Shown: positions 1-64,000 of the stretch, in pieces
How the letters are laid out: every line of letters begins with the position of its first letter
Numbering within the stretch: position 1 is the stretch's first letter
Program-made: the position numbers and the translations under genes
The notes under the pieces: generated by a model
Told to the model about the DNA's origin: nothing
Database searches by the model: none
What the model saw: the letters and a program-made list of their open reading frames with translations, nothing else
From: Bradyrhizobium erythrophlei
Lineage (GTDB): Bacteria > Pseudomonadota > Alphaproteobacteria > Rhizobiales > Xanthobacteraceae
Reading direction: 5' to 3'
NCBI RefSeq assembly: GCF_900129505.1
Contig: NZ_LT670818.1
Location: 5,489,001 to 5,553,000 of the forward strand
DNA: 64,000 bases

Positions 1-216
1 CGGCGCTCTTTGCTGCTGATTACGCATGATATCGAGGAGGCGGTATCGCTGGCCGATCGGGTCATCGTATTGTCCAAGCGGCCGACCCGTATCAAGGCCA
101 GCTACGACATCGAGCTGGGCGCCGAGCGCACCGACATGATCGGCCTGCGCCAGAGCCAGGAATTCAGCCAATATGTCCGGCGCATCTGGGCCGACCTTGA
201 CGTGGTCCTGCAATGA
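1..216 (+). CDS. ABC transporter ATP-binding protein, C-terminal part (SsuB/TauB type)
   Basis: The reading frame is open from the first base and ends at 216, so only the last ~71 residues are present. The peptide holds the switch region LLITHDIEEAVSLADRVIVL, which contains the H-loop histidine, followed by the RPTRI segment typical of nitrate/sulfonate/taurine importer ATPases. It would power uptake through the permease that begins inside its stop codon (ATGA overlap at 213). The substrate-binding protein and Walker motifs lie outside the window, so the substrate cannot be named; the acetamidase-like enzyme downstream hints at an amide or nitrogen source. Confidence 0.9.
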   Translation, partial: RRSLLLITHDIEEAVSLADRVIVLSKRPTRIKASYDIELGAERTDMIGLRQSQEFSQYVRRIWADLDVVLQ

Positions 217-1064
217 CTGCGGAAGTGGATACCGGCGTGGTCCGATCAACGACTTCATCGCAACCGGCGCTGGTCCCGGCCGCGAGCCAGCGATGGAAGA
301 GGCTGCGCCGGACGGCGCTCGTGGTGGCAACGCAGATCGCGATCCTCGCCGTATTCCTCGCCTTCTGGGAGTACATGACGTCGCAGAGCCGCGCGGCCGC
401 CTTCATGTTCGGATCGCCTTCGGCGATCGCAGGCTTCCTGCTGCAGATGGCGCGCGACGGCAGCCTGTGGCGCGACACCTATGTGACCGGGATCGAGACC
501 CTGCTCGGTTTCTTCGTCGGCAATTTGTTCGGCACGGTGTTCGGCCTGTCGCTGTGGTACTCGCACTTCGTGTCCCGCGTCGTCGAACCCTTCGTGATTG
601 CGGTCGGCTCCATCCCCATTATCGCGCTGGCGCCGATCATCATCATCTGGTTCGGCACCGGCCTGATCTCGAAGGTCGCGATGTCGACCCTCTCGGTGGT
701 CATCGTTGCCCTCGTCACGTCCTACAAGGGCGCGGTCGGCGTCGATCCGGACCAGATCAACCTCATGCGGACGCTGGGGGCGTCGAAGTTCCAGATCTTC
801 CGCAAGCTGGTGGTGCCGGCCTCGCTGACCGATATTTTCGCCGGGCTGAAGCTCACCGTCGGCTTCGCGCTGATCGGCGCCATCGTCGGCGAGTTCATGT
901 CGTCGTCGGAAGGGCTCGGCCACGCCATCTTCAAGGCCGGCTCTCTCTACGTGATTCCGAAAGTATTCGCGGCACTGGTTGCCACCATCGCGCTGGCGCT
1001 GATCCTGACTTTCATCGTCGGCAAGGTCGAGCGGCTGCTGATGCCGTGGCGCCGTCATCTCTGA
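213..1064 (+). CDS. ABC transporter permease (SsuC/TauC type)
   Basis: A 283-residue inner-membrane permease of the BPD_transp_1 family. The N-terminal ~40 residues are cytoplasmic, then about six hydrophobic segments follow. The EAA coupling loop that contacts the ATPase is seen near residues 180-200 (MRTLGASKFQIFRKLVVPASLTDI region). The start overlaps the stop of the preceding ATPase, so the two are translationally coupled and form one importer. Family knowledge points to sulfonates, taurine, nitrate, or thiamine/pyrimidine precursors; the sequence does not decide. Confidence 0.92.
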   Translation: MTAEVDTGVVRSTTSSQPALVPAASQRWKRLRRTALVVATQIAILAVFLAFWEYMTSQSRAAAFMFGSPSAIAGFLLQMARDGSLWRDTYVTGIETLLGFFVGNLFGTVFGLSLWYSHFVSRVVEPFVIAVGSIPIIALAPIIIIWFGTGLISKVAMSTLSVVIVALVTSYKGAVGVDPDQINLMRTLGASKFQIFRKLVVPASLTDIFAGLKLTVGFALIGAIVGEFMSSSEGLGHAIFKAGSLYVIPKVFAALVATIALALILTFIVGKVERLLMPWRRHL

Positions 1065-1100
1065 ATTCCTGAAACGGTCATGAATAACCCGGGAGCGAAC

Positions 1101-2024
1101 ATGTCCAAGCGCGTCAGCAAGGCCAACAACATCAAATACGCGCTGTCAGGGGACGATCGCTACATCGCCGCCGTCGATCCAGGCGAGACCTTCGTGGTGG
1201 AATGCGCGATCAACGTCAATGACGGCACCATCCGCCATCTCGGACAGCAGTTGACCGAGGCTGACGTCACCATGCCCTTCGTCAACGGGGCCACCGGACC
1301 GATCGAGGTCCGCGGCTCGAAAGCCGGTGACATGCTGAAGGTGGAAATCGTCAACATCGAGCTCGACAAGCTCGGCTTCACCGCGCTGTGGCCGGGCATC
1401 GGCATGTTTCCCGATTGGGTCCGGCGCAAGGAATTCGGCATCCAGACCCGGGTGGTCGAGGTCAAGGACGGCCGCGTGCACTGGAACGATCATCTCAAGC
1501 TGCCGGTAAAGCCGATGATCGGCGTGCTCGGCGTGGCGCCGGTTCATGGCGCGGTGCTGACCGTCGACAACGGTCCGCATGGCGGCAATCTGGACGTCCA
1601 GGAAATCACCACCGGCAACACCGTGATGTTCCGCGTCAACAAGGACGGCACGCATCTGTTCATGGGCGATTGCCATGCGATTCAGGGCGACGGCGAATGC
1701 AACGGGATGGGCGCGGTCGAGATCGCGACGACGCTGACCGTGAAGGTTTCGCTCGAGAAGGCGCCGCGGCGGTTGAATCATCCGCGCATCGAAACGCCGA
1801 CCCATATCTGCACGCTCGGCTGCGCCCGCCCGCTCGAGGACGCTATGCGCATTGCCTTCGAGGAAATGGTGTACTGGATGGAAGACGACTGGAAGATTCC
1901 GGCGCCGGAAGGATACATGCTGCTCGGTCAGATCGCCGAAGCGCGTTGCACCCAGGTGGTCAATCCGAAGTACACCTATATATGCAAGGTCGATAAGGGC
2001 ATCCTGAGCCGTTACTTCGGCTGA
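1101..2024 (+). CDS. acetamidase/formamidase family protein
   Basis: A 307-residue FmdA/AmdA-family enzyme that hydrolyses short amides such as formamide or acetamide to ammonia and the acid. Family features include GPIEVRGSKAGDMLKVEI near residues 70-87, the PHGGNLDVQEI segment and FMGDCHAIQGDGE near 190-202, with the conserved acidic and histidine positions of the metal-dependent amidohydrolase fold. The ATG at 1101 is preferred over 1080 because GGGAGCG precedes it at good spacing. It follows the ABC permease by 36 bases and probably shares its transcript, suggesting that the importer feeds this enzyme. The true substrate is unknown. Confidence 0.88.
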   Translation: MSKRVSKANNIKYALSGDDRYIAAVDPGETFVVECAINVNDGTIRHLGQQLTEADVTMPFVNGATGPIEVRGSKAGDMLKVEIVNIELDKLGFTALWPGIGMFPDWVRRKEFGIQTRVVEVKDGRVHWNDHLKLPVKPMIGVLGVAPVHGAVLTVDNGPHGGNLDVQEITTGNTVMFRVNKDGTHLFMGDCHAIQGDGECNGMGAVEIATTLTVKVSLEKAPRRLNHPRIETPTHICTLGCARPLEDAMRIAFEEMVYWMEDDWKIPAPEGYMLLGQIAEARCTQVVNPKYTYICKVDKGILSRYFG

Positions 2025-2047
2025 TGCCGCGGGAAGATCGGAAAATC

Positions 2048-2683
2048 ATGCTCGGTATTCACGAACTCTGGCTCTTCATCGTGTCCGGGCTGCTGCTCAA
2101 CGTCACGCCCGGACCCGACACGGCCTACATCATCGGCCGCTCCGTACAACTGGGATGGCGCGGCGGCGCGGCCGCGGCGCTCGGCATCAGCGCCGGCTGC
2201 CTCGTTCACGTGTTCGCGGCGGCGATCGGACTGTCGGCGCTGCTGGCGGCGTCATCCGCCGCGTTCACGTTGGTGAAATGGGTTGGCGCGGCCTATCTCT
2301 GCTTCATGGGGGTGAAAATGTTGCTGTCTCGCCCGCAAGCGCGCGCGGATGATGCGGTAGCCCCGAGCGGCGCGATTTCGCTGCGTCAGGTGTTCGTGCA
2401 GGGCGCGCTGACCAACGTCCTGAACCCGAAAGTGGCGCTGTTCCTTCTCGCCTTCCTGCCGCAATTCGTGACGGCGGATTCGCCGCACAAGGCCGTTGCG
2501 TTCCTGCTGCTCGGGCTGATTTTCATTTTCAACGGCACGCTCTGGTGCCTTGGCGTCGCGGCGTTCGCCGCCAGCGCCGCCGGTCGCATCAGGCAGTCCG
2601 GTCGCGCGCTGGCCTGGATCAATCGCGCGCTGGGCGGGCTGTTCGTCTATCTCGGCGTTCGCGTCCCCATGCTCGCGCGCTGA
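2048..2683 (+). CDS. LysE/RhtB family exporter
   Basis: A 211-residue inner-membrane exporter of the LysE/RhtB family, which expels amino acids or related small molecules. The signature LLLNVTPGPDTAYIIGRS stands at residues ~15-32, followed by about five further hydrophobic segments and the NPKVALFLLAFLPQF motif near 125-140. The ATG at 2048 gives the normal family N-terminus; an in-frame ATG at 2024 would add eight charged residues. It is 23 bases after the acetamidase gene, so it is likely the last gene of that operon. Confidence 0.9.
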   Translation: MLGIHELWLFIVSGLLLNVTPGPDTAYIIGRSVQLGWRGGAAAALGISAGCLVHVFAAAIGLSALLAASSAAFTLVKWVGAAYLCFMGVKMLLSRPQARADDAVAPSGAISLRQVFVQGALTNVLNPKVALFLLAFLPQFVTADSPHKAVAFLLLGLIFIFNGTLWCLGVAAFAASAAGRIRQSGRALAWINRALGGLFVYLGVRVPMLAR

Positions 2684-2692
2684 AACGGGCAA

Positions 2693-3877
2693 TCACATAA
2701 GCGCCGCCGCCGCGGCCTGCGCGTCCGGCACCACGTCGTGGTCGTAGAGCCGCTTGCGGAATGCGGCGTGCGCGGTGATCTCGGCGTCTCTGACACCGAG
2801 ATCGGAATGGGCGGAATCATACCGCAGCCCGTTCTCGCGGGCGCCGCGCTGGACCTGGGCCACGCGTTCCCGGCGCAGCCGCTCATAGGCGAGCAGGGCG
2901 GACGGCGCGGTCGTCCGATCCGCGCGCGCCAGGATGGTCGCCAGCGCGATGCCGTCTTCGATCGATTGGTTGGCGCCCTGGCCGAGATGCGGAAGCATCG
3001 GATGCGCGGCATCGCCGAGCAGGCCGAGCCTTTGCCTGGTCCAGACCGGCAAAGGCTCGCGGTCATAGAGTGCCCAGCGGAACGTCACCTCAACTTCGCT
3101 CAGCAGTTGATGGATGCGCGGATCCCAGCCCGCAAAGGCCTGCCGCAGCACGTCGGGATTGCCGGGCGCGGTCCAGGATTCCTTCATTTCCTCGTCGGTG
3201 GGAACGAATCCGACATAGTTGATGAGCTTGCCGGCGCGCACGGGAAAGGCGAGGAAATGCCTGCCCTTGCCGAGCCACATCTGCCAGCGGTCGGTCGGCC
3301 AGTCCGGAACGCGCTCATGCGGCACCAGCCCCCGGTAGGCGACCGATCCTGAAAACACCGGCTGCGACGCCGCGAAGACATGGGGCCGAAGCTCCGAGTG
3401 GATGCCGTCGGCGGCGATGACGATATCGCCCTCGGCGGTGGCGCCATTGGCGAACGATACAAGGGCGAGCTCGCCGTCCTGCTCGAAGCTTGTGGCGCGA
3501 TGTCCGGTACGAACCGTGCCGGGAGGCAGGGCGCCGGCCAGCATCTCGACCAGATCGGCGCGGTGCATCCCGAACGTCGCGTTCCAGCCCGAGGAGTCCG
3601 TGACCTGGACCGGCGCGATCGGCGCCCCGTCGTGGCGGAAGTAGTGGGAACCGGGGCCGACCCGCGCGCCCCATTTTTCCACAGCAGGCTCCAGTCCGAT
3701 CCGCTGCAGGTGCCGCACGCTGTTGGGGGTGAGAAACACGCCGGCGCCGACCTCGGCGATCGCAGGCGCCTGCTCATAGATCGCAACCCGCATGCCCTGG
3801 GCCGTGAGCGCATTGGCCGCGAACAGGCCGCCGATGCCGCCTCCCACGATCACGACATCAAGACGAGAGGGCACCAT
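2693..3877 (-). CDS. FAD-dependent monooxygenase, salicylate hydroxylase-like
   Basis: A 394-residue class A flavoprotein monooxygenase, which uses NAD(P)H and O2 to hydroxylate an aromatic or similar substrate. Visible motifs are the N-terminal Rossmann fingerprint VVIVGGGIGGLFAA (residues ~9-22), the middle DG motif IVIAADGIHSELR (~150-162) and the C-terminal GD motif GLLGDAAHPMLPHLGQGANQ (~285-305). Length is normal for the salicylate 1-monooxygenase/6-hydroxynicotinate monooxygenase group. It converges with the LysE gene (9 bases apart) and is divergent from the broken Bug receptor, with ~110 bases between. The substrate cannot be assigned. Confidence 0.9.
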   Translation of the reverse strand: MVPSRLDVVIVGGGIGGLFAANALTAQGMRVAIYEQAPAIAEVGAGVFLTPNSVRHLQRIGLEPAVEKWGARVGPGSHYFRHDGAPIAPVQVTDSSGWNATFGMHRADLVEMLAGALPPGTVRTGHRATSFEQDGELALVSFANGATAEGDIVIAADGIHSELRPHVFAASQPVFSGSVAYRGLVPHERVPDWPTDRWQMWLGKGRHFLAFPVRAGKLINYVGFVPTDEEMKESWTAPGNPDVLRQAFAGWDPRIHQLLSEVEVTFRWALYDREPLPVWTRQRLGLLGDAAHPMLPHLGQGANQSIEDGIALATILARADRTTAPSALLAYERLRRERVAQVQRGARENGLRYDSAHSDLGVRDAEITAHAAFRKRLYDHDVVPDAQAAAAALM

Positions 3878-3988
3878 TCAACTCCTTGGCACGTGCGGCT
3901 GAAAACTGCGCGATTGTAGTCTCCCACAGACCAAGGCATTTTGCCATCAAGCACGGGTCAACCGTGGACTAATCGGGGAAGGAATCGG

Positions 3989-4993
3989 ATGCCCGGCGCG
4001 TACACGCATTTGTTGAGTCTACTCGGCCGAACCGTGGCCGCACTGGCGTTTGTGGCGCTCCTTTCCACGCCATCAGCCACGCCGGCGCGTGCCGAAGGCT
4101 ATCCGGACCGGCCGGTCAGGATCATCGTGCCGTTCGCCGCGGGCGGCACCGCCGACGCCGTCCCGCGCCTGGTCGCGGACTGGCTGTCGCGCAAATGGGG
4201 CCAGCCGGTCATCATCGAGAACCGCACGGGAGCGGGGGGAAACATCGGCGCCGATTTCGTCTATCACGCCGCACCCGACGGTTACACGCTGCTGTCGTGC
4301 CCGCCGCCGCCTTTGGTGATCAACCAGAATCTCTATCCCCAGCTCGGTTTCGAGCCGGCCAAATTCGAACCCATCGTCGTGATGGCCCATGTGCCGAACG
4401 CGCTGATCGTCAATCCGAAGAAGATCAAGGCATCAAGCGTGCCCGAACTCATCGAATACCTGCGGAACAACCCCGAGCAGGTGACGGCGGCCACCCAGGG
4501 CAATGGCACGACCTCGCATCTCACCGCGGAACTTTTCCAGGTGATGGCCAAAGTGAAGATGCGTTCGATTCCCTATCGCGGATCGGCCCCGGCGCTGGCC
4601 GGCCTGCTCGCCGGCGACGTCGACCTGATGTTCGACAATCTCGGCGTCTCCTTGGCCCTGGTCGAGGCCGGCAATCTCAAACTGCTTGCGGTCGCCTCGA
4701 GGCAGCGGCTGCCGTCGCTTCCCGACGTGCCGACCATCGCGGAAACGTTGCCGGGCTTCGAGGCCGTAGCCTAGTATGCGATCGTGGCGCCGCCGGCCAC
4801 ACCGAAAGGCATCACGGACAAGATCAATGCCGACGTCAATGAAGCCCTGCGCCAGCCGGAAGTGCAGGATCGTCTGAAGAAATTGTCGGCGGAGACCTTT
4901 GGCGGCTCGGCGGCCAAGGCCGCGACCTATATGCACGAAGAGGTAGAGCGGTGGGGCAATGTGATCAAGGCGGCCGATATCAAGCTGCAATGA
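3989..4993 (+). pseudogene. Bug/TctC-family tripartite tricarboxylate receptor, interrupted by an in-frame stop
   Basis: This is a periplasmic solute-binding protein of the Bug (TctC) family: signal peptide of ~34 residues ending PARA, then YPDRPVRIIVPFAAGGTADAVPR, and NRTGAGGNIGADFVYHAAPDG. The frame stops at codon 262 (TAG, 4772-4774), at the position where family members have an aromatic Trp/Tyr, and then continues unbroken in the same frame to 4993 with VAPPATPKGITDKINADVNEAL. The simplest reading is a TGG-to-TAG change. A GGGGAAGGA ribosome site precedes ATG 3989. Everything else looks intact, so inactivation is recent, or the base is a sequencing error. Confidence 0.85.
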
Positions 4994-5066
4994 TCCCCAC
5001 CGCGCATCCGGGCCGCCGTGGGCCGACGGGCGGAGAACGACGGCGCGCTACAGACAGACGCAGGTT

Positions 5067-5080
5067 TTGATATCAATCAA
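5067..5080 (+). promoter_or_regulatory. FNR/FixK-type box (anaerobox)
   Basis: TTGATATCAATCAA matches the FNR/FixK consensus TTGAT-N4-ATCAA in all ten fixed positions. A weak -10-like TTAGAT lies at 5102-5107, which would place the centre of the box (5073.5) near -41, the class II activator position. The first gene downstream is the 70-residue protein at 5149. In Bradyrhizobium such sites are bound by FixK2 under low oxygen. Confidence 0.7.
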
Positions 5081-5148
5081 GACCCATTCCGTGCGATAGA
5101 TTTAGATGGGCCGGCCGGGGGGGCGCTATCGAAGCTGGAGGAGCTTCC

Positions 5149-5361
5149 ATGTCACACTATGTCGTTCGGTTCCTGAAGGATGTGCTTGGCGAAAACGGCC
5201 ACGAGATCGAAGCCTGCCAGGGCACTCTGGAAGTCGATGCTTCAAGCGAGGGCCACGCCGCGGAACTCGCCAAGAAGAAATTCTGCGAAGCGCAAGCGCT
5301 CCGCGACTGGTCGCTGCACGCCGACCGCATCCATATCAGGGTCGCCGACTTTCCGTCCTGA
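5149..5361 (+). CDS. hypothetical protein, 70 residues, behind a FixK-type box
   Basis: A small soluble, acidic protein (MSHYVVRFLKDVLGENGHE...) with two cysteines (about residues 24 and 46) and no membrane segment. The alternating beta/alpha pattern suggests a small compact domain (MSHYVVRFLKDV strand, AAELAKKKFCEAQAL helix, DRIHIRVADF strand). GGAGGAG sits at good spacing before ATG 5149. It stands alone between the broken Bug gene and alanine dehydrogenase, with a terminator-like hairpin after it. I do not recognise a named family. The upstream FNR/FixK-type box implies low-oxygen induction. Confidence 0.8.
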   Translation: MSHYVVRFLKDVLGENGHEIEACQGTLEVDASSEGHAAELAKKKFCEAQALRDWSLHADRIHIRVADFPS

Positions 5362-5408
5362 GCCGCAGATCGTTTGTTTGACGTGTTTTCGTCCCGTGGA
5401 CCGTATCC

Positions 5409-5438
5409 GCCCCGCTATCCCCGTGCGGGGCAGGTTTT
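5409..5438 (+). terminator. putative intrinsic terminator
   Basis: GCCCCGC (5409-5415) and GCGGGGC (5425-5431) form a perfect 7-bp stem with a 9-base loop, followed by AGGTTTT. It lies 48 bases after the 70-residue gene. A second small hairpin (GTTTTC-GCCG-GAAAAC, ~5434-5449) follows and could serve the convergent alanine dehydrogenase gene. Confidence 0.6.
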
Positions 5439-5464
5439 CGCCGGAAAACGCTATTGCCTGATGC

Positions 5465-6580
5465 TCACGCGGCGAGCGGACCCTCCAACGGCGGGAAGGA
5501 CAGGCCGAGGCTTTCGGCGACAGCCTTGTTGGTGATACGGCCCCGGTGAACGTTGAGCCCCGCGCGCAGATGCGGATTCTGCGTCACCGCCGCGAAGCCG
5601 AGGTTCGCCAACGCGAGGCCGAACGGCAGGGTGGCGTTGTTGAGGGCATGGCTTGAGGTGAGGGGAACCGCGCCCGGCATGTTCGCCACGCAATAATGGA
5701 TGATGCCGTCGACCTCGTAAGTGGGGTCGGCATGCGTGGTGGCATGGGAGGTCTCGAAGCAGCCGCCCTGATCGATCGCCACATCGACCAAAACCGCGCC
5801 CTTCTGCATCGATTTCAGCATCTCGCGCGTCACCAGTTTCGGGGCGCTGGCGCCGGGGACGAGAACCGCACCGATCACGACGTCGGCGGCGAAAACCTCG
5901 TGTTCGACCGCCTCGATAGTGGAAAACCGCGTGCGCGCCCGGCCCTCGAACAGCTCATCGAGTTCGCGCAGCCTCGGGATCGAGCGGTCGAGAATCGTGA
6001 CTTCCGCGCCGAGCCCGACTGCCATCCGCGCCGCATGGGTGCCGACAACCCCGCCGCCGAGCACCACGACCCGGGCGGGGACCACGCCCGGTACGCCGCC
6101 GAGCAGTAGGCCGCGGCCGCCGGCACTGCGCTTTAAGGCCGAGCCGGCCGCTTCGATCGAGAGCCTTCCCGCGACTTCGCTCATGGGAGCAAGCAGGGGC
6201 AGGCCGCCCTTGTCGTCGGTCACGGTCTCATAGGCGACGGCGGTGCAGCCCGATTCCATCAGGCCCTTGGCTTGCGCTGGATCCGGCGCCAGATGCAGAT
6301 AGGTGAAGAGGATCTGGCCTTCGCGCAGCTGGCTCCATTCGCGCGGCTGCGGCTCCTTGACCTTCACGACCATGTCGCAGGTCTTGAAAATCTCGGCGGC
6401 GGTGCCGGCAATGACGGCGCCCGCCTTGCGGTAGGCCTCGTCGGTGGCGCCGATCCCGCCGCCCGCATCGGTCTCGACGACGACATTGTGGCCCGCCGCC
6501 ACATATTCGCGCACCGCGCCCGGCGTGAGGCCGACCCGATATTCGTGGACCTTGATCTCCTTCGGCACTCCGACGCGCAT
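5465..6580 (-). CDS. ald: alanine dehydrogenase
   Basis: A 371-residue NAD-dependent L-alanine dehydrogenase (alanine + NAD+ + H2O to pyruvate + NH3 + NADH). The start MRVGVPKEIKVHEYRVGLTP is the family signature, with the active-site Lys/Arg of the AlaDh/PNT N-domain. The NAD site VVVLGGGVVGTHAARMAVG is near residues 170-190, and DVAIDQGGCFETSHATTH near 265-285 is diagnostic. ATG 6580 is preferred over 6601 because GGGAG precedes it by about nine bases and it gives the standard N-terminus. It is divergent from the Lrp/AsnC regulator at 6735, its probable controller. Confidence 0.97.
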   Translation of the reverse strand: MRVGVPKEIKVHEYRVGLTPGAVREYVAAGHNVVVETDAGGGIGATDEAYRKAGAVIAGTAAEIFKTCDMVVKVKEPQPREWSQLREGQILFTYLHLAPDPAQAKGLMESGCTAVAYETVTDDKGGLPLLAPMSEVAGRLSIEAAGSALKRSAGGRGLLLGGVPGVVPARVVVLGGGVVGTHAARMAVGLGAEVTILDRSIPRLRELDELFEGRARTRFSTIEAVEHEVFAADVVIGAVLVPGASAPKLVTREMLKSMQKGAVLVDVAIDQGGCFETSHATTHADPTYEVDGIIHYCVANMPGAVPLTSSHALNNATLPFGLALANLGFAAVTQNPHLRAGLNVHRGRITNKAVAESLGLSFPPLEGPLAA

Positions 6581-6630
6581 GGCTGGTCGCTCCCTGTTCA
6601 AAACCTGCTGTTAATTGTAGGGAAGATTCG

Positions 6631-6710
6631 GGTTTGAAACCTTGCGATCTTGCTGCTCTAATCTGTTTTCTCGCCGGAAATCGGCACAAATCTGGGTTTT
6701 TGCGCAGAAA
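6631..6710. promoter_or_regulatory. ald/lrp intergenic operator region with three palindromes
   Basis: Between the divergent ald and Lrp-type genes lie GGTTTGAAACC (6631-6641), TTTCTCGCCGGAAA (6667-6680) and TTTTTGCGCAGAAA (6697-6710). The last two share the pattern TTT-N8-AAA with symmetric flanks and are centred exactly 30 bases apart, close to three helical turns. This arrangement fits binding of an octameric Lrp/AsnC (AldR-like) regulator to both promoters. Binding itself is inferred. Confidence 0.55.
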
Positions 6711-6734
6711 TCGAAGCCGCAGGGATCGGACCAA

Positions 6735-7238
6735 ATGAAACTCGACCAATTCGATACGACCATCCTGTCGGAACTCACGATCAATGCCCGGGCGAGCCAG
6801 GTCGACCTCGCCGAGCGGGTCGGGCTCTCCTCGACCGCGATCGCCCGGCGGCAGAAGGTGCTGGAGGAGGAAGGCTTCATTCGCGGCTATCAGGCCGTGC
6901 TGGATCTGGCGCGGTTCGGCCTTTCCACCACCGTGCTGGTCAGGGTCACGCTCGAAAGCCAGAATGAAGACGCGCTGAAATCGTTCGAGGCCGCGGTCAT
7001 CAACTGTCCGTCAGTGGTGCGGTGTTTCCTGATGTCCGGCAGCGACGACTACATCGTCATTGTCATGGCGCAGGATATCGAGGACTTCGAGCGCATCCAC
7101 CGCACCGAATTGTCACGGTTGCCGCGGGTGGCGCGCATTCAATCGAGCTTCGCAATGCGCGAAGTGGTCAACCGCGCCGTGCCGCCGGTGATCTTCGGTG
7201 CATCGCGAAAACAACGCTCCGGTCACGCTGCGCGGTAG
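6735..7238 (+). CDS. Lrp/AsnC family transcriptional regulator (AldR-like)
   Basis: A 167-residue regulator. The N-terminal winged helix-turn-helix covers ~1-60 (LDQFDTTILSELTINARASQVDLAERVGLSSTAIARRQKVLEEEGFIRGY, taken in parts), and the C-terminal RAM ligand-binding domain ~65-150 includes GSDDYIVIVMAQDIEDFE. ATG 6735 has AGGGATCGG upstream and gives the usual N-terminus; an in-frame start at 6642 would add an unlikely leader. It is divergent from ald, the classic arrangement for an alanine-responsive activator of alanine dehydrogenase. Confidence 0.93.
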   Translation: MKLDQFDTTILSELTINARASQVDLAERVGLSSTAIARRQKVLEEEGFIRGYQAVLDLARFGLSTTVLVRVTLESQNEDALKSFEAAVINCPSVVRCFLMSGSDDYIVIVMAQDIEDFERIHRTELSRLPRVARIQSSFAMREVVNRAVPPVIFGASRKQRSGHAAR

Positions 7239-7312
7239 CGGCGACCGTATCGGTTGGTGTAAAGCCGCTAGTGTCTGCCAGAGCGGAATAGTCCTCGGGG
7301 AGCGGTTTGAAG

Positions 7313-8773
7313 ATGAGCGATGATCCCTGCTTCCTCTCCGCCGGCGAACTGCGACGGCAAATCGGCGCTAAGGAGATTTCGCCGCTCGAAATCACCCGCG
7401 CCGTCCTGGCGCGCGTGGAGCGATTGCAACCCCTGTTGAACTGCTTCATCGAGATCTGCGCCGACCGGGCGCTGGCTGAAGCAAGGGATGCCGAACGCCG
7501 GATCATGGCGGGCGATCCGCTTCGCGGCCTGGAAGGCATCCCGTTTACCGTCAAGGACATCGTCAATACCAAGGACGTGCGCACGACCTTTGGGGCCATT
7601 CCCTACCGGGACAACGTTCCCGACCATGACGCGGTCGCCGTGGCGCGGCTGCGCGCGGCCGGCGCAATCCTAATCGGGAAGACCACGACGCCGGAATTCG
7701 GCACCAAGTGCCTGACCGATTCACCCTTGTTTGGCCGCACGCGCAACGCCTGGAGCGCTGAGCGGTCCAGCGGCGGCTCCAGCGGAGGCGCCGCGGTGGC
7801 CGTCGCCAGCGGCCTGGCGCCGCTCGCGGTCGCGACCGATGGCGGCGGATCCACCCGCATTCCGGCGGCGTGCAACGGCGTCGTCGGGCTGAAGCAGAGC
7901 AATGGCGTGATCCCCCACAGCCAGGTGCAGGACGCCTTCGGCAATCAAACCTATGTCACGCCGATGACGCGCAACGTTGCCGACACCGCGCTGATGATGC
8001 AGGCGATGGCCGGGGAGGATGCGTCCGATCCTTGGTCGATCGGAATTCCGCCGGCGGATTTCATCGCCGGTGCCCTGCCGCGCGGCGACCTCAAGGACAA
8101 GAAGATTCTGTTCTGCCTCGCGCCTCCCGGCCGCAAGGCTTCCGCCGATGTGGCCGCGGCCTTCAAAGCCAGCCTGAAGACGCTCGAGGCCCTCGGTGCG
8201 GACTGCGAGGAAATGGCCGGCGACGGCTTCGATGTCGAGCCGATCTGGCGCGCGATCAATCACACCGTCTGGCGGACTCGGTTTGAAAAGCTCGCGGCCG
8301 AGCATCGCGACGCGTTGAGCGAAACCTTCCTGCGGCAATTGGGGCTGGCGCAACGGATCAGCGGTGCCGATTACCAGCAGGCGATGTTCGATCGCACCAT
8401 CCTGTTCCGGCGCGTGCAATCGCTGCTGCAGCACGCCGACCTGCTGGTCATGCCGACGATCTCGCGCACCGCGCTTCCGATCGGGCAGGATCTGTTCGGC
8501 ACCATCGACATCGACGGTGAGGTATTTTCGGACGTTCGCCCCAACTGGTTTCCCTGGACCATGCCGTTCAATATGACCGGGCATCCGGCGGTGAGTCTTC
8601 CCTGTGGATTCGGCGCCGACGGGCTTCCCATCGGCCTGCAACTGGTGGGGCGCTTTCGCGGCGATGCCGAATTGTTGCGCGTCTGCGCGCTGTTCGAAGC
8701 GGCGCAGAATGAGCTCGATCGGTGGCCGGCTGCGGTTCCGACGCCGACGGCTTCATGCACCAACCGCGATTGA
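7313..8773 (+). CDS. amidase (amidase signature family)
   Basis: A 486-residue hydrolase of the amidase signature family. The Ser-cisSer-Lys triad is visible as Lys81 in GIPFTVKDI, a serine of GGSSGG near 156, and Ser180 in DGGGSTRIPAACNG. The C-terminal third has the expected PWTMPFNMTGHPAVSLPCG segment. ATG 7313 follows GGGGAGCG. The same fold covers aryl-acylamidases, 6-aminohexanoate-cyclic-dimer hydrolases and GatA; the lack of a Gat operon argues against a tRNA amidotransferase subunit. The natural amide is unknown. It appears to be a single-gene unit. Confidence 0.9.
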   Translation: MSDDPCFLSAGELRRQIGAKEISPLEITRAVLARVERLQPLLNCFIEICADRALAEARDAERRIMAGDPLRGLEGIPFTVKDIVNTKDVRTTFGAIPYRDNVPDHDAVAVARLRAAGAILIGKTTTPEFGTKCLTDSPLFGRTRNAWSAERSSGGSSGGAAVAVASGLAPLAVATDGGGSTRIPAACNGVVGLKQSNGVIPHSQVQDAFGNQTYVTPMTRNVADTALMMQAMAGEDASDPWSIGIPPADFIAGALPRGDLKDKKILFCLAPPGRKASADVAAAFKASLKTLEALGADCEEMAGDGFDVEPIWRAINHTVWRTRFEKLAAEHRDALSETFLRQLGLAQRISGADYQQAMFDRTILFRRVQSLLQHADLLVMPTISRTALPIGQDLFGTIDIDGEVFSDVRPNWFPWTMPFNMTGHPAVSLPCGFGADGLPIGLQLVGRFRGDAELLRVCALFEAAQNELDRWPAAVPTPTASCTNRD

Positions 8774-8804
8774 TCTCCATCGAAGCGCCAACGTGGGCAA
8801 TTAG

Positions 8805-8818
8805 TCATACTAATATGA
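8805..8818. promoter_or_regulatory. near-palindromic operator candidate in AT-rich promoter
   Basis: TCATACTAATATGA is a near-perfect palindrome (12 of 14 positions symmetric) in an unusually AT-rich stretch. A -10-like TATACA follows at 8827-8832. It precedes the permease remnant and the FadR-family regulator gene, so it is a candidate autoregulatory operator of that regulator. No second copy was seen by eye before chvE. Confidence 0.45.
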
Positions 8819-8928
8819 TTATCTGCTATACAAGAATTGCGAGTTATGGCATGGATATCCCGCCAGCTCTGATCTTGCCCGAAGAGGCAGGACGGCGGTC
8901 CGCAAACAGTTTGGGAGCGAAACCAGCC

Positions 8929-9213
8929 ATGATTCTCCAAAAACTACTTCCCGAAGCGTTCATTGCGCTGACGCCGCTCAACGCAAACGGCGCCTCCGCC
9001 GCCGCTCTGACAGTCGGCTGACCGCGGACCGGCTGGTCTCGCCGCAGTTCTTCGACATACGCCCGCAGGACATCACCTTCGACGGTAATCTGTCGAGCTG
9101 GTGGACCAACATCGTGACCGGGTTTTCTGCTGTTTGCCTTCATCGCCTTGCTGCAAATCCTGCTGCGGCCCGCAAAGCGGCCAGTCGCTCTAACCGCGGG
9201 AGGAGTGCCATGA
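8929..9213 (+). pseudogene. deletion scar of a YtfT/YjfF-type sugar ABC permease pair
   Basis: A GGGAGCG ribosome site precedes ATG 8929 (MILQKLLPEAFIALTPL). Another frame then reads DRLVSPQFFDIRPQD, which resembles the N-terminus of YtfT-type permeases. It runs straight into ITFDGNLSSWWTNIVTG and, after a one-base shift in the TTTT run at 9123-9126, FLLFAFIALLQ. This closely resembles the extreme C-terminus of YjfF-type permeases. The remnant ends at TGA 9211-9213, overlapping the ATG of the next gene. The permease cores are missing, as expected if one deletion joined the start of a ytfT-like gene to the end of the adjacent yjfF-like gene. Confidence 0.7.
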
Positions 9214-9932
9214 GATCCGATCTCGTCGTGATTGCGCCGGGCCGCGGCCATTCCAGCCAGCTGGAGGTAACGCGGACGATCGGGATCGACATCATCGTCG
9301 GCCGCTATCCGGAAGGCACTGCTTTGCCGCGCGATGCAGAGCTAACCGCTATGTTCGAGGTTTCGCGCACCGTGCTGCGCGAAAGCATGAAGACACTGTC
9401 GGCCAAGGGGCTGCTCATTTCGAAGGCGGGCGTTGGCACGCGGGTGAGGGAACGGTCGGCATGGAACATGTTCGATCCCGATCTCCTCGGCTGGCACCTT
9501 GAGGCTGGAATCGACAAGCGGTTTCTTCGCGATCTCGCCGATATCCGCCTTGCCGTGGAGCCGCGCGCGGCCGCGCTCGCCGCCGAACGATGGTCTGGCG
9601 ATGCCATCACTGTTCTGCGCGACAGCATCGTCAAGATGCGGAGCTTCGCCTCGGACACGATTGAATTCGCCGATGCCGACCTCCGGCTGCATCTTGATGT
9701 CGCGACGATTTCGGCCAACCCGTTCATGCGGTCGATCGGCGCCGTAATCGAGGCCGCATTACGCGCGTCTTTCCGGCTGAGCGCGCCCACTGAGGAACAG
9801 GAGCGCGAGATCACCATCGCTGCCCACGAGCGCATCGTCGATGCGATCGCTGACCGGGACGCCGAGGCGGCCTCCGCGGCGATGATGAATGTGATCTTCA
9901 ACGGTCTTCGCCGGCATGGCGCGGCCGGCTGA
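9210..9932 (+). CDS. GntR/FadR family transcriptional regulator
   Basis: A 240-residue repressor-type protein. The winged HTH is at ~20-85 (GRYPEGTALPRDAELTAMFEVSRTVLRESMKTLSAKGLL, in parts), followed by an all-helical FCD ligand domain (~100-230). This domain carries the metal-site pattern: acidic residues in DIRLAVEP, DADLRLHLDVA, and the late AAHERIVDAI histidine. GGGAGGAG precedes ATG 9210. It heads the sugar gene cluster, and its start overlaps the stop of the permease scar, so it once belonged to a longer operon. Likely effector: a sugar acid of the pathway below. Confidence 0.9.
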   Translation: MRSDLVVIAPGRGHSSQLEVTRTIGIDIIVGRYPEGTALPRDAELTAMFEVSRTVLRESMKTLSAKGLLISKAGVGTRVRERSAWNMFDPDLLGWHLEAGIDKRFLRDLADIRLAVEPRAAALAAERWSGDAITVLRDSIVKMRSFASDTIEFADADLRLHLDVATISANPFMRSIGAVIEAALRASFRLSAPTEEQEREITIAAHERIVDAIADRDAEAASAAMMNVIFNGLRRHGAAG

Positions 9933-9988
9933 AGCCCTCGGTCTGGATGACAATCATCGTACCGCCGAGGGGTGGAGGAGAGCAGAGG

Positions 9989-10927
9989 ATGGTAATAGCA
10001 AACTCCAGTGTACCGCAGCCCTATAAGGGCGTATTTCCGGTCGTGCCGACAGTGTTCGATGGCGACGGCCGGCTTGATCTCGATGGTCAGAAGCGCGCCG
10101 TCGACTTTATGATCGATGCCGGCTCGCATGGGGTGTGCATTCTCGCCAACTTCTCCGAGCAGTTCGTGCTGACCGACGTTGAGCGCGACCAGGTACTCGA
10201 CATCGTGCTCAATCATGTCGCCGGCCGCGTGCCCGTGATCGTCACGACGACGCATTTTGCTTCGCACATCTGCGCCGAACGCTCGCGGCGGGCCGAGCTG
10301 GCGGGCGCCGCCATGGTGATGGTGATGCCGCCCTATCACGGCGCGACCATCCGGGTCGGAGAAAATGCCATCTACGAGTTCTATCGCACGGTTTCGGACG
10401 CGATCTCCATTCCCGTCATGATCCAGGATGCGCCGGTCGCCGGCACGCCACTGTCGGCAGCCTTCCTCGCCCGCATGGCGCGCGAGCTCAAGAACATCGC
10501 TTATTTCAAGATCGAGACGCCCCAGGCCGCGGCCAAACTGCGCGAGTTGATTGCGCTCGGCGGCGCCGCGATCGAGGGCCCGTGGGACGGCGAGGAGGCG
10601 ATCACGCTGATGGCCGACCTCGATGCCGGAGCGACTGGCGCCATGACCGGCGGTGGTTATCCCGACGGGATCCGCCAGATCACGGATCCGTATTTCGCCG
10701 GCCGCCGCGGCGAGGCTGTTGCTGCCTATGAACGCTGGCTGCCGCTGATCAACTATGAAAATCGCCAGTGTGGCCTCATCGCATGCAAGGCGCTGATGAA
10801 GGAAGGCGGCGTCATCAAGCACGAAACAGTCCGTCTTCCCTTGCAGCCGCTGCATCCGGCGGCTCGGGCGGGGCTGATCGAAATCGCGAACCGTCTCGGT
10901 CCGCTCGTGTTGCGATGGGGCAGGTAG
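9989..10927 (+). CDS. L-2-keto-3-deoxyarabonate dehydratase-like protein (DHDPS superfamily)
   Basis: A 312-residue class I aldolase-fold enzyme. The Schiff-base lysine is Lys174 in NIAYFKIETP. GVFPVVPTVFDGDGRLDLDGQ, ILANFSEQFVLTD and EGPWDGEEAITLMADLDAGATGAMTGGGYPDGI closely follow, from memory, the L-2-keto-3-deoxyarabonate dehydratase of Azospirillum, which makes alpha-ketoglutaric semialdehyde. ATG 9989 is chosen over 9947 because GGTGGAGGAG precedes it. The next gene resembles L-arabinose 1-dehydrogenase of the same pathway, which supports the assignment. Other DHDPS-family activities cannot be excluded from sequence alone. Confidence 0.82.
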   Translation: MVIANSSVPQPYKGVFPVVPTVFDGDGRLDLDGQKRAVDFMIDAGSHGVCILANFSEQFVLTDVERDQVLDIVLNHVAGRVPVIVTTTHFASHICAERSRRAELAGAAMVMVMPPYHGATIRVGENAIYEFYRTVSDAISIPVMIQDAPVAGTPLSAAFLARMARELKNIAYFKIETPQAAAKLRELIALGGAAIEGPWDGEEAITLMADLDAGATGAMTGGGYPDGIRQITDPYFAGRRGEAVAAYERWLPLINYENRQCGLIACKALMKEGGVIKHETVRLPLQPLHPAARAGLIEIANRLGPLVLRWGR

Positions 10928-10932
10928 CCGTG

Positions 10933-11862
10933 GTGACTTCGATTCGCGTTGCCATCGTCGGTCTCGGCAAGATCGCCAGGGATCAGCACATCCCGGCCAT
11001 TGCAGGCACCGAGGGGATTGAGCTCGCCGCGATCGCCAGCCGCAATGCGTCCATCGAGGGCATTGCGCATTTCGCGACGCTCGATCAACTGCTTGCTGAT
11101 GCACGTGACATCGATGCCGTTGCGCTCTGTACACCGCCTCAGGTGCGTCAAACGCAGGCGGCGGCCGCATTAAGGGCCGGCAAGCATGTGCTGCTCGAAA
11201 AGCCTCCTGGCGCGACCGTCAGTGAATTAGGCCCGCTGGTCGCGGCTGCGCGGCAAACCGGGCGAACGCTGTTTGCGACCTGGCATTCCCGTTTCGCGCC
11301 GGCCGTCGAACCCGCGAGGAGTTTCCTCGCTGGCCGCCAGATCAAATCGGTCGTTGTCGAATGGAAGGAAGACGTCAGAGTCTGGCATCCCGGCCAGGCC
11401 TGGATCTGGGAGCCGGGTGGACTTGGCGTGTTCGATCCCGGCATCAACGCGCTCTCGATTCTCACCCGCATCCTGCCGCGGCCTTTCTTTCTGATCCGGG
11501 CCGAGCTGTGCTTCCCGCGCAATCGCGCGGCCCCCATCGCAGCCGATCTCGCCTTCTCGGATGACACCGGTATGGCGATCCGCGCTGAATTTGATTGGCG
11601 CCGGACCGGTCCGCAAACCTGGGATATCCGCGTCGAGAGTGATGCCGGGCGGCTGACGCTTTCGTCCGGTGGCAGCCGCCTCGTCCATGATGACCGTACC
11701 CTGGTTGACGAGAAGCAGGCGGAGTATCGCGGTATCTATCGGCGTTTCGTCGAACTGATTGCGAGCGGTGTGTCCGATGTCGATCTGTCGCCGCTGGTCC
11801 ATGTCGCTGATGCCTTTATGCTCGGCCGGCGCCGCGAGGTCGAACCATTCATCGAGGATTGA
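10933..11862 (+). CDS. L-arabinose 1-dehydrogenase-like Gfo/Idh/MocA oxidoreductase
   Basis: A 309-residue NAD(P)-dependent oxidoreductase. The Rossmann site VAIVGLGKIARDQHIPAI is at the N-terminus, with the EKPPGATV motif near residue 90 and DPGINALSILTRILPRP in the catalytic domain. These segments resemble the A. brasilense L-arabinose/D-galactose 1-dehydrogenase, which oxidises the sugar to its lactone. GTG 10933 (or 10930) follows GGGGCAGGT, and the gene is almost contiguous with the dehydratase; ATG 10915 would overlap it by 13 bases without a clear ribosome site. The product lactone would pass to the SMP-30 lactonase two genes on. Confidence 0.82.
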   Translation: MTSIRVAIVGLGKIARDQHIPAIAGTEGIELAAIASRNASIEGIAHFATLDQLLADARDIDAVALCTPPQVRQTQAAAALRAGKHVLLEKPPGATVSELGPLVAAARQTGRTLFATWHSRFAPAVEPARSFLAGRQIKSVVVEWKEDVRVWHPGQAWIWEPGGLGVFDPGINALSILTRILPRPFFLIRAELCFPRNRAAPIAADLAFSDDTGMAIRAEFDWRRTGPQTWDIRVESDAGRLTLSSGGSRLVHDDRTLVDEKQAEYRGIYRRFVELIASGVSDVDLSPLVHVADAFMLGRRREVEPFIED

Positions 11863-11888
11863 ACTTGGCGCAATTGGAAAAATCAGAG

Positions 11889-12956
11889 ATGCCGAAGGTC
11901 GTACGCGAGATTTTCGGCCGCCTCCCGGACGGCACCGCGATTGAAACCGTGCGGCTGCGTGGTGATAATGGTTTCGAGGTACGCCTCATCACGTATGGCG
12001 CGGCGCTGCAATCCATCTTTGTACCGGATCGCGCCGGGCGCCTTGCCGATGTCGTGCTTGGCCGCGTTGATCTTGCGGGCTATCTCGCGGTTCGAAGTTT
12101 TCTTGGCGCAACGATCGGGCGCTACGCCAACCGGATCGCGAACGCCGCGTTCGAACTGGATGGCGAGCGCTTTCAGTTGCCTGCCAATGACGGGGCCAAC
12201 GCGCTGCACGGCGGATTGGCAGGCTTCGATCGCAAACCATGGACCATCACCGCCGTGGGCGAAACTCCCGCGCCTTTTGTCACGCTGTCCCGTGTAAGTT
12301 CGGACGGCGAAGAGGGCTATCCCGGTCAACTCAGAACCGACATCACCTACCGCATTTCCGGCGGAGCCGAGCTTTCGCTTGAGTTCTCTGCGGTGACGGA
12401 CAGGCCGACCATCGTCAATCTGACAAATCACAGCTTCTTCAATCTCGCAGGCGTCGAGACCGGCGGAAATATTCTCGACCACCAGCTTATGATCGCGGCG
12501 GATACCTATTTGCCGGTGAGCGCGGCCGGTATTCCGTTGGGCGCGGCGAGCAAGATCGAAGCAACGCCATTTGATTTCCGCGAGCCCCATCGCGTCGGCG
12601 CCCGGCTGCGTGACGCGGATCAACAGGTGCATATCCGGCAGGGGTATGATCACAATTTCTGCCTCCCCGGAGGCGTTACCAGCGCGCCACGCCTTGCCGC
12701 TCGCCTGGAAGATCCGGGATCGGGCCGAGTTCTCGAACTCTGGACCAACCAGCCGGGCGTTCAGTTCTATTCCGGCAATTTCCTCGATGGAACCGTGACC
12801 GGAAAGTATGACCGCGTCCATCGTCAGTATGACGCGCTCTGCCTGGAGCCACAGGTCTATCCCGATACGCCAAACCGTCCGGATTTTCCGTCGGCGCGGC
12901 TCGATCCCGGGCAGGTCTATCGCCACGCCTCGCTGTATCGATTTTCCGCAATCTGA
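11889..12956 (+). CDS. aldose 1-epimerase (galactose mutarotase family)
   Basis: A 355-residue mutarotase that interconverts the alpha and beta anomers of aldoses, supplying the anomer used by the dehydrogenase. Conserved elements: GRYANRI (substrate Arg), NLTNHSFFNLAG (His), GYDHNF (Asp) and the catalytic glutamate in LEPQVYPDTPNRPDF near the C-terminus. The ATG at 11889 (GGAAAAA upstream) is chosen; a TTG at 11859 overlapping the previous stop is possible. It lies within the sugar operon between dehydrogenase and lactonase. Confidence 0.9.
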   Translation: MPKVVREIFGRLPDGTAIETVRLRGDNGFEVRLITYGAALQSIFVPDRAGRLADVVLGRVDLAGYLAVRSFLGATIGRYANRIANAAFELDGERFQLPANDGANALHGGLAGFDRKPWTITAVGETPAPFVTLSRVSSDGEEGYPGQLRTDITYRISGGAELSLEFSAVTDRPTIVNLTNHSFFNLAGVETGGNILDHQLMIAADTYLPVSAAGIPLGAASKIEATPFDFREPHRVGARLRDADQQVHIRQGYDHNFCLPGGVTSAPRLAARLEDPGSGRVLELWTNQPGVQFYSGNFLDGTVTGKYDRVHRQYDALCLEPQVYPDTPNRPDFPSARLDPGQVYRHASLYRFSAI

Positions 12957-12982
12957 GGCGCAGAAGAACAAGGGAGACCCGC

Positions 12983-13870
12983 GTGGAGGAAGTCGGCACC
13001 AAAACCTTAAGCGATTGGCATTGCCATCTCGGTGAGGGCTGCACCTATGATCCGGCGAGCGATACCGCATGGTGGTTCGATATCATCGAGCGCACCTTGT
13101 TCCAGGCCGATCTTGCATCCGGCGCGGTCGCCTCGCACGCGCTTCCCCTGATGGCAAGCGTGCTTGCTTTCATCGACGACCAACGCCAGCTGCTCGCGAC
13201 CGAAAATGGCCTCTATGTCCGCGATATCGCCGACGGTCGCCTTGCGCTTCACGTGCCGCTCGAAGCGGACAACCCGGCAACCCGTTCCAACGACGGGCGG
13301 GTGCATCCCTGCGGCGCGCTCTGGATTGGAACCATGGGCCGAAAGGCCGAAAAAGGAGCGGGCGCAATCTATCGCTTTGACGGCGACGAATTGCGTCGGC
13401 TCTATGCCAGCATCACCATTCCGAACGCGATCTGCTTTTCGCCCGACGGTGCAACGGCCTATTTCACCGATAGCAGCGAGGGCATCCTGTATCGCGTCGC
13501 CATCGACCCCACAAACGCTCTGCCGACCGGAAATCCCGCGCCGCTCTTCGACCACCGCGGCGGGGCAGGCGATCTCGACGGCGCCGTGGTCGATGTCGAA
13601 GGGCTGATCTGGAACGCGCGCTGGGGCGGATCCTGCATCGACGTCTATTCGCCGGAAGGTGATCGCGTCCGCACCATACGGGTTCCGGCGACGCAGCCGA
13701 GTTGCCCGGTCTTTGTCGGCCGGAATTTCGATCGGCTGCTGGTCACCACGGCCTGGCAGGGAATGGACGAGCATGCCAGGGCTGCCGATCCGCACCATGG
13801 CCAAACGTTCATTCTCGACATCGGCGCGCGGGGGCGGCCGGAACCTCGCGTCAGGCTCGGCCCGACATGA
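12983..13870 (+). CDS. SMP-30/gluconolactonase family lactonase (probable L-arabinolactonase)
   Basis: A 295-residue six-bladed beta-propeller of the SMP-30/LRE family, which opens sugar lactones. The metal-site residues appear as LGEGCTYD (Glu), RSNDGRVHPCGALWIGTMG (Asn/Asp) and PNAICFSPDGATAYFTDSS, with the late DLDGAVVD aspartate. GTG 12983 follows AAGGGAGA. In this operon it would hydrolyse the L-arabinono- or galactono-lactone made by the Gfo/Idh enzyme. No signal peptide, so it is cytoplasmic. Confidence 0.88.
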   Translation: MEEVGTKTLSDWHCHLGEGCTYDPASDTAWWFDIIERTLFQADLASGAVASHALPLMASVLAFIDDQRQLLATENGLYVRDIADGRLALHVPLEADNPATRSNDGRVHPCGALWIGTMGRKAEKGAGAIYRFDGDELRRLYASITIPNAICFSPDGATAYFTDSSEGILYRVAIDPTNALPTGNPAPLFDHRGGAGDLDGAVVDVEGLIWNARWGGSCIDVYSPEGDRVRTIRVPATQPSCPVFVGRNFDRLLVTTAWQGMDEHARAADPHHGQTFILDIGARGRPEPRVRLGPT

Positions 13871-14053
13871 CGGGCCGCCTCACACCATCGCGCATGAGGT
13901 CGTCATGACACTTGCAGAACTGCAACCTGTGATCGATCATCCTTTCCGTTTCCGTCGGCCAGCATGGTGTCCGACGATGCGCCGGTACGCCCCGGCGCCA
14001 ACAGCAAACCGCGACAACGCGGCGATTAAGGCTCAAAACCCTGGGAGCGAAAC

Positions 14054-15118
14054 ATGAACTTACTCAAAGCTGCTCTATCCGCCATCGTGCTCGGTGCGGT
14101 CGGCCTTGCTGGCCCCGCGTTCGGGCAGGGCAAGCCCACCGTTGGCATCGCCATGCCTACCAAAGCCTCGGCGCGCTGGATCGATGACGGCAACAACATC
14201 GTCAAGGTGCTGAAGGAGCGCGGTTACAACACCGACCTGCAATACGCCGAAGACGATATTCCGAACCAGCTCTCCCAGATCGAGAACATGGTGACCAAGG
14301 GCGCCAAGGTGCTGGTCATCGCTTCGATCGACGGCACCACCCTGTCCGATGTGCTCAAACAGGCCAAGGACAAGGGTATTACCGTGATAGCCTACGACCG
14401 GCTGATCCGCGACACGCCCAACGTCGACTACTATGCGACCTTCGACAATTTTCAGGTCGGCGTGCTGCAGGCGCAGTCGATCGAGCAGGGGCTGAACCTG
14501 AAGGAAGGCAAGGGCCCCTTCAACATCGAGCTGTTCGGCGGTTCACCCGACGACAACAATGCCTACTTCTTCTACAACGGCGCGATGTCGGTGCTGCAGC
14601 CCTATATCGATAGCGGCAAGCTCGTGGTCGTGAGCAAGCAGATGGGCATGGACAAGGTCTCGACGCTGCGCTGGGACGGCGCCACGGCGCAAGCCCGGAT
14701 GGATAATCTGTTGAGCGCGTTCTACACCACCAAGCGGGTCGACGCCGTGCTTTCGCCCTATGACGGGCTCTCGATCGGCATCCTGTCATCGCTCAAGGGT
14801 GTCGGCTACGGCAGTGGCAACATGCCGATGCCGATCGTCAGCGGACAGGATGCGGAAGTGCCTTCGATCAAGTCGATGCTGCGCGGCGAGCAGTACTCCA
14901 CGATCTTCAAGGACACCCGCGACCTCGCCAAGGTCACCGTCGACATGGTGGACGCGGCGCTCAGCGGCAAGACCGTGACGGTGAACGACACCAAGACCTA
15001 CAACAACGGCGTGAAGGTGGTGCCCTCCTATCTGCTGAAGCCGGTAGTCGTGGACAAGACCAACTGGGAGAAGATCCTGATCGACGGCGGTTACTACAAG
15101 AAAGCCCAGATCAACTGA
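14054..15118 (+). CDS. chvE: multiple-sugar periplasmic binding protein ChvE
   Basis: A 354-residue binding protein with a signal peptide cleaved around residue 24 (PAFGQG). The mature part reads [43 protein letters not shown], and [21 protein letters not shown], near-identical to Agrobacterium ChvE by memory. ChvE binds galactose, arabinose, glucose and related sugars and delivers them to GguAB. GGGAGCGAAAC precedes the ATG. It is 183 bases after the lactonase gene, so it may have its own promoter. Whether a VirA-like partner exists here is unknown. Confidence 0.95.
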
Positions 15119-15275
15119 GGCGGACGGTGACCGGGCGTGGAGCGTTCCTGTCGCCATATCCGGGAAGAGCGTCATCGGGTTGCGCAGAGCGCGGCCCGAT
15201 GGCGGGCTCCGGCGTCTTCGCGCTGGATGTCCCGTCCGTCCGCGTCCTGACGTTACCATGCTCCGGGGAGTCTGA

Positions 15276-16853
15276 ATGACCACACTGCTCGAAATGCGCG
15301 GTATCAGCAAAGCCTTCGCCGGCGTGAAGGCATTGAACGATGTCAATTTCACCGTCAGGCAGGGTGAGATCCATGCGCTCGTTGGCGAGAACGGCGCCGG
15401 CAAGTCGACATTGATGAAGGTGTTGAGCGGTGTCTATCCTCACGGCAGCTATGACGGCAGCATCGTCTATGAAGGCGAGGACAGGCACTTCCGCGACATC
15501 AATGATTCCGAGGCGCTCGGCATCATCATCATTCACCAGGAACTGGCGTTGATCCCGCTGCTCTCGATCGCGGAGAATATTTTCATCGCCAGCCCGCCGT
15601 CGCGGTTCGGCGTTATCGATCGCGACGCGGTCTACAAGCGGTCGCGGCAGCTGCTCGCCAAGGTGGGACTCAACGAAGCGCCGGACACGCTGGTCACCAA
15701 TATCGGCATCGGCAAGCAGCAGCTGGTGGAGATCGCCAAGGCGCTGTCCAAAGAGGTGCGCCTCCTGATTCTCGACGAGCCGACCGCGAGCCTCAACGAA
15801 AGTGACAGCGCGGCGCTGCTCGATCTCTTGCTCGAGTTTCGCGCCCAAGGCATGTCCGCGATCCTGATCTCGCACAAGCTCAACGAGGTGGCGCGCGTCG
15901 CCGACCGCATCACCGTGCTGCGCGATGGCCGTACCGTCGATACGCTGGATTGCGAGGCCGGCGCGGTCGAGGAAGATCGCATCATCCGCAAGATGGTGGA
16001 TCGCGACCTCGAGCATCGTTTCCCCAAGCGCGAGCCCGAGATCGGCGAGGTGGTGTTCAAGGTCGAGAACTGGTCGGTCTATCATCCGCAGCATTCGGAC
16101 CGGCAAGTCATCAAGAATGTCGACTTCCACGTTCGCCGCGGCGAGATCGTCGGCATCGCAGGTTTGATGGGCGCCGGGCGCACCGAGTTCGCCATGAGCC
16201 TGTTCGGCCGTTCCTGGGGCCGCAAGATCACCGGCCAAGCCATGCTGCACGGCCGCGAGGTCGACCTCTCGACCGTGAGCCGTGCCATCGACGCCGGTCT
16301 TGCCTACGTCACCGAGGATCGCAAGCAGCTCGGCCTCCTGCTCGCCGACGACGTCCGCAAGAACATCACGCTTGCCAATCTCGGCAGTGTCGCGGCCGGC
16401 CGCGTCATCGACGACATGAAGGAATTGCAGGTAGCAAGCGATTATCGCAACCGCATGCGCATCCGCTGCTCCGACGTCTATCAGACGTCCGGCAACCTGT
16501 CCGGCGGCAACCAGCAAAAGGTGGTGCTGTCGAAATGGCTGTTCACCGATCCAGAAATCCTGATCCTGGACGAACCGACGCGCGGTATCGACATCGGTGC
16601 GAAGTACGAGATCTATTGCATCATCAACGAGCTGGCCGACGCTGGCAAGGCCGTCATCGTGATATCGTCGGAGATGCCGGAACTGCTCGGGATCTGCGAC
16701 CGCATCTACGTGATGAACGAAGGCGCTTTTGTCGGCGAGTTCGGGAGAGCCGAGGCGACGCAGGAAAAAATCATGCGCGTCATCGTGCGCAAGGGCGAGC
16801 GGCTGGTGGATAGAAACCTGGAAGAAAAGTTGTTGGGAGAGGCGCATTCATGA
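15276..16853 (+). CDS. gguA: sugar ABC transporter ATP-binding protein GguA
   Basis: A 525-residue double ATPase. The first ABC domain has Walker [10 protein letters not shown] (~residues 38-46) and Walker [11 protein letters not shown]. The second has a degenerate Walker A ([11 protein letters not shown]), signature LSGGNQQK and [14 protein letters not shown]. This asymmetry is normal for Rbs/Mgl/Ara-type importers. It energises uptake through GguB, whose start overlaps its stop (ATGA at 16850). The 157-base gap after chvE holds no gene and may reflect attenuation giving more binding protein than ATPase. Confidence 0.95.
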
Positions 16854-18040
16854 GCGACAAGACCGTGGCGCTTCCCGAAGCGGGCAAGCATGCAGGCTTT
16901 CTCAAGGCCAATTTGCGCGAATACGGCATGCTGTTGTCGCTGTTCGCGATCATGCTGTTTTTCGAATTCGTCACCGACGGCACGCTGCTGCGCCCGCTAA
17001 ACCTCACCAATCTGGTGCTGCAGAACAGCTATATCGTGATCATGGCGCTCGGCATGCTGCTGGTGATCGTCACCGGGCACATCGACCTTTCGGTCGGCTC
17101 GGTCGCAGGCTTCATCGGTGCGATCGCTGCGGTGCTGATGGTGCGCTACGACGTGCATTTCATTCCCGCCACCATCGCCTGCCTCGCGCTCGGCGGGCTG
17201 ATCGGCGCGGCGCAGGGCTACTGGGTGGCGTATTTCAGGATTCCGTCCTTCATCGTCACGCTGGCCGGCATGCTGGTGTTCAAGGGGCTGGCGCTTGCGG
17301 TGCTGCAGGGCCAGTCGGTCGGCCCGTTTTCGCCGACCTTCCAGAAACTCTCCTCCGGCTTCATTCCCGAAATGTTTCCCGGCGCCGGCGCGCTTTACCC
17401 CACCTCGATCCTGATCGGCGCCGTGCTGGCGCTTGGTCTGGTCTATCTCAGCGTCAAGACCCGCGCCCGGCGCGCAAGCCATGGCGTCGAGGTCGAGCCC
17501 ACCGGCTTCTTTGCGCTCAAGAACGCAATCCTGTTCGGCGTGATCATCTATTTTACCTATCTGATCGCTTCGCATCGCGGCCTGCCCAACGTGCTGGTGA
17601 TCATGATCGCGCTGATCGCGCTCTATGGTTTCGTCACCGCGCGCACCACCATCGGCCGGCAAATCTACGCGGTCGGCGGCAACGAGAAGGCGGCAAAGCT
17701 TTCCGGCATCAAGACCGAGCGGCTGACCTTCCTCACCTTCGTCAATATGGGCGTGCTGGCGGCACTTGCCGGCCTCGTATTCGCTGCGCGGCTCAACACT
17801 GCAACACCGAAGGCAGGCGCCGGCTTCGAACTCGACGTCATCGCCGCCTGCTTCATTGGCGGTGCCTCGGCCTATGGCGGCGTCGGGCGGGTGGCCGGCG
17901 CAGTCATCGGCGCGCTGATCATGGGTGTGATGAACAACGGCATGTCGATCCTCGGCATCGGCATCGACTACCAGCAGGTGATCAAGGGGCTGGTGCTGCT
18001 CGGCGCGGTGTGTCTGGATGTCTACAACCAGCGGCGCTGA
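16850..18040 (+). CDS. gguB: sugar ABC transporter permease GguB
   Basis: A 396-residue BPD_transp_2 permease with ten or so membrane segments. [22 protein letters not shown] is the family core motif near residues 65-85, and the C-terminal [21 protein letters not shown] is also typical. It is longer than RbsC because of an insertion around residues 195-225, a GguB/XylH trait. Translationally coupled to gguA. The channel likely imports arabinose, galactose or glucose bound by ChvE. A CGGCGC-TGAG-GCGCCG hairpin overlaps its stop. Confidence 0.95.
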
Positions 18041-18047
18041 GGCGCCG
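18032..18047 (+). terminator. hairpin at the end of the sugar transport operon
   Basis: CGGCGC and GCGCCG form a perfect 6-bp stem with a TGAG loop that includes the gguB stop codon. Only a weak T-rich tail follows, so it may stabilise the 3' end rather than act as a strong terminator. Confidence 0.4.
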
Positions 18048-18285
18048 ATTGATTGATCCCTCCAGCACGGTCAAGTGCTGTCCGCAGGCCCCGCGTTGCG
18101 AAAAATATGCGAGTGAAGGCCACCATGGATGTGTACTCGGGCTTTGGTGTGTACGCTGTTTGCAGATGCGCATCGGTGCGGTATACCGGAATCTGCGTAA
18201 GGTCTGTTGAATGATATTCGCAAAGATCGGATGATCGACATGCGATATCTTCGGACCAATCATTTCCGCGCGAAGGGAACCTGCG

Positions 18286-19236
18286 GTGAGCGTCTTCATT
18301 CTCCGGCGCCTTGTGACCCTGGTTGCGACGCTTGCGGGCGCCTCGCTGATCATCTTTCTCGTCCTCGACGCGTTGCCGGGAAACGCGGCCGAGATGCTGA
18401 TGGGCGCGGACTCATCGCCCGAGGCGATCCACGCCATGACCATCAAGCTCGGGCTCGACCAGCCGCTCGTCGTTCGCTATCTAAACTGGATCGGCGGACT
18501 TCTGGTCGGCGATCTCGGCAACAGCTATTCTTATGGTACGCCGGTGGCGGATCTGATCGCCGAGCGGCTGGCGCTGACCATTCCGCTGGCGGTCCTCGCG
18601 ATGCTGCTTACGGTGGTGCTGGCGCTTGCCGCCGGCGTCTACACCGCCGCCAATCATAACAAGGCCGGCGATGTCGGCGTGATGGCGGCGACGCAATTCG
18701 GCATCGCCATTCCGAATTTCTGGTTCGCCATCCTCTTGATCCTGTTGTTCTCCGTGAAGCTGCAATGGCTCTCGGCCGGTGGATTCGCAGGCTGGGACGA
18801 GGGCATTCTTCCCGGCCTCCGCTCGCTGCTGCTGCCGGCGATTTCGCTCGCGGTGGTGCAGGCCGCGATCCTGGCACGGGTCACGCGCTCGGCGGTGCTC
18901 GAGGTGCTGCGGGAGGATTTCGTGCGCACCGCGCGCGCCAAGGGCCTCAACCGGCGCCAGGTGATGTGGGGGCACGTGCTGCGCAACGCGATGATCCCGG
19001 TCATGACGGTGATGGGGCTGCAGTTTGCCAATCTGCTGGCAGGGGCGATCGTGATCGAGAACGTCTTCTATCTGCCGGGACTGGGGCGTCTCATTTTTCA
19101 GTCGATCTCAAATCGCGATCTCATCGTGGTCCGCAATTGCGTGATGCTGCTGGCGGCGATGGTCGTGATCGTGAATTTCGTGGTCGATGTGCTCTATGCG
19201 GCGATCGATCCGCGCCTCAAGGCCAGCGAATTATGA
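18286..19236 (+). CDS. peptide-type ABC transporter permease (DppB family)
   Basis: A 316-residue inner-membrane permease, first gene of a five-gene Dpp/Opp-type import operon. The N-terminus FILRRLVTLVATLAGASLIIFLVLDALPG is characteristic of DppB/GsiC proteins. Six membrane segments follow, with the EAA loop RTARAKGLNRRQVMWGHVLRNA near 220-240. The start is GTG 18286 with GAAGGGA upstream. The 245-base upstream region holds no gene and must contain the operon promoter. Substrate class: peptides, but nickel, opines or glutathione are also possible in this family. Confidence 0.92.
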   Translation: MSVFILRRLVTLVATLAGASLIIFLVLDALPGNAAEMLMGADSSPEAIHAMTIKLGLDQPLVVRYLNWIGGLLVGDLGNSYSYGTPVADLIAERLALTIPLAVLAMLLTVVLALAAGVYTAANHNKAGDVGVMAATQFGIAIPNFWFAILLILLFSVKLQWLSAGGFAGWDEGILPGLRSLLLPAISLAVVQAAILARVTRSAVLEVLREDFVRTARAKGLNRRQVMWGHVLRNAMIPVMTVMGLQFANLLAGAIVIENVFYLPGLGRLIFQSISNRDLIVVRNCVMLLAAMVVIVNFVVDVLYAAIDPRLKASEL

Positions 19237-20153
19237 GCGGCAGTCAACCAGCAGCGGCGATGCCATCGAATGCCGCTCCTCCGGGCGCCGCGGCTCCGTC
19301 GCCGTCGCGCCGATCCGTCAACAATTTCTGGCAACGCGCGCTTGGTCATCGCAGCTTCGTGGCCGGCGGCGCGCTCACCATGGTGATGATCTCGGCGGCG
19401 CTGCTGTCGCTGGTCTGGACGCCGTGGTCGGCCTACGAACTCGACATGACGCACAAGCTCAATGCGCCTTCCGCGCTGCACTGGCTCGGCACCGACATGC
19501 TCGGCCGTGACATCGTCTCGCTGCTGCTGGTGGGCGCCAGAAGCTCGATCATGGTCGGAATCATCGCGGTGGGCATTGGCCTTGTGTTCGGCGTCTCGCT
19601 CGGACTTGTTGCGGCCGCCCGCAGGGGATGGGCCGAGGAGGTGATCATGCGGCTTTCCGACTTCACCTTCGCGTTTCCGGCGCTGCTTTCGGCGATCATG
19701 CTGGCCGCGGTGGCCGGGCCGGGCATGCTGACCTCGATCACGGCGATCGGTATCTTCCAGATCCCGCTTTTCGTGCGCATCAGCCGCGGCTCCGCCAACG
19801 CGATCTGGGCGCGGGAGTTCGTGCTGGCGGCGCGTGCCTCCGGCAAGGGCAAGTTCCGGATCACGCTCGAACACGTGCTGCCCAATATTCTCTCGATCCT
19901 GATCGTGCAGGCGACGATCCAGTTCGCGCTGGCGATCCTGGCGGAGGCGGCGCTCTCCTATCTTGGGCTCGGCACCCAGCCGCCGCAACCTTCCTGGGGA
20001 AGGATGCTCAATGACGCGCAGAGCCTGTTGTTTCAATCGCCGTCGCTGGCGGTCTATCCGGGTGTTGCGATCGCAACCGCCGTGCTGGGGCTGAATCTCC
20101 TGGGCGACGGATTGCGGGACCTGTTCGATCCGCGTCTGTCGCGGGAGCGGTGA
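19233..20153 (+). CDS. peptide-type ABC transporter permease (DppC family)
   Basis: A 306-residue second permease. The ATG at 19233 overlaps the stop of the DppB-like gene. A Pro/Ala-rich cytoplasmic N-terminus (~35 residues) precedes the first membrane segment. HWLGTDMLGRDIVSLLLVGARSSIMVG is the DppC/OppC signature, and the EAA loop EFVLAARASGKGKFRITLEHVLPN lies near 190-212. It pairs with the previous gene to form the channel. Confidence 0.93.
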   Translation: MSGSQPAAAMPSNAAPPGAAAPSPSRRSVNNFWQRALGHRSFVAGGALTMVMISAALLSLVWTPWSAYELDMTHKLNAPSALHWLGTDMLGRDIVSLLLVGARSSIMVGIIAVGIGLVFGVSLGLVAAARRGWAEEVIMRLSDFTFAFPALLSAIMLAAVAGPGMLTSITAIGIFQIPLFVRISRGSANAIWAREFVLAARASGKGKFRITLEHVLPNILSILIVQATIQFALAILAEAALSYLGLGTQPPQPSWGRMLNDAQSLLFQSPSLAVYPGVAIATAVLGLNLLGDGLRDLFDPRLSRER

Positions 20154-21156
20154 TGGCCGACACAAAGCCGCTGATCGAAGTCGACAATCTGCGCGTCCGG
20201 CTCAATACCAGCCGTGGCCCGGCCGACGCGGTGCGTGGCGTCGGCTTTTCGCTGGCGCGCGGCGAGACCCTTGGCCTGATCGGGGAGTCCGGTTGCGGCA
20301 AGTCGGTGACCGCGATGGCGCTGATGGGGCTGTTGCCGGACAGTGCCGAGGTTAGCGGCAGCGTCCGGCTGGACGGCCAGGAGCTTATAGGCCTTGACGA
20401 AGCCGACTACTGCAAACTGCGCGGCAATCGCGTCAGCATGATCTTCCAGGAGCCGATGACCGCGCTCAATCCCATGCACACCGTTGGCCGCCAGGTCGGC
20501 GAGCCCTTACGTCGGCACAAGGGTTTTTCGGCCGCACAGGCGTACAGGGAAGCGATTGCACTGCTCGACCGCGTCGGCCTTCCCGATGCGGCCAAGCGGG
20601 CCGATGCCTACCCCCACCAGTTTTCCGGCGGCCAGCGCCAGCGCATCACCATCGCCATGGCGCTCGCCTGCGAGCCGGACCTTCTGATCGCGGACGAGCC
20701 GACTACCGCGCTCGACGTCACCATTCAGGGGCAGATCCTCGACCTGATTGCCGACTTGGTGGCCGAACGCGGCATGTCGATGATCCTGATTTCCCACGAT
20801 CTCGGCGTCATCGCCGAAAATGTGCAGCGCATGATGGTGATGTATGGCGGCACGGTGGTGGAGAACGGGACCATCGAGGGCCTGTTCGCAGGCCTCGGTC
20901 ATCCCTACAGCCAGGGCCTGTTTCGCGCCAGGCCGCGGCTCGGCGCGCCGAAGGGGACGCGCCTGAAAACCATCCCCGGCACGGTGCCTGAGCTTGCGGA
21001 CCTTCCTTCCGGATGCGCGTTCGCCGACCGTTGCGCTATCGCCGAAGAACGCTGCCGCGCGGTCTTTCCGCCACCCGTCACCGTCAATGCCGGCCACACC
21101 GTGCGCTGCCTGCGTACCGATGTCGCGATGGCGAACCGGGTTGGGGCCGTGACCGC

Positions 21157-21160
<4 letters not shown>
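20153..21160 (+). CDS. peptide-type ABC transporter ATP-binding protein (DppD family)
   Basis: A 335-residue ATPase with Walker [11 protein letters not shown], signature FSGGQRQRI, Walker [14 protein letters not shown]-loop ISHDL, and a C-terminal oligopeptide-transporter domain with cysteines ([16 protein letters not shown]) that in this family can bind an iron-sulfur cluster. ATG 20153 shares its A with the preceding TGA; a GTG at 20150 is also possible. GCGGGAG lies just upstream. Confidence 0.93.
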
Positions 21161-22182
<1,022 letters not shown>

Positions 22183-22243
22183 TAGTGTTATGCGGATGCT
22201 GGATCGACGCGACGTTCGATTAGCCTGTTCCGGGAGTCTTTAC

Positions 22244-23743
22244 ATGTTCAGAAAGCTCGTTCTGCTCACTGCTGCGATGGCAGCGCTCTCCCTTCTGCCG
22301 CAACAGGCTCTGGCGCAGGGCAAGAAGGACAGCGTCACCATCGGCATGACGCTGGAGCCGCCCGGCCTCGATCCGACCAGCGGCGCCGCCGCGGCCATTG
22401 CCGAGGTCACGCTCTACAACGTCTATGAGACGCTCACCAAGGTGAAGGAGGACGGTTCGGTTGCGCCGTTGCTCGCCGAGAGCTGGGAAGCAGCACCCGA
22501 TCTCAAGACCTACACGTTCAAGCTCCGCAAGGGCGTGACATTCCAGAACGGCGAACCGTTCAACGCGCAGGCGGTGAAGTTCTCCTATGAGCGGGCGGTG
22601 GAACCCACCAGCACCAACAAGGACAAGAGCCTGTTCCAGAGTATCGCGGCGATCGCCTTGCCGGACAACGATACGGTCGTGATCAGCATGAAGAATCCCG
22701 AGCCCAATCTGCCGTTCCTGCTTGGGCAGGCCTCGGCTTCGATCGTCGAGCCGAAGAGCGCGCCGACTGATGCCACCAAGCCTGTCGGCACCGGGCCGTT
22801 CGTGCTTGCGGCCTGGGCCAAGGGGTCGTCGATCACGCTGACCAAATGGCCGCAATACCGCGACGCGGCGGCGATCAAGCTCGACAAGGTCGTGATCCGC
22901 TTCATCAGCGATCCCTCAGCGCAGGTGGCCTCGCTGCTTTCAGGCGACGTCGATGCCTTCCCGCGGGTGGCCGCCGCGCGCAGTCTCGCCCAGTTCAAGG
23001 CAGATCCGAGATTCAACGTCATGATCGGCGGGTCGCGGGCCAAGACCATCGTCGCCATCAACAACAGGAAGAAGCCGTTCGACGATGTGCGGGTGCGGCG
23101 CGCGATCCTCGCGGCGATCGACCGCAAGGCCATGATCGAGGGGGCGGCCGACGGCTTCGGCGTGCCGATCGGCAGCTTCTACACCCCGGGTTCACTTGGC
23201 TACGTCGACACCACGGACATCAATCCCTTCGATGTCGAGAAGGCGAAGAAGCTCCTCGCGGAGGCCGGCGTGACCACGCCGCTGGAAGTGAGCCTGAAGC
23301 TCCCGCCGCCGTCCTATGCGCGGCAGGGCGGCGAGGTTCTGGCGGCGCAGCTCGCCAAGACCGGCATTATCGCCAGGATCGAGAATGTGGAATGGGCGCA
23401 GTGGTTGTCCGCGGTGTTCAACGCCAACGGTCCGCACAATTACGATCTCACCATCGTCTCCCATGTCGAGCCGTTCGATCTGGTGAAATATACCGAGGAC
23501 AATTACTATATCGGCTACAAGTCGGAGGCCTTCAACGCGCTTTACAGCTCGATTACGCAAGCCGCCAACGAAGCCGATCGCGCCAAACTATTGGGCGACG
23601 CCCAGCGCATGCTCGCAACCGACGCCGCCGCCGGTTTCCTGTACCAGCCGCAACTGATCAGTATCGCGAACAAGAAGCTGAAAGGCGTGTGGACCCAGGT
23701 CCCCCAGTTTGCGAACGATTTCTCCGGCTGGTCGTGGGAATGA
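22244..23743 (+). CDS. peptide-type ABC transporter substrate-binding protein (SBP family 5)
   Basis: A 499-residue periplasmic binding protein. The signal peptide (MFRKLVLLTAAMAALSLLPQ, cleaved near ALAQG at ~25) is followed by IGMTLEPPGLDPTSGAAAAIAEVTLYNVYETL, the SBP_bac_5 start, and YKLRKGVTF-like TFKLRKGVTFQNGEPFNA. Unusually, the binding protein is the last gene of the operon, 61 bases after the second ATPase. The ligand cannot be deduced. Confidence 0.93.
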   Translation: MFRKLVLLTAAMAALSLLPQQALAQGKKDSVTIGMTLEPPGLDPTSGAAAAIAEVTLYNVYETLTKVKEDGSVAPLLAESWEAAPDLKTYTFKLRKGVTFQNGEPFNAQAVKFSYERAVEPTSTNKDKSLFQSIAAIALPDNDTVVISMKNPEPNLPFLLGQASASIVEPKSAPTDATKPVGTGPFVLAAWAKGSSITLTKWPQYRDAAAIKLDKVVIRFISDPSAQVASLLSGDVDAFPRVAAARSLAQFKADPRFNVMIGGSRAKTIVAINNRKKPFDDVRVRRAILAAIDRKAMIEGAADGFGVPIGSFYTPGSLGYVDTTDINPFDVEKAKKLLAEAGVTTPLEVSLKLPPPSYARQGGEVLAAQLAKTGIIARIENVEWAQWLSAVFNANGPHNYDLTIVSHVEPFDLVKYTEDNYYIGYKSEAFNALYSSITQAANEADRAKLLGDAQRMLATDAAAGFLYQPQLISIANKKLKGVWTQVPQFANDFSGWSWE

Positions 23744-23857
23744 GCCTGGAGACATCCGAGCGCTGGAAGGAACGATCCGCGGGTTCAAGTCTTCGGTACA
23801 CACAAGGGATGGGTTAGCCGGGTTTCCGCTTTGCCTTCTTTCGTGTAGCATTGTCGT

Positions 23858-25264
23858 ATGAACGAAGCTGAGACTTTGTTTGTGGCCCTGCGCCAGTCGG
23901 CCGACGACGAGGTGGTGGACATGCTCGAGCGCATGGTGCGGGATGCCCCGGATCATGCCTTGAACAAAATGAACGCGCTTGATCTCGCGGCTAAGGAGGG
24001 CGTCGGCGAGGAGCGGGTCATTGCCGCGTTCCTGAATGCGGTGGGGCTCGGCATGTTCGAGATGACATGGAACGTCATGTGTCCGAGCTGCGCCGGTGTT
24101 CTCTCAGCTAATAAAAGCCTGAAGACTCTGGATAGGGGGCAGTATAATTGCGCTTTCTGCGCCGCGGGCTATGAGACGACGCTCGACAACCTGGTCGAGG
24201 TGACCTTCACGGTAAGCCCGCGCGTGCGGAAGATCGCTGCCCATAGTCCCGACGAATTGTCCGTGGCCGAATATTATCGCCAGGTATTCTGGAGTTCGGC
24301 CATCGATCTTCCAGCCGATCTGGAGAAGCTGCTACGGGAGGTCACGCTCGAAACTGTTGACTTGCCGCCAGGAGAAAGGGCTATCCTTTCGTTGCAATTG
24401 CCGAAGGGCACGTTGATCGTGTTTGATCCCGTGACGCATATGGCCCAGTTCCTTAATGTCAGCGGCGAAGAGGCGAGCGAGCGCCAGAACCTGTCCGTGA
24501 TCTTCAACAAGGTCCAGGTTCCCGTCGACTCCGTTGCCTTGCAGCCCGGGCCACTGCGCCTGGCTTTGGAAAACCGCACCGAGAGTCGCGTGCTGCCGGC
24601 TGTATGGGTCGCGAACCAGGCGCTCGACGACGTCCTGAAGCGACGCAAGCCCATTCTTACTGCAAAGCGTCTCCTCACCAATCAGACCTTCCGCGACATC
24701 TACCGGACCGATACGCTCGCCATCGGCCAGCGCCTCAAGATCTTGAGCCTGACTTTCTTATTTAGTGATCTCAAGGGCTCCACTGAACTCTATGAGCGCG
24801 TCGGTGACCTCATCGCCTTCGATCTCGTCAACGAGCATTTCAGGCTGCTGCAGGAGATTATCGCGTCCGAAAGAGGTGCGGTTGTGAAGACCATTGGCGA
24901 TGCCGTGATGGCGACCTTCGAGACACCTGACCGCGCCATTGCCGCTGCGATCCGCATGCGCGAGGCGATGAGCGATCTTGGCGCCCAACGTCAGCATCAG
25001 AGCCTGCGCCTGAAGATGGGCATCCATGAGGGATCATGCCTAGCGGTCACACTCAATGGCCAGCAGGACTATTTTGGCCAAACCGTGAATATCGCGTCGC
25101 GCGTCCAGGGCCTTGCTGTATCACGCTCGATCGTGGTGACGGAATCGGTCGTGGAGAACGCGCCTGCCCGGGCCCTGCTTGAGGCCAACGGGCTAAAGCT
25201 ATCGCTCAGACGCGTGGCGTTGAGCGGCATCGCTGACAAGGTGTCGGTCCACGAGATCTCTTGA
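23858..25264 (+). CDS. class III adenylate/guanylate cyclase with zinc-ribbon N-terminal domain (DUF5939-like)
   Basis: A 468-residue soluble protein. Residues ~1-270 form a regulatory region resembling DUF5939 with a CPSC...CAFC zinc-ribbon pair (about residues 74-107). Residues ~295-468 are a class III cyclase catalytic domain: LTFLFSDLKGSTELYERVGD (first metal Asp), VVKTIGDAVMATF (second metal Asp) and GQTVNIASRVQGLA (Asn and Arg that stabilise the transition state). All catalytic residues appear present. No membrane segment. It stands alone between a transporter operon and a convergent MFS gene. Signal sensed unknown. Confidence 0.88.
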   Translation: MNEAETLFVALRQSADDEVVDMLERMVRDAPDHALNKMNALDLAAKEGVGEERVIAAFLNAVGLGMFEMTWNVMCPSCAGVLSANKSLKTLDRGQYNCAFCAAGYETTLDNLVEVTFTVSPRVRKIAAHSPDELSVAEYYRQVFWSSAIDLPADLEKLLREVTLETVDLPPGERAILSLQLPKGTLIVFDPVTHMAQFLNVSGEEASERQNLSVIFNKVQVPVDSVALQPGPLRLALENRTESRVLPAVWVANQALDDVLKRRKPILTAKRLLTNQTFRDIYRTDTLAIGQRLKILSLTFLFSDLKGSTELYERVGDLIAFDLVNEHFRLLQEIIASERGAVVKTIGDAVMATFETPDRAIAAAIRMREAMSDLGAQRQHQSLRLKMGIHEGSCLAVTLNGQQDYFGQTVNIASRVQGLAVSRSIVVTESVVENAPARALLEANGLKLSLRRVALSGIADKVSVHEIS

Positions 25265-25437
25265 GCACGGCGGTACTCAGGGTAAAATAATGCGTAGCAG
25301 GATCGTCATCCTTGCTCTTATTGACCCGATCGATCAGGTCGGCAGGGCCTCGAAAGCGCTCAGAGGCGAGCGCTCCCGCAACGTGGGGTCCGCACCATGG
25401 AGATTGGACGTTCCAGTCTAGCCAGGCCACCGCTGCC

Positions 25438-26709
25438 TTATTCTGCGGGACTTTCGACCACCAAGCCCTGGCCGGCATTTTCGCGGGCGAGGATCATCAG
25501 CAGTGCAACGATGATCAGTTCGATGACCGCAAAAGCGACGAAGGCGCCGGTGAACGAGCCACCGGAAGCATTGATGATGGCGCCCATCAGCCAGGGCGCC
25601 ACGAACGCCGAGAAGATGCCGAACACCTCGGCGTAGCCGATCGCGGCCGGAGCCAGCGCGTCGGAATACTTCTCGCTCAGCAGGGCGAAAATCGCGCCGC
25701 CGCCGAGCAGGGCGATGCCGCTGAGCGCGGCGAACAGCACGAGCAGCGCGAACGACATCGGCGTGACGACGCTCCACAGGAACATGAGCGCGGTCAGGAA
25801 TGAGAGGAACGCGGTGAGCTTGATCATGAAGAGCTTGCCGAGCCGGTCGGACATGTAGCCGCCGATCACGAGAAACAATACCTGCGACAGTCCCATCACG
25901 GTGCCGATCACGGCGCCGGACGGGGGCGGCATGTGCTGGACGGTGATGAAGGCCGGCACCACCCAGGTGGCGGTGCTGGCAATCGCGAACGTGCAGGCGA
26001 CGATGCCGAAACCGCCGACCGCGATCCATTTCGAACGGAAGATCTCCCCGAGCGGCAGCGACTCACGAGCCGGCTCGTTGCCCCAGCTGAAATTGGCAAT
26101 GCCGAGTTCTCGCGGGCCGTTTCGTACCACGAGGGCGTCGACTGCGGCGACGATCAGGGTGCCGACCGCCAGCACGGCGAAAAAGGTCCGCCAGCCTGTG
26201 GCGATCGTCAGCGGGATCCCGAGTGCGAAATCCATGGTGATGGCGAGGCTGTAGGCCGCGAGAATGATGCCGACCGCCGAGCCGCGCCTGTTCTGCGGAA
26301 ACCAGCCGAAGATCAGCTTCATGTTGCCGATGAAGATGCCGGCATCGAAGAAGCCGATCAGCAGCCGCAGCGCGACGAGCTGGACATAACTCTGCACGAA
26401 CACCTGCAGCACCATTCCGATGCCGGTGCCCGCAAGCCCGATCAAGAGCATGTTGCGTGCCGACAGCGAGCGGCTGACCGGTGACCAGACCACCATCCCG
26501 ACGCCATAGGTGAGGGCGAAAATCCCCTGCGCAAAGCCGGCCTCGGCGGGATTGAGCTTGAGGGACTCCGATACGAACGGAAGCACGGCAGCGAACGCGT
26601 ACCAGTCCGCGGCGAGGAAAATCTCGCACAGAATCGCGAGCCCAAGCATCGCTTTTTGCCAGCGTGCAATCCGTCGGCGATCGATATCGGAAATCGTGGT
26701 CCAGGTCAT
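25438..26709 (-). CDS. MFS transporter
   Basis: A 423-residue transporter with twelve predicted membrane segments. SPVSRSLSARNMLLIG near residues 85-100 stands where the family loop 2-3 motif GxLsDRxGRR lies, and GGYMSDRLGKLFMIK near 275-290 is its repeat. ATG 26709 has AAGGACC upstream; longer in-frame extension is not needed. It is the last gene of the minus-strand catabolic operon and probably imports the compound degraded by the enzymes upstream, as in aromatic-acid/H+ symporters. Confidence 0.9.
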   Translation of the reverse strand: MTWTTISDIDRRRIARWQKAMLGLAILCEIFLAADWYAFAAVLPFVSESLKLNPAEAGFAQGIFALTYGVGMVVWSPVSRSLSARNMLLIGLAGTGIGMVLQVFVQSYVQLVALRLLIGFFDAGIFIGNMKLIFGWFPQNRRGSAVGIILAAYSLAITMDFALGIPLTIATGWRTFFAVLAVGTLIVAAVDALVVRNGPRELGIANFSWGNEPARESLPLGEIFRSKWIAVGGFGIVACTFAIASTATWVVPAFITVQHMPPPSGAVIGTVMGLSQVLFLVIGGYMSDRLGKLFMIKLTAFLSFLTALMFLWSVVTPMSFALLVLFAALSGIALLGGGAIFALLSEKYSDALAPAAIGYAEVFGIFSAFVAPWLMGAIINASGGSFTGAFVAFAVIELIIVALLMILARENAGQGLVVESPAE

Positions 26710-26752
26710 CTGTCGGTCCTTCGTGGTTTGAGCTTCGACGGTGAACGTGGCA

Positions 26753-27196
26753 TCAGGCGGGAGGCGGCAGGAAATTGACCTCGTGTTCCGCGGCGATGCG
26801 CACCACCTCCTGCGGATCCGGAACGTTGTGGATGCGTGCGAACAGCTCCTTGAGCGAACGCGTCGGCGCCACCCAGAACAGGCTGGTTGCGGTCTCGCCG
26901 GACTTGTTGAAGATTCCGTGCGGCAGTCCCTTGGGCATGCGGACGAGATCGCCGGCCTGGGCAACGAATTCCCTGCCGTCGAGCCAGAGGTCGTAGCGGC
27001 CGCTCAGGACGTAGACGAATTCGTCCTGGGTCGGATGCAGGTGCGGCGGCACGAACGTGCCGCTCGGGAATACGGCGTGCCAGGCCATCGACGCGTCGGA
27101 ATGCTGCTTGAGCGTGTAGGTCTGGCCCAGAATGCTCCAGACCACGCTGTCAAAACCTTCGGTGGCTGTGGTGACGCCCGGGGGCATGTCGGTCAT
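26753..27196 (-). CDS. cupin domain protein
   Basis: A 147-residue single-cupin protein. The metal-binding motif 1 is FVPPHLHPTQDEFVYVLSG (His, His, Glu), and motif 2 with a histidine is PKGLPHGIFNKSGE. ATG 27196 follows AGAGGAC. It may be a small dioxygenase, an isomerase or a ligand-binding protein. It lies in the operon between the hydrolase and the MFS transporter. Confidence 0.88.
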   Translation of the reverse strand: MTDMPPGVTTATEGFDSVVWSILGQTYTLKQHSDASMAWHAVFPSGTFVPPHLHPTQDEFVYVLSGRYDLWLDGREFVAQAGDLVRMPKGLPHGIFNKSGETATSLFWVAPTRSLKELFARIHNVPDPQEVVRIAAEHEVNFLPPPA

Positions 27197-27234
27197 GGTG
27201 CGGTCCTCTGTTGCGCGTGAGTTGATCGGCTGGA

Positions 27235-28035
27235 TCAGCCGGCGAGAAAGTCGGTGACGTGGCGGGCTGCGGCGGGTGTTTCCTCGAACACGAGGTGTCC
27301 GGTCGCCGGTACCAACTGGAGGCGTCCATCGGGAAGGCTGGCTATCCAGGCCTGCGCCTGGGCGGTGGGACGCAGACGATCCTCGGCGCCCCACAGAACG
27401 AGTGTCGGTGCGCTGATCCGGTGCAGCCAGTTGGCGAGCCTGGGATTGCCCTGCGGGTCGTTGCGGATCAGCTTCATGAAGCCGCCTACCTCGCGTCCGA
27501 GGCGGGCGTCGAACGCCGGGTCCGGCGCTTTCGGGAAATAGCGCAGCGCGGCCGCCGGATCATGCGCGAGATAGGACGGCAGGTCCGGCGGGGCGATCTC
27601 GAACATTCCCGGCGCCGGAGCGCTGGCGACGACAAGGCCGGCGGGCGCGACCAGCACGAGCTTGCGCACGCGTTGCGGCTGGCGGATCGCGAACTCGGCG
27701 GCAAGCCATCCGCCGAGCGAAAATCCGGCGAGGTCGAAGTGCTCGAGTCCGAGCCTGTCGAGCAGGTCCATGTAGTGCAGGACATGATCTTCGATGGTGT
27801 CGATCGCCTCGGCATCGCCGGAGTCGCCGAAGCCGGCGTGATAGGGAATGATCACGGTGTGCCGCGCGGCCCAGTCGCGCGCCATTTCGAAGCCCGTGAA
27901 GGTCCCGGTGCCGTGCAGGAACACCAGCGCCGGTCCGTGTCCGATGGTGTGGACGACCGTTCGCACGCCGTTGATGTCATATTCCGCGCGGGTGAATCCG
28001 GTCAGATCGGGCGATAGCGCGGCGGCATCAGGCAT
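27235..28035 (-). CDS. alpha/beta hydrolase
   Basis: A 266-residue alpha/beta-fold hydrolase. The oxyanion strand ends FLHGTGTF (~39-46), the nucleophile elbow is GFSLGG with Ser106, the acid is Asp in WGAEDRL (~220) and the base is His in ATGHLVFEE (~247). This is a full triad. The family includes ring-cleavage product hydrolases (MhpC/HsaD type), which fits its place beside a flavin monooxygenase, though lactonases and esterases look alike. Confidence 0.9.
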   Translation of the reverse strand: MPDAAALSPDLTGFTRAEYDINGVRTVVHTIGHGPALVFLHGTGTFTGFEMARDWAARHTVIIPYHAGFGDSGDAEAIDTIEDHVLHYMDLLDRLGLEHFDLAGFSLGGWLAAEFAIRQPQRVRKLVLVAPAGLVVASAPAPGMFEIAPPDLPSYLAHDPAAALRYFPKAPDPAFDARLGREVGGFMKLIRNDPQGNPRLANWLHRISAPTLVLWGAEDRLRPTAQAQAWIASLPDGRLQLVPATGHLVFEETPAAARHVTDFLAG

Positions 28036-28095
28036 GGTCGAAGTCTCCGGTTGAAAACAGGTGAGCCGCGTGGAGGGGCAGGGTGAGGAGATGCA

Positions 28096-28644
28096 TCACG
28101 CCGTCGCCGCCTGGGGGCGCTCCAGAAGAGCGGCAAGCTGCTCGACGGCGTTGACGACGCGCGCGGCGATGAGCGGTGGGAGCGGTTCGCCGGGGGCCAT
28201 CTCCGCGGCGCTCGCGTAGATCGCGGTCGAGACGGTGCAGGCCTCGAAGAATCCAAACAGCGGCCGCAACTGATGCTCGAGCACCAGCGAGTGGCGCAGG
28301 CCGCCGCCGACCGCGGTCAGCACCACGGGACGATTACGCAGGGCACCGGGCTCGATCAGATCGAACACGTGCTTGAACAATCCTGGATAGGATCCCTGGA
28401 ACACCGGACAGCCGATCACGAGGGCGTCGGCGCCCTCGATCGCCTCGACGACCGCGCGGGCGCTGTCGTCGAGCCTGTCGCGGGTGAATGCTGCGATGCC
28501 AGGCCCGGCATCGACCAGGTCGAGAACATCGATGCCGAGCGCGTATCGCTGGCGCAGGCCGGCGCCGATGGCTTCCACCAGCGTGCGCGATTTGGCTGGG
28601 CGCCAGCTGCTGCCGGAGAAGCCGACGATAAGAGGTCTGGTCAT
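28096..28644 (-). CDS. NAD(P)H-dependent FMN reductase
   Basis: A 182-residue flavodoxin-fold reductase (MsuE/SsuE type). The FMN phosphate loop is FSGSSWRPAKSRTL (~9-22), and the isoalloxazine contact region is GCPVFQGSYPGLFKHVFDL (~78-97). It would supply reduced flavin to the acyl-CoA-dehydrogenase-fold monooxygenase encoded immediately upstream (28 bases). Together they form a two-component monooxygenase. Confidence 0.92.
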   Translation of the reverse strand: MTRPLIVGFSGSSWRPAKSRTLVEAIGAGLRQRYALGIDVLDLVDAGPGIAAFTRDRLDDSARAVVEAIEGADALVIGCPVFQGSYPGLFKHVFDLIEPGALRNRPVVLTAVGGGLRHSLVLEHQLRPLFGFFEACTVSTAIYASAAEMAPGEPLPPLIAARVVNAVEQLAALLERPQAATA

Positions 28645-28672
28645 GTCTCGTCCTCGCGTTCCGAGCGGCGAT

Positions 28673-29905
28673 TCAGCCTGTCACCCCGAACACGGTCCAT
28701 TGCGACCCCGGAGCGGGCAGGCCGAGCAGGGCGCGGCCGCACTCCTCGACGATCTGGTCGGCCATCAGGATGTGCTGGGTGCCGGAGTGGATGTCGCGGT
28801 AGAAGCGCTGCATCGGCGTGTTGTGCAGCGAGGCGCCGCGCGCGGCGCGGTGTGCGAAGGTCCCGACATCGGAAATCACGTCGTGGATGTGACGCAGCGA
28901 CAGCTTGATCATGGTCATCTGATCCAGCGTCGGCGTTTCGCCGCGCGCGCAGGTCTCCGATACCTCGCGCCAGGTTTCGTGTACGAGCGCCCGCGCCGCG
29001 CGGAAGCGCGCCTCGACCTGCGCGAATTGGAACTTGAAGCTCGCGCTATCGCGTGATTTGCCGAACGGGTCCTGGCGCTGCACGATCACCTTGACGAGTT
29101 CGTCAAGGATGCGGCGCCCGGCGCCGACGGCCCAGCCGGAATGGGCCCAGGCGCTGTACCCGGCAAGGCCGAGCGCGCCCTGCACGCCGCCGCGGCGCGG
29201 CGCGCCGATGTCGAAGTCGTAGGTCATGTCGGTGGGCACGAATAGCTCGTCGCCCTCGCTGAGCGTGTAGTCGAAGCTGCCGGTGGCGCGGAGGCCAAGT
29301 ACGTCCCAGTTACCCATCAGCTTGATGGTCGAGCGCGGGTGGTGGGTAACGACGATCCTGGGCTGGCCATTCTCGCCTATCACCATGTCCTTGCCGGAAG
29401 GGTCGGTGACGAAGCAGCCCGAATGTACCCATTCGGCGTGCTGGATGCCGCTGCCATAGGCCCAGTTGCCGCGGATCATGTAGCCACCGTCGACCGGGCG
29501 GGCAAAACCGCGGGGCACGCCATTGCCGGCGATCGTGATGTCGGGGCCGCCGGCGAACACCTTCTCGATGCCGCCGTCCTCGATGTAGATGGCCAGCGTG
29601 GTGCCCTCCATGTTGTTGCCGATGACACACCAGCCAGCCGAGGCATGGACATAGGATAGTCGTTCGACGACCGTCATCGCATCGAACGGGGACAATTCCG
29701 GACCTCCCACGTCCCTGGGAAAAAGCATGGTATAGATGCCGGCCTCGCGCAGCGCGGCCACCACGTCGTCGGTGAGGTAGCCCTGACGCTCGGCCTCGCT
29801 GGCTCTGGATTCGATCAACGGCAGCAGCGCGTCGAGACGTGCGTGGAACTCGGCGGCCGTTGGCGTGGCCAGGGGCTTGGCGGCGCGCTGCACAAACAGA
29901 CTCAT
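28673..29905 (-). CDS. flavin-dependent monooxygenase of the acyl-CoA dehydrogenase fold
   Basis: A 410-residue protein with the three-part acyl-CoA dehydrogenase fold. Helical N-terminus (ERQGYLTDDVVAALREAGIY), a middle beta-domain with GNWAYGSGIQHAEWVHSG and DVLGLRATGSFDYTLSEG, and a helical C-terminus (Acyl-CoA_dh_2) ending in HRAARGASLHNTPMQRFYRDIH. That middle-domain and C-terminal pattern is typical of HsaA/HpaB-like and DszC-like two-component monooxygenases rather than true dehydrogenases. GGAGA precedes ATG 29905. First gene of the operon and paired with an FMN reductase. Substrate unknown. Confidence 0.88.
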   Translation of the reverse strand: MSLFVQRAAKPLATPTAAEFHARLDALLPLIESRASEAERQGYLTDDVVAALREAGIYTMLFPRDVGGPELSPFDAMTVVERLSYVHASAGWCVIGNNMEGTTLAIYIEDGGIEKVFAGGPDITIAGNGVPRGFARPVDGGYMIRGNWAYGSGIQHAEWVHSGCFVTDPSGKDMVIGENGQPRIVVTHHPRSTIKLMGNWDVLGLRATGSFDYTLSEGDELFVPTDMTYDFDIGAPRRGGVQGALGLAGYSAWAHSGWAVGAGRRILDELVKVIVQRQDPFGKSRDSASFKFQFAQVEARFRAARALVHETWREVSETCARGETPTLDQMTMIKLSLRHIHDVISDVGTFAHRAARGASLHNTPMQRFYRDIHSGTQHILMADQIVEECGRALLGLPAPGSQWTVFGVTG

Positions 29906-30110
29906 GATCGATATCTCCACGTCAGATTGATAGACCGAGGCCTCCGCCGATCGCGGGCGCACGGTGGAAAATTCAGGTTGATGGCAGCAACTCGCCGGCG
30001 GCGCGCAACTCATCCTTTGCGTCCGGTGGGTAGCGACAATGGCCGCCGTCATTGGACATCGCGCAACCACGATGTCCGGATGCTAGAGGGGGGCTCGGGA
30101 ACTCAGCAAT

Positions 30111-30125
30111 CCCCCATCATGGGGG
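30111..30125. promoter_or_regulatory. GC-rich palindrome in the divergent promoter region
   Basis: CCCCCAT-C-ATGGGGG is a perfect palindrome with 7-bp arms in the 352-base space between the monooxygenase operon (minus) and the LuxR-type regulator (plus). No gene was found in this space. The palindrome is ~205 bases before the operon start and ~130 before the regulator, and is a candidate binding site of that regulator. Confidence 0.45.
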
Positions 30126-30226
30126 GTGTTCGCGGGCGTGCCTGCCGCAAAGCTGAGCTGGGGACGGCCGCCGGTGCCACTTCTTTTCGCTTGACCAGTT
30201 CGCAGGCAGGGAAGAAATTTTAAGCC

Positions 30227-30232
30227 TATAAT
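30227..30232 (+). promoter_or_regulatory. -10-like TATAAT before the LuxR-type gene
   Basis: TATAAT lies 25 bases before the TTG start of the regulator gene. No good -35 hexamer stands at normal spacing (a TTGACC at 30191 is 30 bases away), which suggests an activator-dependent promoter. Confidence 0.4.
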
Positions 30233-30257
30233 ATTCGTCAACAGCGGAGCGTGCGGG

Positions 30258-31031
30258 TTGGAGGATCTGTCCGAGCGCCGGCTTGCAGATCGGCTGATGT
30301 CGATCGCGGAGACCCGGTCGGTGCGGGCGCTCGGCATCGCCTGTTGCTCCGCAATCGGCGAACTGACGAGATCGCCGACCGTCGGGCTCTATTTATTCGA
30401 CGGGGCGGAGCCGGAACTGGTCTACAGCAGGTACGTCGCGGAAGGCTTGCTTGACAACTACAAATCCGGCTTCTGGAAGTGCGATCCCGTGCTGGATTGC
30501 ATTCTGACCGAAGGCCGTACCGTCGATGGCGCCTCGCTAGTCGGTCCGGAGCACTGGCGACGCAGCCCATCCTTCGAGATGTTGCGCGAGTGGGGGTTCA
30601 GCTACAACATGGGCGGGCCGCTCTGGTGCGGTCGCAAGATGATTGGCGTGCTGTTCACGGCGACCGTGGACGCCAAGGCCCCCTATACCCCGCTGTTGCG
30701 GCAGCGCATGGATTTGCTGTGCCGCGCCGGCTCGCTGGCCCTGACAAACATGATGAATTCGGGTGAACTCGAAGCCGACCGCAATGCCATCCTGCTGCGC
30801 ACGCGTCCTGCGCCGCTGCCGTCGTCAATGCTCTCGATCCGGCTACCGCCACGTTCGGCGGATGTCGCCATCCGCGTCTGCCGCGGTCAGACCAACAAGG
30901 AAATTGCGCGCGAGATGGGTATCTCGGATCAGACGGTCAAGGAGCACGTGGCCAATTTGTGCCGGCGGTTCGGCGCGCATAACCGGACGGAACTCGCAGC
31001 GTGCCTGCTGCGCGGCAGTTCAACCCAATAA
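30258..31031 (+). CDS. LuxR-type regulator with autoinducer-binding-like domain
   Basis: A 257-residue regulator with an N-terminal alpha/beta sensor domain (~25-170) resembling the autoinducer-binding domain, including the FWKCDPVLD segment that matches the conserved DPV, and a C-terminal LuxR HTH (~195-255: QTNKEIAREMGISDQTVKEHVANL). The tryptophan and tyrosine that usually lie 13 and 9 positions before the DPV aspartate are not at those places. With no luxI gene nearby, it is probably a solo responding to a different small molecule. TTG 30258 follows GGAG. It is divergent from the catabolic operon. Confidence 0.85.
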   Translation: MEDLSERRLADRLMSIAETRSVRALGIACCSAIGELTRSPTVGLYLFDGAEPELVYSRYVAEGLLDNYKSGFWKCDPVLDCILTEGRTVDGASLVGPEHWRRSPSFEMLREWGFSYNMGGPLWCGRKMIGVLFTATVDAKAPYTPLLRQRMDLLCRAGSLALTNMMNSGELEADRNAILLRTRPAPLPSSMLSIRLPPRSADVAIRVCRGQTNKEIAREMGISDQTVKEHVANLCRRFGAHNRTELAACLLRGSSTQ

Positions 31032-31384
31032 TCGCGACAGCCGGGCGACCCCGCTGGATGCGGATGCCGCGGTGACCGGCTTGGCCTAGGTAAAGGGATG
31101 CTCAGGAACGATCTGGTAGGCTGGCGGTTCCAGGTCGCCCCGATGCTGGACGGGTTTGACGAGAAAAACCAATACGATCAGCACTTAGGTGTGGTCTTGG
31201 TGGCCATGTTATAGCAAATGAAGTACCACGTGGCTGGCCAAACGGTCCGGCCGGTCAGAAGGCGGCTGCGCGCCCACATCTGCACCGGGCAATCAAACAG
31301 AGTCTGAACCAAGACGCCGCTTCGAGCCAGACCGGGCTTTCCGTCTCTGGCTCGTCAGCTGGCAGCCTGTAGGACATCACTATC
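31032..31384. other. intergenic, no gene, leader hairpin near its end
   Basis: A 353-base stretch without a convincing ORF. The only structure seen is the inverted repeat CGAGCCAGA (31323-31331) / TCTGGCTCG (31346-31354) with a 14-base loop, ending 30 bases before serA. It would form a hairpin in the serA leader and may modulate its expression. Confidence 0.5.
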
Positions 31385-32650
31385 GTGACCAATAGTCAGT
31401 CTCAACCGCAATTCTCGCTGTCGAAAGACAAGATCCGGGTCCTGCTGCTCGAAGGCGTCAACGACAGCGCCGTGCATACGTTGACGGTCGGCGGCTATTC
31501 CAGCGTGACGCGTTTGTCCGGGGCACTCGATGGGGAGGAACTTAAGGAGGCCATCAAGGGCGTCCACCTGCTCGGCATCCGGTCGCGAACGCAGATCACC
31601 GCGGACATTCTCGAAGCCGCCGACAGGCTGATCGCGATAGGGTGCTTTAGCGTCGGCACCAACCAAGTGGATGTCGACACCTCCAGGCGCAACGGGATTC
31701 CGGTCTTCAACGCGCCGTTCTCCAATACGCGAAGCGTCGCGGAACTGGTGATCGGCGAGATCGTATTTTTGCTGCGCCGGATCGTCTCGCGATCCAACGC
31801 CGCGCACGAAGGCCGCTGGGACAAGTCGGCGACCGACAGCCACGAGGTGAGGGGCAAGACGCTCGGCATCATCGGTTACGGCAATATCGGTTCGCAACTC
31901 TCCTATCTCGCGGAAGCGATGGGGATGAGGGTCGTGTTCTACGACCATACCGACAAACTTCGCCACGGCAACACGGAGCCGACCGCAAGTCTGCATGAGT
32001 TGCTGGCGCAGAGCGACGTCGTCAGCATGCATGTGCCCGAAACGGCGGCGACGCAGGGAATGATCGGGCCCGCCGAGATCGAGGCGATGAAGCCCGGCGC
32101 CTATTTCATCAATAACAGCCGCGGCACGGTCGCTGATCTGGACGCGCTCGCCGATGCCCTGCGCCAGGGCAGGCTGCGCGGGGCCGCGGTCGACGTCTTT
32201 CCGGTCGAGCCGGGTTCGAACAAGGAACGCTTCACCTCGCCGCTGCAGGGGCTGGACAACGTCATCCTGACGCCGCATGTCGGCGGCTCGACCGAGGAGG
32301 CGCAGGAGCGGATCGGGGTCGAAGTCGCACGCAAGCTCGTGGAATACAGCGATACGGGATCCACGATGGGCGCGGTCAATTTTCCGCTGGCGCAATTGCC
32401 GGCGCGACCGTCGGGCACGCGGTTTATCCAGGTTCAGCGCAACCTTCCGGGCATGCTCGGACGGCTGAACGAAGTGCTCGCGCGCCACGCCATCAATATC
32501 GCGGCTCAATATTACGAGACCTACGCCGATGTCGGCTATGTGGTGCTGGACGCCGACACTTCGGCGGCGGACAGCCAGCGCGTTCTCGCCGACATCCGGG
32601 CGCTGGAAGGAACCATCCGCGCCCGATTGCTGTATGAACACAAGGCTTGA
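31385..32650 (+). CDS. serA: D-3-phosphoglycerate dehydrogenase
   Basis: A 421-residue NAD-dependent enzyme of the E. coli SerA type, first step of serine synthesis. Substrate domain ~18-115 and 310-345, nucleotide domain with IIGYGNIGSQLSYLAEAMGM (~158-177), catalytic NNSRGTVAD (Arg), the VFPVEP glutamate region and TPHVGGSTEEAQ (His). The C-terminal ACT domain (~345-421) is the serine feedback site. GTG 31385 is used, with AGGA 11 bases before. The first ~15 residues are variable. No serC or serB is adjacent. Confidence 0.93.
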   Translation: MTNSQSQPQFSLSKDKIRVLLLEGVNDSAVHTLTVGGYSSVTRLSGALDGEELKEAIKGVHLLGIRSRTQITADILEAADRLIAIGCFSVGTNQVDVDTSRRNGIPVFNAPFSNTRSVAELVIGEIVFLLRRIVSRSNAAHEGRWDKSATDSHEVRGKTLGIIGYGNIGSQLSYLAEAMGMRVVFYDHTDKLRHGNTEPTASLHELLAQSDVVSMHVPETAATQGMIGPAEIEAMKPGAYFINNSRGTVADLDALADALRQGRLRGAAVDVFPVEPGSNKERFTSPLQGLDNVILTPHVGGSTEEAQERIGVEVARKLVEYSDTGSTMGAVNFPLAQLPARPSGTRFIQVQRNLPGMLGRLNEVLARHAINIAAQYYETYADVGYVVLDADTSAADSQRVLADIRALEGTIRARLLYEHKA

Positions 32651-33067
32651 CCCGAAGGCTCTGGCGGTTTTCTCGTCGCGCACCAAGACGTCGAAAGCTT
32701 GCCAGGAACAAAGTTTAGCAGTCCAGTGTGTTGAACCGCCTATTTTTCCATAGCACCGATGATGGATTGGACAGGAGCATCTCCAAAAGCCATGCTCTTT
32801 CGCACTCAAGCACGGAAAGGCCCGCGGCGGCGGTGGTGGAAGCCATGATCGAAGCCGCCACTTGTGTCTCGCTCGACCTCCTCAGGTATCTGATGGCCAG
32901 TAATCGCCATCTGCCGGTGTTGCAGGCAAGCGGTATCAACCAACCTCCGGTCACCCGCTGGATTAGTGCAATCCTACAAATCCAGCAGCGCCCATTGGAC
33001 AGGGAACGGTTCTATCCATTAGCTTGACAGGTTGTGTTGTTGAGCGCCTCCAAATGAGACCGAAGGG
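32651..33067. other. intergenic, no convincing gene
   Basis: A 417-base stretch between serA and the AMP nucleosidase-like gene. A 99-codon ORF exists at 32728-33027, but it lacks a ribosome site and any recognisable motif. A TTGACA hexamer at 33024-33029, ~40 bases before the next gene, could be a -35 element, though no good -10 is obvious. Confidence 0.4.
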
Positions 33068-33868
33068 ATGAAAGAGAAAAAGGACATCGTGGCGGACTGG
33101 CTGCCGCGTTACACCGGCACGCCGCTTGCTGAATTCGGAGAATGTGTTCTCCTGACCAATTTCGACAATTACGTCGAATGGTTCGCCGCCTTGCACGGCG
33201 TTTTGGTGAAGGGCGTAGATCGGCCGATGCCCAACGCGACGGCCGATGGGATCACTCTGATTAACTTCGGCATGGGCAGCCCGAATGCCGCGACCGTGAT
33301 GGACCTGTTAAGCGCCATCGCGCCGAAAGCCGTGTTGTTTCTTGGCAAATGTGGCGGGTTGAAACGCAAAAATCAAATTGGCGACTTGATTCTGCCGATT
33401 GCGGCCATTCGGGGCGAAGGTACCTCGAATGATTACCTGCCAGCGGAGGTCCCAGCGCTGCCCGCGTTCCAGTTGCAACGCGCGGTGTCAACGATGATCC
33501 GCGATCTCGGCTACGACTATTGGACCGGTACTGTGTACACGACCAATCGTCGTGTCTGGGAACACGATGATCGCTTTAGGGATCTATTGCGTCGCACGCG
33601 AAGTATGGCGATCGACATGGAGACTGCAACGATCTTTGCTGCAGGATTTGCCAACCACATTTCGACTGGCGCGCTGCTTCTTGTGTCCGATCAGCCAATG
33701 ATCCCCGAGGGCGTGAAGACTGAAGCGTCGGATCGAACGGTGACCGCGAACTATGTCGAAAGGCATATCAAAATCGGGATAGAGGCCTTGAAGCTTGTGC
33801 GGCGTCGTGGCCGCAGCGTTAAGCATTTGCGTTTCGAAGACGATTTCGATGGAAGGCATGAGACGTAA
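33068..33868 (+). CDS. AMP nucleosidase-like protein (short form, nucleoside phosphorylase fold)
   Basis: A 266-residue protein of the purine/uridine phosphorylase superfamily. The N-terminal DIVADWLPRYTGTPLAEFG and INFGMGSPNAATVMDLL plus LGKCGGL segments match short AMP nucleosidases, which split AMP into adenine and ribose 5-phosphate. The nucleoside-binding MAIDMETATIFAAGFAN and the late LLLVSDQPM aspartate are present. The long N-terminal regulatory domain of E. coli Amn is absent, as in the short form. Apparently monocistronic. Closely related nucleoside phosphorylases are an alternative. Confidence 0.8.
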   Translation: MKEKKDIVADWLPRYTGTPLAEFGECVLLTNFDNYVEWFAALHGVLVKGVDRPMPNATADGITLINFGMGSPNAATVMDLLSAIAPKAVLFLGKCGGLKRKNQIGDLILPIAAIRGEGTSNDYLPAEVPALPAFQLQRAVSTMIRDLGYDYWTGTVYTTNRRVWEHDDRFRDLLRRTRSMAIDMETATIFAAGFANHISTGALLLVSDQPMIPEGVKTEASDRTVTANYVERHIKIGIEALKLVRRRGRSVKHLRFEDDFDGRHET

Positions 33869-34073
33869 AGAGGCGTCGCGCCGCCGCAAGTCGAGGGTCG
33901 CGAAGGCGGTCGTTAATCCCTCGACCATTTCCTGCGTTGCACTGCGCGCCTGCTATTGACCGCGTCGGCCGGCCTCGGCACGATCACCCATGCGCCACAT
34001 CGCGGCATCGTTTACCCGGATTGAGGCCCACTGCGCGGTCCAGCGCATCGCCAAAAGAAGCGCATCGCATCCG

Positions 34074-34892
34074 TCATGGTGGGCGCCGCGCCAGGTTCAA
34101 GTTCCAGGCCTTGTCCAGATTGCGAGCCTCGGCGAGCGCGGCCGCGCTCGGCAAGAGGGTCGACTCGAGGTCGGTTTCGGTGAAATCGGCGCCGGCGAGA
34201 TTGGCGCTGGAGAGGTCTGCTCCCGCAAGGTAGGCGTGGTTGAGGTTGCAGTTCGCCAGATTGGCGTTCTGCAGCTTCGCGAATTCGAGATTGGTGCGCG
34301 AGAGATTGGCGCCGCTCAGATTCGCATTCCTCAGATCGGCGGACTTGAGCACGCCACGCATCAGGCCCATCGATTGGTTGCGCATGTCCGCACTGAGATC
34401 GGCGCCCGCAAGCTTGGCCCCGATCAGACTGGCACCGGAAAGATCTCCGGTTATGCGCGCGCCGCTCAAATCGGCACCGCCAAGCTTGGCGCGTTGCATC
34501 TGCGTGCTGAGCAGCGATGCCTTGACGAGGGACGCCTCCGTCAAATTCGCGTCGATCAGCCAGGCCTGGTTCAGGATGGCCCGATCGAAGCGCGCGCCTT
34601 TCAGATCCGTCCCATTGAGCCTTGCCAGGCGAAGATTGCTGCCGGAGAAGTCGAGCCCCGAGAGATCGAGGTGCGACAACCGCTTTCCTTCCAAATCTGC
34701 AGAGCGTTGGTCCCCGGGGCCTTGAGGCGCCGCCTTGAGAAGCGCGTCGACCTCGGTGCGCGTCATCTCCGATGTCGACATTTCCGGACTGTTGAGGTCG
34801 ACATAGCGCAGTAGATCCTGCGACACGGCGTCATGGGGATGAACCAGCAGCGCCGCCATCGACACAAAGGCAAATACGAGACGAAACAGCAT
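34074..34892 (-). CDS. exported pentapeptide-repeat protein
   Basis: A 272-residue protein with a signal peptide (~25 residues, cleaved near AVSQD). From about residue 65 to 255 it is made of A(D/N)LXX-type pentapeptide repeats (LSGANLSRTNLEFAKLQNAN, in parts), with a break near ADMRNQSMGLMRG. Such repeats fold into a right-handed quadrilateral helix. Signal peptide plus repeats suggests a periplasmic or envelope role rather than the gyrase-mimic role of cytosolic Qnr proteins. Single-gene unit. Function not assignable. Confidence 0.88.
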   Translation of the reverse strand: MLFRLVFAFVSMAALLVHPHDAVSQDLLRYVDLNSPEMSTSEMTRTEVDALLKAAPQGPGDQRSADLEGKRLSHLDLSGLDFSGSNLRLARLNGTDLKGARFDRAILNQAWLIDANLTEASLVKASLLSTQMQRAKLGGADLSGARITGDLSGASLIGAKLAGADLSADMRNQSMGLMRGVLKSADLRNANLSGANLSRTNLEFAKLQNANLANCNLNHAYLAGADLSSANLAGADFTETDLESTLLPSAAALAEARNLDKAWNLNLARRPP

Positions 34893-35063
34893 CGCGTCTC
34901 TCGGCCTGCCCAGCTTAAATTATAGCATGAAAAATCGGCACCGTCTCTTGCAGATTTCGGGTTGGCGGCACTGTCACGTTAACCTGTCGTGACGAGCCTC
35001 CGGCTTATGCGAGAGCATGAAACCGATCATGATCCTGAGGGAAAGCCGCCGTTTTTGCGCTCG

Positions 35064-35111
35064 AAACTACGAATTTAGTGTTCAGGAGTTCGAATCTCTC
35101 CGGACGCGCCA
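35064..35111 (+). other. 3' fragment of tRNA-Arg(ACG), probable attachment-site remnant
   Basis: From ACTACGAAT through GTTCAGGAGTTCGAATC to CGGACGCGCCA the sequence follows the 3' half of alphaproteobacterial tRNA-Arg(ACG): anticodon loop CTACGAA, T-loop TTCGAAT, acceptor strand and CCA. The matching 5' half (GCGTCCGTAGCTCAG...) is not found upstream, so this is not a working tRNA. 3' tRNA fragments of this size are typical attachment duplicates left by integrative elements. Confidence 0.6.
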
Positions 35112-35273
35112 TTCTTCGACGGGTCCGTTCGGGGCAAGATTGCGTTTCGATCCCGCGCCTAACTGCGCGCGCATGCCGGGGCGCACAACGGCGGTCTTCC
35201 CCCCGCCGAAGGTTATCCGTAACATTCTCGACGACTGCTCCGCTTTCGGGTTTATGTCCCACCAGCAACGTCG

Positions 35274-35690
35274 CTACCGGTCAGCGTTATCTTTCCCTGA
35301 TCCTTTGACCTCGCTAACCGCTAACCGTGGCGCCTCTTGCTGCGGGCGGACGGCGCTCGGAAGTGTTCGCGGCCGACCTTCCGGCAGCAGCATCATCTGC
35401 GCCGTCAGCAGCCACGGCATCCACATCAATCGCGCGGCCTGCACCCAAAGCGTGAAAGGGTCGGCTGCCTCGAACGAGCGCCCGAGCGCTTCGAAAGAGG
35501 GCATTGCACGTAGGTTGATTGACATCTGCTCCCAATCGCCGTTTGGCGAATGTCGATGAATGATGTCGATGTCGAGACCGGGCAGACGAGCGCTTGCTTT
35601 GGTGGCATCGATCTCGCTCTCTCGACTGTATGTCCCTTCAGGCATGAGGCCCACCATCTCTATGCAAACAATATCAATCCCGCTGGCCAT
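35274..35690 (-). CDS. hypothetical protein, 138 residues
   Basis: A possible gene in an otherwise gene-poor stretch. The product (MASGIDIVCIEMVGLMPEGTY...) has a beta-rich N-terminus, the segment GLDIDIIHRHSPNGDWEQMSINLRAMPSFEALG in its middle, and a C-terminal amphipathic LWVQAARLMWMPWL helix. The overall pattern resembles small conserved unknowns of Bradyrhizobium, but I cannot name a family. The start is uncertain because no strong ribosome site precedes 35690; ATG 35657 is another option. Confidence 0.5.
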   Translation of the reverse strand: MASGIDIVCIEMVGLMPEGTYSRESEIDATKASARLPGLDIDIIHRHSPNGDWEQMSINLRAMPSFEALGRSFEAADPFTLWVQAARLMWMPWLLTAQMMLLPEGRPRTLPSAVRPQQEAPRLAVSEVKGSGKDNADR

Positions 35691-35895
35691 CTGCCGCGAC
35701 GGGCTTGCTGATTATCGCGCATCATTCCCCATAACGAAAGTTCGCAGACCGCTGCCACTGCCAATCCTTGCGGTAAGGCCGGACATGGTCGCTTGGCCGG
35801 GAACTCGACGGCTCCCCTTGGCGAGACATAGATGCCGCCCGCATTATGAGTGCGAGCGGCTCAGTCTTTCAGAGCTATTCTGCCCGCGCTGATGC

Positions 35896-35934
35896 ACATA
35901 ACGGACGCCCTCCACACGGGCACGTCCGTTATGT
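35896..35934. repeat. long stable hairpin
   Basis: ACATAACGGAC (35896-35906) pairs perfectly with GTCCGTTATGT (35924-35934). An inner GCCC/GGGC stem (35907-35910, 35918-35921) sits above a two-base bulge, with a TCCACAC loop. This gives 15 pairs in 39 bases. No T-run follows and no gene lies close, so it is not an obvious terminator. It could be an end of a lost mobile element. Confidence 0.6.
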
Positions 35935-36032
35935 CATCCCTGCTAAGTTTGCCGCGCCGTCTCAGGCACAGCACGAGACGAGAATGCTAGAAGTTAGGCT
36001 CGATATTGTGCTGGGCGCAAATGAGCCGGGGC

Positions 36033-36142
36033 CAAAATCGCAGGCAATCGCAGATTTTGCTGATTTTAGCGCATGACGGGCCACTCCATCATAGCGCCAC
36101 GGCGAAAGAATAGTGCCCATCTTCATCGGCCGTGGCGCGCCA
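36033..36142. repeat. direct repeat copy A (~110 bp)
   Basis: This copy and 37716-37824 align over their full length with roughly a dozen to fifteen differences by eye; the last 36 bases, starting AGAATAGTGCCC, are identical. Each copy contains GCGCCACG and, about 29 bases on, CGTGGCGC, which can pair, and ends in the palindrome TGGCGCGCCA. The two copies bracket the HxlR/DUF899 gene pair in the same orientation. Confidence 0.8.
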
Positions 36143-36328
36143 GTTCGGTGACGACGCCGTCGCAGATCAGCGTGTAGACTCTACATTCGGTCAGTCGCCT
36201 TCTTTTCCACCCGGCCGAATCAATACGCCTGCGGAGGTCCCAAGCCACTCATGCAGGCGGCGGATCATTTCCAATCGAAGTCCAGCACAAATGCTTTGTA
36301 TTCCCGGCCAAGCGGGCGGCGCCCGCGT

Positions 36329-36850
36329 CTATCTTGCCGTCCTGGTCGGTCGCGATCTCCTCGCCTTTCTCGCAACGGCCCTCTGATAGGCCGCGTCCAG
36401 TTCGGTGCGCACGCACGGGCCGGGTGGCAGGCCGTCGCCGAGGTGCTCCTGTCGGAGTTCGGCCATGAACCGCTCCCAAAGAGGCGGTCCGCCCGCCTCA
36501 ATAAGCCGGGCGCGGATGCTGAGCGCTTCGCTCACCGGCAGCCAGCGACTGCCCCAGGCGCCGATCTGGGCGAACACCGGCACGAGCGTGACCGCCCTCT
36601 CTGTCAGGCTGTAGACCGCCTTCTGCTTGTGATTGGGATCATCGCTACGGGTCAGCAGGCCTGCCTCGACGAGCATGCTGAGCCGATCGGCCAGGATGTT
36701 GGACGCGATGTGCTCTTCCGAGCGCAGCAGCTCGCGGAAGTGCCGCACGCCGCCAAAAATGATGTCGCGCAGGATCAATAGACTCCACCGGTCGCCCAGC
36801 AACTCAAGCGTCAGATTGATAGGGCAGCCGGACCGATGACCCTTTCGCAT
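36329..36850 (-). CDS. HxlR-type winged-helix transcriptional regulator
   Basis: A 173-residue regulator. The HxlR signature RSGCPINLTLELLGDRWSLLILRDI is at residues ~6-30, with a single cysteine (Cys9) at the place where redox-sensing members carry theirs, then the recognition helix region NILADRLSMLVEAGLLTRS. The C-terminal ~60 residues form an extension, and the last ~12 are Arg-rich. It is divergent from the DUF899 gene (113 bases between), which it probably controls. Confidence 0.88.
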   Translation of the reverse strand: MRKGHRSGCPINLTLELLGDRWSLLILRDIIFGGVRHFRELLRSEEHIASNILADRLSMLVEAGLLTRSDDPNHKQKAVYSLTERAVTLVPVFAQIGAWGSRWLPVSEALSIRARLIEAGGPPLWERFMAELRQEHLGDGLPPGPCVRTELDAAYQRAVARKARRSRPTRTAR

Positions 36851-36963
36851 TCACCGCCCTAGCTCAAAACCGTTTGCCTCATGGTGCCGCTAGTGTTAAA
36901 TAACAGATCGCTTGCAAAATGCAACCACTCAGTCCTGAGCCAGTCTCGAGGAGGAGGTCGTTC

Positions 36964-37692
36964 ATGCAGCCGTCCAAGATCGTATCCCGGGAGGAATGGA
37001 TCACCGCTCGCAGGGCTCTCCTTGAGAAGGAGAAGGCCCATATGCGCAACGGGGACGCGCTTGCGGCCGAGCGGCGCGCGCTGCCCTGGGTTAAGGTCGA
37101 GAAGGCTTACGTGTTCGACACGAAGAGCGGACCCAAGACTTTGGCCGAGCTGTTCGACCGCTGCGGGCAGCTCGTCGTGCATCACCTGATGTACGCTCCG
37201 GAATGGAGCGCCGGCTGTCCCAGTTGCTCCTTCCAGGCCGAGCACATCGATGGACCTGCGCCGCACCTCGAGCGGCACGATGTGCGGATCATTGCAGTGT
37301 CGCGCGCGCCGCTGGATAAGCTTCTCGCCTACAGAGCGCGCATGGGGTGGCGCTTCGAGTGGGTGTCCCCGCAGGGCGAGGACTTCAACCGCGACTTCAG
37401 GGTCTCTTTCACTGAGGACGAGATCGCCGAGGGTCGCATCGATTACAACTTCGGTACCATCGTAACCGACCCCCGCTACCTCAGCCGCGAGCTGCCCGGC
37501 GTGAGTGTCTTCTACAAGAACGAGGCGGACGAGGTGTTCCACACCTATTCGACTTATGCGCGCGGCCTCGACATGCTGCTCGGCGCTCATCACTATCTCG
37601 ACATCACTCCGGAAGGCCGCAACAAGGGCGCCTATCCGAACTGGCCCCGCCGGCGCGATGAATACGACGAGGTCGCGTCGTCGCATCATTGA
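36964..37692 (+). CDS. DUF899 family thioredoxin-like protein
   Basis: A 242-residue protein of the DUF899 family. The redox-like motif EWSAGCPSCSFQAEHID holds a CxxC pair near residues 84-87, and the FNRDFRVSFT and PRYLSRELPGVSVFYK segments are typical, as is the C-terminal HHYLDITPEGRN. GGAGGAGG precedes ATG 36964. It is paired with a divergent HxlR regulator, and the pair sits between two direct repeats. Function is unproved; the fold suggests a peroxide- or electrophile-related role. Confidence 0.88.
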   Translation: MQPSKIVSREEWITARRALLEKEKAHMRNGDALAAERRALPWVKVEKAYVFDTKSGPKTLAELFDRCGQLVVHHLMYAPEWSAGCPSCSFQAEHIDGPAPHLERHDVRIIAVSRAPLDKLLAYRARMGWRFEWVSPQGEDFNRDFRVSFTEDEIAEGRIDYNFGTIVTDPRYLSRELPGVSVFYKNEADEVFHTYSTYARGLDMLLGAHHYLDITPEGRNKGAYPNWPRRRDEYDEVASSHH

Positions 37693-37715
37693 GCTTGCGC
37701 CCGTTACACGTAGCG

Positions 37716-37824
37716 CAAAATCGCTGGAGGTCGCAATTTTGCTGATTGGAGCGCGTGGCGGGCCGCGGCATCATAGCGCCACGATGAGAGAATAGTGCCC
37801 ATCTTCATCGGCCGTGGCGCGCCA
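37716..37824. repeat. direct repeat copy B (~109 bp)
   Basis: Second copy of the repeat at 36033-36142, same orientation, ending seven bases before the stop codon of the RND pump gene. See copy A for shared hairpin arms. Confidence 0.8.
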
Positions 37825-37830
37825 TCTCCC

Positions 37831-40800
37831 TTACCTGTCATCGGGAGCGGGTTCAGCTTTTGGGTTGGCTTGGAAACCAGTCTTTACTCGCTCGCGCAAC
37901 CGCTGAAACATCACATAGAGCATCGGTACCATGAAAATCCCGATCGAGCTTGCGGCCAGCATGCCGGCGAACACGGCGGTACCGACAGCTCTGCGGCTGA
38001 GCTCTGCGGCACCGGTTGCGACCACCAGCGGCAGCAGGCCGAGGATGAAGGCGACCGACGTCATCATGACCGCGCGGAAGCGCATATGCGCCCCCAGGAC
38101 GGCGGCATCCGCAATCGCAACGCCCGCCTCGCGTTGCTCCTTTGCGAACTCGACGATCAGGATGCCGTTCTTGGCGGCGAGCGCGATCAGCACCACGAGT
38201 CCGATCTGGCCGTAGAGGTCGAGATTGAGCCCGGCGATCTTGACGCCGATGTAGGACCCGAGCACCCCGACGACGACCGATAACAGCACCGGTATCGGGA
38301 TCACCAAGCTCTCATAGAGTGCCACCAGGAACAGATAGGCGAACAGCAGGGCGAGCATGAGCACAATGCCGGTTTGGCCCGCGGCCTGTTGCTCCTGAAA
38401 GGCCGTACCGGTCCATTCAAAACTGTAGCCGGGAGGCAGTACGGCATTGGAGATTTCCGCCATGGCCGCAATTGCTGTGCTCGAGGAGACACCCGGCGCC
38501 GGACTGCCGTTCACCGTCACCGACCGATAGTTGTTGTAGCGGGTGATTATCTGGGGGCCGGTCACGATCTTGATGCCGGCCAGAGATCGGATCGGCACCA
38601 TCTGGCCGCCACTGTTGCGAAGATAGATACGCCAGATGTCCGAGATATCGGCGCGATCGAACGCCTCGCCCTGAACATTGACCTGCCAGGTGCGGCCGAA
38701 CAGATTGAAGTTGTTGACATAGATGCCGCCGAGCGTCGCCTGGAGGGCGGTGAAGATATCGCTGATGGTCAGTCCGAGCGCCTGCGCCTTGCGTCGATCG
38801 ATGTCGAGATAAACCGACGGATTGGTCGCGGTGAAGGTCGAAAAGACTCGGGCGAGCCGTGGATCGGCATTGGCGGCGCTGATCAACGCGCCGGTGACGC
38901 TGGAGATCGCGGCCGGGTCTTGGCCCTCCAGTGCCTGGAGCTGGTACTCGAAACCGCCGGTGGTGGAGAGCCCGATGATCGGCGGCAGATTGAACGGCAG
39001 CACATTGGCCTGTTGGATTTGCCCGCCGGCCTCAAAGGCGCGCCGGATCAGCGCCTGGGCCGAATCCCCAGCCGCCTTGCGGTCGGCAAACGGTTTCAGG
39101 CGCGTGACCACCAGCGCGCTGTTCGGCTCGGATGCGCCGTCGAGCAAGGAAAAGCCGATGATTGCGAGGGTGTGATCGACGGCAGGCATCTGTTTCAGCA
39201 GGTCTTCGATTTGCTGGGTGACCTGGCTCGTGCGCGCCACCGACGCACCGTCTGGCAGCTGCACCGTGGTGAAAAAGGCTCCCTGGTCCTCTTCCGGCAG
39301 GAACCCGATCGGCGTCACGAGCGACATGCCGAAGATGCCGCCGGCGAAGGCGGCCACAAGCAGGACCGACAGTCCGGCCACGCGGACCAGCCGGCGCACG
39401 CCGCTGGTATAGCGGTCGCGCAGCCAGTCGATGCCGCCGAGCACACGGCCCATGATGCCGCGCCGGGGCCCGGTGTGGCGCAGGAATAGCGCGCATAAAG
39501 CGGGCGACAGCGTCAGTGCGTTCAGGGCCGAAATCATCATAGCGCCGCTGATCGTCACCGCGAACTGGCGAAACAGCGTGCCGGAAATGCCGGGAATGAA
39601 AGCGATCGGCACGAACACGGAGAGGAGCACCAGCGTGATCGCGATGATCGGCGCCGTGATCTGCGTCATGGCCTTCTTGCTGGCCTCGACGGGAGAAAGA
39701 TCCGGCTCCTCCTCCATCACCCGCTCGACGTTCTCCACCACGACGATGGCGTCGTCCACCACGATGCCGATGGCGAGCACCATCGCCAGCAGCGATACCG
39801 TATTGGCCGAATAGCCGAGCGCGAGCAGGATGGCAAAGGTGCCGATCAGGCTCACGGGAACAGCGACGGCCGGGACGACGGTGGCGCGGAGGCTGCCGAG
39901 GAACAGGTACACCACGATAACCACCAGGACGAAGGCCTCGCCCAGCGTCCTCAACACTTCCGAGATCGTATCCCGCACGAAGCTCGTGGAGTCGTATTGT
40001 ACGAGATAACTCAAGCCCGCGGGGAACCGATCGGACAGCCGTTGCATGACGGCGTGCACCGCCTGCGCCGTCGTCACGGCATTGGCGCCCGGCGCCAGAT
40101 AGATCGCGATCGGCACGGCGGCGCGTCCGTCGATCCGCGCTTCGCTGTCGAGACTTTGTGCACCCATCTCGACGCGGGCGACGTCCTTGACCAGGAGCGT
40201 CGAACCATCCGGATTGGCGCGCAGCACGATATTGGCGAATTGATCCACCGTGGCCAGCCTGCCCAGGGTCTGCACATTGAACTGGAACTGCTGCTGATCG
40301 CTGATCGGGCGCGCGCCGATGCGACCCACTGGCGCCTGCACGCTCTGGGCACGGATGGCGGCAATGACGTCCGATGGCGTCAGGCTGAGGCTGGTGAGCC
40401 GCTGCGAATCAAACCAGATCCGCATCGAGTAGTTCAGCCTCGCGAGCAGGCGGGCCTGGCCAACTCCCGGCGTGCTGGCTATCGCATCGAGCACGTTTAT
40501 GATCGCATAGTTGGTGATGAAGAGCGGATCCTGCCGACCGTCGGCGCTGTAGAGCACCAGGAACTGCAGGATCGCAGACGACTTTTTCTGCACCGTCAAC
40601 CCCTGCTGCTGCACCTCGGTCGGCAACTGCGACAACGCGCTTTGAACGCGGTTGTTGACGTTGACGGTGTTGATGTCGGGATTGGTGCCAAGCGCAAATG
40701 AAACCGTAAGCGTGTAGCTGCCGTCATTGCCGCTGGTCGATTTCATGTAAAGCGCCTGGTCGACGCCGATCACCTGCGCTTCCAGCGGCTGGGCGACGCT

Positions 40801-40980
40801 GGTCTCTACCACTTCCGCAGAGGCGCCGGGGAACGTGCCGTTGACCGTGACCTGCGGCGGCACGATGTCCGGAAATTGCGCCACTGGAATCTGCGTCAGC
40901 GCGAGCCCGCCGGCGATGGCGATGATCAATGCAATCACCATCGCCAGACGCGGTCGATCGATGAAGACGGCGGACATCAT
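37831..40980 (-). CDS. RND efflux pump inner-membrane subunit (HAE1 family)
   Basis: A 1049-residue AcrB/MexB-type proton antiporter that expels drugs or other hydrophobic compounds. [36 protein letters not shown] is the HAE1 start. Twelve membrane segments are arranged as 1+5 and 1+5 around two large periplasmic loops. The proton-relay acidic pair is in the [25 protein letters not shown] segment (~residues 397-421). Normal length. Its start overlaps the stop of the adaptor gene. No outer-membrane factor gene is adjacent, so it probably uses a shared TolC-like channel. Confidence 0.95.
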
Positions 40981-42221
40981 GGCTTGTTATCCGCCGAGGG
41001 TGTTCCACCGGAGACGCCATGATCTGTTTGCGGTTCGGCCTCACCTGCGGCGGCCTTCATGCTCGACAGAATCATCGGACTCGCCGGTCCGGGCGAAACG
41101 GTCTGACCGGGACGAACCCGCTGCAGACCCTCCACGATCACCTTCTCGCCGGCCGCAATGCCGCTGATGACAGCGGCGATGGCCGGGGTCGACTGCCCGA
41201 GTTGGATGCGGCGCTGTTCGGCCTTGTTGTCCGCGCCAAGCGTGAAAACGTAGTTGCCCTGCTGATCGGAAAGCACCGCGGAGCGGGGGATCGCAAGGAC
41301 TTCGACCGGCTGGACGCCCTCGAGCAGGACCGTGACGAATTCGCCGTCGGTCAGCTCGTGCACGGTAAGGCTTGCCGTGGAAGCGGCATGCAGGATCGGA
41401 TTGGCGACCTCGCCGCGCACGGTGATCGTGTCGGTGTTTTGCGCAATGGTGTTGTCGACGAAGTTCAGCTTGCCGGACTGGCCATACATGCGGCCATCGG
41501 GCAGCCGGAGCCTGATCAAGACCGCCTCAAGACCCCCCTGCGGTCCGTAACGCTCGCGCAGCGCGAGCCCCTGCCGCAGCGGCACCGGAAAGGTGACATA
41601 CATAGGGTTCTGACTGACGATCGTGGTGAGCACGCCGGAACTTGGACTCACGACGTTGCCTTCGGTCACCGCAGTGCGTCCGATCTTCCCGTCGATCGGT
41701 GCGCTGATCACCGTGTAGTCGAGATTGATCTGGGAAGACTGGACCTGTGCTTGTGCGGCCTGCACCTGCGCTTCCAGGCTGCGCTGGTTCGCGATGGCGG
41801 CATCGTAGGTCGATTGTATGCCGGCCGGCCCTCCGAGCAGGGTGCGGGCCCGTTCGGTCGTCAGCTTGGCGTTTTCCAGCGTCGCCTGCAGCTGCACCAC
41901 CGTCGCCTGCTTCGACGCAAGATCGGCCTCGAAAGGTCCCCGCTCGAGTCGGTAGAGTTGATCGCCCTTCTTGATCTCGGCGCCTTCCGCGAACAGGCGC
42001 GCCTCCAGAAACGCGGTGACGCGCGCGACCACGTTGACCCGGTTGATCGCTTCGATCCTGCCGAGAAATTCACTGGTCTCGGTAATCGGTCGCCGGGTCG
42101 CCTCGACGATGCCGACCGCGGGTGCTCCGCCCGGGGCAGACTGCCCCAGGGCCGCTCCGCCGGCGCCGGCCGTGACGAGGCCTGCCAGAAGCAGTCTGAT
42201 CGTGGCCCCGGCAAGATCCAT
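40977..42221 (-). CDS. RND efflux periplasmic adaptor (membrane fusion protein)
   Basis: A 414-residue HlyD/AcrA-type adaptor with an N-terminal signal sequence (cleaved near GAALGQS), a biotinyl-lipoyl half motif ([20 protein letters not shown]), a coiled-coil hairpin (~100-165), the second lipoyl half ([25 protein letters not shown]), and beta-barrel and membrane-proximal domains. No lipobox cysteine was seen. It forms one operon with the RND pump (ATGA overlap at 40977-40980). Confidence 0.93.
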
Positions 42222-42547
42222 CTTGCGCTCCTCGCTTCAAGCTCAGGGGACAGGGACTGCGGGCAGTGCTCAGGAGCGCCCGATCGCGGCGGGCGGGCTC
42301 GTGACCCGCTCTTGCGGCGGCCCAGAGGCATCAGGGCGATCAGTCCGCCTCCCACCAGCGCCAGCCCCGCGACCAGCTGCAGTCCGGTTCTGGAATCGTC
42401 ACCTCCAAAGGAGGATTGGGTCAGCCCGTGATGGCGGCCGTGTCGTCTAACCGGTCAAGCAGCGCTGCTCGAACGGCGCCCGATGACCGGATCGTTCTGC
42501 ACCGCCGCCTCGCACGGTCTGCGTCATGCAAGTGGCAACTATTGCGT
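42222..42547. other. intergenic upstream of the efflux operon
   Basis: No complete gene in 326 bases. On the minus strand, one frame encodes a short hydrophobic stretch (GLQLVAGLALVGGGLIAL) followed by a basic tail, but it has no start and no ribosome site, so it may be a gene remnant. The pump promoter should lie here. Confidence 0.4.
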
Positions 42548-42745
42548 CTAACGATGCCGACGGACACAAGTCCCAGCTCTTCCGCTGACGGACGCGCGGC
42601 ATTGCTCATGGGTGGCGTACATGCAATTGAGTGTGTGGTGAATGTTCGAACACCACTTGCCGCCCTGCGCGTTCCCCGGCGTAGCCAGGGCCGTCAAACC
42701 CAGCGTCGCCACGATTGCGGCTGCTACCAAAATCAACTGTCGCAT
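42548..42745 (-). CDS. DUF3551 family small exported protein
   Basis: A 65-residue protein with a signal peptide (cleaved near GNAQG) and the DUF3551 pattern: WCSNIHHTLNCMYATHEQCRASVSGRAGTCV, four cysteines in the usual order (mature part ~40 residues). AAGGAGGA at ideal spacing precedes the start. DUF3551 proteins are abundant in Bradyrhizobium; their function is unknown and two disulfides in the periplasm are likely. This one lacks the usual Tyr/Phe-rich start of the mature chain. Confidence 0.85.
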   Translation of the reverse strand: MRQLILVAAAIVATLGLTALATPGNAQGGKWCSNIHHTLNCMYATHEQCRASVSGRAGTCVRRHR

Positions 42746-43052
42746 ATGAAATCCTCCTTGGTCAGGTGAATCAGTTGGAGCTGCGGGGCAACCGGAAAGA
42801 TCTGCTTCAAGTCGTCCTTTGCGTCCGGAGAATGCGCTCTGGATATGACTTCGGATATCAGGGAATTTCCTGAATCAAGGACGGGAAATCCCTACGGAAA
42901 TCCCTACAGTAATCGCCCGAGTATTGGATCCCGCTATTGCGCACCTGCTGCCTCAAGGATCGGGCAACCTCGTCGCCCGGCTTGGCACGCGCCACGACAC
43001 AACGCTGTGCTTGCAGGGCGAGTGCGAGCACTGATTGTGTTCGTCTCGATTG
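42746..43052. other. intergenic between DUF3551 and hdeD-like genes
   Basis: No gene in 307 bases. It contains the dyads at 42859-42907 and a half-site AGGTGAATC close to the DUF3551 ribosome site. Both flanking genes point to the minus strand, so this is the DUF3551 promoter region. Confidence 0.5.
42859..42907. promoter_or_regulatory. clustered dyads including a 12-bp tandem repeat
   Basis: CAGGGAATTTCCTG (42859-42872) is a near-perfect palindrome. It is followed by two perfect tandem copies of GGAAATCCCTAC (42884-42895 and 42896-42907). The cluster lies ~115-160 bases before the DUF3551 start and resembles the GGGAATCACC-type dyads in other promoter regions of this part of the window. Confidence 0.5.
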
Positions 43053-43610
43053 TTACGCAGTCCTGCTCACGGACTGAAACGCGTAAAGCAGCCACGCCAC
43101 GCCGTGCGAAAGCAGATCGACGCCAAGGAGGAGGCCGAGGGCCCAGAGGCTGATGGTGGGGAAGCCGAACAGGATCAGCACGCCGGCGAGCAATCCGAAG
43201 GCGCCGGAGATCAACATCATCCATCCGTTCTGTCGCCAATGGGCGAAACTCAGGACGCATCGAATGATGCCCGATGCTAGCAGCAGCGCGCCCAGGAAAT
43301 AGGTCAGGATCAGGGCGCCGGAAGCCGGCTGGGTGAGCAATACGAGTCCAAAAGCCAGATAGAGCGCGCCTAACAGGAGTTGCCACAGAAGCCCACCCCA
43401 TCCCTTGGTCCAGAAGGCATGAAGGATTTCGAACGCGCCGGCGGCGATGGCCGCAAGCCCGATCAGTTTGACGCTGATGATCGTGGCGAACACCACGTCG
43501 CTGAGGGCGAAGATGCCCGCGGCGATCATCACGATGCCAAGGAGCGCACAGACCCATAGCGGCGGAGGGCGCAAGGTTTCGATGTCGGACCGGCTGTCGT
43601 AGACTGTCAT
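43053..43610 (-). CDS. HdeD family membrane protein (DUF308)
   Basis: A 185-residue inner-membrane protein with six predicted segments arranged as three similar hairpins. The first ~20 residues are polar. Motifs of the HdeD/DUF308 family are LLGIVMIAAGIFALSDVVFATIIS and FLGALLLASGIIRCVLSF. HdeD is linked to acid and stress tolerance in enterobacteria; in this genus it is a common member of stress regions. GAGGAGG precedes the start. Confidence 0.88.
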   Translation of the reverse strand: MTVYDSRSDIETLRPPPLWVCALLGIVMIAAGIFALSDVVFATIISVKLIGLAAIAAGAFEILHAFWTKGWGGLLWQLLLGALYLAFGLVLLTQPASGALILTYFLGALLLASGIIRCVLSFAHWRQNGWMMLISGAFGLLAGVLILFGFPTISLWALGLLLGVDLLSHGVAWLLYAFQSVSRTA

Positions 43611-43796
43611 GCCATCCTCCTCGATCCGCGCGACAACTATTGACGCATGGGAAGGTAGCCTCCAGCCCGGATCGCCGGCATCCGACGAAACCCTGAGCGC
43701 GGGGACGGGGATATCTGCTGCAGGACGAGAGTTCGGCGAACCGCGATCAGAACGTTGGCCCCGAAGCGGCGAGGAACGTGCCGAACACCGGGGGCG

Positions 43797-43988
43797 TCAA
43801 GAACACCAGGCTGGTTGCGAGCTCAACTTGGCGCTCGCGCAATTAAAATTAATAAGGCTGTTCTCGGAAAGCTGGCGACGTTGCTGCTTGAGCTTGCTTA
43901 TGTGGGCAGTCGCCAGCCCAAGCAGTATTACCGCCACCAACAAGCTTATGACGAAAATCACCATGGTCGGCCAGCTGAACTTGCGCAT
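43797..43988 (-). CDS. small single-pass membrane protein, 63 residues
   Basis: A short ORF with one clear membrane segment (MVIFVISLLVAVILLGLATA, residues ~9-28) and then a basic coil (KLKQQRRQL). GGATG lies ~10 bases before ATG 43988. Such one-pass proteins are common but hard to prove from sequence. No family recognised. Confidence 0.45.
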   Translation of the reverse strand: MRKFSWPTMVIFVISLLVAVILLGLATAHISKLKQQRRQLSENSLINFNCASAKLSSQPAWCS

Positions 43989-44177
43989 CAAATCATCCAA
44001 ACAAACTCAGCGACCGGACCTCGCCCGGAGAGTGCAGGGCGGCTCTCTTTGGGCGGAGTCCGCGACCAAATGGCGCCACTACCTTTGACGTCTCAACGGC
44101 GACCTTGTCTATCGTCGGATCACGTGTTGCGCCAACTACGCGCAGTTCTTGCTTCGTTACTCTTTCGGCAGAGAGTC

Positions 44178-44193
44178 CGGTTCGTACGAACCG
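44178..44193. promoter_or_regulatory. perfect 16-bp palindrome
   Basis: CGGTTCGTACGAACCG reads the same on both strands over all 16 positions. It lies in a divergent intergenic region, ~190 bases from the small membrane gene and ~290 from the patatin-like gene. Size and symmetry fit a dimeric repressor (TetR- or GntR-like) site. Confidence 0.5.
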
Positions 44194-44248
44194 CGGCTTG
44201 CGTTTCACGCTCGCTTATAAGGCTCCTCTGCCGCGACCTGCGATATCA

Positions 44249-44281
44249 GGCGATTACCTTAGTGCTCGAAAGGGAATCACC
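44249..44281. promoter_or_regulatory. dyad A of the recurrent GGTGATTMCC/GGGAATCACC type
   Basis: GGCGATTACC (44249-44258) and GGGAATCACC (44272-44281) are imperfect inverted arms separated by 13 bases (TTAGTGCTCGAAA). The whole 33 bases align with the site at 50763-50794, including the central TTAG-G-CGAA, so the match is not limited to the arms. Confidence 0.5.
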
Positions 44282-44485
44282 TCAACCGTCAAAACATCGA
44301 TTTGTACCGTGTCCACCTAGTGAGCCCTTCCAAACGCCAGCACTGCCAAACCCCAGCACAGCGATTCGTCACATCGCATGGCCGCACCAATGATTAGTTG
44401 GCGCGGGTTAGGGTAAGACCCGATGGGAGTTGAGGCTTCGCCCCGTTAGGTTTTCCGTCCTTGCAACCGTCCATGAGAGGGTGCG

Positions 44486-45529
44486 ATGGAAGCCGTCCCT
44501 TCCGGTCGCTCTGACCGCGCGAGCGTTTTGGTCGATCTTGCCCTGCAGGGTGGCGGCTCTCACGGCGCCTTCACGTGGGGCGTGCTCGATCGGCTCCTCG
44601 AGGAATCATGGCTGCGAATCGATGGTATCTCGGGCACTTCTGCAGGCGCGATGAATGCCGTGGTATTGGTTGATGGCTATGAAAGGGAGGGACCCAGGGG
44701 AGCGCAGGCTGCGCTGGAAAGTTTCTGGCGGCGCGTCTCGTATTCCGCGCGATTCAGTCCGATCCGGCGGAGCCCTATGGATATTCTCTTGGGCCGCTGG
44801 ACGTTGGACAACTCGCCATTCTTCGTTGTGTTCGACCTGGCCGCGCGTTTGTTCTCGCCCTATGACCTGAACCCGCGCGGCGCTAATCCGTTACGCGACA
44901 TACTTGCCGAATGTGTTGACTTTGGCCGAGTGGCGAAATCTTCAATCCGCTTGTTCGTGACTGCGACTAACGTTCGCACTGGCCGGGGGCGTGTGTTCCG
45001 AAATGCCGAGCTCTCGCCGGACGCGCTGCTCGCCTCCGCCTGCCTGCCGACATTGTTTCAGGCGATAGAGATCAACGGCGAGGCCTATTGGGATGGCGGC
45101 TACTCGGGCAATCCGACCATCACCCCATTGGTGCGTGAGTGCACGTCGCACGATACGTTACTCATCGCAGTCAATCCCGTCGAACGCCAGGGCACGCCGC
45201 GTTCGGCGCGCGAGATCCTCGACCGTTTGAACGAAGTTTCCTTCAATGCGACCCTGCTGAAGGAATTGCGCATGATTGCCTTATTGCGCCAGGTCGCGGA
45301 TGTCGGCACCGGCGAGGGAGCTCTGTGGGCAGGAATGCGAATTCATCTGATTGCAAGTACAGCGATCGACGAGCTTGGAGCGTCTTCAAAGTTCAATGCA
45401 GAATGGGACTTTCTGAGCATGCTGCGAGACGAAGGCCGGCGTTGCGCGGAATCCTTTCTGGCGTCGCATGGTGCGAGTGTCGGTAAGAGGTCCACACTCG
45501 ACCTGGACGTTCTCCTGGAGCAGGTCTGA
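44486..45529 (+). CDS. patatin-like phospholipase
   Basis: A 347-residue acyl hydrolase. The oxyanion motif is QGGGSHGAF (residues ~21-29), the nucleophile is Ser52 in GISGTSAGA, and the dyad aspartate is Asp203 in WDGGYSGNP. No signal peptide, so cytoplasmic or peripheral. It is followed after four bases by a GntP-type permease and further on by a hydrolase and an amidohydrolase. Members of this group can act on lipids or on storage polyester intermediates; the sequence does not decide. Confidence 0.93.
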   Translation: MEAVPSGRSDRASVLVDLALQGGGSHGAFTWGVLDRLLEESWLRIDGISGTSAGAMNAVVLVDGYEREGPRGAQAALESFWRRVSYSARFSPIRRSPMDILLGRWTLDNSPFFVVFDLAARLFSPYDLNPRGANPLRDILAECVDFGRVAKSSIRLFVTATNVRTGRGRVFRNAELSPDALLASACLPTLFQAIEINGEAYWDGGYSGNPTITPLVRECTSHDTLLIAVNPVERQGTPRSAREILDRLNEVSFNATLLKELRMIALLRQVADVGTGEGALWAGMRIHLIASTAIDELGASSKFNAEWDFLSMLRDEGRRCAESFLASHGASVGKRSTLDLDVLLEQV

Positions 45530-45533
45530 TGAC

Positions 45534-46988
45534 ATGGGCCTCCTAGGCATCCTGCTTGCTCTGGGTCTGCTTGTTTGGCTGGCTTATCGCGGCTGGAGCG
45601 TGCTTCTGTTGGCGCCTGCGGCGGCGCTTATAGCTGCCGCCGTTTCGCGCGAGCCGCTGCTCGCGCATTGGACCCAAACCTTTATGGGCAGTGCTGCGCA
45701 ATTTCTCGCGCAATTCTTCCCGCTGTTCCTGCTCGGGGCGCTATTCGGCAAGCTCATGGATGACAGCGGCTCGGTCGCAGGCATCGCGCGCTTCATGACC
45801 GAGCGCATGGGTGCGCGCCGGGCGATACTGGCAGTGGTACTCGCCGGTGCGCTGGTGACGTATGGCGGCGTGAGCCTGTTCGTTGCCTTTTTCGTTTTGG
45901 CTCCGATGGCGCAGGCGCTTTTTCGGGCCGCCGGTATTCCGCGGCGGCTGATGCCGGCGGCGATCGCACTCGGCACCTCGACGTTCACGATGACGGCATT
46001 TCCGGGCACGCCCGCCATTCAGAACGCGATTCCGATGCCGTTCTTTGGCACGACGCCCTTTGCCGCACCTGGCCTTGGCGTCGTCGCCTCCGCAATCATG
46101 CTGGGATTTGGATTGTGGTGGCTCACCCGTTCCGAAGCCGCCGCGCGGCGAGCGGGTGAAGGCTATGGCGACGGCGCCGATATTGCGCCCAGCGCGGTTG
46201 CTGATGATCCGGTTGTTCGAGAACTGGCGACGGTCGCGCGCGAATTTGATCCCGCAGAGATCAACCACGGACGCCACGGCGATGCTGCGGTGCCAATCGG
46301 TGTTGCCGTGCTCCCGCTGGCCGTGGTCGTGAGCGTGAATCTCCTGATGTCGCTGGTTATTCTGCCGCGTCTCGACTTTTCCTTTCTGGCGGAGGAGCGC
46401 TGGGGCGCTACGTCCCTGTCGGCTGTTGCAGGCGTCTGGTCGGTGGCGGTGGCACTCGCGGCCGCTACTCTTGTGCTTATCGTCTCCAATCGTCAGCGGT
46501 TACCGACGTTGCGCGAGAGCATGGATGCCGGCGCCAATGCCTCTGTCTTGCCGGCGTTCAGTGTTGCCAGCCTCGTAGGCTTCGGCGCAGTCGTCGCCAT
46601 GCTGCCGGCGTTTGCAACGGTACGCGATTGGGTGCTTTCAATCGAGGGGGGGCCATTGGTCTCGCTAGCGATGGCAACTAACCTGCTTGCCGCGCTGACC
46701 GGGTCGGCTTCGGGCGGCATGACGATCGCGCTCGATGCGCTCGGTGACACCTATATGCGTATCGCTGCAGAGCAGGGTATCGACCCCGCCTTGATGCACC
46801 GGGTAGCCGCCATTGGCTCCGGTACCCTTGACAGCTTGCCGCACAATGGCGCGGTCGTGACGCTGCTCACCGTCTGTGGCTCGACGCATCGCGAAAGCTA
46901 TCTCGATATCGTCATGGTCGGGATTGTGGGCGCACTCATCGCCCTCGTGGCGGTTATCGCCCTGGGCTCCGCGTTTGGCTCCTTCTAG
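45534..46988 (+). CDS. GntP family permease
   Basis: A 484-residue membrane transporter with about twelve hydrophobic segments. FPLFLLGALFGKLMDDSGSVAGIARFM and LGTSTFTMTAFPGTPAIQNAIP are typical of GntP/CitMHS-like proton symporters for gluconate, hydroxybutyrate or related acids. LTGSASGGMTIALDAL and GTLDSLPHNGAVVTLL near the C-terminus are also characteristic. ATG 45534 is just after the patatin stop, so the two are likely co-transcribed. Substrate could be a hydroxy acid released by the hydrolase. Confidence 0.88.
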   Translation: MGLLGILLALGLLVWLAYRGWSVLLLAPAAALIAAAVSREPLLAHWTQTFMGSAAQFLAQFFPLFLLGALFGKLMDDSGSVAGIARFMTERMGARRAILAVVLAGALVTYGGVSLFVAFFVLAPMAQALFRAAGIPRRLMPAAIALGTSTFTMTAFPGTPAIQNAIPMPFFGTTPFAAPGLGVVASAIMLGFGLWWLTRSEAAARRAGEGYGDGADIAPSAVADDPVVRELATVAREFDPAEINHGRHGDAAVPIGVAVLPLAVVVSVNLLMSLVILPRLDFSFLAEERWGATSLSAVAGVWSVAVALAAATLVLIVSNRQRLPTLRESMDAGANASVLPAFSVASLVGFGAVVAMLPAFATVRDWVLSIEGGPLVSLAMATNLLAALTGSASGGMTIALDALGDTYMRIAAEQGIDPALMHRVAAIGSGTLDSLPHNGAVVTLLTVCGSTHRESYLDIVMVGIVGALIALVAVIALGSAFGSF

Positions 46989-47085
46989 AAATGCTGCGGG
47001 CGCAGGCAGAAACGATGGGCCGGAGACCGTTCTCGCTTACCAGGACGGTCTTCCACAGCATCATCGCGGTTAGAGAAAGCCGATC

Positions 47086-48558
47086 ATGCGAGCGAAAATA
47101 TTCAGATCTGCAAGACTTGCGGGGATTCTGCTGGGCATGGTCCTGCTGACGTTTCTCGTCGTCCGGATCTACGACACGCAGAGGGGACCGCCGCTCAAAC
47201 CGTGGCACACATACATTCCGCACGAACTGCATGCGGAAAAGCTCGAAACGGCGGATTGGAAGCAATATCTGGCGGCCGAGGCAGCGATCTTCGACGACGT
47301 TGAGCGCGAGGTCTCCCGGAAGCTCGAGGTGAGCGATCGCGTGCCGTCCAACCGGTATTTTGACGGCAGTCCGGTCTATCCGGCGCACTTCGTCCAGGAC
47401 TTTAATCGCTCATTCGTGCTCCAGCCGAAGGAAAAAGCGGTCGGTGCTGTCGTGCTTTTGCATGGCCTGACGGATTCCCCCTACAGTCAGCGCCATATCG
47501 CGCGTTTCTATCGTGATCACGGGTTTGTGGCCATTGTGCCGAGGCTCCCGGCGCACGGCACCGTTCCTGCCGCCCTGACCGATGTCGAATGGGAAGATTG
47601 GATGGCGGCGACGCGACTCGCGGTGCGCGAAGCACGCAGCCTCGTGGGGCCGTCCGCGCCATTGCATCTGGTCGGTTTCTCCAATGGTGGAGCGTTGGCT
47701 TTGATGTATGCGCTCGATTCCATCGGCGACGAAAGACTGTCTCGGCCGGATCGCCTTGTATTGATTTCGCCCATGGTCGGCATCACACGCTTCGCAGGCT
47801 TTGCTGGTCTGGCGGGCTTACCGGCGATCCTGCCGGCCTTCGCCAAGGCCGCGTGGCTCGGCATAGTGCCCGAGTTCAATCCGTTCAAATACAATTCGTT
47901 TCCCGTCAACGGCGCACGCCAATCCCATCGCCTGACCCGGGCTTTGCAGCAACGAATCGCTCGTTATGCCCGCACAGACAAATTAGGCCAGCTGCCGCCG
48001 ATCCTCACCTTTCAGTCGCTGATTGACTTCACGGTGAGTACGCGGGCCATCGTATCCGCGCTCTATGCCTATCTTCCCGCGAATAACAGCGAGTTGGTGC
48101 TGTTCGATGTTAACCGTACAGCCAGGTTCGGTCCCTTGCTCCGCCCGAGCACCGACACCGTACTCGCGCGCATCATACCGAGCGGCCCACGGCGCTATCG
48201 CCTCACCATCATTACCAACGCCGATGACGAAAGCGACAATGTGATTGAGCGCGTTACCGAGGCCGATAGTGATGCCGAGACGTCGCATCCCCTCGGGTTA
48301 TCGTATCCGCCGGCATTCTACTCCTTGTCGCACGTTGCGTTGCCATTTCCGATCAGCGACGCTCTGTACGGGATCAAACCGGACCGGTCCGAGAATTTCG
48401 GAGAAAATCTCGGTACTCTGATGCCGAGAGGTGAACGCAACGTCCTGATCGCCAGCCTCGACTCGCTGATGCGGGCATCGTCGAACCCGTTCTTTCCCTA
48501 CATGATTGATCGGATCGGCGAGGGTATTCCCGCCGTGGCCAACCAGCCCGCCCAATAG
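47086..48558 (+). CDS. membrane-anchored alpha/beta hydrolase (S33-like)
   Basis: A 490-residue hydrolase. An N-terminal membrane segment (~residues 10-27) anchors the protein. The oxyanion strand ends VVLLHGLTDSPYSQRH (~122-137) and the nucleophile elbow is VGFSNGGALAL (~196-206). Acid and base are less certain: NADDESD (~378) and SLSHVALPF (~407) are reasonable candidates. It is ~95 bases after the GntP-type gene. Monoacylglycerol-lipase-like, substrate unknown. Confidence 0.85.
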   Translation: MRAKIFRSARLAGILLGMVLLTFLVVRIYDTQRGPPLKPWHTYIPHELHAEKLETADWKQYLAAEAAIFDDVEREVSRKLEVSDRVPSNRYFDGSPVYPAHFVQDFNRSFVLQPKEKAVGAVVLLHGLTDSPYSQRHIARFYRDHGFVAIVPRLPAHGTVPAALTDVEWEDWMAATRLAVREARSLVGPSAPLHLVGFSNGGALALMYALDSIGDERLSRPDRLVLISPMVGITRFAGFAGLAGLPAILPAFAKAAWLGIVPEFNPFKYNSFPVNGARQSHRLTRALQQRIARYARTDKLGQLPPILTFQSLIDFTVSTRAIVSALYAYLPANNSELVLFDVNRTARFGPLLRPSTDTVLARIIPSGPRRYRLTIITNADDESDNVIERVTEADSDAETSHPLGLSYPPAFYSLSHVALPFPISDALYGIKPDRSENFGENLGTLMPRGERNVLIASLDSLMRASSNPFFPYMIDRIGEGIPAVANQPAQ

Positions 48559-48697
48559 GGCAGCGCCAGGTCCTAATGCGCCCGTTGCGCGCCGGGCGCA
48601 GGTATTCTTGCACCGAAATACTGCTCCGAAAATCAATCCGGCATATCGATTCGCGCGCCAGCACGCGAGAGTCGGTCCGAAAAAACCCGAAATGCCT

Positions 48698-48709
48698 GGG
48701 TGAATACCC
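48698..48709. promoter_or_regulatory. small palindrome GGGTGAATACCC upstream of the amidohydrolase gene
   Basis: GGGT-GAAT-ACCC lies ~60 bases before the start of the amidohydrolase gene and resembles the other GGG/CCC dyads of this region (for example GGGAT-GAAT-ATCCC at 60440). It may be a single-site version. Confidence 0.35.
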
Positions 48710-48770
48710 TGATTGCCCGACGAGGCATGCGAATTTAGATGAGCGGAAGGTTCAACCCGGAGGGCGATCC

Positions 48771-50234
48771 ATGTTCTCGTGTACTTCGAATGATGACGCA
48801 GATGTGGTCAAGCACACGGGTTGCCTCTGCCACAGGCCGGAAATCCAGGTCCTGACGCGTCGCGTCAATACGGGTCTCTCGCGACGCGGCTTTGTAGCGG
48901 GAATGACGACCTCAATCGCATCGCTCGGGCTATCCCGACATGCCACCGCACTGGCAGTGCCCGCCCCGCCATCGCGTCCGATCCTGTTCGCGAATTTCCG
49001 GCTATTCGATGGAAAATCGAGCTCCTTGCGCGAGGGGGTTCGTCTGCTTGTCGAAGGCAACCGGATCAAGGCTATCTCGACCGGTAATCCGGCGGCGCCC
49101 GATGGGGCGCAGGTGATCGATTGCGGCGGCCGGGTTCTCATGCCCGGCCTGATCGACGCGCACTGGCATTCCATGTTTGCCAGTCTGCCGCTTTCAAATT
49201 TGCTGACCGGAGATATCGGTTTCATTCATCTGGCTGCCGGCGCTGAGGCCGAGCGTACACTGATGCGCGGCTTCACCACGGTTCGGGATCTCGGCGGCCC
49301 CGTCTTTGCTTTCAAGCAGGCGATCGATCAGGATCTTGTGTCGGGGCCGCGTATTTATCCATCAGGCGCAATGATAACCTCCACGGGCGGGCACGGCGAC
49401 TTGCGTCCGTTATCCGATGTGCCAAGGAGTCCGGCCGGCCCGCCGAGCGCTTTGGAGAAGTCCGGCGCCTCGAATATTGCCGATAGCCCGGATGAGGTTC
49501 GCTTACGTGTGCGCGAGCAGCTCTTTCAGGGGGCGTCGCAGATCAAGCTCGTGGGCGGCGGCGGCGTATCTTCACCGCGCAGCCCGCTGGACATGTCCAC
49601 GCTCAGCGAGGCCGAATTGCGTGCGGGGGTGGAAGCGACCGAAGACAGAAACACGTATGTCGCGGTACATGCATACGCGCCGGCCACGATCCAGCGTGCG
49701 ATCGCCGCGGGGGTCAAGTGCATCGAACATGCGCATCTGATGGACGAAGCAACGGCGAAGCTGATGGCCGACAAGGGCATATGGCTGAGCATTCAGCCCT
49801 TCCTCACAGACGATGACACGGGTGTCTTGGCGGGACCGAGCCGGATCGCCCAGCTTCAGGTCTTCGGCGGAACGGATAACGCGTACAATCTGGCAAAGAA
49901 GTATGAAATCAGGACGGCATTCGGTTCGGATATGCTGTTCTCGGAAAAACTGGCGGCGCGCCAGGGCACGATGCTGACCCATCTGACCAAATGGTACTCG
50001 AACGCCGAAATCCTGACGATGGCGACCGCCACCAATGCCGAGTTGCTCGGCTTGTCCGGTCCTCGTAATCCCTATCCCGGAAAACTGGGAGTCGTGCAGG
50101 AGAACGCGCTTGCGGATCTGTTGCTGCTCGACGGCAATCCCATCGAGAACATCAGGCTTATCGAGGATCCGGCCAAGAATCTTCTCATCATCATGAAGGA
50201 CGGAAGAATCTACAAGAATGCACTCCAACCGTGA
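48771..50234 (+). CDS. exported metal-dependent amidohydrolase
   Basis: A 487-residue amidohydrolase-superfamily protein. A twin-arginine-type leader stands at residues ~38-60 (LSRRGFVAGMTTSIASLG), unusually far from the start, so translation may begin further in. The metal site reads PGLIDAHWHSM (HxH), a lysine/glycine-rich KLVGGGGVSS, VHAYAP (His), CIEHAHLM (His) and FGSDMLF (Asp). Members act as prolidases, imidazolonepropionase-like or organophosphate-hydrolysing enzymes. GGAGGG precedes ATG 48771. Likely periplasmic. Confidence 0.87.
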   Translation: MFSCTSNDDADVVKHTGCLCHRPEIQVLTRRVNTGLSRRGFVAGMTTSIASLGLSRHATALAVPAPPSRPILFANFRLFDGKSSSLREGVRLLVEGNRIKAISTGNPAAPDGAQVIDCGGRVLMPGLIDAHWHSMFASLPLSNLLTGDIGFIHLAAGAEAERTLMRGFTTVRDLGGPVFAFKQAIDQDLVSGPRIYPSGAMITSTGGHGDLRPLSDVPRSPAGPPSALEKSGASNIADSPDEVRLRVREQLFQGASQIKLVGGGGVSSPRSPLDMSTLSEAELRAGVEATEDRNTYVAVHAYAPATIQRAIAAGVKCIEHAHLMDEATAKLMADKGIWLSIQPFLTDDDTGVLAGPSRIAQLQVFGGTDNAYNLAKKYEIRTAFGSDMLFSEKLAARQGTMLTHLTKWYSNAEILTMATATNAELLGLSGPRNPYPGKLGVVQENALADLLLLDGNPIENIRLIEDPAKNLLIIMKDGRIYKNALQP

Positions 50235-50336
50235 GGCCTGGGGGCCGTGCTGGTCTTCTCCAGGATGCTGCGATGGTTTCCCATCGTTTTGATGACCGTT
50301 CCCGGGAAACACCCGTCGTGATCGCTACGTTTCCCG

Positions 50337-50600
50337 CTATCGCCAGCCACAGACGCGGCGGCCCCTGTGCCACCAGCAGACCCATCGGCGACGACGGCGA
50401 CGACGGCGCGGATTTACAACTACGACCCGTACCTCTTTTATCAGTTCGTCTAATTCAGCGCCCGCCGGTTTGGGGATGCCTGTTGGGGCCGCTTCGAGGG
50501 CTTTTGGGGCCACAGCCCAGCCGACCGTCGTCACGCCAACCGCAGCAACAGCGGCGCCCGCCAGCACATCAGTGAGCATCGCGCGGCGACTCATATCCAT
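50337..50600 (-). CDS. small exported protein with arginine-rich C-terminal tail
   Basis: An 87-residue protein. The start MDMSRRAMLTDVLAGAAVAAVG is a twin-arginine-like leader, a short linker (EAAPTGIPKPAGAELDELI) follows, and the end is a run of eight arginines then WVCWWHRGRRVCGWR. Bradyrhizobium genomes contain several proteins of this design, sometimes labelled protamine-like. GGAGCAG precedes the start. The tail could bind nucleic acid, polyanionic polymer or membrane; function is unknown. Confidence 0.75.
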   Translation of the reverse strand: MDMSRRAMLTDVLAGAAVAAVGVTTVGWAVAPKALEAAPTGIPKPAGAELDELIKEVRVVVVNPRRRRRRRRWVCWWHRGRRVCGWR

Positions 50601-51015
50601 ATGTCTGCTCCGTTTCTCAAGACACCAAACGGCAAAACGAATCTTGCCGACTTGCAATTGGGATAGCCGTACAGATTCAAGTGCACCGTTGTCGCGGTGA
50701 CGCAATTTGTCGGCCCATCCGGCGTCAAGAAGAATGCATGGCCGCTCCGACGTCCGCTATCGGGTGATCACCTTAGGGCACGAACGATATCACCTCAGCG
50801 GCAAGGCGTGGGGCTTGGTCGGCTCTCGCGCGATACATCCATCGCCGCTTGTGGCCTGCGCGGGCTCGCCGAAAGTTCCGTTATGAGCGCAGCAACCTCA
50901 GTCAGCAATCTGCCGGAAGACCTGTGGCTCACGGCCGAATTAACCGAGATTACGATGCGTACATCATTACATGATTGTCACTGGAATTCCCGGCATGCCG
51001 AATTATAGACAGCCG
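50601..51015. other. divergent intergenic region with dyad, no gene
   Basis: 415 bases between the arginine-tailed protein (minus) and the DUF6894 gene (plus). It holds the dyad at 50763-50794. No ORF with a ribosome site and normal composition was seen. Confidence 0.5.
50763..50794. promoter_or_regulatory. dyad B of the recurrent type
   Basis: GGTGATCACC (50763-50772, itself a perfect palindrome) and CGATATCACC (50785-50794) flank TTAGGGCACGAA. The site aligns with 44249-44281 across the spacer and into the following CTCA. Confidence 0.5.
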
Positions 51016-51258
51016 ATGCGTTACTTTTTCCACATCTTTGACGGTCCGAAAGTGTTTCCGGACGAGGGCGGGAGCAGCCTCTCGGGTCCCGAGATCGCCG
51101 TGATTCAGGCCAAGGCCCTTGCGCGCGAATTGACGAAGGCTGGCGCGCTCTGTCGATCCAATCTGGTTCTGGTGCTGGATGAGACCGGCAGCATTGTTTT
51201 CAAATGTTGGGCTGCGTGCCATGAGCCACGGCCCACCAACGCTTGGCAGGCAGGGTAA
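51016..51258 (+). CDS. DUF6894-like small protein
   Basis: An 80-residue soluble protein starting MRYFFHIFDGPKVFPDEGG, the typical start of the DUF6894 group (MxRYFFHxxDG...D..G). Helix IQAKALARELTKAG and a final beta hairpin follow. An in-frame ATG at 50995 gives seven more residues; neither has a strong ribosome site. Such proteins are numerous in Bradyrhizobium and related genera and have no known function. Confidence 0.75.
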   Translation: MRYFFHIFDGPKVFPDEGGSSLSGPEIAVIQAKALARELTKAGALCRSNLVLVLDETGSIVFKCWAACHEPRPTNAWQAG

Positions 51259-51472
51259 GACCAGATGGCTGCCGAGGCGTCTTTTCGCTAGCGACCGGCT
51301 GCCAGCGTGCGTTTCAGAAGGCGCAAACACCCTGACCGCGCCGCCGCTCATGCTGGAGCGGGCGCCGGTAAACCCGGTTTTCCGACTTCATTGAACTATC
51401 AAAGGCGATTCCCAGGCGCGGGCAGCCGGGCCGCAGTCCATTGAGCGAACCGTTTCCGAGCGAGACCATGCG

Positions 51473-51712
51473 CTACTTCCGCAGTCTTCGGTCGTTGTGC
51501 GCGTCGTCGTCGTATCCTCGACGATTGCTGTGAAACATCAGAGCCATCAGCCCAACTCCAATCGCGATGGCCACGATGGCGCCCAGTCCCATTGCAACAT
51601 AGCCGTATGTTGGCATCGATGGCGTTCGTGCCCAGACATTGACACCATACCAAACGACGATGGCCAGGATGCCCAGCAATGCCGCGATGATAATCCAGTG
51701 ACCCGCGCGCAT
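51473..51712 (-). CDS. small two-segment membrane protein
   Basis: A 79-residue protein with two membrane segments (IIIAALLGILAIVVWYGVNVW, in parts, and VAMGLGAIVAIAIGVGLMALMF), then a polar tail with DDDAHNDRR. GGGAAG lies at good spacing before the start. No named family recognised. It lies in a row of minus-strand stress-type genes (DUF992, BI-1) but is not tightly linked to them. Confidence 0.7.
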   Translation of the reverse strand: MRAGHWIIIAALLGILAIVVWYGVNVWARTPSMPTYGYVAMGLGAIVAIAIGVGLMALMFHSNRRGYDDDAHNDRRLRK

Positions 51713-51782
51713 GATCTTCCCTGATGCAATTCCTTGAACCGAGAAACGAGTATGCTCGCCGCGAGCACCCGTCTTGACTCGA

Positions 51783-52253
51783 TCACCGCAGAGTCAAATT
51801 CGCCACACCCAGGGCCAGATTGATTCCAATCAGGCCTTCAACCGACAGCGGCTGGAGGACTACGGACCGTCGGGAGCCGCCGATCAGCAACTTGGCCCCC
51901 AGGCCGAGGCCGAGAGCAACGTTGCCGCTGGCACCGACGTAGCTCCCTCTTAGCGTCCCCCTGCCGATTTGACTGTTTCGCGCAAAAACGCGCCAGAGCA
52001 GCGTTCCGCCTCGGGTGATGCCGATATCAAGACCCAGCCGTCGAATGAGGCCCGTGTAAATGTATTGTCGTCCGTCACTGGCGAGGAAAACGCATCGCAT
52101 CTCCTGACGCGAGCCGAGAACCAGTCCCACTCTCGCACTCGTATCGCATGTCAGTGTGCCCACTCGGAAAGGCTCGCGTGCATCGGCAGCTGCCGACGCC
52201 AGAAAAGCGATCGAAAACACAAACAGGATGGTCCATATGCGAGGCGTAGACAT
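51783..52253 (-). CDS. DUF992 family exported protein
   Basis: A 156-residue protein with a signal peptide (cleaved near ADAREP, ~residue 26) and the DUF992 pattern: VGTLTCDTSARVGLVLGSRQEMRCVF, then YTGLIRRLGLDIGITRGGTLLWRVFA and a glycine-rich repeat-like end. Two cysteines (~36, 54) may form a disulfide. DUF992 proteins are periplasmic and of unknown function, common in Rhizobiales. Confidence 0.85.
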   Translation of the reverse strand: MSTPRIWTILFVFSIAFLASAAADAREPFRVGTLTCDTSARVGLVLGSRQEMRCVFLASDGRQYIYTGLIRRLGLDIGITRGGTLLWRVFARNSQIGRGTLRGSYVGASGNVALGLGLGAKLLIGGSRRSVVLQPLSVEGLIGINLALGVANLTLR

Positions 52254-52284
52254 TGCACACGAGCCTGCGGCGCGAGGAACCGCT

Positions 52285-52998
52285 TCAGCGTCTGCTCCCG
52301 ACTAGCCGGAGCATCAGCATGAACAAATTGATGAAGTTGAGATACAGCGACAGAGCGCCCATGACGGCCTTGCGACCCGCGGTAGCTTGGTCATCGTTTG
52401 GATCATGCATCCCCTTGATCCGCTGGGTATCGTAGGCAGTGAGGCCCGCAAATACGCCAACGCCGATAATGGAGATCACCCAGTCGAGTCCGCTGGACCT
52501 CAGGAACATGTTTACCAGGCTTGCGATCACGACACCGATCAAACCCATAAACAGGAACGTGCCGAATCCCGATAGGTCCTGCCGCGTAGTATAGCCAAAC
52601 AGGCTGAGGCCGCCGAAGGTCGCTGCCGAGATGAAGAACACACGAGTAATCGAGGAGTTAGTATAGATATGAAATATCGTCGAAAGCGACACCCCGACCA
52701 ACGCCGCATAGATGAAAAACAGGTACCGCGCAGTTTGCACCGAGAGGGTGTTTATGCGGGCACTGATAAAGAACACCAAGCCGAGTGGAGCCAATATGAA
52801 GATCCACATCAGCGGACTTTGAAGCAGCTCCGGACCGGTGAGCCGATATGTCAGCATCGCAGCGAGGGCGGTCAGGCCAACGCCAGCAGCCATGTAATTG
52901 TAGACGCGTAACATGTGAGCGCGAAGGCCCACATCAGGTTCCGCGACAGCTCCGCGGAGGGTGCCGGGCGCGGCCGGGTTTTGATCGAAATTCGACAT
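52285..52998 (-). CDS. Bax inhibitor-1/YccA family membrane protein
   Basis: A 237-residue protein with seven membrane segments. N-terminal RAHMLRVYNYMAAGVGLTALAAM and FGGLSLFGYTTRQDLSGFGTFLFMGLIG are typical of BI-1 (YbhL/YccA), as is the C-terminal FAGLTAYDTQRIKGM with the conserved aspartate. AAGGAGGA precedes ATG 52998; the longer frame upstream is not needed. Bacterial homologues are pH-sensitive calcium leak channels or FtsH modulators. Confidence 0.93.
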   Translation of the reverse strand: MSNFDQNPAAPGTLRGAVAEPDVGLRAHMLRVYNYMAAGVGLTALAAMLTYRLTGPELLQSPLMWIFILAPLGLVFFISARINTLSVQTARYLFFIYAALVGVSLSTIFHIYTNSSITRVFFISAATFGGLSLFGYTTRQDLSGFGTFLFMGLIGVVIASLVNMFLRSSGLDWVISIIGVGVFAGLTAYDTQRIKGMHDPNDDQATAGRKAVMGALSLYLNFINLFMLMLRLVGSRR

Positions 52999-53401
52999 GG
53001 CCGTTATCCTCCTTGACCAGAGTTGCTTCACGGGAGGCCACGAGCTTGCCTGCGTTGCTGGCCCTAAGGACCGCCGCGACATCGCGAATTGGACCAGATA
53101 TCCGAAGCTGCCACCATCGGGGAAAACCCTCGGCTCCGGCGGTAGGGTGTGGCCTTGCGCTCCTCGCTGGTGTTTTCGATTCGGCAGCAAATTCGCTCGA
53201 GAATTTCTGTTTAGGCAAGTTTGCGTCAAATGGAGTTGCCGTCGATTCCATTTCGCGCGGAAGCGCGGCTTCTTGTTGGCGCGCGCTGTTCCTTGCTAGG
53301 ATGTTTCGACGAGGGCACGGCAATACGACCAACCTCTGCAGCGAGGCCGCCCGGACTGGAACTCCATGCATCGATTGTTAACGTGGAAGAAGGAGGCCGT
53401 G
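52999..53401. other. divergent intergenic region, no gene seen
   Basis: 403 bases between the BI-1 gene and a small exported-protein gene. Frames crossing it have unnatural composition. No repeat or strong palindrome was noticed. Confidence 0.4.
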
Positions 53402-53626
53402 ATGATCCGTAAGACAATGCTCTGCATCTTGGCTGCCGGTGGTCTCGTCGGTCTGGCAGCTCAGCCATCGGGCGTCAGAGCACTCACGTCAGGTGACGGG
53501 AATCGAATCGTGGCTTCATCCGAGAAGACGGCCGCCGAAGTACCTCCGCCGCATCCTCGTGCCCGGGCGGGTCGTCACTGGCGTCATCGAGGCGGGAGGC
53601 ACCCTTTCTACGGCAGTGGACATTAG
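53402..53626 (+). CDS. small exported His/Arg-rich protein
   Basis: A 74-residue protein. Signal peptide MIRKTMLCILAAGGLVGLAA (cleaved near AQPSGVRA). The mature end is rich in Pro, His, Arg and Gly (PPPHPRARAGRHWRHRGGRH). AGGAGG precedes ATG 53402. Exported proteins of this design are frequent in Bradyrhizobium; function unknown, possibly metal or surface binding. Confidence 0.7.
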   Translation: MIRKTMLCILAAGGLVGLAAQPSGVRALTSGDGNRIVASSEKTAAEVPPPHPRARAGRHWRHRGGRHPFYGSGH

Positions 53627-53923
53627 CCAGGCTACAACAGGCGAGGTCGCCTGACCTCTCGAGATGAGATATCGCTTCCTCAATCTGTATCATCGGCGGG
53701 TCGGATCGGCCAAACAAGGTTCAATGGGCCGGCGGAGCGTCTGAGCGCCCGCGGTTTGCCAATCACCTATACGACTGGCTGAACAGTTTTCCGGGCCCTT
53801 ACGGACAGGTGTTGATCAACCTTGTGCGGCTCTATCCTGGGCAACTCGATGACCGCGGCTCGCGATGCCGCTCGCCGCAGGGCATTCCTCTTCTTGATCA
53901 TTTGTGAGGGGGGCTTCCCACGG
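53627..53923. other. intergenic, possible gene remnant
   Basis: 297 bases between convergent genes. One plus-strand frame reads NHLYDWLNSFPGPYGQVLIN, which looks protein-like but has no start or ribosome site, so it may be a fragment. Confidence 0.35.
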
Positions 53924-54526
53924 TTACTCCGGCGATCCCGAATATGAGGCGTGTCTCTCCTCGGCTTTAGTGTGATGCGTCGGGCCTCGGCGCGACCAGT
54001 AGGCTATGACGAGGCCAATGAAGGCTATTACGGCCAAAACCAAAAAAAGCGCAGACTGCTTGACCCAGGAGATCGCCGGCACGGCCAAGACCAACGCGAA
54101 GCCGAGAAAGCAGATTGGTATTGACGGCAGGTTGAGGCCGGCCAGAAATGTGCCGAGCGCAAGCAATATCAGGAGCACGAGGCTGGTAGCCATCGCCGGG
54201 AAAAGCTGTTGAACTCCGGACAAGAGCAGAACATTCATCGCGACCAGGACGGCTGCCCAATGAATCGCTTGCGTCCATATCAGCCGCATACGGGCGTTTC
54301 TATCGTCAGTTTCCCCCCAGACTGTCAGCACGCATGCGAGCCCGGTCATAATCCCCAGGAACTCCCAATAACCCACCAGAGGCCGATGCGAAATGTTGGT
54401 GTAAGCCACGCCGATAATCGCCAGCGCAAGTATGGCCAGGAAGGGTAACTGAGAACGAAGGAAGCCACCTCTCGAGGTGCTATCACCGGAATCACTTTGA
54501 CCTGGGGGCGCATCAAGGTCGCTCAT
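53924..54526 (-). CDS. membrane protein of unknown function, five segments
   Basis: A 200-residue protein with a ~22-residue polar start and about five membrane segments (LPFLAILALAIIGVAYTN, EFLGIMTGLACVLTVWG, AIHWAAVLVAMNVLLLSG, ATSLVLLILLALGTFLAGLN, SALFLVLAVIAFIGLVIAYW). The C-terminus is basic. ATG 54526 is chosen; a GTG 18 codons upstream is possible. No family recognised. Divergent from the APC antiporter. Confidence 0.75.
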   Translation of the reverse strand: MSDLDAPPGQSDSGDSTSRGGFLRSQLPFLAILALAIIGVAYTNISHRPLVGYWEFLGIMTGLACVLTVWGETDDRNARMRLIWTQAIHWAAVLVAMNVLLLSGVQQLFPAMATSLVLLILLALGTFLAGLNLPSIPICFLGFALVLAVPAISWVKQSALFLVLAVIAFIGLVIAYWSRRGPTHHTKAEERHASYSGSPE

Positions 54527-55058
54527 GGATGGACCATTCGATCTTTTGGCCGCCGCCTCTCTCGTCCTGCTGTGCTGCACGGATGGACGACGAGCCGTTC
54601 CCGACGGGCTAATGCAAGTTGCAGGCGCAGAGAATGCGTCTCTCGTGCAGCAACATACTGCGCCTTTGCCGCACCTTGTGTAATCAGGTGAATCCCGGAC
54701 GAGCAGGGAATCACCCGGACGACAGGGCTCCCAGCGAGTTCGCCGCCCGAGTTTGGGGATCCGGCGGGAGGGCCACGCAGACGAGGGCTCTTGCCGCGCA
54801 GCACGATGACCACTCCGCGAGCGCGGGCGTTGCGCAATTGATTGTATGTGGTGCCACAGCGAGCGAAAGCTCGCGATGCATCTCTTTGATCAAGGCGTTT
54901 TCGCGTGGCGCATGCCTAACGACCCTACTGGTTGAACAATCTTCCGCAGACTAGGGATTAACCCTGACTGACAGGGCGTCGCGACCGATCTAGAACCAAC
55001 TATTCCTGCGTTTCTGCTGCCGTCCGCGAATGTCGTCATCGAACTGGGCCCCAACGGT
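54527..55058. other. divergent intergenic region with two dyads
   Basis: 532 bases without a convincing gene. It contains a strong dyad at 54687-54715 and AGGGATTAACCCT at 54953-54965, ~95 bases before the antiporter start. Confidence 0.5.
54687..54715. promoter_or_regulatory. dyad C of the recurrent type
   Basis: GGTGAATCCC (54687-54696) and GGGAATCACC (54706-54715) are inverted repeats matching at 9 of 10 positions, separated by nine bases (GGACGAGCA). This is the most symmetric member of the set. Confidence 0.55.
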
Positions 55059-56501
55059 ATGGCGGAACCTCAATCGAATTCTTCGGAACAGAAACTCTCT
55101 CTCGGCGCACTCATCGCCCTCGTAGTGGGCTCGATGATCGGATCCGGCATCTTTGCCCTGCCGTCGTCGTTCGGCCGCGCTACCGGAGCTCTCGGTGGCT
55201 TAATTGCCTGGAGCATCGCGGGTGTCGGAATGCTGTTCCTGGCCTTCGTCTTTCAGACGCTCTCTCGGCGCAAGCCCGAACTGAATTCCGGCATCTATGC
55301 CTACGCCAAAGCAGGGTTTGGGGAATATGCCGGGTTCGCGTCGGCGGCGGGATACTGGATGGGCTGCTGTCTTGCCGATGTCGCCTGCCTTGTTCTCATC
55401 AAGGCGACGATGGGGCAGTTCTTTCCGATCTTTGGCGATGGCACTACCCCCACCGCGATCGCCGCTGCATCGGCGCTGCTGTGGGGCGTTCATTTCTTGA
55501 TCCTGCGCGGCATCAAGGAAGCGGCAGCCCTCAATACTATTGCCACGTACGCCAAGCTTGTACCAATATTGCTCTTCATCATCATCGTCGTATTTGCATT
55601 CAAAGCCGATGTTTTCGCACAGAATTTCTGGGGCGGCGAAGACGCGACTTTCGCCAATGTGTCGAGCCAGGTTCGCAATACCATGCTCGTCACCGTGTTC
55701 GTTTTTGTCGGTATTGAAGGCGCCAGCGTCTACTCGCGCTATGCAAAAAACCGGAACGATGTTGGAATTGCAACCGTAACCGGCTTCCTTGGCGTGCTTT
55801 GTCTGCTCGTTCTCGTCACCATGCTGTCCTACGGAATCCTGCCGCGCCCGGAGCTGGCTGCGCTCGCCAAGCCTTCCATGGCAGGTGTGCTGGAAGCGAT
55901 CGTCGGACATTGGGGCAAGGTCTTCATCAGCGTTGGTCTTCTGATTTCCGTTCTCGGCAACTATCTATCCTGGTCATTGCTCGCTGCCGAGGTTGTTCAC
56001 TCTGCCGCGGTAAATCACACGATGCCGTCGTTCCTGGCCCGCGAGAACAACAAAAAAGTTCCCGTGGGCGCGCTTTGGCTGACAAACATCGCGATTCAAA
56101 TGTTCTTGCTTGTTACGTATTTCGCAGAGTACGCATTCAATCTCGCGCTGAAGATGACGAGCTCAATGACGCTAATCCCATATTTGTTGGTAGCGGCGTA
56201 TGGGCTGAAATTGGCGTGGACTGGGGAAACCTACGGAACCGATTCACGGAGTCGCTTCCTCGACTGTATACGTGCCGGCATAGCGACGATCTACGCGGCC
56301 GGGATGATCTACGCTGGTGGCCGAGCACTTCTGCTCTTGGCGGCGCTGCTCTACGGGCCCGGAACGGCGTTGTTTGTCATTGCCAGGCTGGAGCAGAAAA
56401 AGACGGCGTTTACGATCATTGAGGCGATAATGTTCGGCGCCATCCTCGTTGCGGCCGGTATCGGCCTGTATAGCCTCGCGACTGGCATCATCTCCATATA
56501 G
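55059..56501 (+). CDS. APC-family basic amino acid/polyamine antiporter (ArcD-like)
   Basis: A 480-residue transporter with twelve to thirteen membrane segments. LGALIALVVGSMIGSGIFALPSSFGRATGA is the APA start with the GSGIF substrate loop, and VFVFVGIEGASVYSRYAKNRNDVGIAT is the segment-6 region typical of arginine:ornithine or lysine:cadaverine exchangers. No arc genes are adjacent. Such exchangers can support acid tolerance, which would suit the stress-type neighbours. Confidence 0.9.
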   Translation: MAEPQSNSSEQKLSLGALIALVVGSMIGSGIFALPSSFGRATGALGGLIAWSIAGVGMLFLAFVFQTLSRRKPELNSGIYAYAKAGFGEYAGFASAAGYWMGCCLADVACLVLIKATMGQFFPIFGDGTTPTAIAAASALLWGVHFLILRGIKEAAALNTIATYAKLVPILLFIIIVVFAFKADVFAQNFWGGEDATFANVSSQVRNTMLVTVFVFVGIEGASVYSRYAKNRNDVGIATVTGFLGVLCLLVLVTMLSYGILPRPELAALAKPSMAGVLEAIVGHWGKVFISVGLLISVLGNYLSWSLLAAEVVHSAAVNHTMPSFLARENNKKVPVGALWLTNIAIQMFLLVTYFAEYAFNLALKMTSSMTLIPYLLVAAYGLKLAWTGETYGTDSRSRFLDCIRAGIATIYAAGMIYAGGRALLLLAALLYGPGTALFVIARLEQKKTAFTIIEAIMFGAILVAAGIGLYSLATGIISI

Positions 56502-56579
56502 TGCGCTGTAGTTCCAGGACGGAGAGGCAGATCGCGCGCGCCGGCCAGAGGCTGGCGAACAGGGCCGGTGAGGCAGCCT

Positions 56580-58325
56580 TTACTCGCGCGTCGTTTGGCC
56601 GTCCACATCGACCCGCTCGGGACGCAACACGACCAGGGCGCCGTCTTGTTGCAGCGCCAAAGTGTGGATGTAAAAATAGGCATCGGCGTCGTTGGCCGCC
56701 TCCATCACAGGGGAGGGCGCCGAAATGATCGAAAGGCCGGCGCATTGTCCGATCCAGTCGATGTGGCGATGACCGTGCATCAGGACGGCGCGGCCTCCCA
56801 GGGCCTGGAGGCGCCGAATGAACCAGTTTCCATTCACCAAAGCCGTGCCGATCCGCTCAGATAGCATCTTTGCCATTTTGGGATACTCGATCACGTGGTG
56901 GTGAAGCGCAATAATCCAGGATGCTTGAGGATACTGAGCCGTCGCGATGTCAATTCCTCTCACCTGCTCCACAGGAATCATTCCGAGCGCATTGGTGAAG
57001 GAAAAATGAGTGTCCGCGTTCGAGTTCAACAAGATGATTCCAAGACCGTCATCTTGCTCCGGCGGCAGCACCATTGGGAAGACCATCGACCATAGTTCAT
57101 CCAGGCTCCCCGAGAGTCGCGGCTTTCCAAGGTCGGCAAACCGAGCCATTTCCGCTCGGTGCGGTTTCAACGCCGCCGAGAGAGTGCCTGCCAGACAACG
57201 TCGGGGGTGGTCGATCAAGCGAACGCGTTCACCATGGAGGGCGTCCACGGCGGATAAAAACCGGAGTCGACGCAGCTTCCTGTTCGGACTTGTCGGGAGG
57301 TCGAGGCGAGCCGGATTCGCACGGTCGACGATATTGAGATCATGATTCCCCGGCAAGATAAGAAGCCGTTCGGCAATCCGTGGATAAGACGCCAATGCGT
57401 CGAAGATTTCCGACCACTCCGCCGAACGGCCCGCATCCGTGACATCGCCAGTGATGAGAATGGCGTCGAGAGGATCGTTCCGGTGGATGGAATCCGTCAA
57501 GGCGAGCAGCCTGTTAAAGCGCATATTTCCGCGCGGACCCGCTCGGCCACTTTCGATACGAAAACCGTAGCGTTCGCCCACGACATGGATGTCCGATAGA
57601 TGGGCCACACGCCACGTCCGGACCACCTGCAGGTTCGCCGGGAACTCCCTGAAGTCGCGAGGCGGAGCCATGGTTGCGTCGGCCCAGGCCCAGATGACTG
57701 CAGCGCCAGCAAGATAGGCTGCCATGAGCACCGTGCTGTTGGCCAGCGCGACGGAAATCAACTGGCCCGGTGAGGCAAGATCGGTGAAATCGCCGAGCCA
57801 GCGCGATGTTGGCCAGGCAACGATTAATAGCATCGAAGCCAGGGCAAAGATGACGATGCCGGCGACCCCGGCGGTTCGGGCCCGCAGAACGGCAAGCTGA
57901 GAGCCTTCAATCCGCGATTGCAGAAGTGTTTCGGAGAGGTGCCTCAAGCCCTCCCGGAAAAACAAATATAGTGGTTCGACGGCAAGCGAATTCAACGACC
58001 AGAAGCTGCTTTCGGCGACACGAAGCAGGCTTCTGATGCCGAACAATCCAATTGCAAGGACGGTCACAAGAACCAGCGCAGGCCAAATGCCGAGGAGAGG
58101 GGACACGATTTTGCGTGAGACCATGCCCACCCACGCCGAAGCAACGAGTGGTGTCAGACCGAGGAGTAGACCTGGGAGGATGAAAAGAGCCGTGCACGAC
58201 CAAATGAGCTTCGGAAAACTGATCTCAGCCAACATATTCCCCGCAAGCGAATACAGAGAACGAGCCTTGGTGCTTGACGCGTCATCTTCGACGTCTCCGA
58301 GACGAGGATCAATCACGGGGCTCAT
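56580..58325 (-). CDS. membrane-anchored metallophosphoesterase
   Basis: A 581-residue protein. About five membrane segments occupy residues ~35-215. A calcineurin-like phosphoesterase domain then follows with all metal motifs: VAHLSDIHVVGERYG (DxH), ILITGDVTDAG (GD), LPGNHDLN (GNHD), ALHHHVIEY (H) and LMHGHRHIDW (GHxH). Topology would place the domain in the cytoplasm or periplasm depending on segment count. Substrate unknown; relatives cleave lipid-linked or nucleotide phosphoesters. Confidence 0.88.
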   Translation of the reverse strand: MSPVIDPRLGDVEDDASSTKARSLYSLAGNMLAEISFPKLIWSCTALFILPGLLLGLTPLVASAWVGMVSRKIVSPLLGIWPALVLVTVLAIGLFGIRSLLRVAESSFWSLNSLAVEPLYLFFREGLRHLSETLLQSRIEGSQLAVLRARTAGVAGIVIFALASMLLIVAWPTSRWLGDFTDLASPGQLISVALANSTVLMAAYLAGAAVIWAWADATMAPPRDFREFPANLQVVRTWRVAHLSDIHVVGERYGFRIESGRAGPRGNMRFNRLLALTDSIHRNDPLDAILITGDVTDAGRSAEWSEIFDALASYPRIAERLLILPGNHDLNIVDRANPARLDLPTSPNRKLRRLRFLSAVDALHGERVRLIDHPRRCLAGTLSAALKPHRAEMARFADLGKPRLSGSLDELWSMVFPMVLPPEQDDGLGIILLNSNADTHFSFTNALGMIPVEQVRGIDIATAQYPQASWIIALHHHVIEYPKMAKMLSERIGTALVNGNWFIRRLQALGGRAVLMHGHRHIDWIGQCAGLSIISAPSPVMEAANDADAYFYIHTLALQQDGALVVLRPERVDVDGQTTRE

Positions 58326-58399
58326 AACGGGCTTCTGATCACGACCATGGCTGCGCTACCTTCTCTCCGAAGTTATCAGGCCGATCCGGTCGCGCGCGC

Positions 58400-59518
58400 T
58401 TATCCCCGAGCTTGGCGGATGAGGCGTCGGCTGAGATCATCTCCCAGCCAGTCTTCGACATAAAGCCGAAGAACGGCGACGCGGCCGACCGCAAACAGAG
58501 GCAGCGCGAGTGCAATTCCCATCACGCCGAACAGGGATCCGCACAGGACGATGGCAACCAATGTCCATGCGGGAGACAATTGCGCTGCTTGACGCTGGAT
58601 CAGAGGGCCGATCACATAGCCTTCGATAGATTGTATGGCGGTATAGATCCCAATTGCCCAAATTAGCTTTGAAAGACCAAGGGGCATGGCCACCAATGCG
58701 ACCGGGATGCCGGCTACAATTGGGCCGAGATACGGGACGAAGTTTGACGCGCCGGCCTGCGCGCCAAGAAGAAAGGCACCTGGGATACCCAGCAAATAAA
58801 GCGCGAGCCAGACACAGGCGCCCATCAGCACGATCCTAATAAGTTGACCGACAAGCCAGGAGCGAAGAACGCTACCCATTTCATCCAGAACGGCAACCAC
58901 GCGTTGCCGAGACGAAGGCCTCACCAACAGCACCAGGCCGTCGCGGTACACTCTGGGGTGCAAAGAGAAAAGAAGCCCCAGGAACATCACCACAAGCGTG
59001 TTGGCCAAGACGCTGGCCGTTGTTCCGACAGCGGTTTGGGCGTGACCGAACAGTTTGTCGTGATCGGGAAACCAGCGGGAGAGATCGCGGCTGCCCTCCG
59101 GACCGAACAAATCAACACCAACGGCCAGCATACGCTGTTGCAGGACCTCAAGCTGGGTATCCATCACGCGGATCAGGAGACTGGCCTGTTCGGGGATTTT
59201 CCGCGCACCCCACATGGCACCGACGACTATCAGTCCGGTCAGGATAAGAATCACCAGACTCAATCGCCAGATGCGGCCAATGGGCAAAACCTGGCTGAGT
59301 GCGCGAGCACAGCTGTCGAGAAAAGACGCAAGCAGAATGCCTGCGAATATGATGAGAAGGCTCGAAGACGTTCGCCATACGATCAGGATGCCGAGGGCGA
59401 CGCCCAGTACTGTGAGGGCGTCGGCCAAGGTGAACCGCGGAACAGAATCCTCCGCTCTCGACGAGATCCCACCACGCGAGATGACTTCGGCCTCTTTGCC
59501 ATGCTTTAGTTCAGTCAC
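58400..59518 (-). CDS. AI-2E family transporter (PerM/TqsA-like)
   Basis: A 372-residue membrane protein with about eight segments. FTLADALTVLGVALGILIVW and the central PEQASLLIRVMDTQL helix lead to the conserved VPYLGPIVAGIPVALVAM region and a final PAWTLVAIVLCGSLFGVMGIALALPLFAVGRV. The family includes the AI-2 exporter TqsA and Na+/H+ antiporters. The start is uncertain: GTG 59518 is chosen, but GTG 59623 is also in frame. It is 74 bases after the phosphoesterase gene on the same strand. Confidence 0.88.
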   Translation of the reverse strand: MTELKHGKEAEVISRGGISSRAEDSVPRFTLADALTVLGVALGILIVWRTSSSLLIIFAGILLASFLDSCARALSQVLPIGRIWRLSLVILILTGLIVVGAMWGARKIPEQASLLIRVMDTQLEVLQQRMLAVGVDLFGPEGSRDLSRWFPDHDKLFGHAQTAVGTTASVLANTLVVMFLGLLFSLHPRVYRDGLVLLVRPSSRQRVVAVLDEMGSVLRSWLVGQLIRIVLMGACVWLALYLLGIPGAFLLGAQAGASNFVPYLGPIVAGIPVALVAMPLGLSKLIWAIGIYTAIQSIEGYVIGPLIQRQAAQLSPAWTLVAIVLCGSLFGVMGIALALPLFAVGRVAVLRLYVEDWLGDDLSRRLIRQARG

Positions 59519-59687
59519 TTGGCCCTCGACGTCTGCTTCGTTTCGAGCGGTTGAATGCGATGCTCCGTGCTGCCTCGAGCCAAGTGAAGCGCAAGAGGGC
59601 CGGAGCTCCTTTGCGTCGCCCACTCATCGAGGGTCACTGCGCTCCTGCCATCCAGGCGGGGTTTGATGAGACGAATATATCTACGTT

Positions 59688-60323
59688 TCAAAGCCCGACC
59701 AATTTCGCACGGATCGCGTACCGCACCAGCTCGGCGGTCGATGAAACCCCAAGCTTGCGCATCGCCGAGGCGCGATGAGTTTCAACGGTCTTCACGCTGA
59801 GGTCCATGACGGCCCCTATGGATCTGTTGGTGTGTCCTTCCGCAATAAGTTGAACAACGTTATGTTCCCGGGAAGATAATTCGATCGCCGGCCTGTCCCT
59901 CTTGCTGAGTTGATAATCGTGGAGCAATTTCTCCAATACCAGACTGGAGAAATACGGACGATGTTCAAGAAGCGCCTCGACGGCCGCGATGAGATGGCCC
60001 CTTGCGTCTGATTTCAGCAGAAAGCCTCGTACTCCCGCCATGAGGACTTCAGCGAGAATCGCCTCGCTGTCATGCATTGTGAGAATGAGAACTTCCGTGC
60101 GCAGATGACTGGATCTAATTCGCCGGCTGACTTCGACCCCGGTCATAAGAGGCATTGAGTAATCGAGAATCGCTACATCCGGTTTCATTTCCTGAGTTCG
60201 CACAAATGCGTCCTTGCCGTTGACGGCTTCTCCGCTGACGGCCCAGTCCGCGCGGCTTTCGATGATCGCGCGAAGGCCGGATCTCACGACTTCATGATCG
60301 TCTGCAATCAGGATTCGCTTCAC
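59688..60323 (-). CDS. NarL/FixJ-type response regulator 1
   Basis: A 211-residue regulator: receiver domain (~1-120) with ADDHE acidic pocket, phospho-acceptor Asp54 in VAILDYSMP and the LLKSDA lysine region, then a LuxR HTH (~145-205: LIAEGHTNRSIGAVMDLSVKTVETHRASAMRKLG, in parts). GTG 60323 aligns exactly with the start of its neighbour paralogue. The two proteins share long identical stretches, so they arose by duplication. The dyad at 60379-60419 lies just upstream. Confidence 0.93.
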   Translation of the reverse strand: MKRILIADDHEVVRSGLRAIIESRADWAVSGEAVNGKDAFVRTQEMKPDVAILDYSMPLMTGVEVSRRIRSSHLRTEVLILTMHDSEAILAEVLMAGVRGFLLKSDARGHLIAAVEALLEHRPYFSSLVLEKLLHDYQLSKRDRPAIELSSREHNVVQLIAEGHTNRSIGAVMDLSVKTVETHRASAMRKLGVSSTAELVRYAIRAKLVGL

Positions 60324-60378
60324 AGTGCTGTTTCCGTGGATCCGCTGGCCTCTGATCGACAATTACTTACTGCCCGAC

Positions 60379-60419
60379 GGGTGATCTATTATAAGGGCTT
60401 ATCCTCGTGGCGATCACCC
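60379..60419. promoter_or_regulatory. dyad D upstream of response regulator 1
   Basis: GGGTGATC (60379-60386) and GATCACCC (60412-60419) are perfect 8-bp inverted arms, 25 bases apart. A second palindrome GGGAT-GAAT-ATCCC is at 60440-60453. Both are within 130 bases of the regulator start, suggesting autoregulation. Confidence 0.5.
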
Positions 60420-60568
60420 CACAAAACCCTGAAGCTCCAGGGATGAATATCCCGAGTGATAGTCGGCGCTTGATCCAAGAATCTGCGAGGCTGCATGCGG
60501 ACGTCCGTCCTGATTAACGCAGCCGGAGTTGGATCGAACCGTGCTTCCAATGTCCGAACTAAGCGGTT

Positions 60569-61198
60569 TCATGCCTCCAAGAGCTTGTTGCGAACGGCGT
60601 ATCGGACCAAGCCAGCGGTCGAGCGTACGTTGAGCTTGCGCATGGCGGTAGCTCTGTGCGTTTCCGTAGTTTTGATGCTGAGGCTTAGCAGCGCACTGAC
60701 TTCCTTGTTGCTGTACCCTTCGGCAATCAATCTGACGATCGTCTCCTCGCGCGGCGAGAGCAGTTGATGCCGGCCGCCATTGCCGCCCGCGATGCCCTTC
60801 AATTCGCTCGAAAGCGCGCTGGTGTAAAACGGCTTATGTTGCATCAACGACTCGACGGCAGCCAACAGCAACTTGTTCGCATCGGATTTCAGCAAAAAAG
60901 CGTAGGCGCCGGCTTGTACCGCCTGCAATGCCAACTCATGCGAGTCATGCATCGTGAAAATCAGTACTTCCGTCGCGAGTTGACGTTCCCTGATACGCCG
61001 TGTGACTTCTACGCCGGTCATGAAAGGCATCGAATAATCGACGATCGCCACGTCCGGCCGCATTTCGATGGCGGCAGCGAGGGCTTGATTGCCGTCGTGC
61101 GCCTCAGCAACGACCTCCCAGCCTGGACGCCCTTCCAGCAGGGCACGCAGCCCCGATCTCACCGTTTCATGATCATCAGCTACAAGAATCCGTTTCAT
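60569..61198 (-). CDS. NarL/FixJ-type response regulator 2
   Basis: A 209-residue regulator with receiver domain (Asp54 in VAIVDYSMP, LLKSDA) and a LuxR HTH (LSPREETIVRLIAEGYSNKEVSALLSLSIKTTETHRATAMRKL, in parts). It is 27 bases after the histidine kinase gene, so it is its probable direct partner. MKRILVADDHETVRSGLRALLE matches the start of response regulator 1 almost position for position. Confidence 0.94.
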   Translation of the reverse strand: MKRILVADDHETVRSGLRALLEGRPGWEVVAEAHDGNQALAAAIEMRPDVAIVDYSMPFMTGVEVTRRIRERQLATEVLIFTMHDSHELALQAVQAGAYAFLLKSDANKLLLAAVESLMQHKPFYTSALSSELKGIAGGNGGRHQLLSPREETIVRLIAEGYSNKEVSALLSLSIKTTETHRATAMRKLNVRSTAGLVRYAVRNKLLEA

Positions 61199-61225
61199 GA
61201 TCCTGCAAACTCCTGGCCGATAGCA

Positions 61226-62140
61226 CTATCGCCGATCGTCGCGGCGGTTCGGATTTCTCCAAATTCCGACCGGCGGGCTCAATTTAGTAGTCTCGCGCAC
61301 TGGATAGTGATGGCCTGGACGGTTGTGGGGTGGCTGTGGCGTGTGCGCCTCCCTTGGCGCAGGGTAGGGGAGCAGGGCACAGACCGTGGTGCCTCGGCGC
61401 AGTCCCGTCGAGGAATGGATTTCGAAGGTACCTCCCAACTGGCGCACCCTGCTTCTCATCCCCGGAATTCCAACACCAAACGAAACGGCCTTGGGTCCGG
61501 ATTTTGCCTGACCGGTCGGAATCCCGCAGCCATCGTCAATTACACGGAGCCGAACATCATTCCTCCTGGCATCAATGGCGATCGTGACCTGTGTCGCGTG
61601 CGCATGCCGGAACACGTTTGTGAGCGCTTCTTGAACAATTCTGAGCAGCGAGCACTGCGTCTCGTAAGGAAATCTGCAGACCTCAGGAGTGATGTCGACA
61701 ATGCTCCTCAATGAAGTGCGCGCCGAGAATCCGTTTGCGTATTGCTCGATTGTGCTCTTCAAGCCGTCGTTGAGCAGATCTTGGGGGTACAACAAATACG
61801 AGAAGGCACGAATTTCCTGAAGCGCCTGGTTAATTGAGGCGTCAATGTCGTCAAAGATTTGCTTTGCTGTGCCTGCATCGCCCGTCGCGTGCCTCAGCCG
61901 CAGCAGGTTCAAGCTCGCGGCAATCAAATGCTGGCATGTCGAATCGTGAAGGTCGGACGCGATCCGCTGCTGTATATCTTCCTGAAGCGATAGTAGGCGG
62001 ACGGCAATATTTTCGTTCGCACGGATTGCCGCGCTTCTCTCTCTATCACCGGTAGTCCTGTCACCGGCGGTCGCGCTCTTCGCCCGAGCGAAACTTCGGC
62101 AAGATCCGTATCCGTCTGGGCTCGGCTTTGTTTCCTTCAT
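61226..62140 (-). CDS. soluble sensor histidine kinase (HisKA_3/NarX type)
   Basis: A 304-residue kinase without membrane segments or a recognisable input domain: ~45 basic residues, then the HisKA_3 helix pair with the phospho-acceptor His65 in IASDLHDSTCQHLIAASLNLL, and an HATPase_c domain (EALTNVFRHAHATQVTI N-box, VIDDGCGIP G1, GVGIPGMRSRVRQLGG G2). The ~45-residue C-terminal tail is Pro/Arg-rich. It probably senses through a partner. Transcribed with response regulator 2. Confidence 0.92.
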   Translation of the reverse strand: MKETKPSPDGYGSCRSFARAKSATAGDRTTGDRERSAAIRANENIAVRLLSLQEDIQQRIASDLHDSTCQHLIAASLNLLRLRHATGDAGTAKQIFDDIDASINQALQEIRAFSYLLYPQDLLNDGLKSTIEQYANGFSARTSLRSIVDITPEVCRFPYETQCSLLRIVQEALTNVFRHAHATQVTIAIDARRNDVRLRVIDDGCGIPTGQAKSGPKAVSFGVGIPGMRSRVRQLGGTFEIHSSTGLRRGTTVCALLPYPAPREAHTPQPPHNRPGHHYPVRETTKLSPPVGIWRNPNRRDDRR

Positions 62141-62577
62141 TGTTTCCGCCAGACAATTGAGACAGGGGAAGGCTGCGTGATCTCCCTAAGGGCAATTGCT
62201 CATCGGTCGTCCTGACGAGATGAGTAGAAAACCCCCTCGCCGTCGAGTCAAGCGAAAGGATTGTGGCAACTACTGCGAGTAAGCTTCGGATTTAGCTAAA
62301 ACAACGCGGCATTTCCGTGGGGTCCGGCATGCTGTTGGCCGCAGCATATCGATGCGGCGGAAGCCGCTCGGGAAGCCCCTAAGCAGTATTATCACTATAG
62401 CTGCGGTCAGTACATTTGCTGATAACGGAGGCGCTTTTCCAGGTCCAGACTGATCGCGGTGAATTGATGTATTTCGCCAGGCGACCGGACCACCTCGTAA
62501 GCAGGCCGATGATTTGGTGTTGGTCAATCTGGCGATGCCGCAGACCGAAACATTCGCGGCTCACCAAGGGTGGAACC
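62141..62577. other. divergent intergenic region between kinase and efflux adaptor
   Basis: 437 bases, no gene. It contains CCCTAAGGG (62184-62192) in the kinase promoter region, which resembles the centre of dyads A and B, and AT-rich stretches around 62385-62415 that may hold the adaptor promoter. Confidence 0.4.
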
Positions 62578-63708
62578 ATGCCTACAGGCGTCTGCCGGTC
62601 GGTTTTGAATGAAAATCGTGCAAACAGGCAAAATCGTGCAAACAGGTTCGCGTGCATAGCGGCCGCCGCGTTGTCGCTTGCGGCGTGTCAGCGAGAGCCC
62701 GAGCCCGCGGTTGCGGGAGCCCGCCCCGTCCGAACCACGACGATCGAGCGCAGCAAGGCTGGCGTGCCGCTCTCGTTTACCGGCCACGTCGAAGCGGAAG
62801 ACGAAGTAGCATTGGCATTTCGTATTTCGGGCCGGCTCCTCAAGAACGACGGCAATCTCGGAGATCGGGTACAACCGGGGCAAGTGCTGGCGAAGCTCGA
62901 ACCACAGAACGAGCTGAACACATTGCGGCAGGCGCAGGCGGGTCTGGCGGCCGCGCAGGGGCAGTTGACCCAGGCGCGCAATCATTTCGACCGTCAGGAG
63001 ACGCTGCTTGGCCAGGGGTGGACGACCCGTGCCAATTTCGACGTTGCAACGCAGGCGCTACAAACCGCTCAATCACAAGTCGATGCAGCCGAGGCGCAGT
63101 TGAAGAGCGCACACGATCTGGTGAGCTTCACCGAACTCAAAGCGGACGCGCCCGGTGTCATCACGGGAATCGGTCCGAGCGCCGGGGAAGTTGTCCAGGC
63201 CGGGCAGATGATCGCCAGGCTCGCGCGCCAGGACGGCCGCGACGCGGTCTTCGATGTGCCGGCTCAATTGATTCGGTCGGCACCGACTGATCCGCAAATC
63301 ACGGTGAGCTTGACGGATGACCCCACCGTAACGGCACGTGGGCGTGTCCGCGAGGTTGCAGCGCAAGCCAACGCAGTTACACGGACTTTTGAAGTCAAGG
63401 TCGGCCTGACTGATCCGCCGCCTGCGATGCGGCTTGGCGCCACGGTTACCGGACGCATGGAAACGGATGCCGTACCAATCATCGAAATTCCCGCGACGGC
63501 GCTGACGAAATCCAATCAGCAGCCCGCCGTCTGGATCGTCGATCCGTCAAGCCGTACGGTTTCAATACGAAATGTCGAGGTATTACGCTTCGAAGAGGCG
63601 CAGGTGGTCGTGTCGCAGGGGGTCGACACCGGAGAAATCGTCGTTACAGCAGGCGTGCAGGCTCTGCACCCCGGGCAAAAAGTCCGACTACTTGGGTCAG
63701 AGCAATGA
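62578..63708 (+). CDS. RND efflux periplasmic adaptor lipoprotein
   Basis: A 376-residue adaptor. The lipoprotein signal ends in the lipobox LAAC (AAAALSLAACQRE, Cys ~36). Lipoyl half motifs VALAFRISGRLLKNDGNLGDRVQPGQVLAKL and LVSFTELKADAPGVITGIGPSAGEVVQAGQ flank a coiled-coil hairpin (~100-160). ATG 62578 has AAGGGTGGAA upstream. The signal peptide contains ENRANRQNRANR, produced by an 18-bp tandem duplication. Coupled to the RND gene (ATGA). Confidence 0.92.
   Translation: MPTGVCRSVLNENRANRQNRANRFACIAAAALSLAACQREPEPAVAGARPVRTTTIERSKAGVPLSFTGHVEAEDEVALAFRISGRLLKNDGNLGDRVQPGQVLAKLEPQNELNTLRQAQAGLAAAQGQLTQARNHFDRQETLLGQGWTTRANFDVATQALQTAQSQVDAAEAQLKSAHDLVSFTELKADAPGVITGIGPSAGEVVQAGQMIARLARQDGRDAVFDVPAQLIRSAPTDPQITVSLTDDPTVTARGRVREVAAQANAVTRTFEVKVGLTDPPPAMRLGATVTGRMETDAVPIIEIPATALTKSNQQPAVWIVDPSSRTVSIRNVEVLRFEEAQVVVSQGVDTGEIVVTAGVQALHPGQKVRLLGSEQ
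62612..62647 (+). repeat. perfect 18-bp tandem duplication inside the adaptor signal peptide
   Basis: AAAATCGTGCAAACAGG plus one base occurs twice in a row (62612-62629, 62630-62647; only the last base differs). It keeps the reading frame and repeats the residues NRANRQ/NRANRF in the polar start of the signal peptide. Confidence 0.8.
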
Positions 63709-64000
63709 CCGGCTTCAATCTTTCTGAATGGGCGCTCAACCACCGTTCGCTCGTCGCTTACACGATGATTGTTGCCGTCATTTCCGGTGCTTTGTCTTAT
63801 TCGCGGCTCGGCCGTAGCGAAGATCCATCCTTCATCATCAAGACGATGGTGGTCCAAGCCAGCTGGCCCGGGGCAACCGTGGAGGAGACCCTGAAGCAGG
63901 TCACGGAACGGCTCGAACGCACGCTGGAGGAGACGCCGCATCTGGATTTCCTGCGTAGTTTCACGCGCGCAGGCGTCACGACGATCTTCGTCAATCTGCA
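63705..64000 (+). CDS. RND efflux pump inner-membrane subunit, N-terminal part
   Basis: The first ~98 residues of an AcrB-superfamily protein, cut by the window end. MTGFNLSEWALNHRSLVAYTMIVAVISGALSYSRLGRSEDPSFIIKTMVV is the first membrane segment and loop, followed by WPGATVEETLKQVTERLERTLEE, the usual start of the porter domain. SEDPSF marks a subgroup distinct from the HAE1 pump at 37.8 kb. Start overlaps the adaptor stop. Confidence 0.92.
   Translation, partial: MTGFNLSEWALNHRSLVAYTMIVAVISGALSYSRLGRSEDPSFIIKTMVVQASWPGATVEETLKQVTERLERTLEETPHLDFLRSFTRAGVTTIFVNL

Follow-up and report, generated by a model that had tools for sequence, protein, structure and literature searches.

Tandem 16-bp boxes beside the −35 position of stress-island promoters in Bradyrhizobium erythrophlei as a candidate operator of two NarL/FixJ-type response regulators

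We propose that dimers of two response regulators, RR1 and RR2, bind tandem 16-bp boxes beside the −35 position and activate an island of envelope, acid and low-energy stress genes in Bradyrhizobium erythrophlei, a reading to which we assign, from the sequence, a probability of roughly 0.78. The window, the whole stretch of 64,000 nucleotides analysed here, had been described in an earlier note, which reported a recurrent dyad in its promoter regions and suggested an undescribed local regulon with the NarL-type regulators next door as candidate binders. The motif, its tandem spacing, its fixed distance to a −10-like hexamer, its conservation and the co-inheritance of island and regulator are all read from sequence. 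The idea of a local regulon is supported, and the regulon runs beyond the window end. It is also undescribed as far as the titles and abstract beginnings listed in searches of open-access literature go, none of which mentions the box or the regulon; Bax, HdeD, NarL and arginine deiminase do not occur in the main text of two B. diazoefficiens papers (PMC10454721, PMC6515984).

First of all, the unit of the motif has to be redefined. The sequences listed in the earlier note are present at their positions. The motif is genuine, yet it had been parsed wrongly: inside each arm of the dyads lies a 16-bp palindrome resembling TCAGGG-NATN-CCCTGA, with a nearly invariant GG in its half-sites, and most of the dyads consist of a tandem of these boxes, two in number, whose centres are 19–23 bp apart (Table 1). 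The loose dyad, GGYGA and TCRCC separated by 12–32 nt, is common, occurring 31 times in the window; 23 of these lie in predicted coding DNA, and the four reported dyads are among the eight non-coding ones. The pattern GGYGAT-N12-30-ATCRCC is uninformative, with 389 places genome-wide. De novo palindromic EM at width 16 on 6391 bp of intergenic DNA (42.2–62.7 kb) gave the box a likelihood gain of 44.9, against 24.7–28.3 in four mononucleotide shuffles. This run alone is not decisive, because low-complexity GC motifs scored higher (50.8) and the motifs listed at widths 18 and 20 did not include the box. When EM was run on 5185 bp from ten relatives, drawn from their regulator and island promoters, the box was, on the other hand, the top motif, with 81.7 at width 16, where six dinucleotide shuffles gave 44.1–47.7, and 86.5 at width 18, where shuffles gave 47.5–76.7; a TTG-N-CAA-like candidate from the first run was not among the motifs listed in this one. 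Site scores are given in bits of a matrix built from other genomes. The 27-site matrix behind the pair counts likewise contains sites of other genomes only, several of which had been picked with a matrix containing window sites.

Table 1. Boxes, −10-like hexamers and regulatory genes in the window, with the corresponding sites of the earlier note
Feature	Position	Strand	Bits	Context	Earlier site
Proximal box, strong, tandem operator	42858–42873	−	22.0	Upstream of DUF3551 gene 42548–42745 (−); CATTCT begins 32 bases past centre	42859
Distal partner box, weak	42880–42895	−	3.6	22 bp from 42858; pair sum 25.6	42884, first of tandem repeats
−10-like TACCTT	43652–43657	−		Starts 32 bases past HdeD box centre	
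HdeD/DUF308 box	43681–43696	−	12.9	At −78 of gene 43053–43610 (−)	
Tandem-operator box	44246–44261		17.8	Between 63-codon ORF (start 43988, −) and patatin gene	44249
Partner box	44269–44284		10.9	23 bp from 44246; pair sum 28.7	44249
Patatin box	44408–44423	+	15.4	Gene starts 44486 (+), then GntP permease and hydrolase genes; 15 of 16 bases common to G015 box	
TAGGTT, patatin promoter	44447–44452	+		32 bases past centre of box 44408	
Partner box	48676–48691	+	9.1	21 bp from 48697; pair sum 20.0	48698
Box upstream of amidohydrolase gene	48697–48712	+	10.9	No nAnnnT at standard distance on + strand	48698
Box upstream of 87-aa ORF	50760–50775	−	16.2	ORF 50337–50600 (−), no Pfam match; CATTCT 32 bases past centre	50763
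Distal partner box, weak	50782–50797	−	3.1	22 bp from 50760; pair sum 19.2	50763
Bax-inhibitor box	53117–53132	−	10.1	At −126 of gene (start 52998, −); aligns with relatives' distal box, proximal box degenerate in this genome	
Box upstream of membrane-protein gene	54684–54699	−	17.0	Gene 53924–54526 (−); CAGTAT 32 bases past centre	54687
Partner box, tandem with 54684	54703–54718	−	9.3	19 bp apart	54687
APC permease box	54952–54967	+	14.8	Gene starts 55059 (+)	54953
RR1, receiver-GerE response regulator (NarL/FixJ type)	59688–60362	−		Pfam	
TATAAT, candidate −10 of RR1	60388–60393	−		32 bases past box centre	
Candidate proximal RR1 box	60417–60432	−	1.9	Found by 18-genome alignment	60379–60419 (mis-parsed)
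Position of distal RR1 box in relatives	60440–60455	−	−3.5	Alignment only	60440
RR2, receiver-GerE response regulator	60569–61198	−		Pfam; 56% identical to RR1	
Histidine kinase, HisKA_3 and HATPase_c	61226–62140	−		Pfam; no recognised sensor domain	
HlyD efflux gene box, weak	62407–62422	+	5.9	Identical in G015; efflux operon	

Most of the reported sites thus resolve into boxes. The dyad at 50763 holds one good box with a weak partner, and the one at 60379–60419 is formed by inverted arms that span the spacer and −10 in front of RR1, where alignment places the box at 60417–60432. The palindrome at 60440 does fall at the distal box of relatives but scores poorly here, and the one at 62184 is unsupported as a box at 5.2 bits. 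The list was also incomplete, lacking the boxes at 43681, 44408, 53117 and 62407 as well as further ones just past the window end.

Second, the boxes keep a regular geometry. At the module loci, centre-to-centre distances are most often 22 bp (18 counts) and 23 bp (9 counts), against a background count of zero at 18–24, in a tally that can enter one pair twice and takes orthologues as if they were independent. TAnnnT stands exactly 32 bases past the box centre in all 13 Bax-inhibitor and all 12 HdeD promoters with a box (25 of 25), entry to the count being conditional on a box of at least 6 bits within a set distance range and the element having been sought after the Bax alignment had been viewed; the same spacing is found in only 1 of 7 ArcD promoters and 3 of 5 DUF1269 promoters. 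At the RR1 promoter the box-to-hexamer spacing is kept in 17 of 18 genomes, and the RR1 boxes in this genome are placed by that 18-genome alignment alone because both score low here. A consensus σ70 scan, with 2 sites against 6.9 expected, was of no help.

Third, the earlier note had named two observations that would speak against its idea: an absence of conservation at orthologous promoters and a distribution random with respect to promoters. The idea withstood both. Conservation holds at many orthologous promoters, but not at all of them. Of 197 orthologous promoters, 55 have a box above 12 bits and 20 a pair above 14 bits, compared with 2 and none, respectively, of 238 control genes, so that many promoters show one clear box only; this count drops matches below 40% identity (below 50% for RR1, RR2, APC and ArcD) and those whose starts are not covered, takes one family's best match per locus, and contains ArcD and APC as cross-matched paralogues in some genomes. 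The HdeD box is found in 12 of the 15 orthologues with the start covered and is absent from three Tardiphaga-type loci; orthologues of the membrane-protein gene 53924–54526 carry tandem pairs in Tardiphaga-type genomes and none in other Bradyrhizobium-type ones. The alignment shows no Bax promoter boxes in three regulator-bearing genomes (G015, G030, G024), APC permease orthologues mostly stay below 10 bits, and the operon-internal, low-identity AI-2E, AcrB and ArcA genes have no box above 9 bits. Four DUF992 promoters do have boxes of 9.4–10.5 bits, however, and RR2 has one of 15.8 bits in this genome, inside the kinase gene, and one of 9.3 bits in NFR13, so that the operon-internal genes are not a clean negative set. 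Fisher and binomial values, which treat orthologous sites as independent, carry no weight in this reading.

The motif is concentrated in promoters, as the comparison with control genes shows, and, over the approximately 800 kb, of 9.18 Mb, that were scanned with the matrix, in this region. Tandem pairs with a sum above 16 bits number five in the 21-kb region, three in the adjoining 379 kb (two of them upstream of a permease–arginine deiminase pair) and none in 400 kb elsewhere, while the 400-kb background also holds three pairs above 14 bits. With a relatives-only matrix the numbers above 12 bits are 7, 17 and 11, respectively, a smaller contrast than with the 27-site matrix. A degenerate pattern, applied to the whole genome, matches 55 places against 20 for its reversed form, and 5 of the 55 lie in one 24-kb stretch here; at least 83 forward and 76 reverse matches of GGTGATNACC compare with 5 and 2 of its reversed control. 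It could be argued that the palindromes arose by chance, belong to a dispersed repeat or form RNA hairpins, for example terminators, as the 31 loose dyads might suggest, as well as a terminator-like hairpin followed by TTTT that overlaps the RR1 site at 60417–60432 and the number of terminator-like sites (29 against 17.4 in shuffles, s.d. 3.5). The tandem spacing, the fixed −10 distance and the recurrence at orthologous promoters make this explanation highly improbable in general, though less so at the RR1 site, and no Rfam match at gathering score in 42–63 kb speaks for an RNA hairpin.

Which protein would read the box is the next question. Both RR1 and RR2 exceed the Pfam cut-offs for Response_reg and GerE and are thus NarL/FixJ (LuxR-type) response regulators; solved relatives of RR2 include VraR, NarL, EvgA, DevR, RcsB and FixJ. 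Their candidacy, raised in the earlier note, is strengthened by boxes that other genera carry at the promoter of the regulator or the kinase, seen with the de novo motif from relatives, and by co-inheritance: the orthologous Bax-inhibitor gene is present in 19 of 20 genus genomes with the regulator and in 0 of 40 without it. Of 80 loci, 48 were scored. The 13 nearest relatives (47–69% identity), several of which had supplied matrix sites, include 8 whose regulator is preceded within 2400 bp by a box above 12 bits, and 6 with such a box within 600 bp; among the 35 more distant loci (identity 42% or less) the numbers are 4 and 1. RR1 is probably itself a target.

The main rival as binder is FixJ: FixJ or another NarL/FixJ-family regulator encoded elsewhere would use the boxes, with RR1 and RR2 as mere neighbours. 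The FixJ site of fixK, as given in PMC4999443, is a 16-bp imperfect palindrome, TAAGTAATTTCCCTTA, and this Sinorhizobium meliloti site resembles the box, reaching 9.0 bits with the same matrix; furthermore, the genome holds additional NarL-family paralogues (9 matches in all). The fixK site, though, lacks the GG in one half-site, and the FixJ targets listed in that paper (nifA, fixK, fixX and a proline hydroxylase gene) include none of this island. The local system is not itself FixLJ, which pairs a FixJ orthologue with the haem-PAS kinase FixL: the kinase here has no PAS domain, and RR2 matches the FixJ structure 5xso at 3.6e-18, far more weakly than VraR, NarL or EvgA (1.8e-27). Both the boxes at regulator and kinase promoters in other genera and the co-inheritance count against a binder such as FixJ, and no further paralogue exceeds 38% identity to RR2. 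We therefore regard a binder encoded elsewhere as unlikely.

In its design, the box belongs with operators of the BvgA/FixJ type. According to PMC7250471, BvgA of Bordetella, also of the NarL family, binds as head-to-head dimers on one face, 22 bp separating their centres and the proximal dimer directly adjoining −35, and its primary site of inverted heptads, TAAGAAATTTCCTA, is similar in plan. The operator here appears to be of this tandem type, with putative dimer sites approximately 22 bp apart and the proximal one abutting −35. Up to six BvgA dimers are described there, on other genes, whereas one or two boxes are usual here. The sequences also differ, the BvgA site reaching at best 10.4 bits with the matrix over the flanking bases tried. 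The mycobacterial DevR/DosR system is set apart by its box core, GGGACT/AGTCCC in place of TCAGGG-NATN-CCCTGA, and by its GAF-domain kinase; in the kinase here, Pfam shows neither a GAF nor a haem domain. DevR/DosR, of the NarL subfamily, nevertheless binds cooperatively to two or more closely packed boxes, of which the start-proximal one overlaps −35 (PMC3029386).

In our proposal, one box would be occupied by one head-to-head dimer of RR1 or RR2, and boxes approximately 22 bp apart would place two dimers on one helix face. The proximal box, centred near −43, would adjoin −35, and we therefore suggest that RNA polymerase is recruited by the regulator once it is bound and, probably, phosphorylated. 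We infer the binding protein, the dependence on phosphorylation, activation over repression and the signal. Counting against the proposal are the regulator-bearing genomes without a Bax box, the HdeD loci that lack one, the departures from the 32-base spacing at ArcD and DUF1269, the low RR1 scores, the many promoters with a single clear box, the weaker pairs in the background and the similar FixJ site. RR1 and RR2 could conversely act mainly as repressors, or unphosphorylated, keeping the island off until stress; sequence does not separate activation from repression, and no sensor domain is recognised in the kinase encoded here. The boxes, on the other hand, stand at a fixed distance upstream of −10, beside −35 and not over the start, in line with activation by BvgA and DevR, and this alternative thus seems quite improbable.

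Finally, the island that RR1 and RR2 would serve comprises HdeD, Bax-inhibitor, patatin/GntP, permease and efflux genes and, past the window end, an amino-acid permease with arginine deiminase and DUF1269. In earlier work, the arginine deiminase pathway is tied to acid tolerance and symbiosis in rhizobia (PMC7268258) and is reported in B. diazoefficiens but not in B. japonicum strains (PMC4070871). More tentatively, RR1 and RR2 might read the same 22-bp-phased operator, perhaps as mixed dimers, with RR2 encoded beside the kinase and RR1 amplified through an operator of its own, so that a portable island of HdeD, Bax-inhibitor, arginine deiminase, efflux and envelope functions would be switched on as one survival programme in a third of the genus. 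The analysis gives an operator resolved to single bases, and a candidate for its regulator, in a stress island that is co-inherited among Bradyrhizobium-like bacteria and includes arginine deiminase.

Palindromic EM on the intergenic DNA of the window returns a 16-bp palindrome that covers each arm of the 44249 and 54687 dyads, the left one of the 50763 dyad and several single palindromes of the earlier note. Low-complexity GC motifs outscored it in this run; the EM was therefore repeated on DNA from other genomes, a sample of 5185 bp from ten relatives, most of it lying in front of a regulator or kinase gene (locus L049 is a Bax inhibitor promoter). The top motif is the same palindrome, TCaGGg.at.cCCtGA, scoring 81.7 at width 16 against 44.1–47.7 in six shuffles, and 86.5 at width 18 against 47.5–76.7 in shuffles. 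The recurrent motif of the earlier note is thus real and is regained de novo, but since window and relatives yield the same motif, its unit is a single palindromic box rather than a dyad, most of the supposed dyads being two boxes.

The boxes are concentrated in this region. With a matrix of 27 sites, all from other genomes although several were chosen with a matrix containing window sites, there are eight boxes above 12 bits in the 21-kb core, eight in the surrounding 379 kb and six in 400 kb elsewhere. One of the core boxes, inside the kinase gene, is probably a chance match, while two of the neighbouring eight, at 5555921 and 5566396, belong to island genes just past the window end. Pairs spaced 18–24 bp number 5, 3 and 0 in the same three regions at a summed score above 16 bits, and 5, 3 and 3 above 14 bits; two of the three neighbouring pairs share one box, upstream of permease and arginine deiminase genes. 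A matrix learned solely from the relatives' EM gives a smaller contrast that is still present (7, 17 and 11 boxes above 12 bits). Across the whole genome, a degenerate pattern matches 55 places against 20 for its reversed control, five of the 55 within one 24-kb stretch here.

The motif is also kept at many orthologous promoters, although not at all of them. In 15 gene families with up to 18 loci, boxes above 12 bits precede 55/197 orthologous genes against 2/238 control genes, and pairs above 14 bits 20/197 against 0/238. The HdeD box is found in 12 of 15 loci and is missing from the three Tardiphaga-type ones; at orthologous loci of the operon-internal genes AI-2E, AcrB and ArcA no box exceeds 9 bits. 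A box lies 69–77 bp before the Bax start in 15 of the 19 genomes that have both the regulator and the Bax inhibitor (6.7–11.3 bits, combined matrix) and at -126 in the window genome, and none precedes the Bax gene of three genomes (G015, G030, G024). Eleven more distant Bax-like genes, all from regulator-free genomes, show one box-like site (12.2 bits at -214), which is not kept in its four look-alikes.

The regulator itself, at E 1e-50 or better, occurs in 20 of 60 genomes of the genus, and a Bax inhibitor of at least 70% identity accompanies it in 19 of these 20 against 0 of the 40 others. The sole exception, G056, lacks an orthologous Bax inhibitor and encodes just one such regulator (C203:18468-19091, 54% to RR2). 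Genome G046 carries the RR1–RR2 gene pair twice (C1:1445544 and 5942742). We infer that RR1, RR2 or both (56% identical; next paralogue in the genome 38%) probably bind the boxes because of this co-inheritance, because other genera have boxes at the promoter of the regulator or kinase gene and, more weakly, because boxes are rare upstream of distant regulators (above 12 bits within 2400 bp upstream in 8/13 nearest relatives vs 4/35 distant ones). The main rival binder is FixJ, whose site on fixK, as given in an excerpt of PMC4999443, is similar to the box, with a score of 9.0 bits under the same matrix.

From the Bax, HdeD and ArcD families, 32 promoters were selected for having a box; their information content has maxima at the box, at a second position some 22 bp upstream of it and at a -10-like hexamer. 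TAnnnT starts precisely 32 bases past the centre of the box in 13/13 Bax and 12/12 HdeD promoters with a box and in 3/5 DUF1269 promoters (two more at 33), and at 31 or 32 bases past the conserved box in 17/18 RR1 promoters, but in only 1/7 ArcD promoters, which have CATnGT-like letters there. In the window the hexamer at 32 bases is TACCTT for HdeD, TAGGTT for patatin and TATAAT for RR1. This distance would put the box centre near -43, adjoining -35. BvgA binds in head-to-head dimers whose centres lie 22 bp from one another, with the proximal dimer directly against -35 (excerpt of PMC7250471), and DevR promoters have a similar plan (excerpt of PMC3029386). The inverted repeat at 60379–60419, previously read as a dyad, instead spans the spacer and -10 of the RR1 promoter, whose candidate operator in the window genome is the least certain site.

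Sites of the window, with scores in bits
Feature	Position	Score	Remark
Proximal RR1 box	60417-60432 (-)	1.9	corresponds to box conserved in 18 aligned genomes; poor match here; overlapped by terminator-like hairpin
Palindrome of the earlier note	60440	-3.5	matches distal RR1 box position in the 18-genome alignment; poor match here
Palindrome of the earlier note	62184	5.2	unsupported
Weak box	62407	5.9	upstream of efflux gene; identical in G015
Boxes	42858, 50760, 54684		looser nAnnnT at 32 bases
Boxes	48697 (+), 53117, 54952 (+)		nAnnnT absent at 32 bases

The kinase (61226-62140) has no recognised sensor domain, and that of G046 (L185:1461-2645) has a PAS domain; the reference kinase aligns only from residue 133–160 on with those of the window genome, two Tardiphaga loci, NFR13 and B. 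manausense. At locus L054 (4812-7504, Pfam) and, by reading, at L050 and L053, a regulator or kinase gene diverges from sulfatase-modifying-enzyme and sulfatase genes with boxes between, possibly a second kind of target in other genera.

Within this single-contig genome of 9.18 Mb (the window being 64 kb of it), 42–63 kb holds HdeD/DUF308, patatin, GntP permease, Bax inhibitor, APC permease, AI-2E transporter and HlyD-type genes, alpha/beta hydrolase, amidohydrolase, DUF992 and metallophosphoesterase genes, and two receiver-GerE regulators with one HisKA_3 kinase. Behind a strong box, 50337-50600 (-) encodes 87 aa with an arginine run and a WVCWWHRGRRVCGWR tail, and has no Pfam match. Judging from its genes, which encode arginine deiminase and an amino-acid permease together with HdeD, Bax inhibitor, efflux proteins and a subunit of an Mrp-type antiporter, the island probably serves in acid, low-energy and envelope stress. 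Arginine deiminase genes are reported to matter in rhizobial symbiosis (PMC7268258) and to occur in B. diazoefficiens while B. japonicum strains lack them (PMC4070871), a distribution that fits a patchy island.
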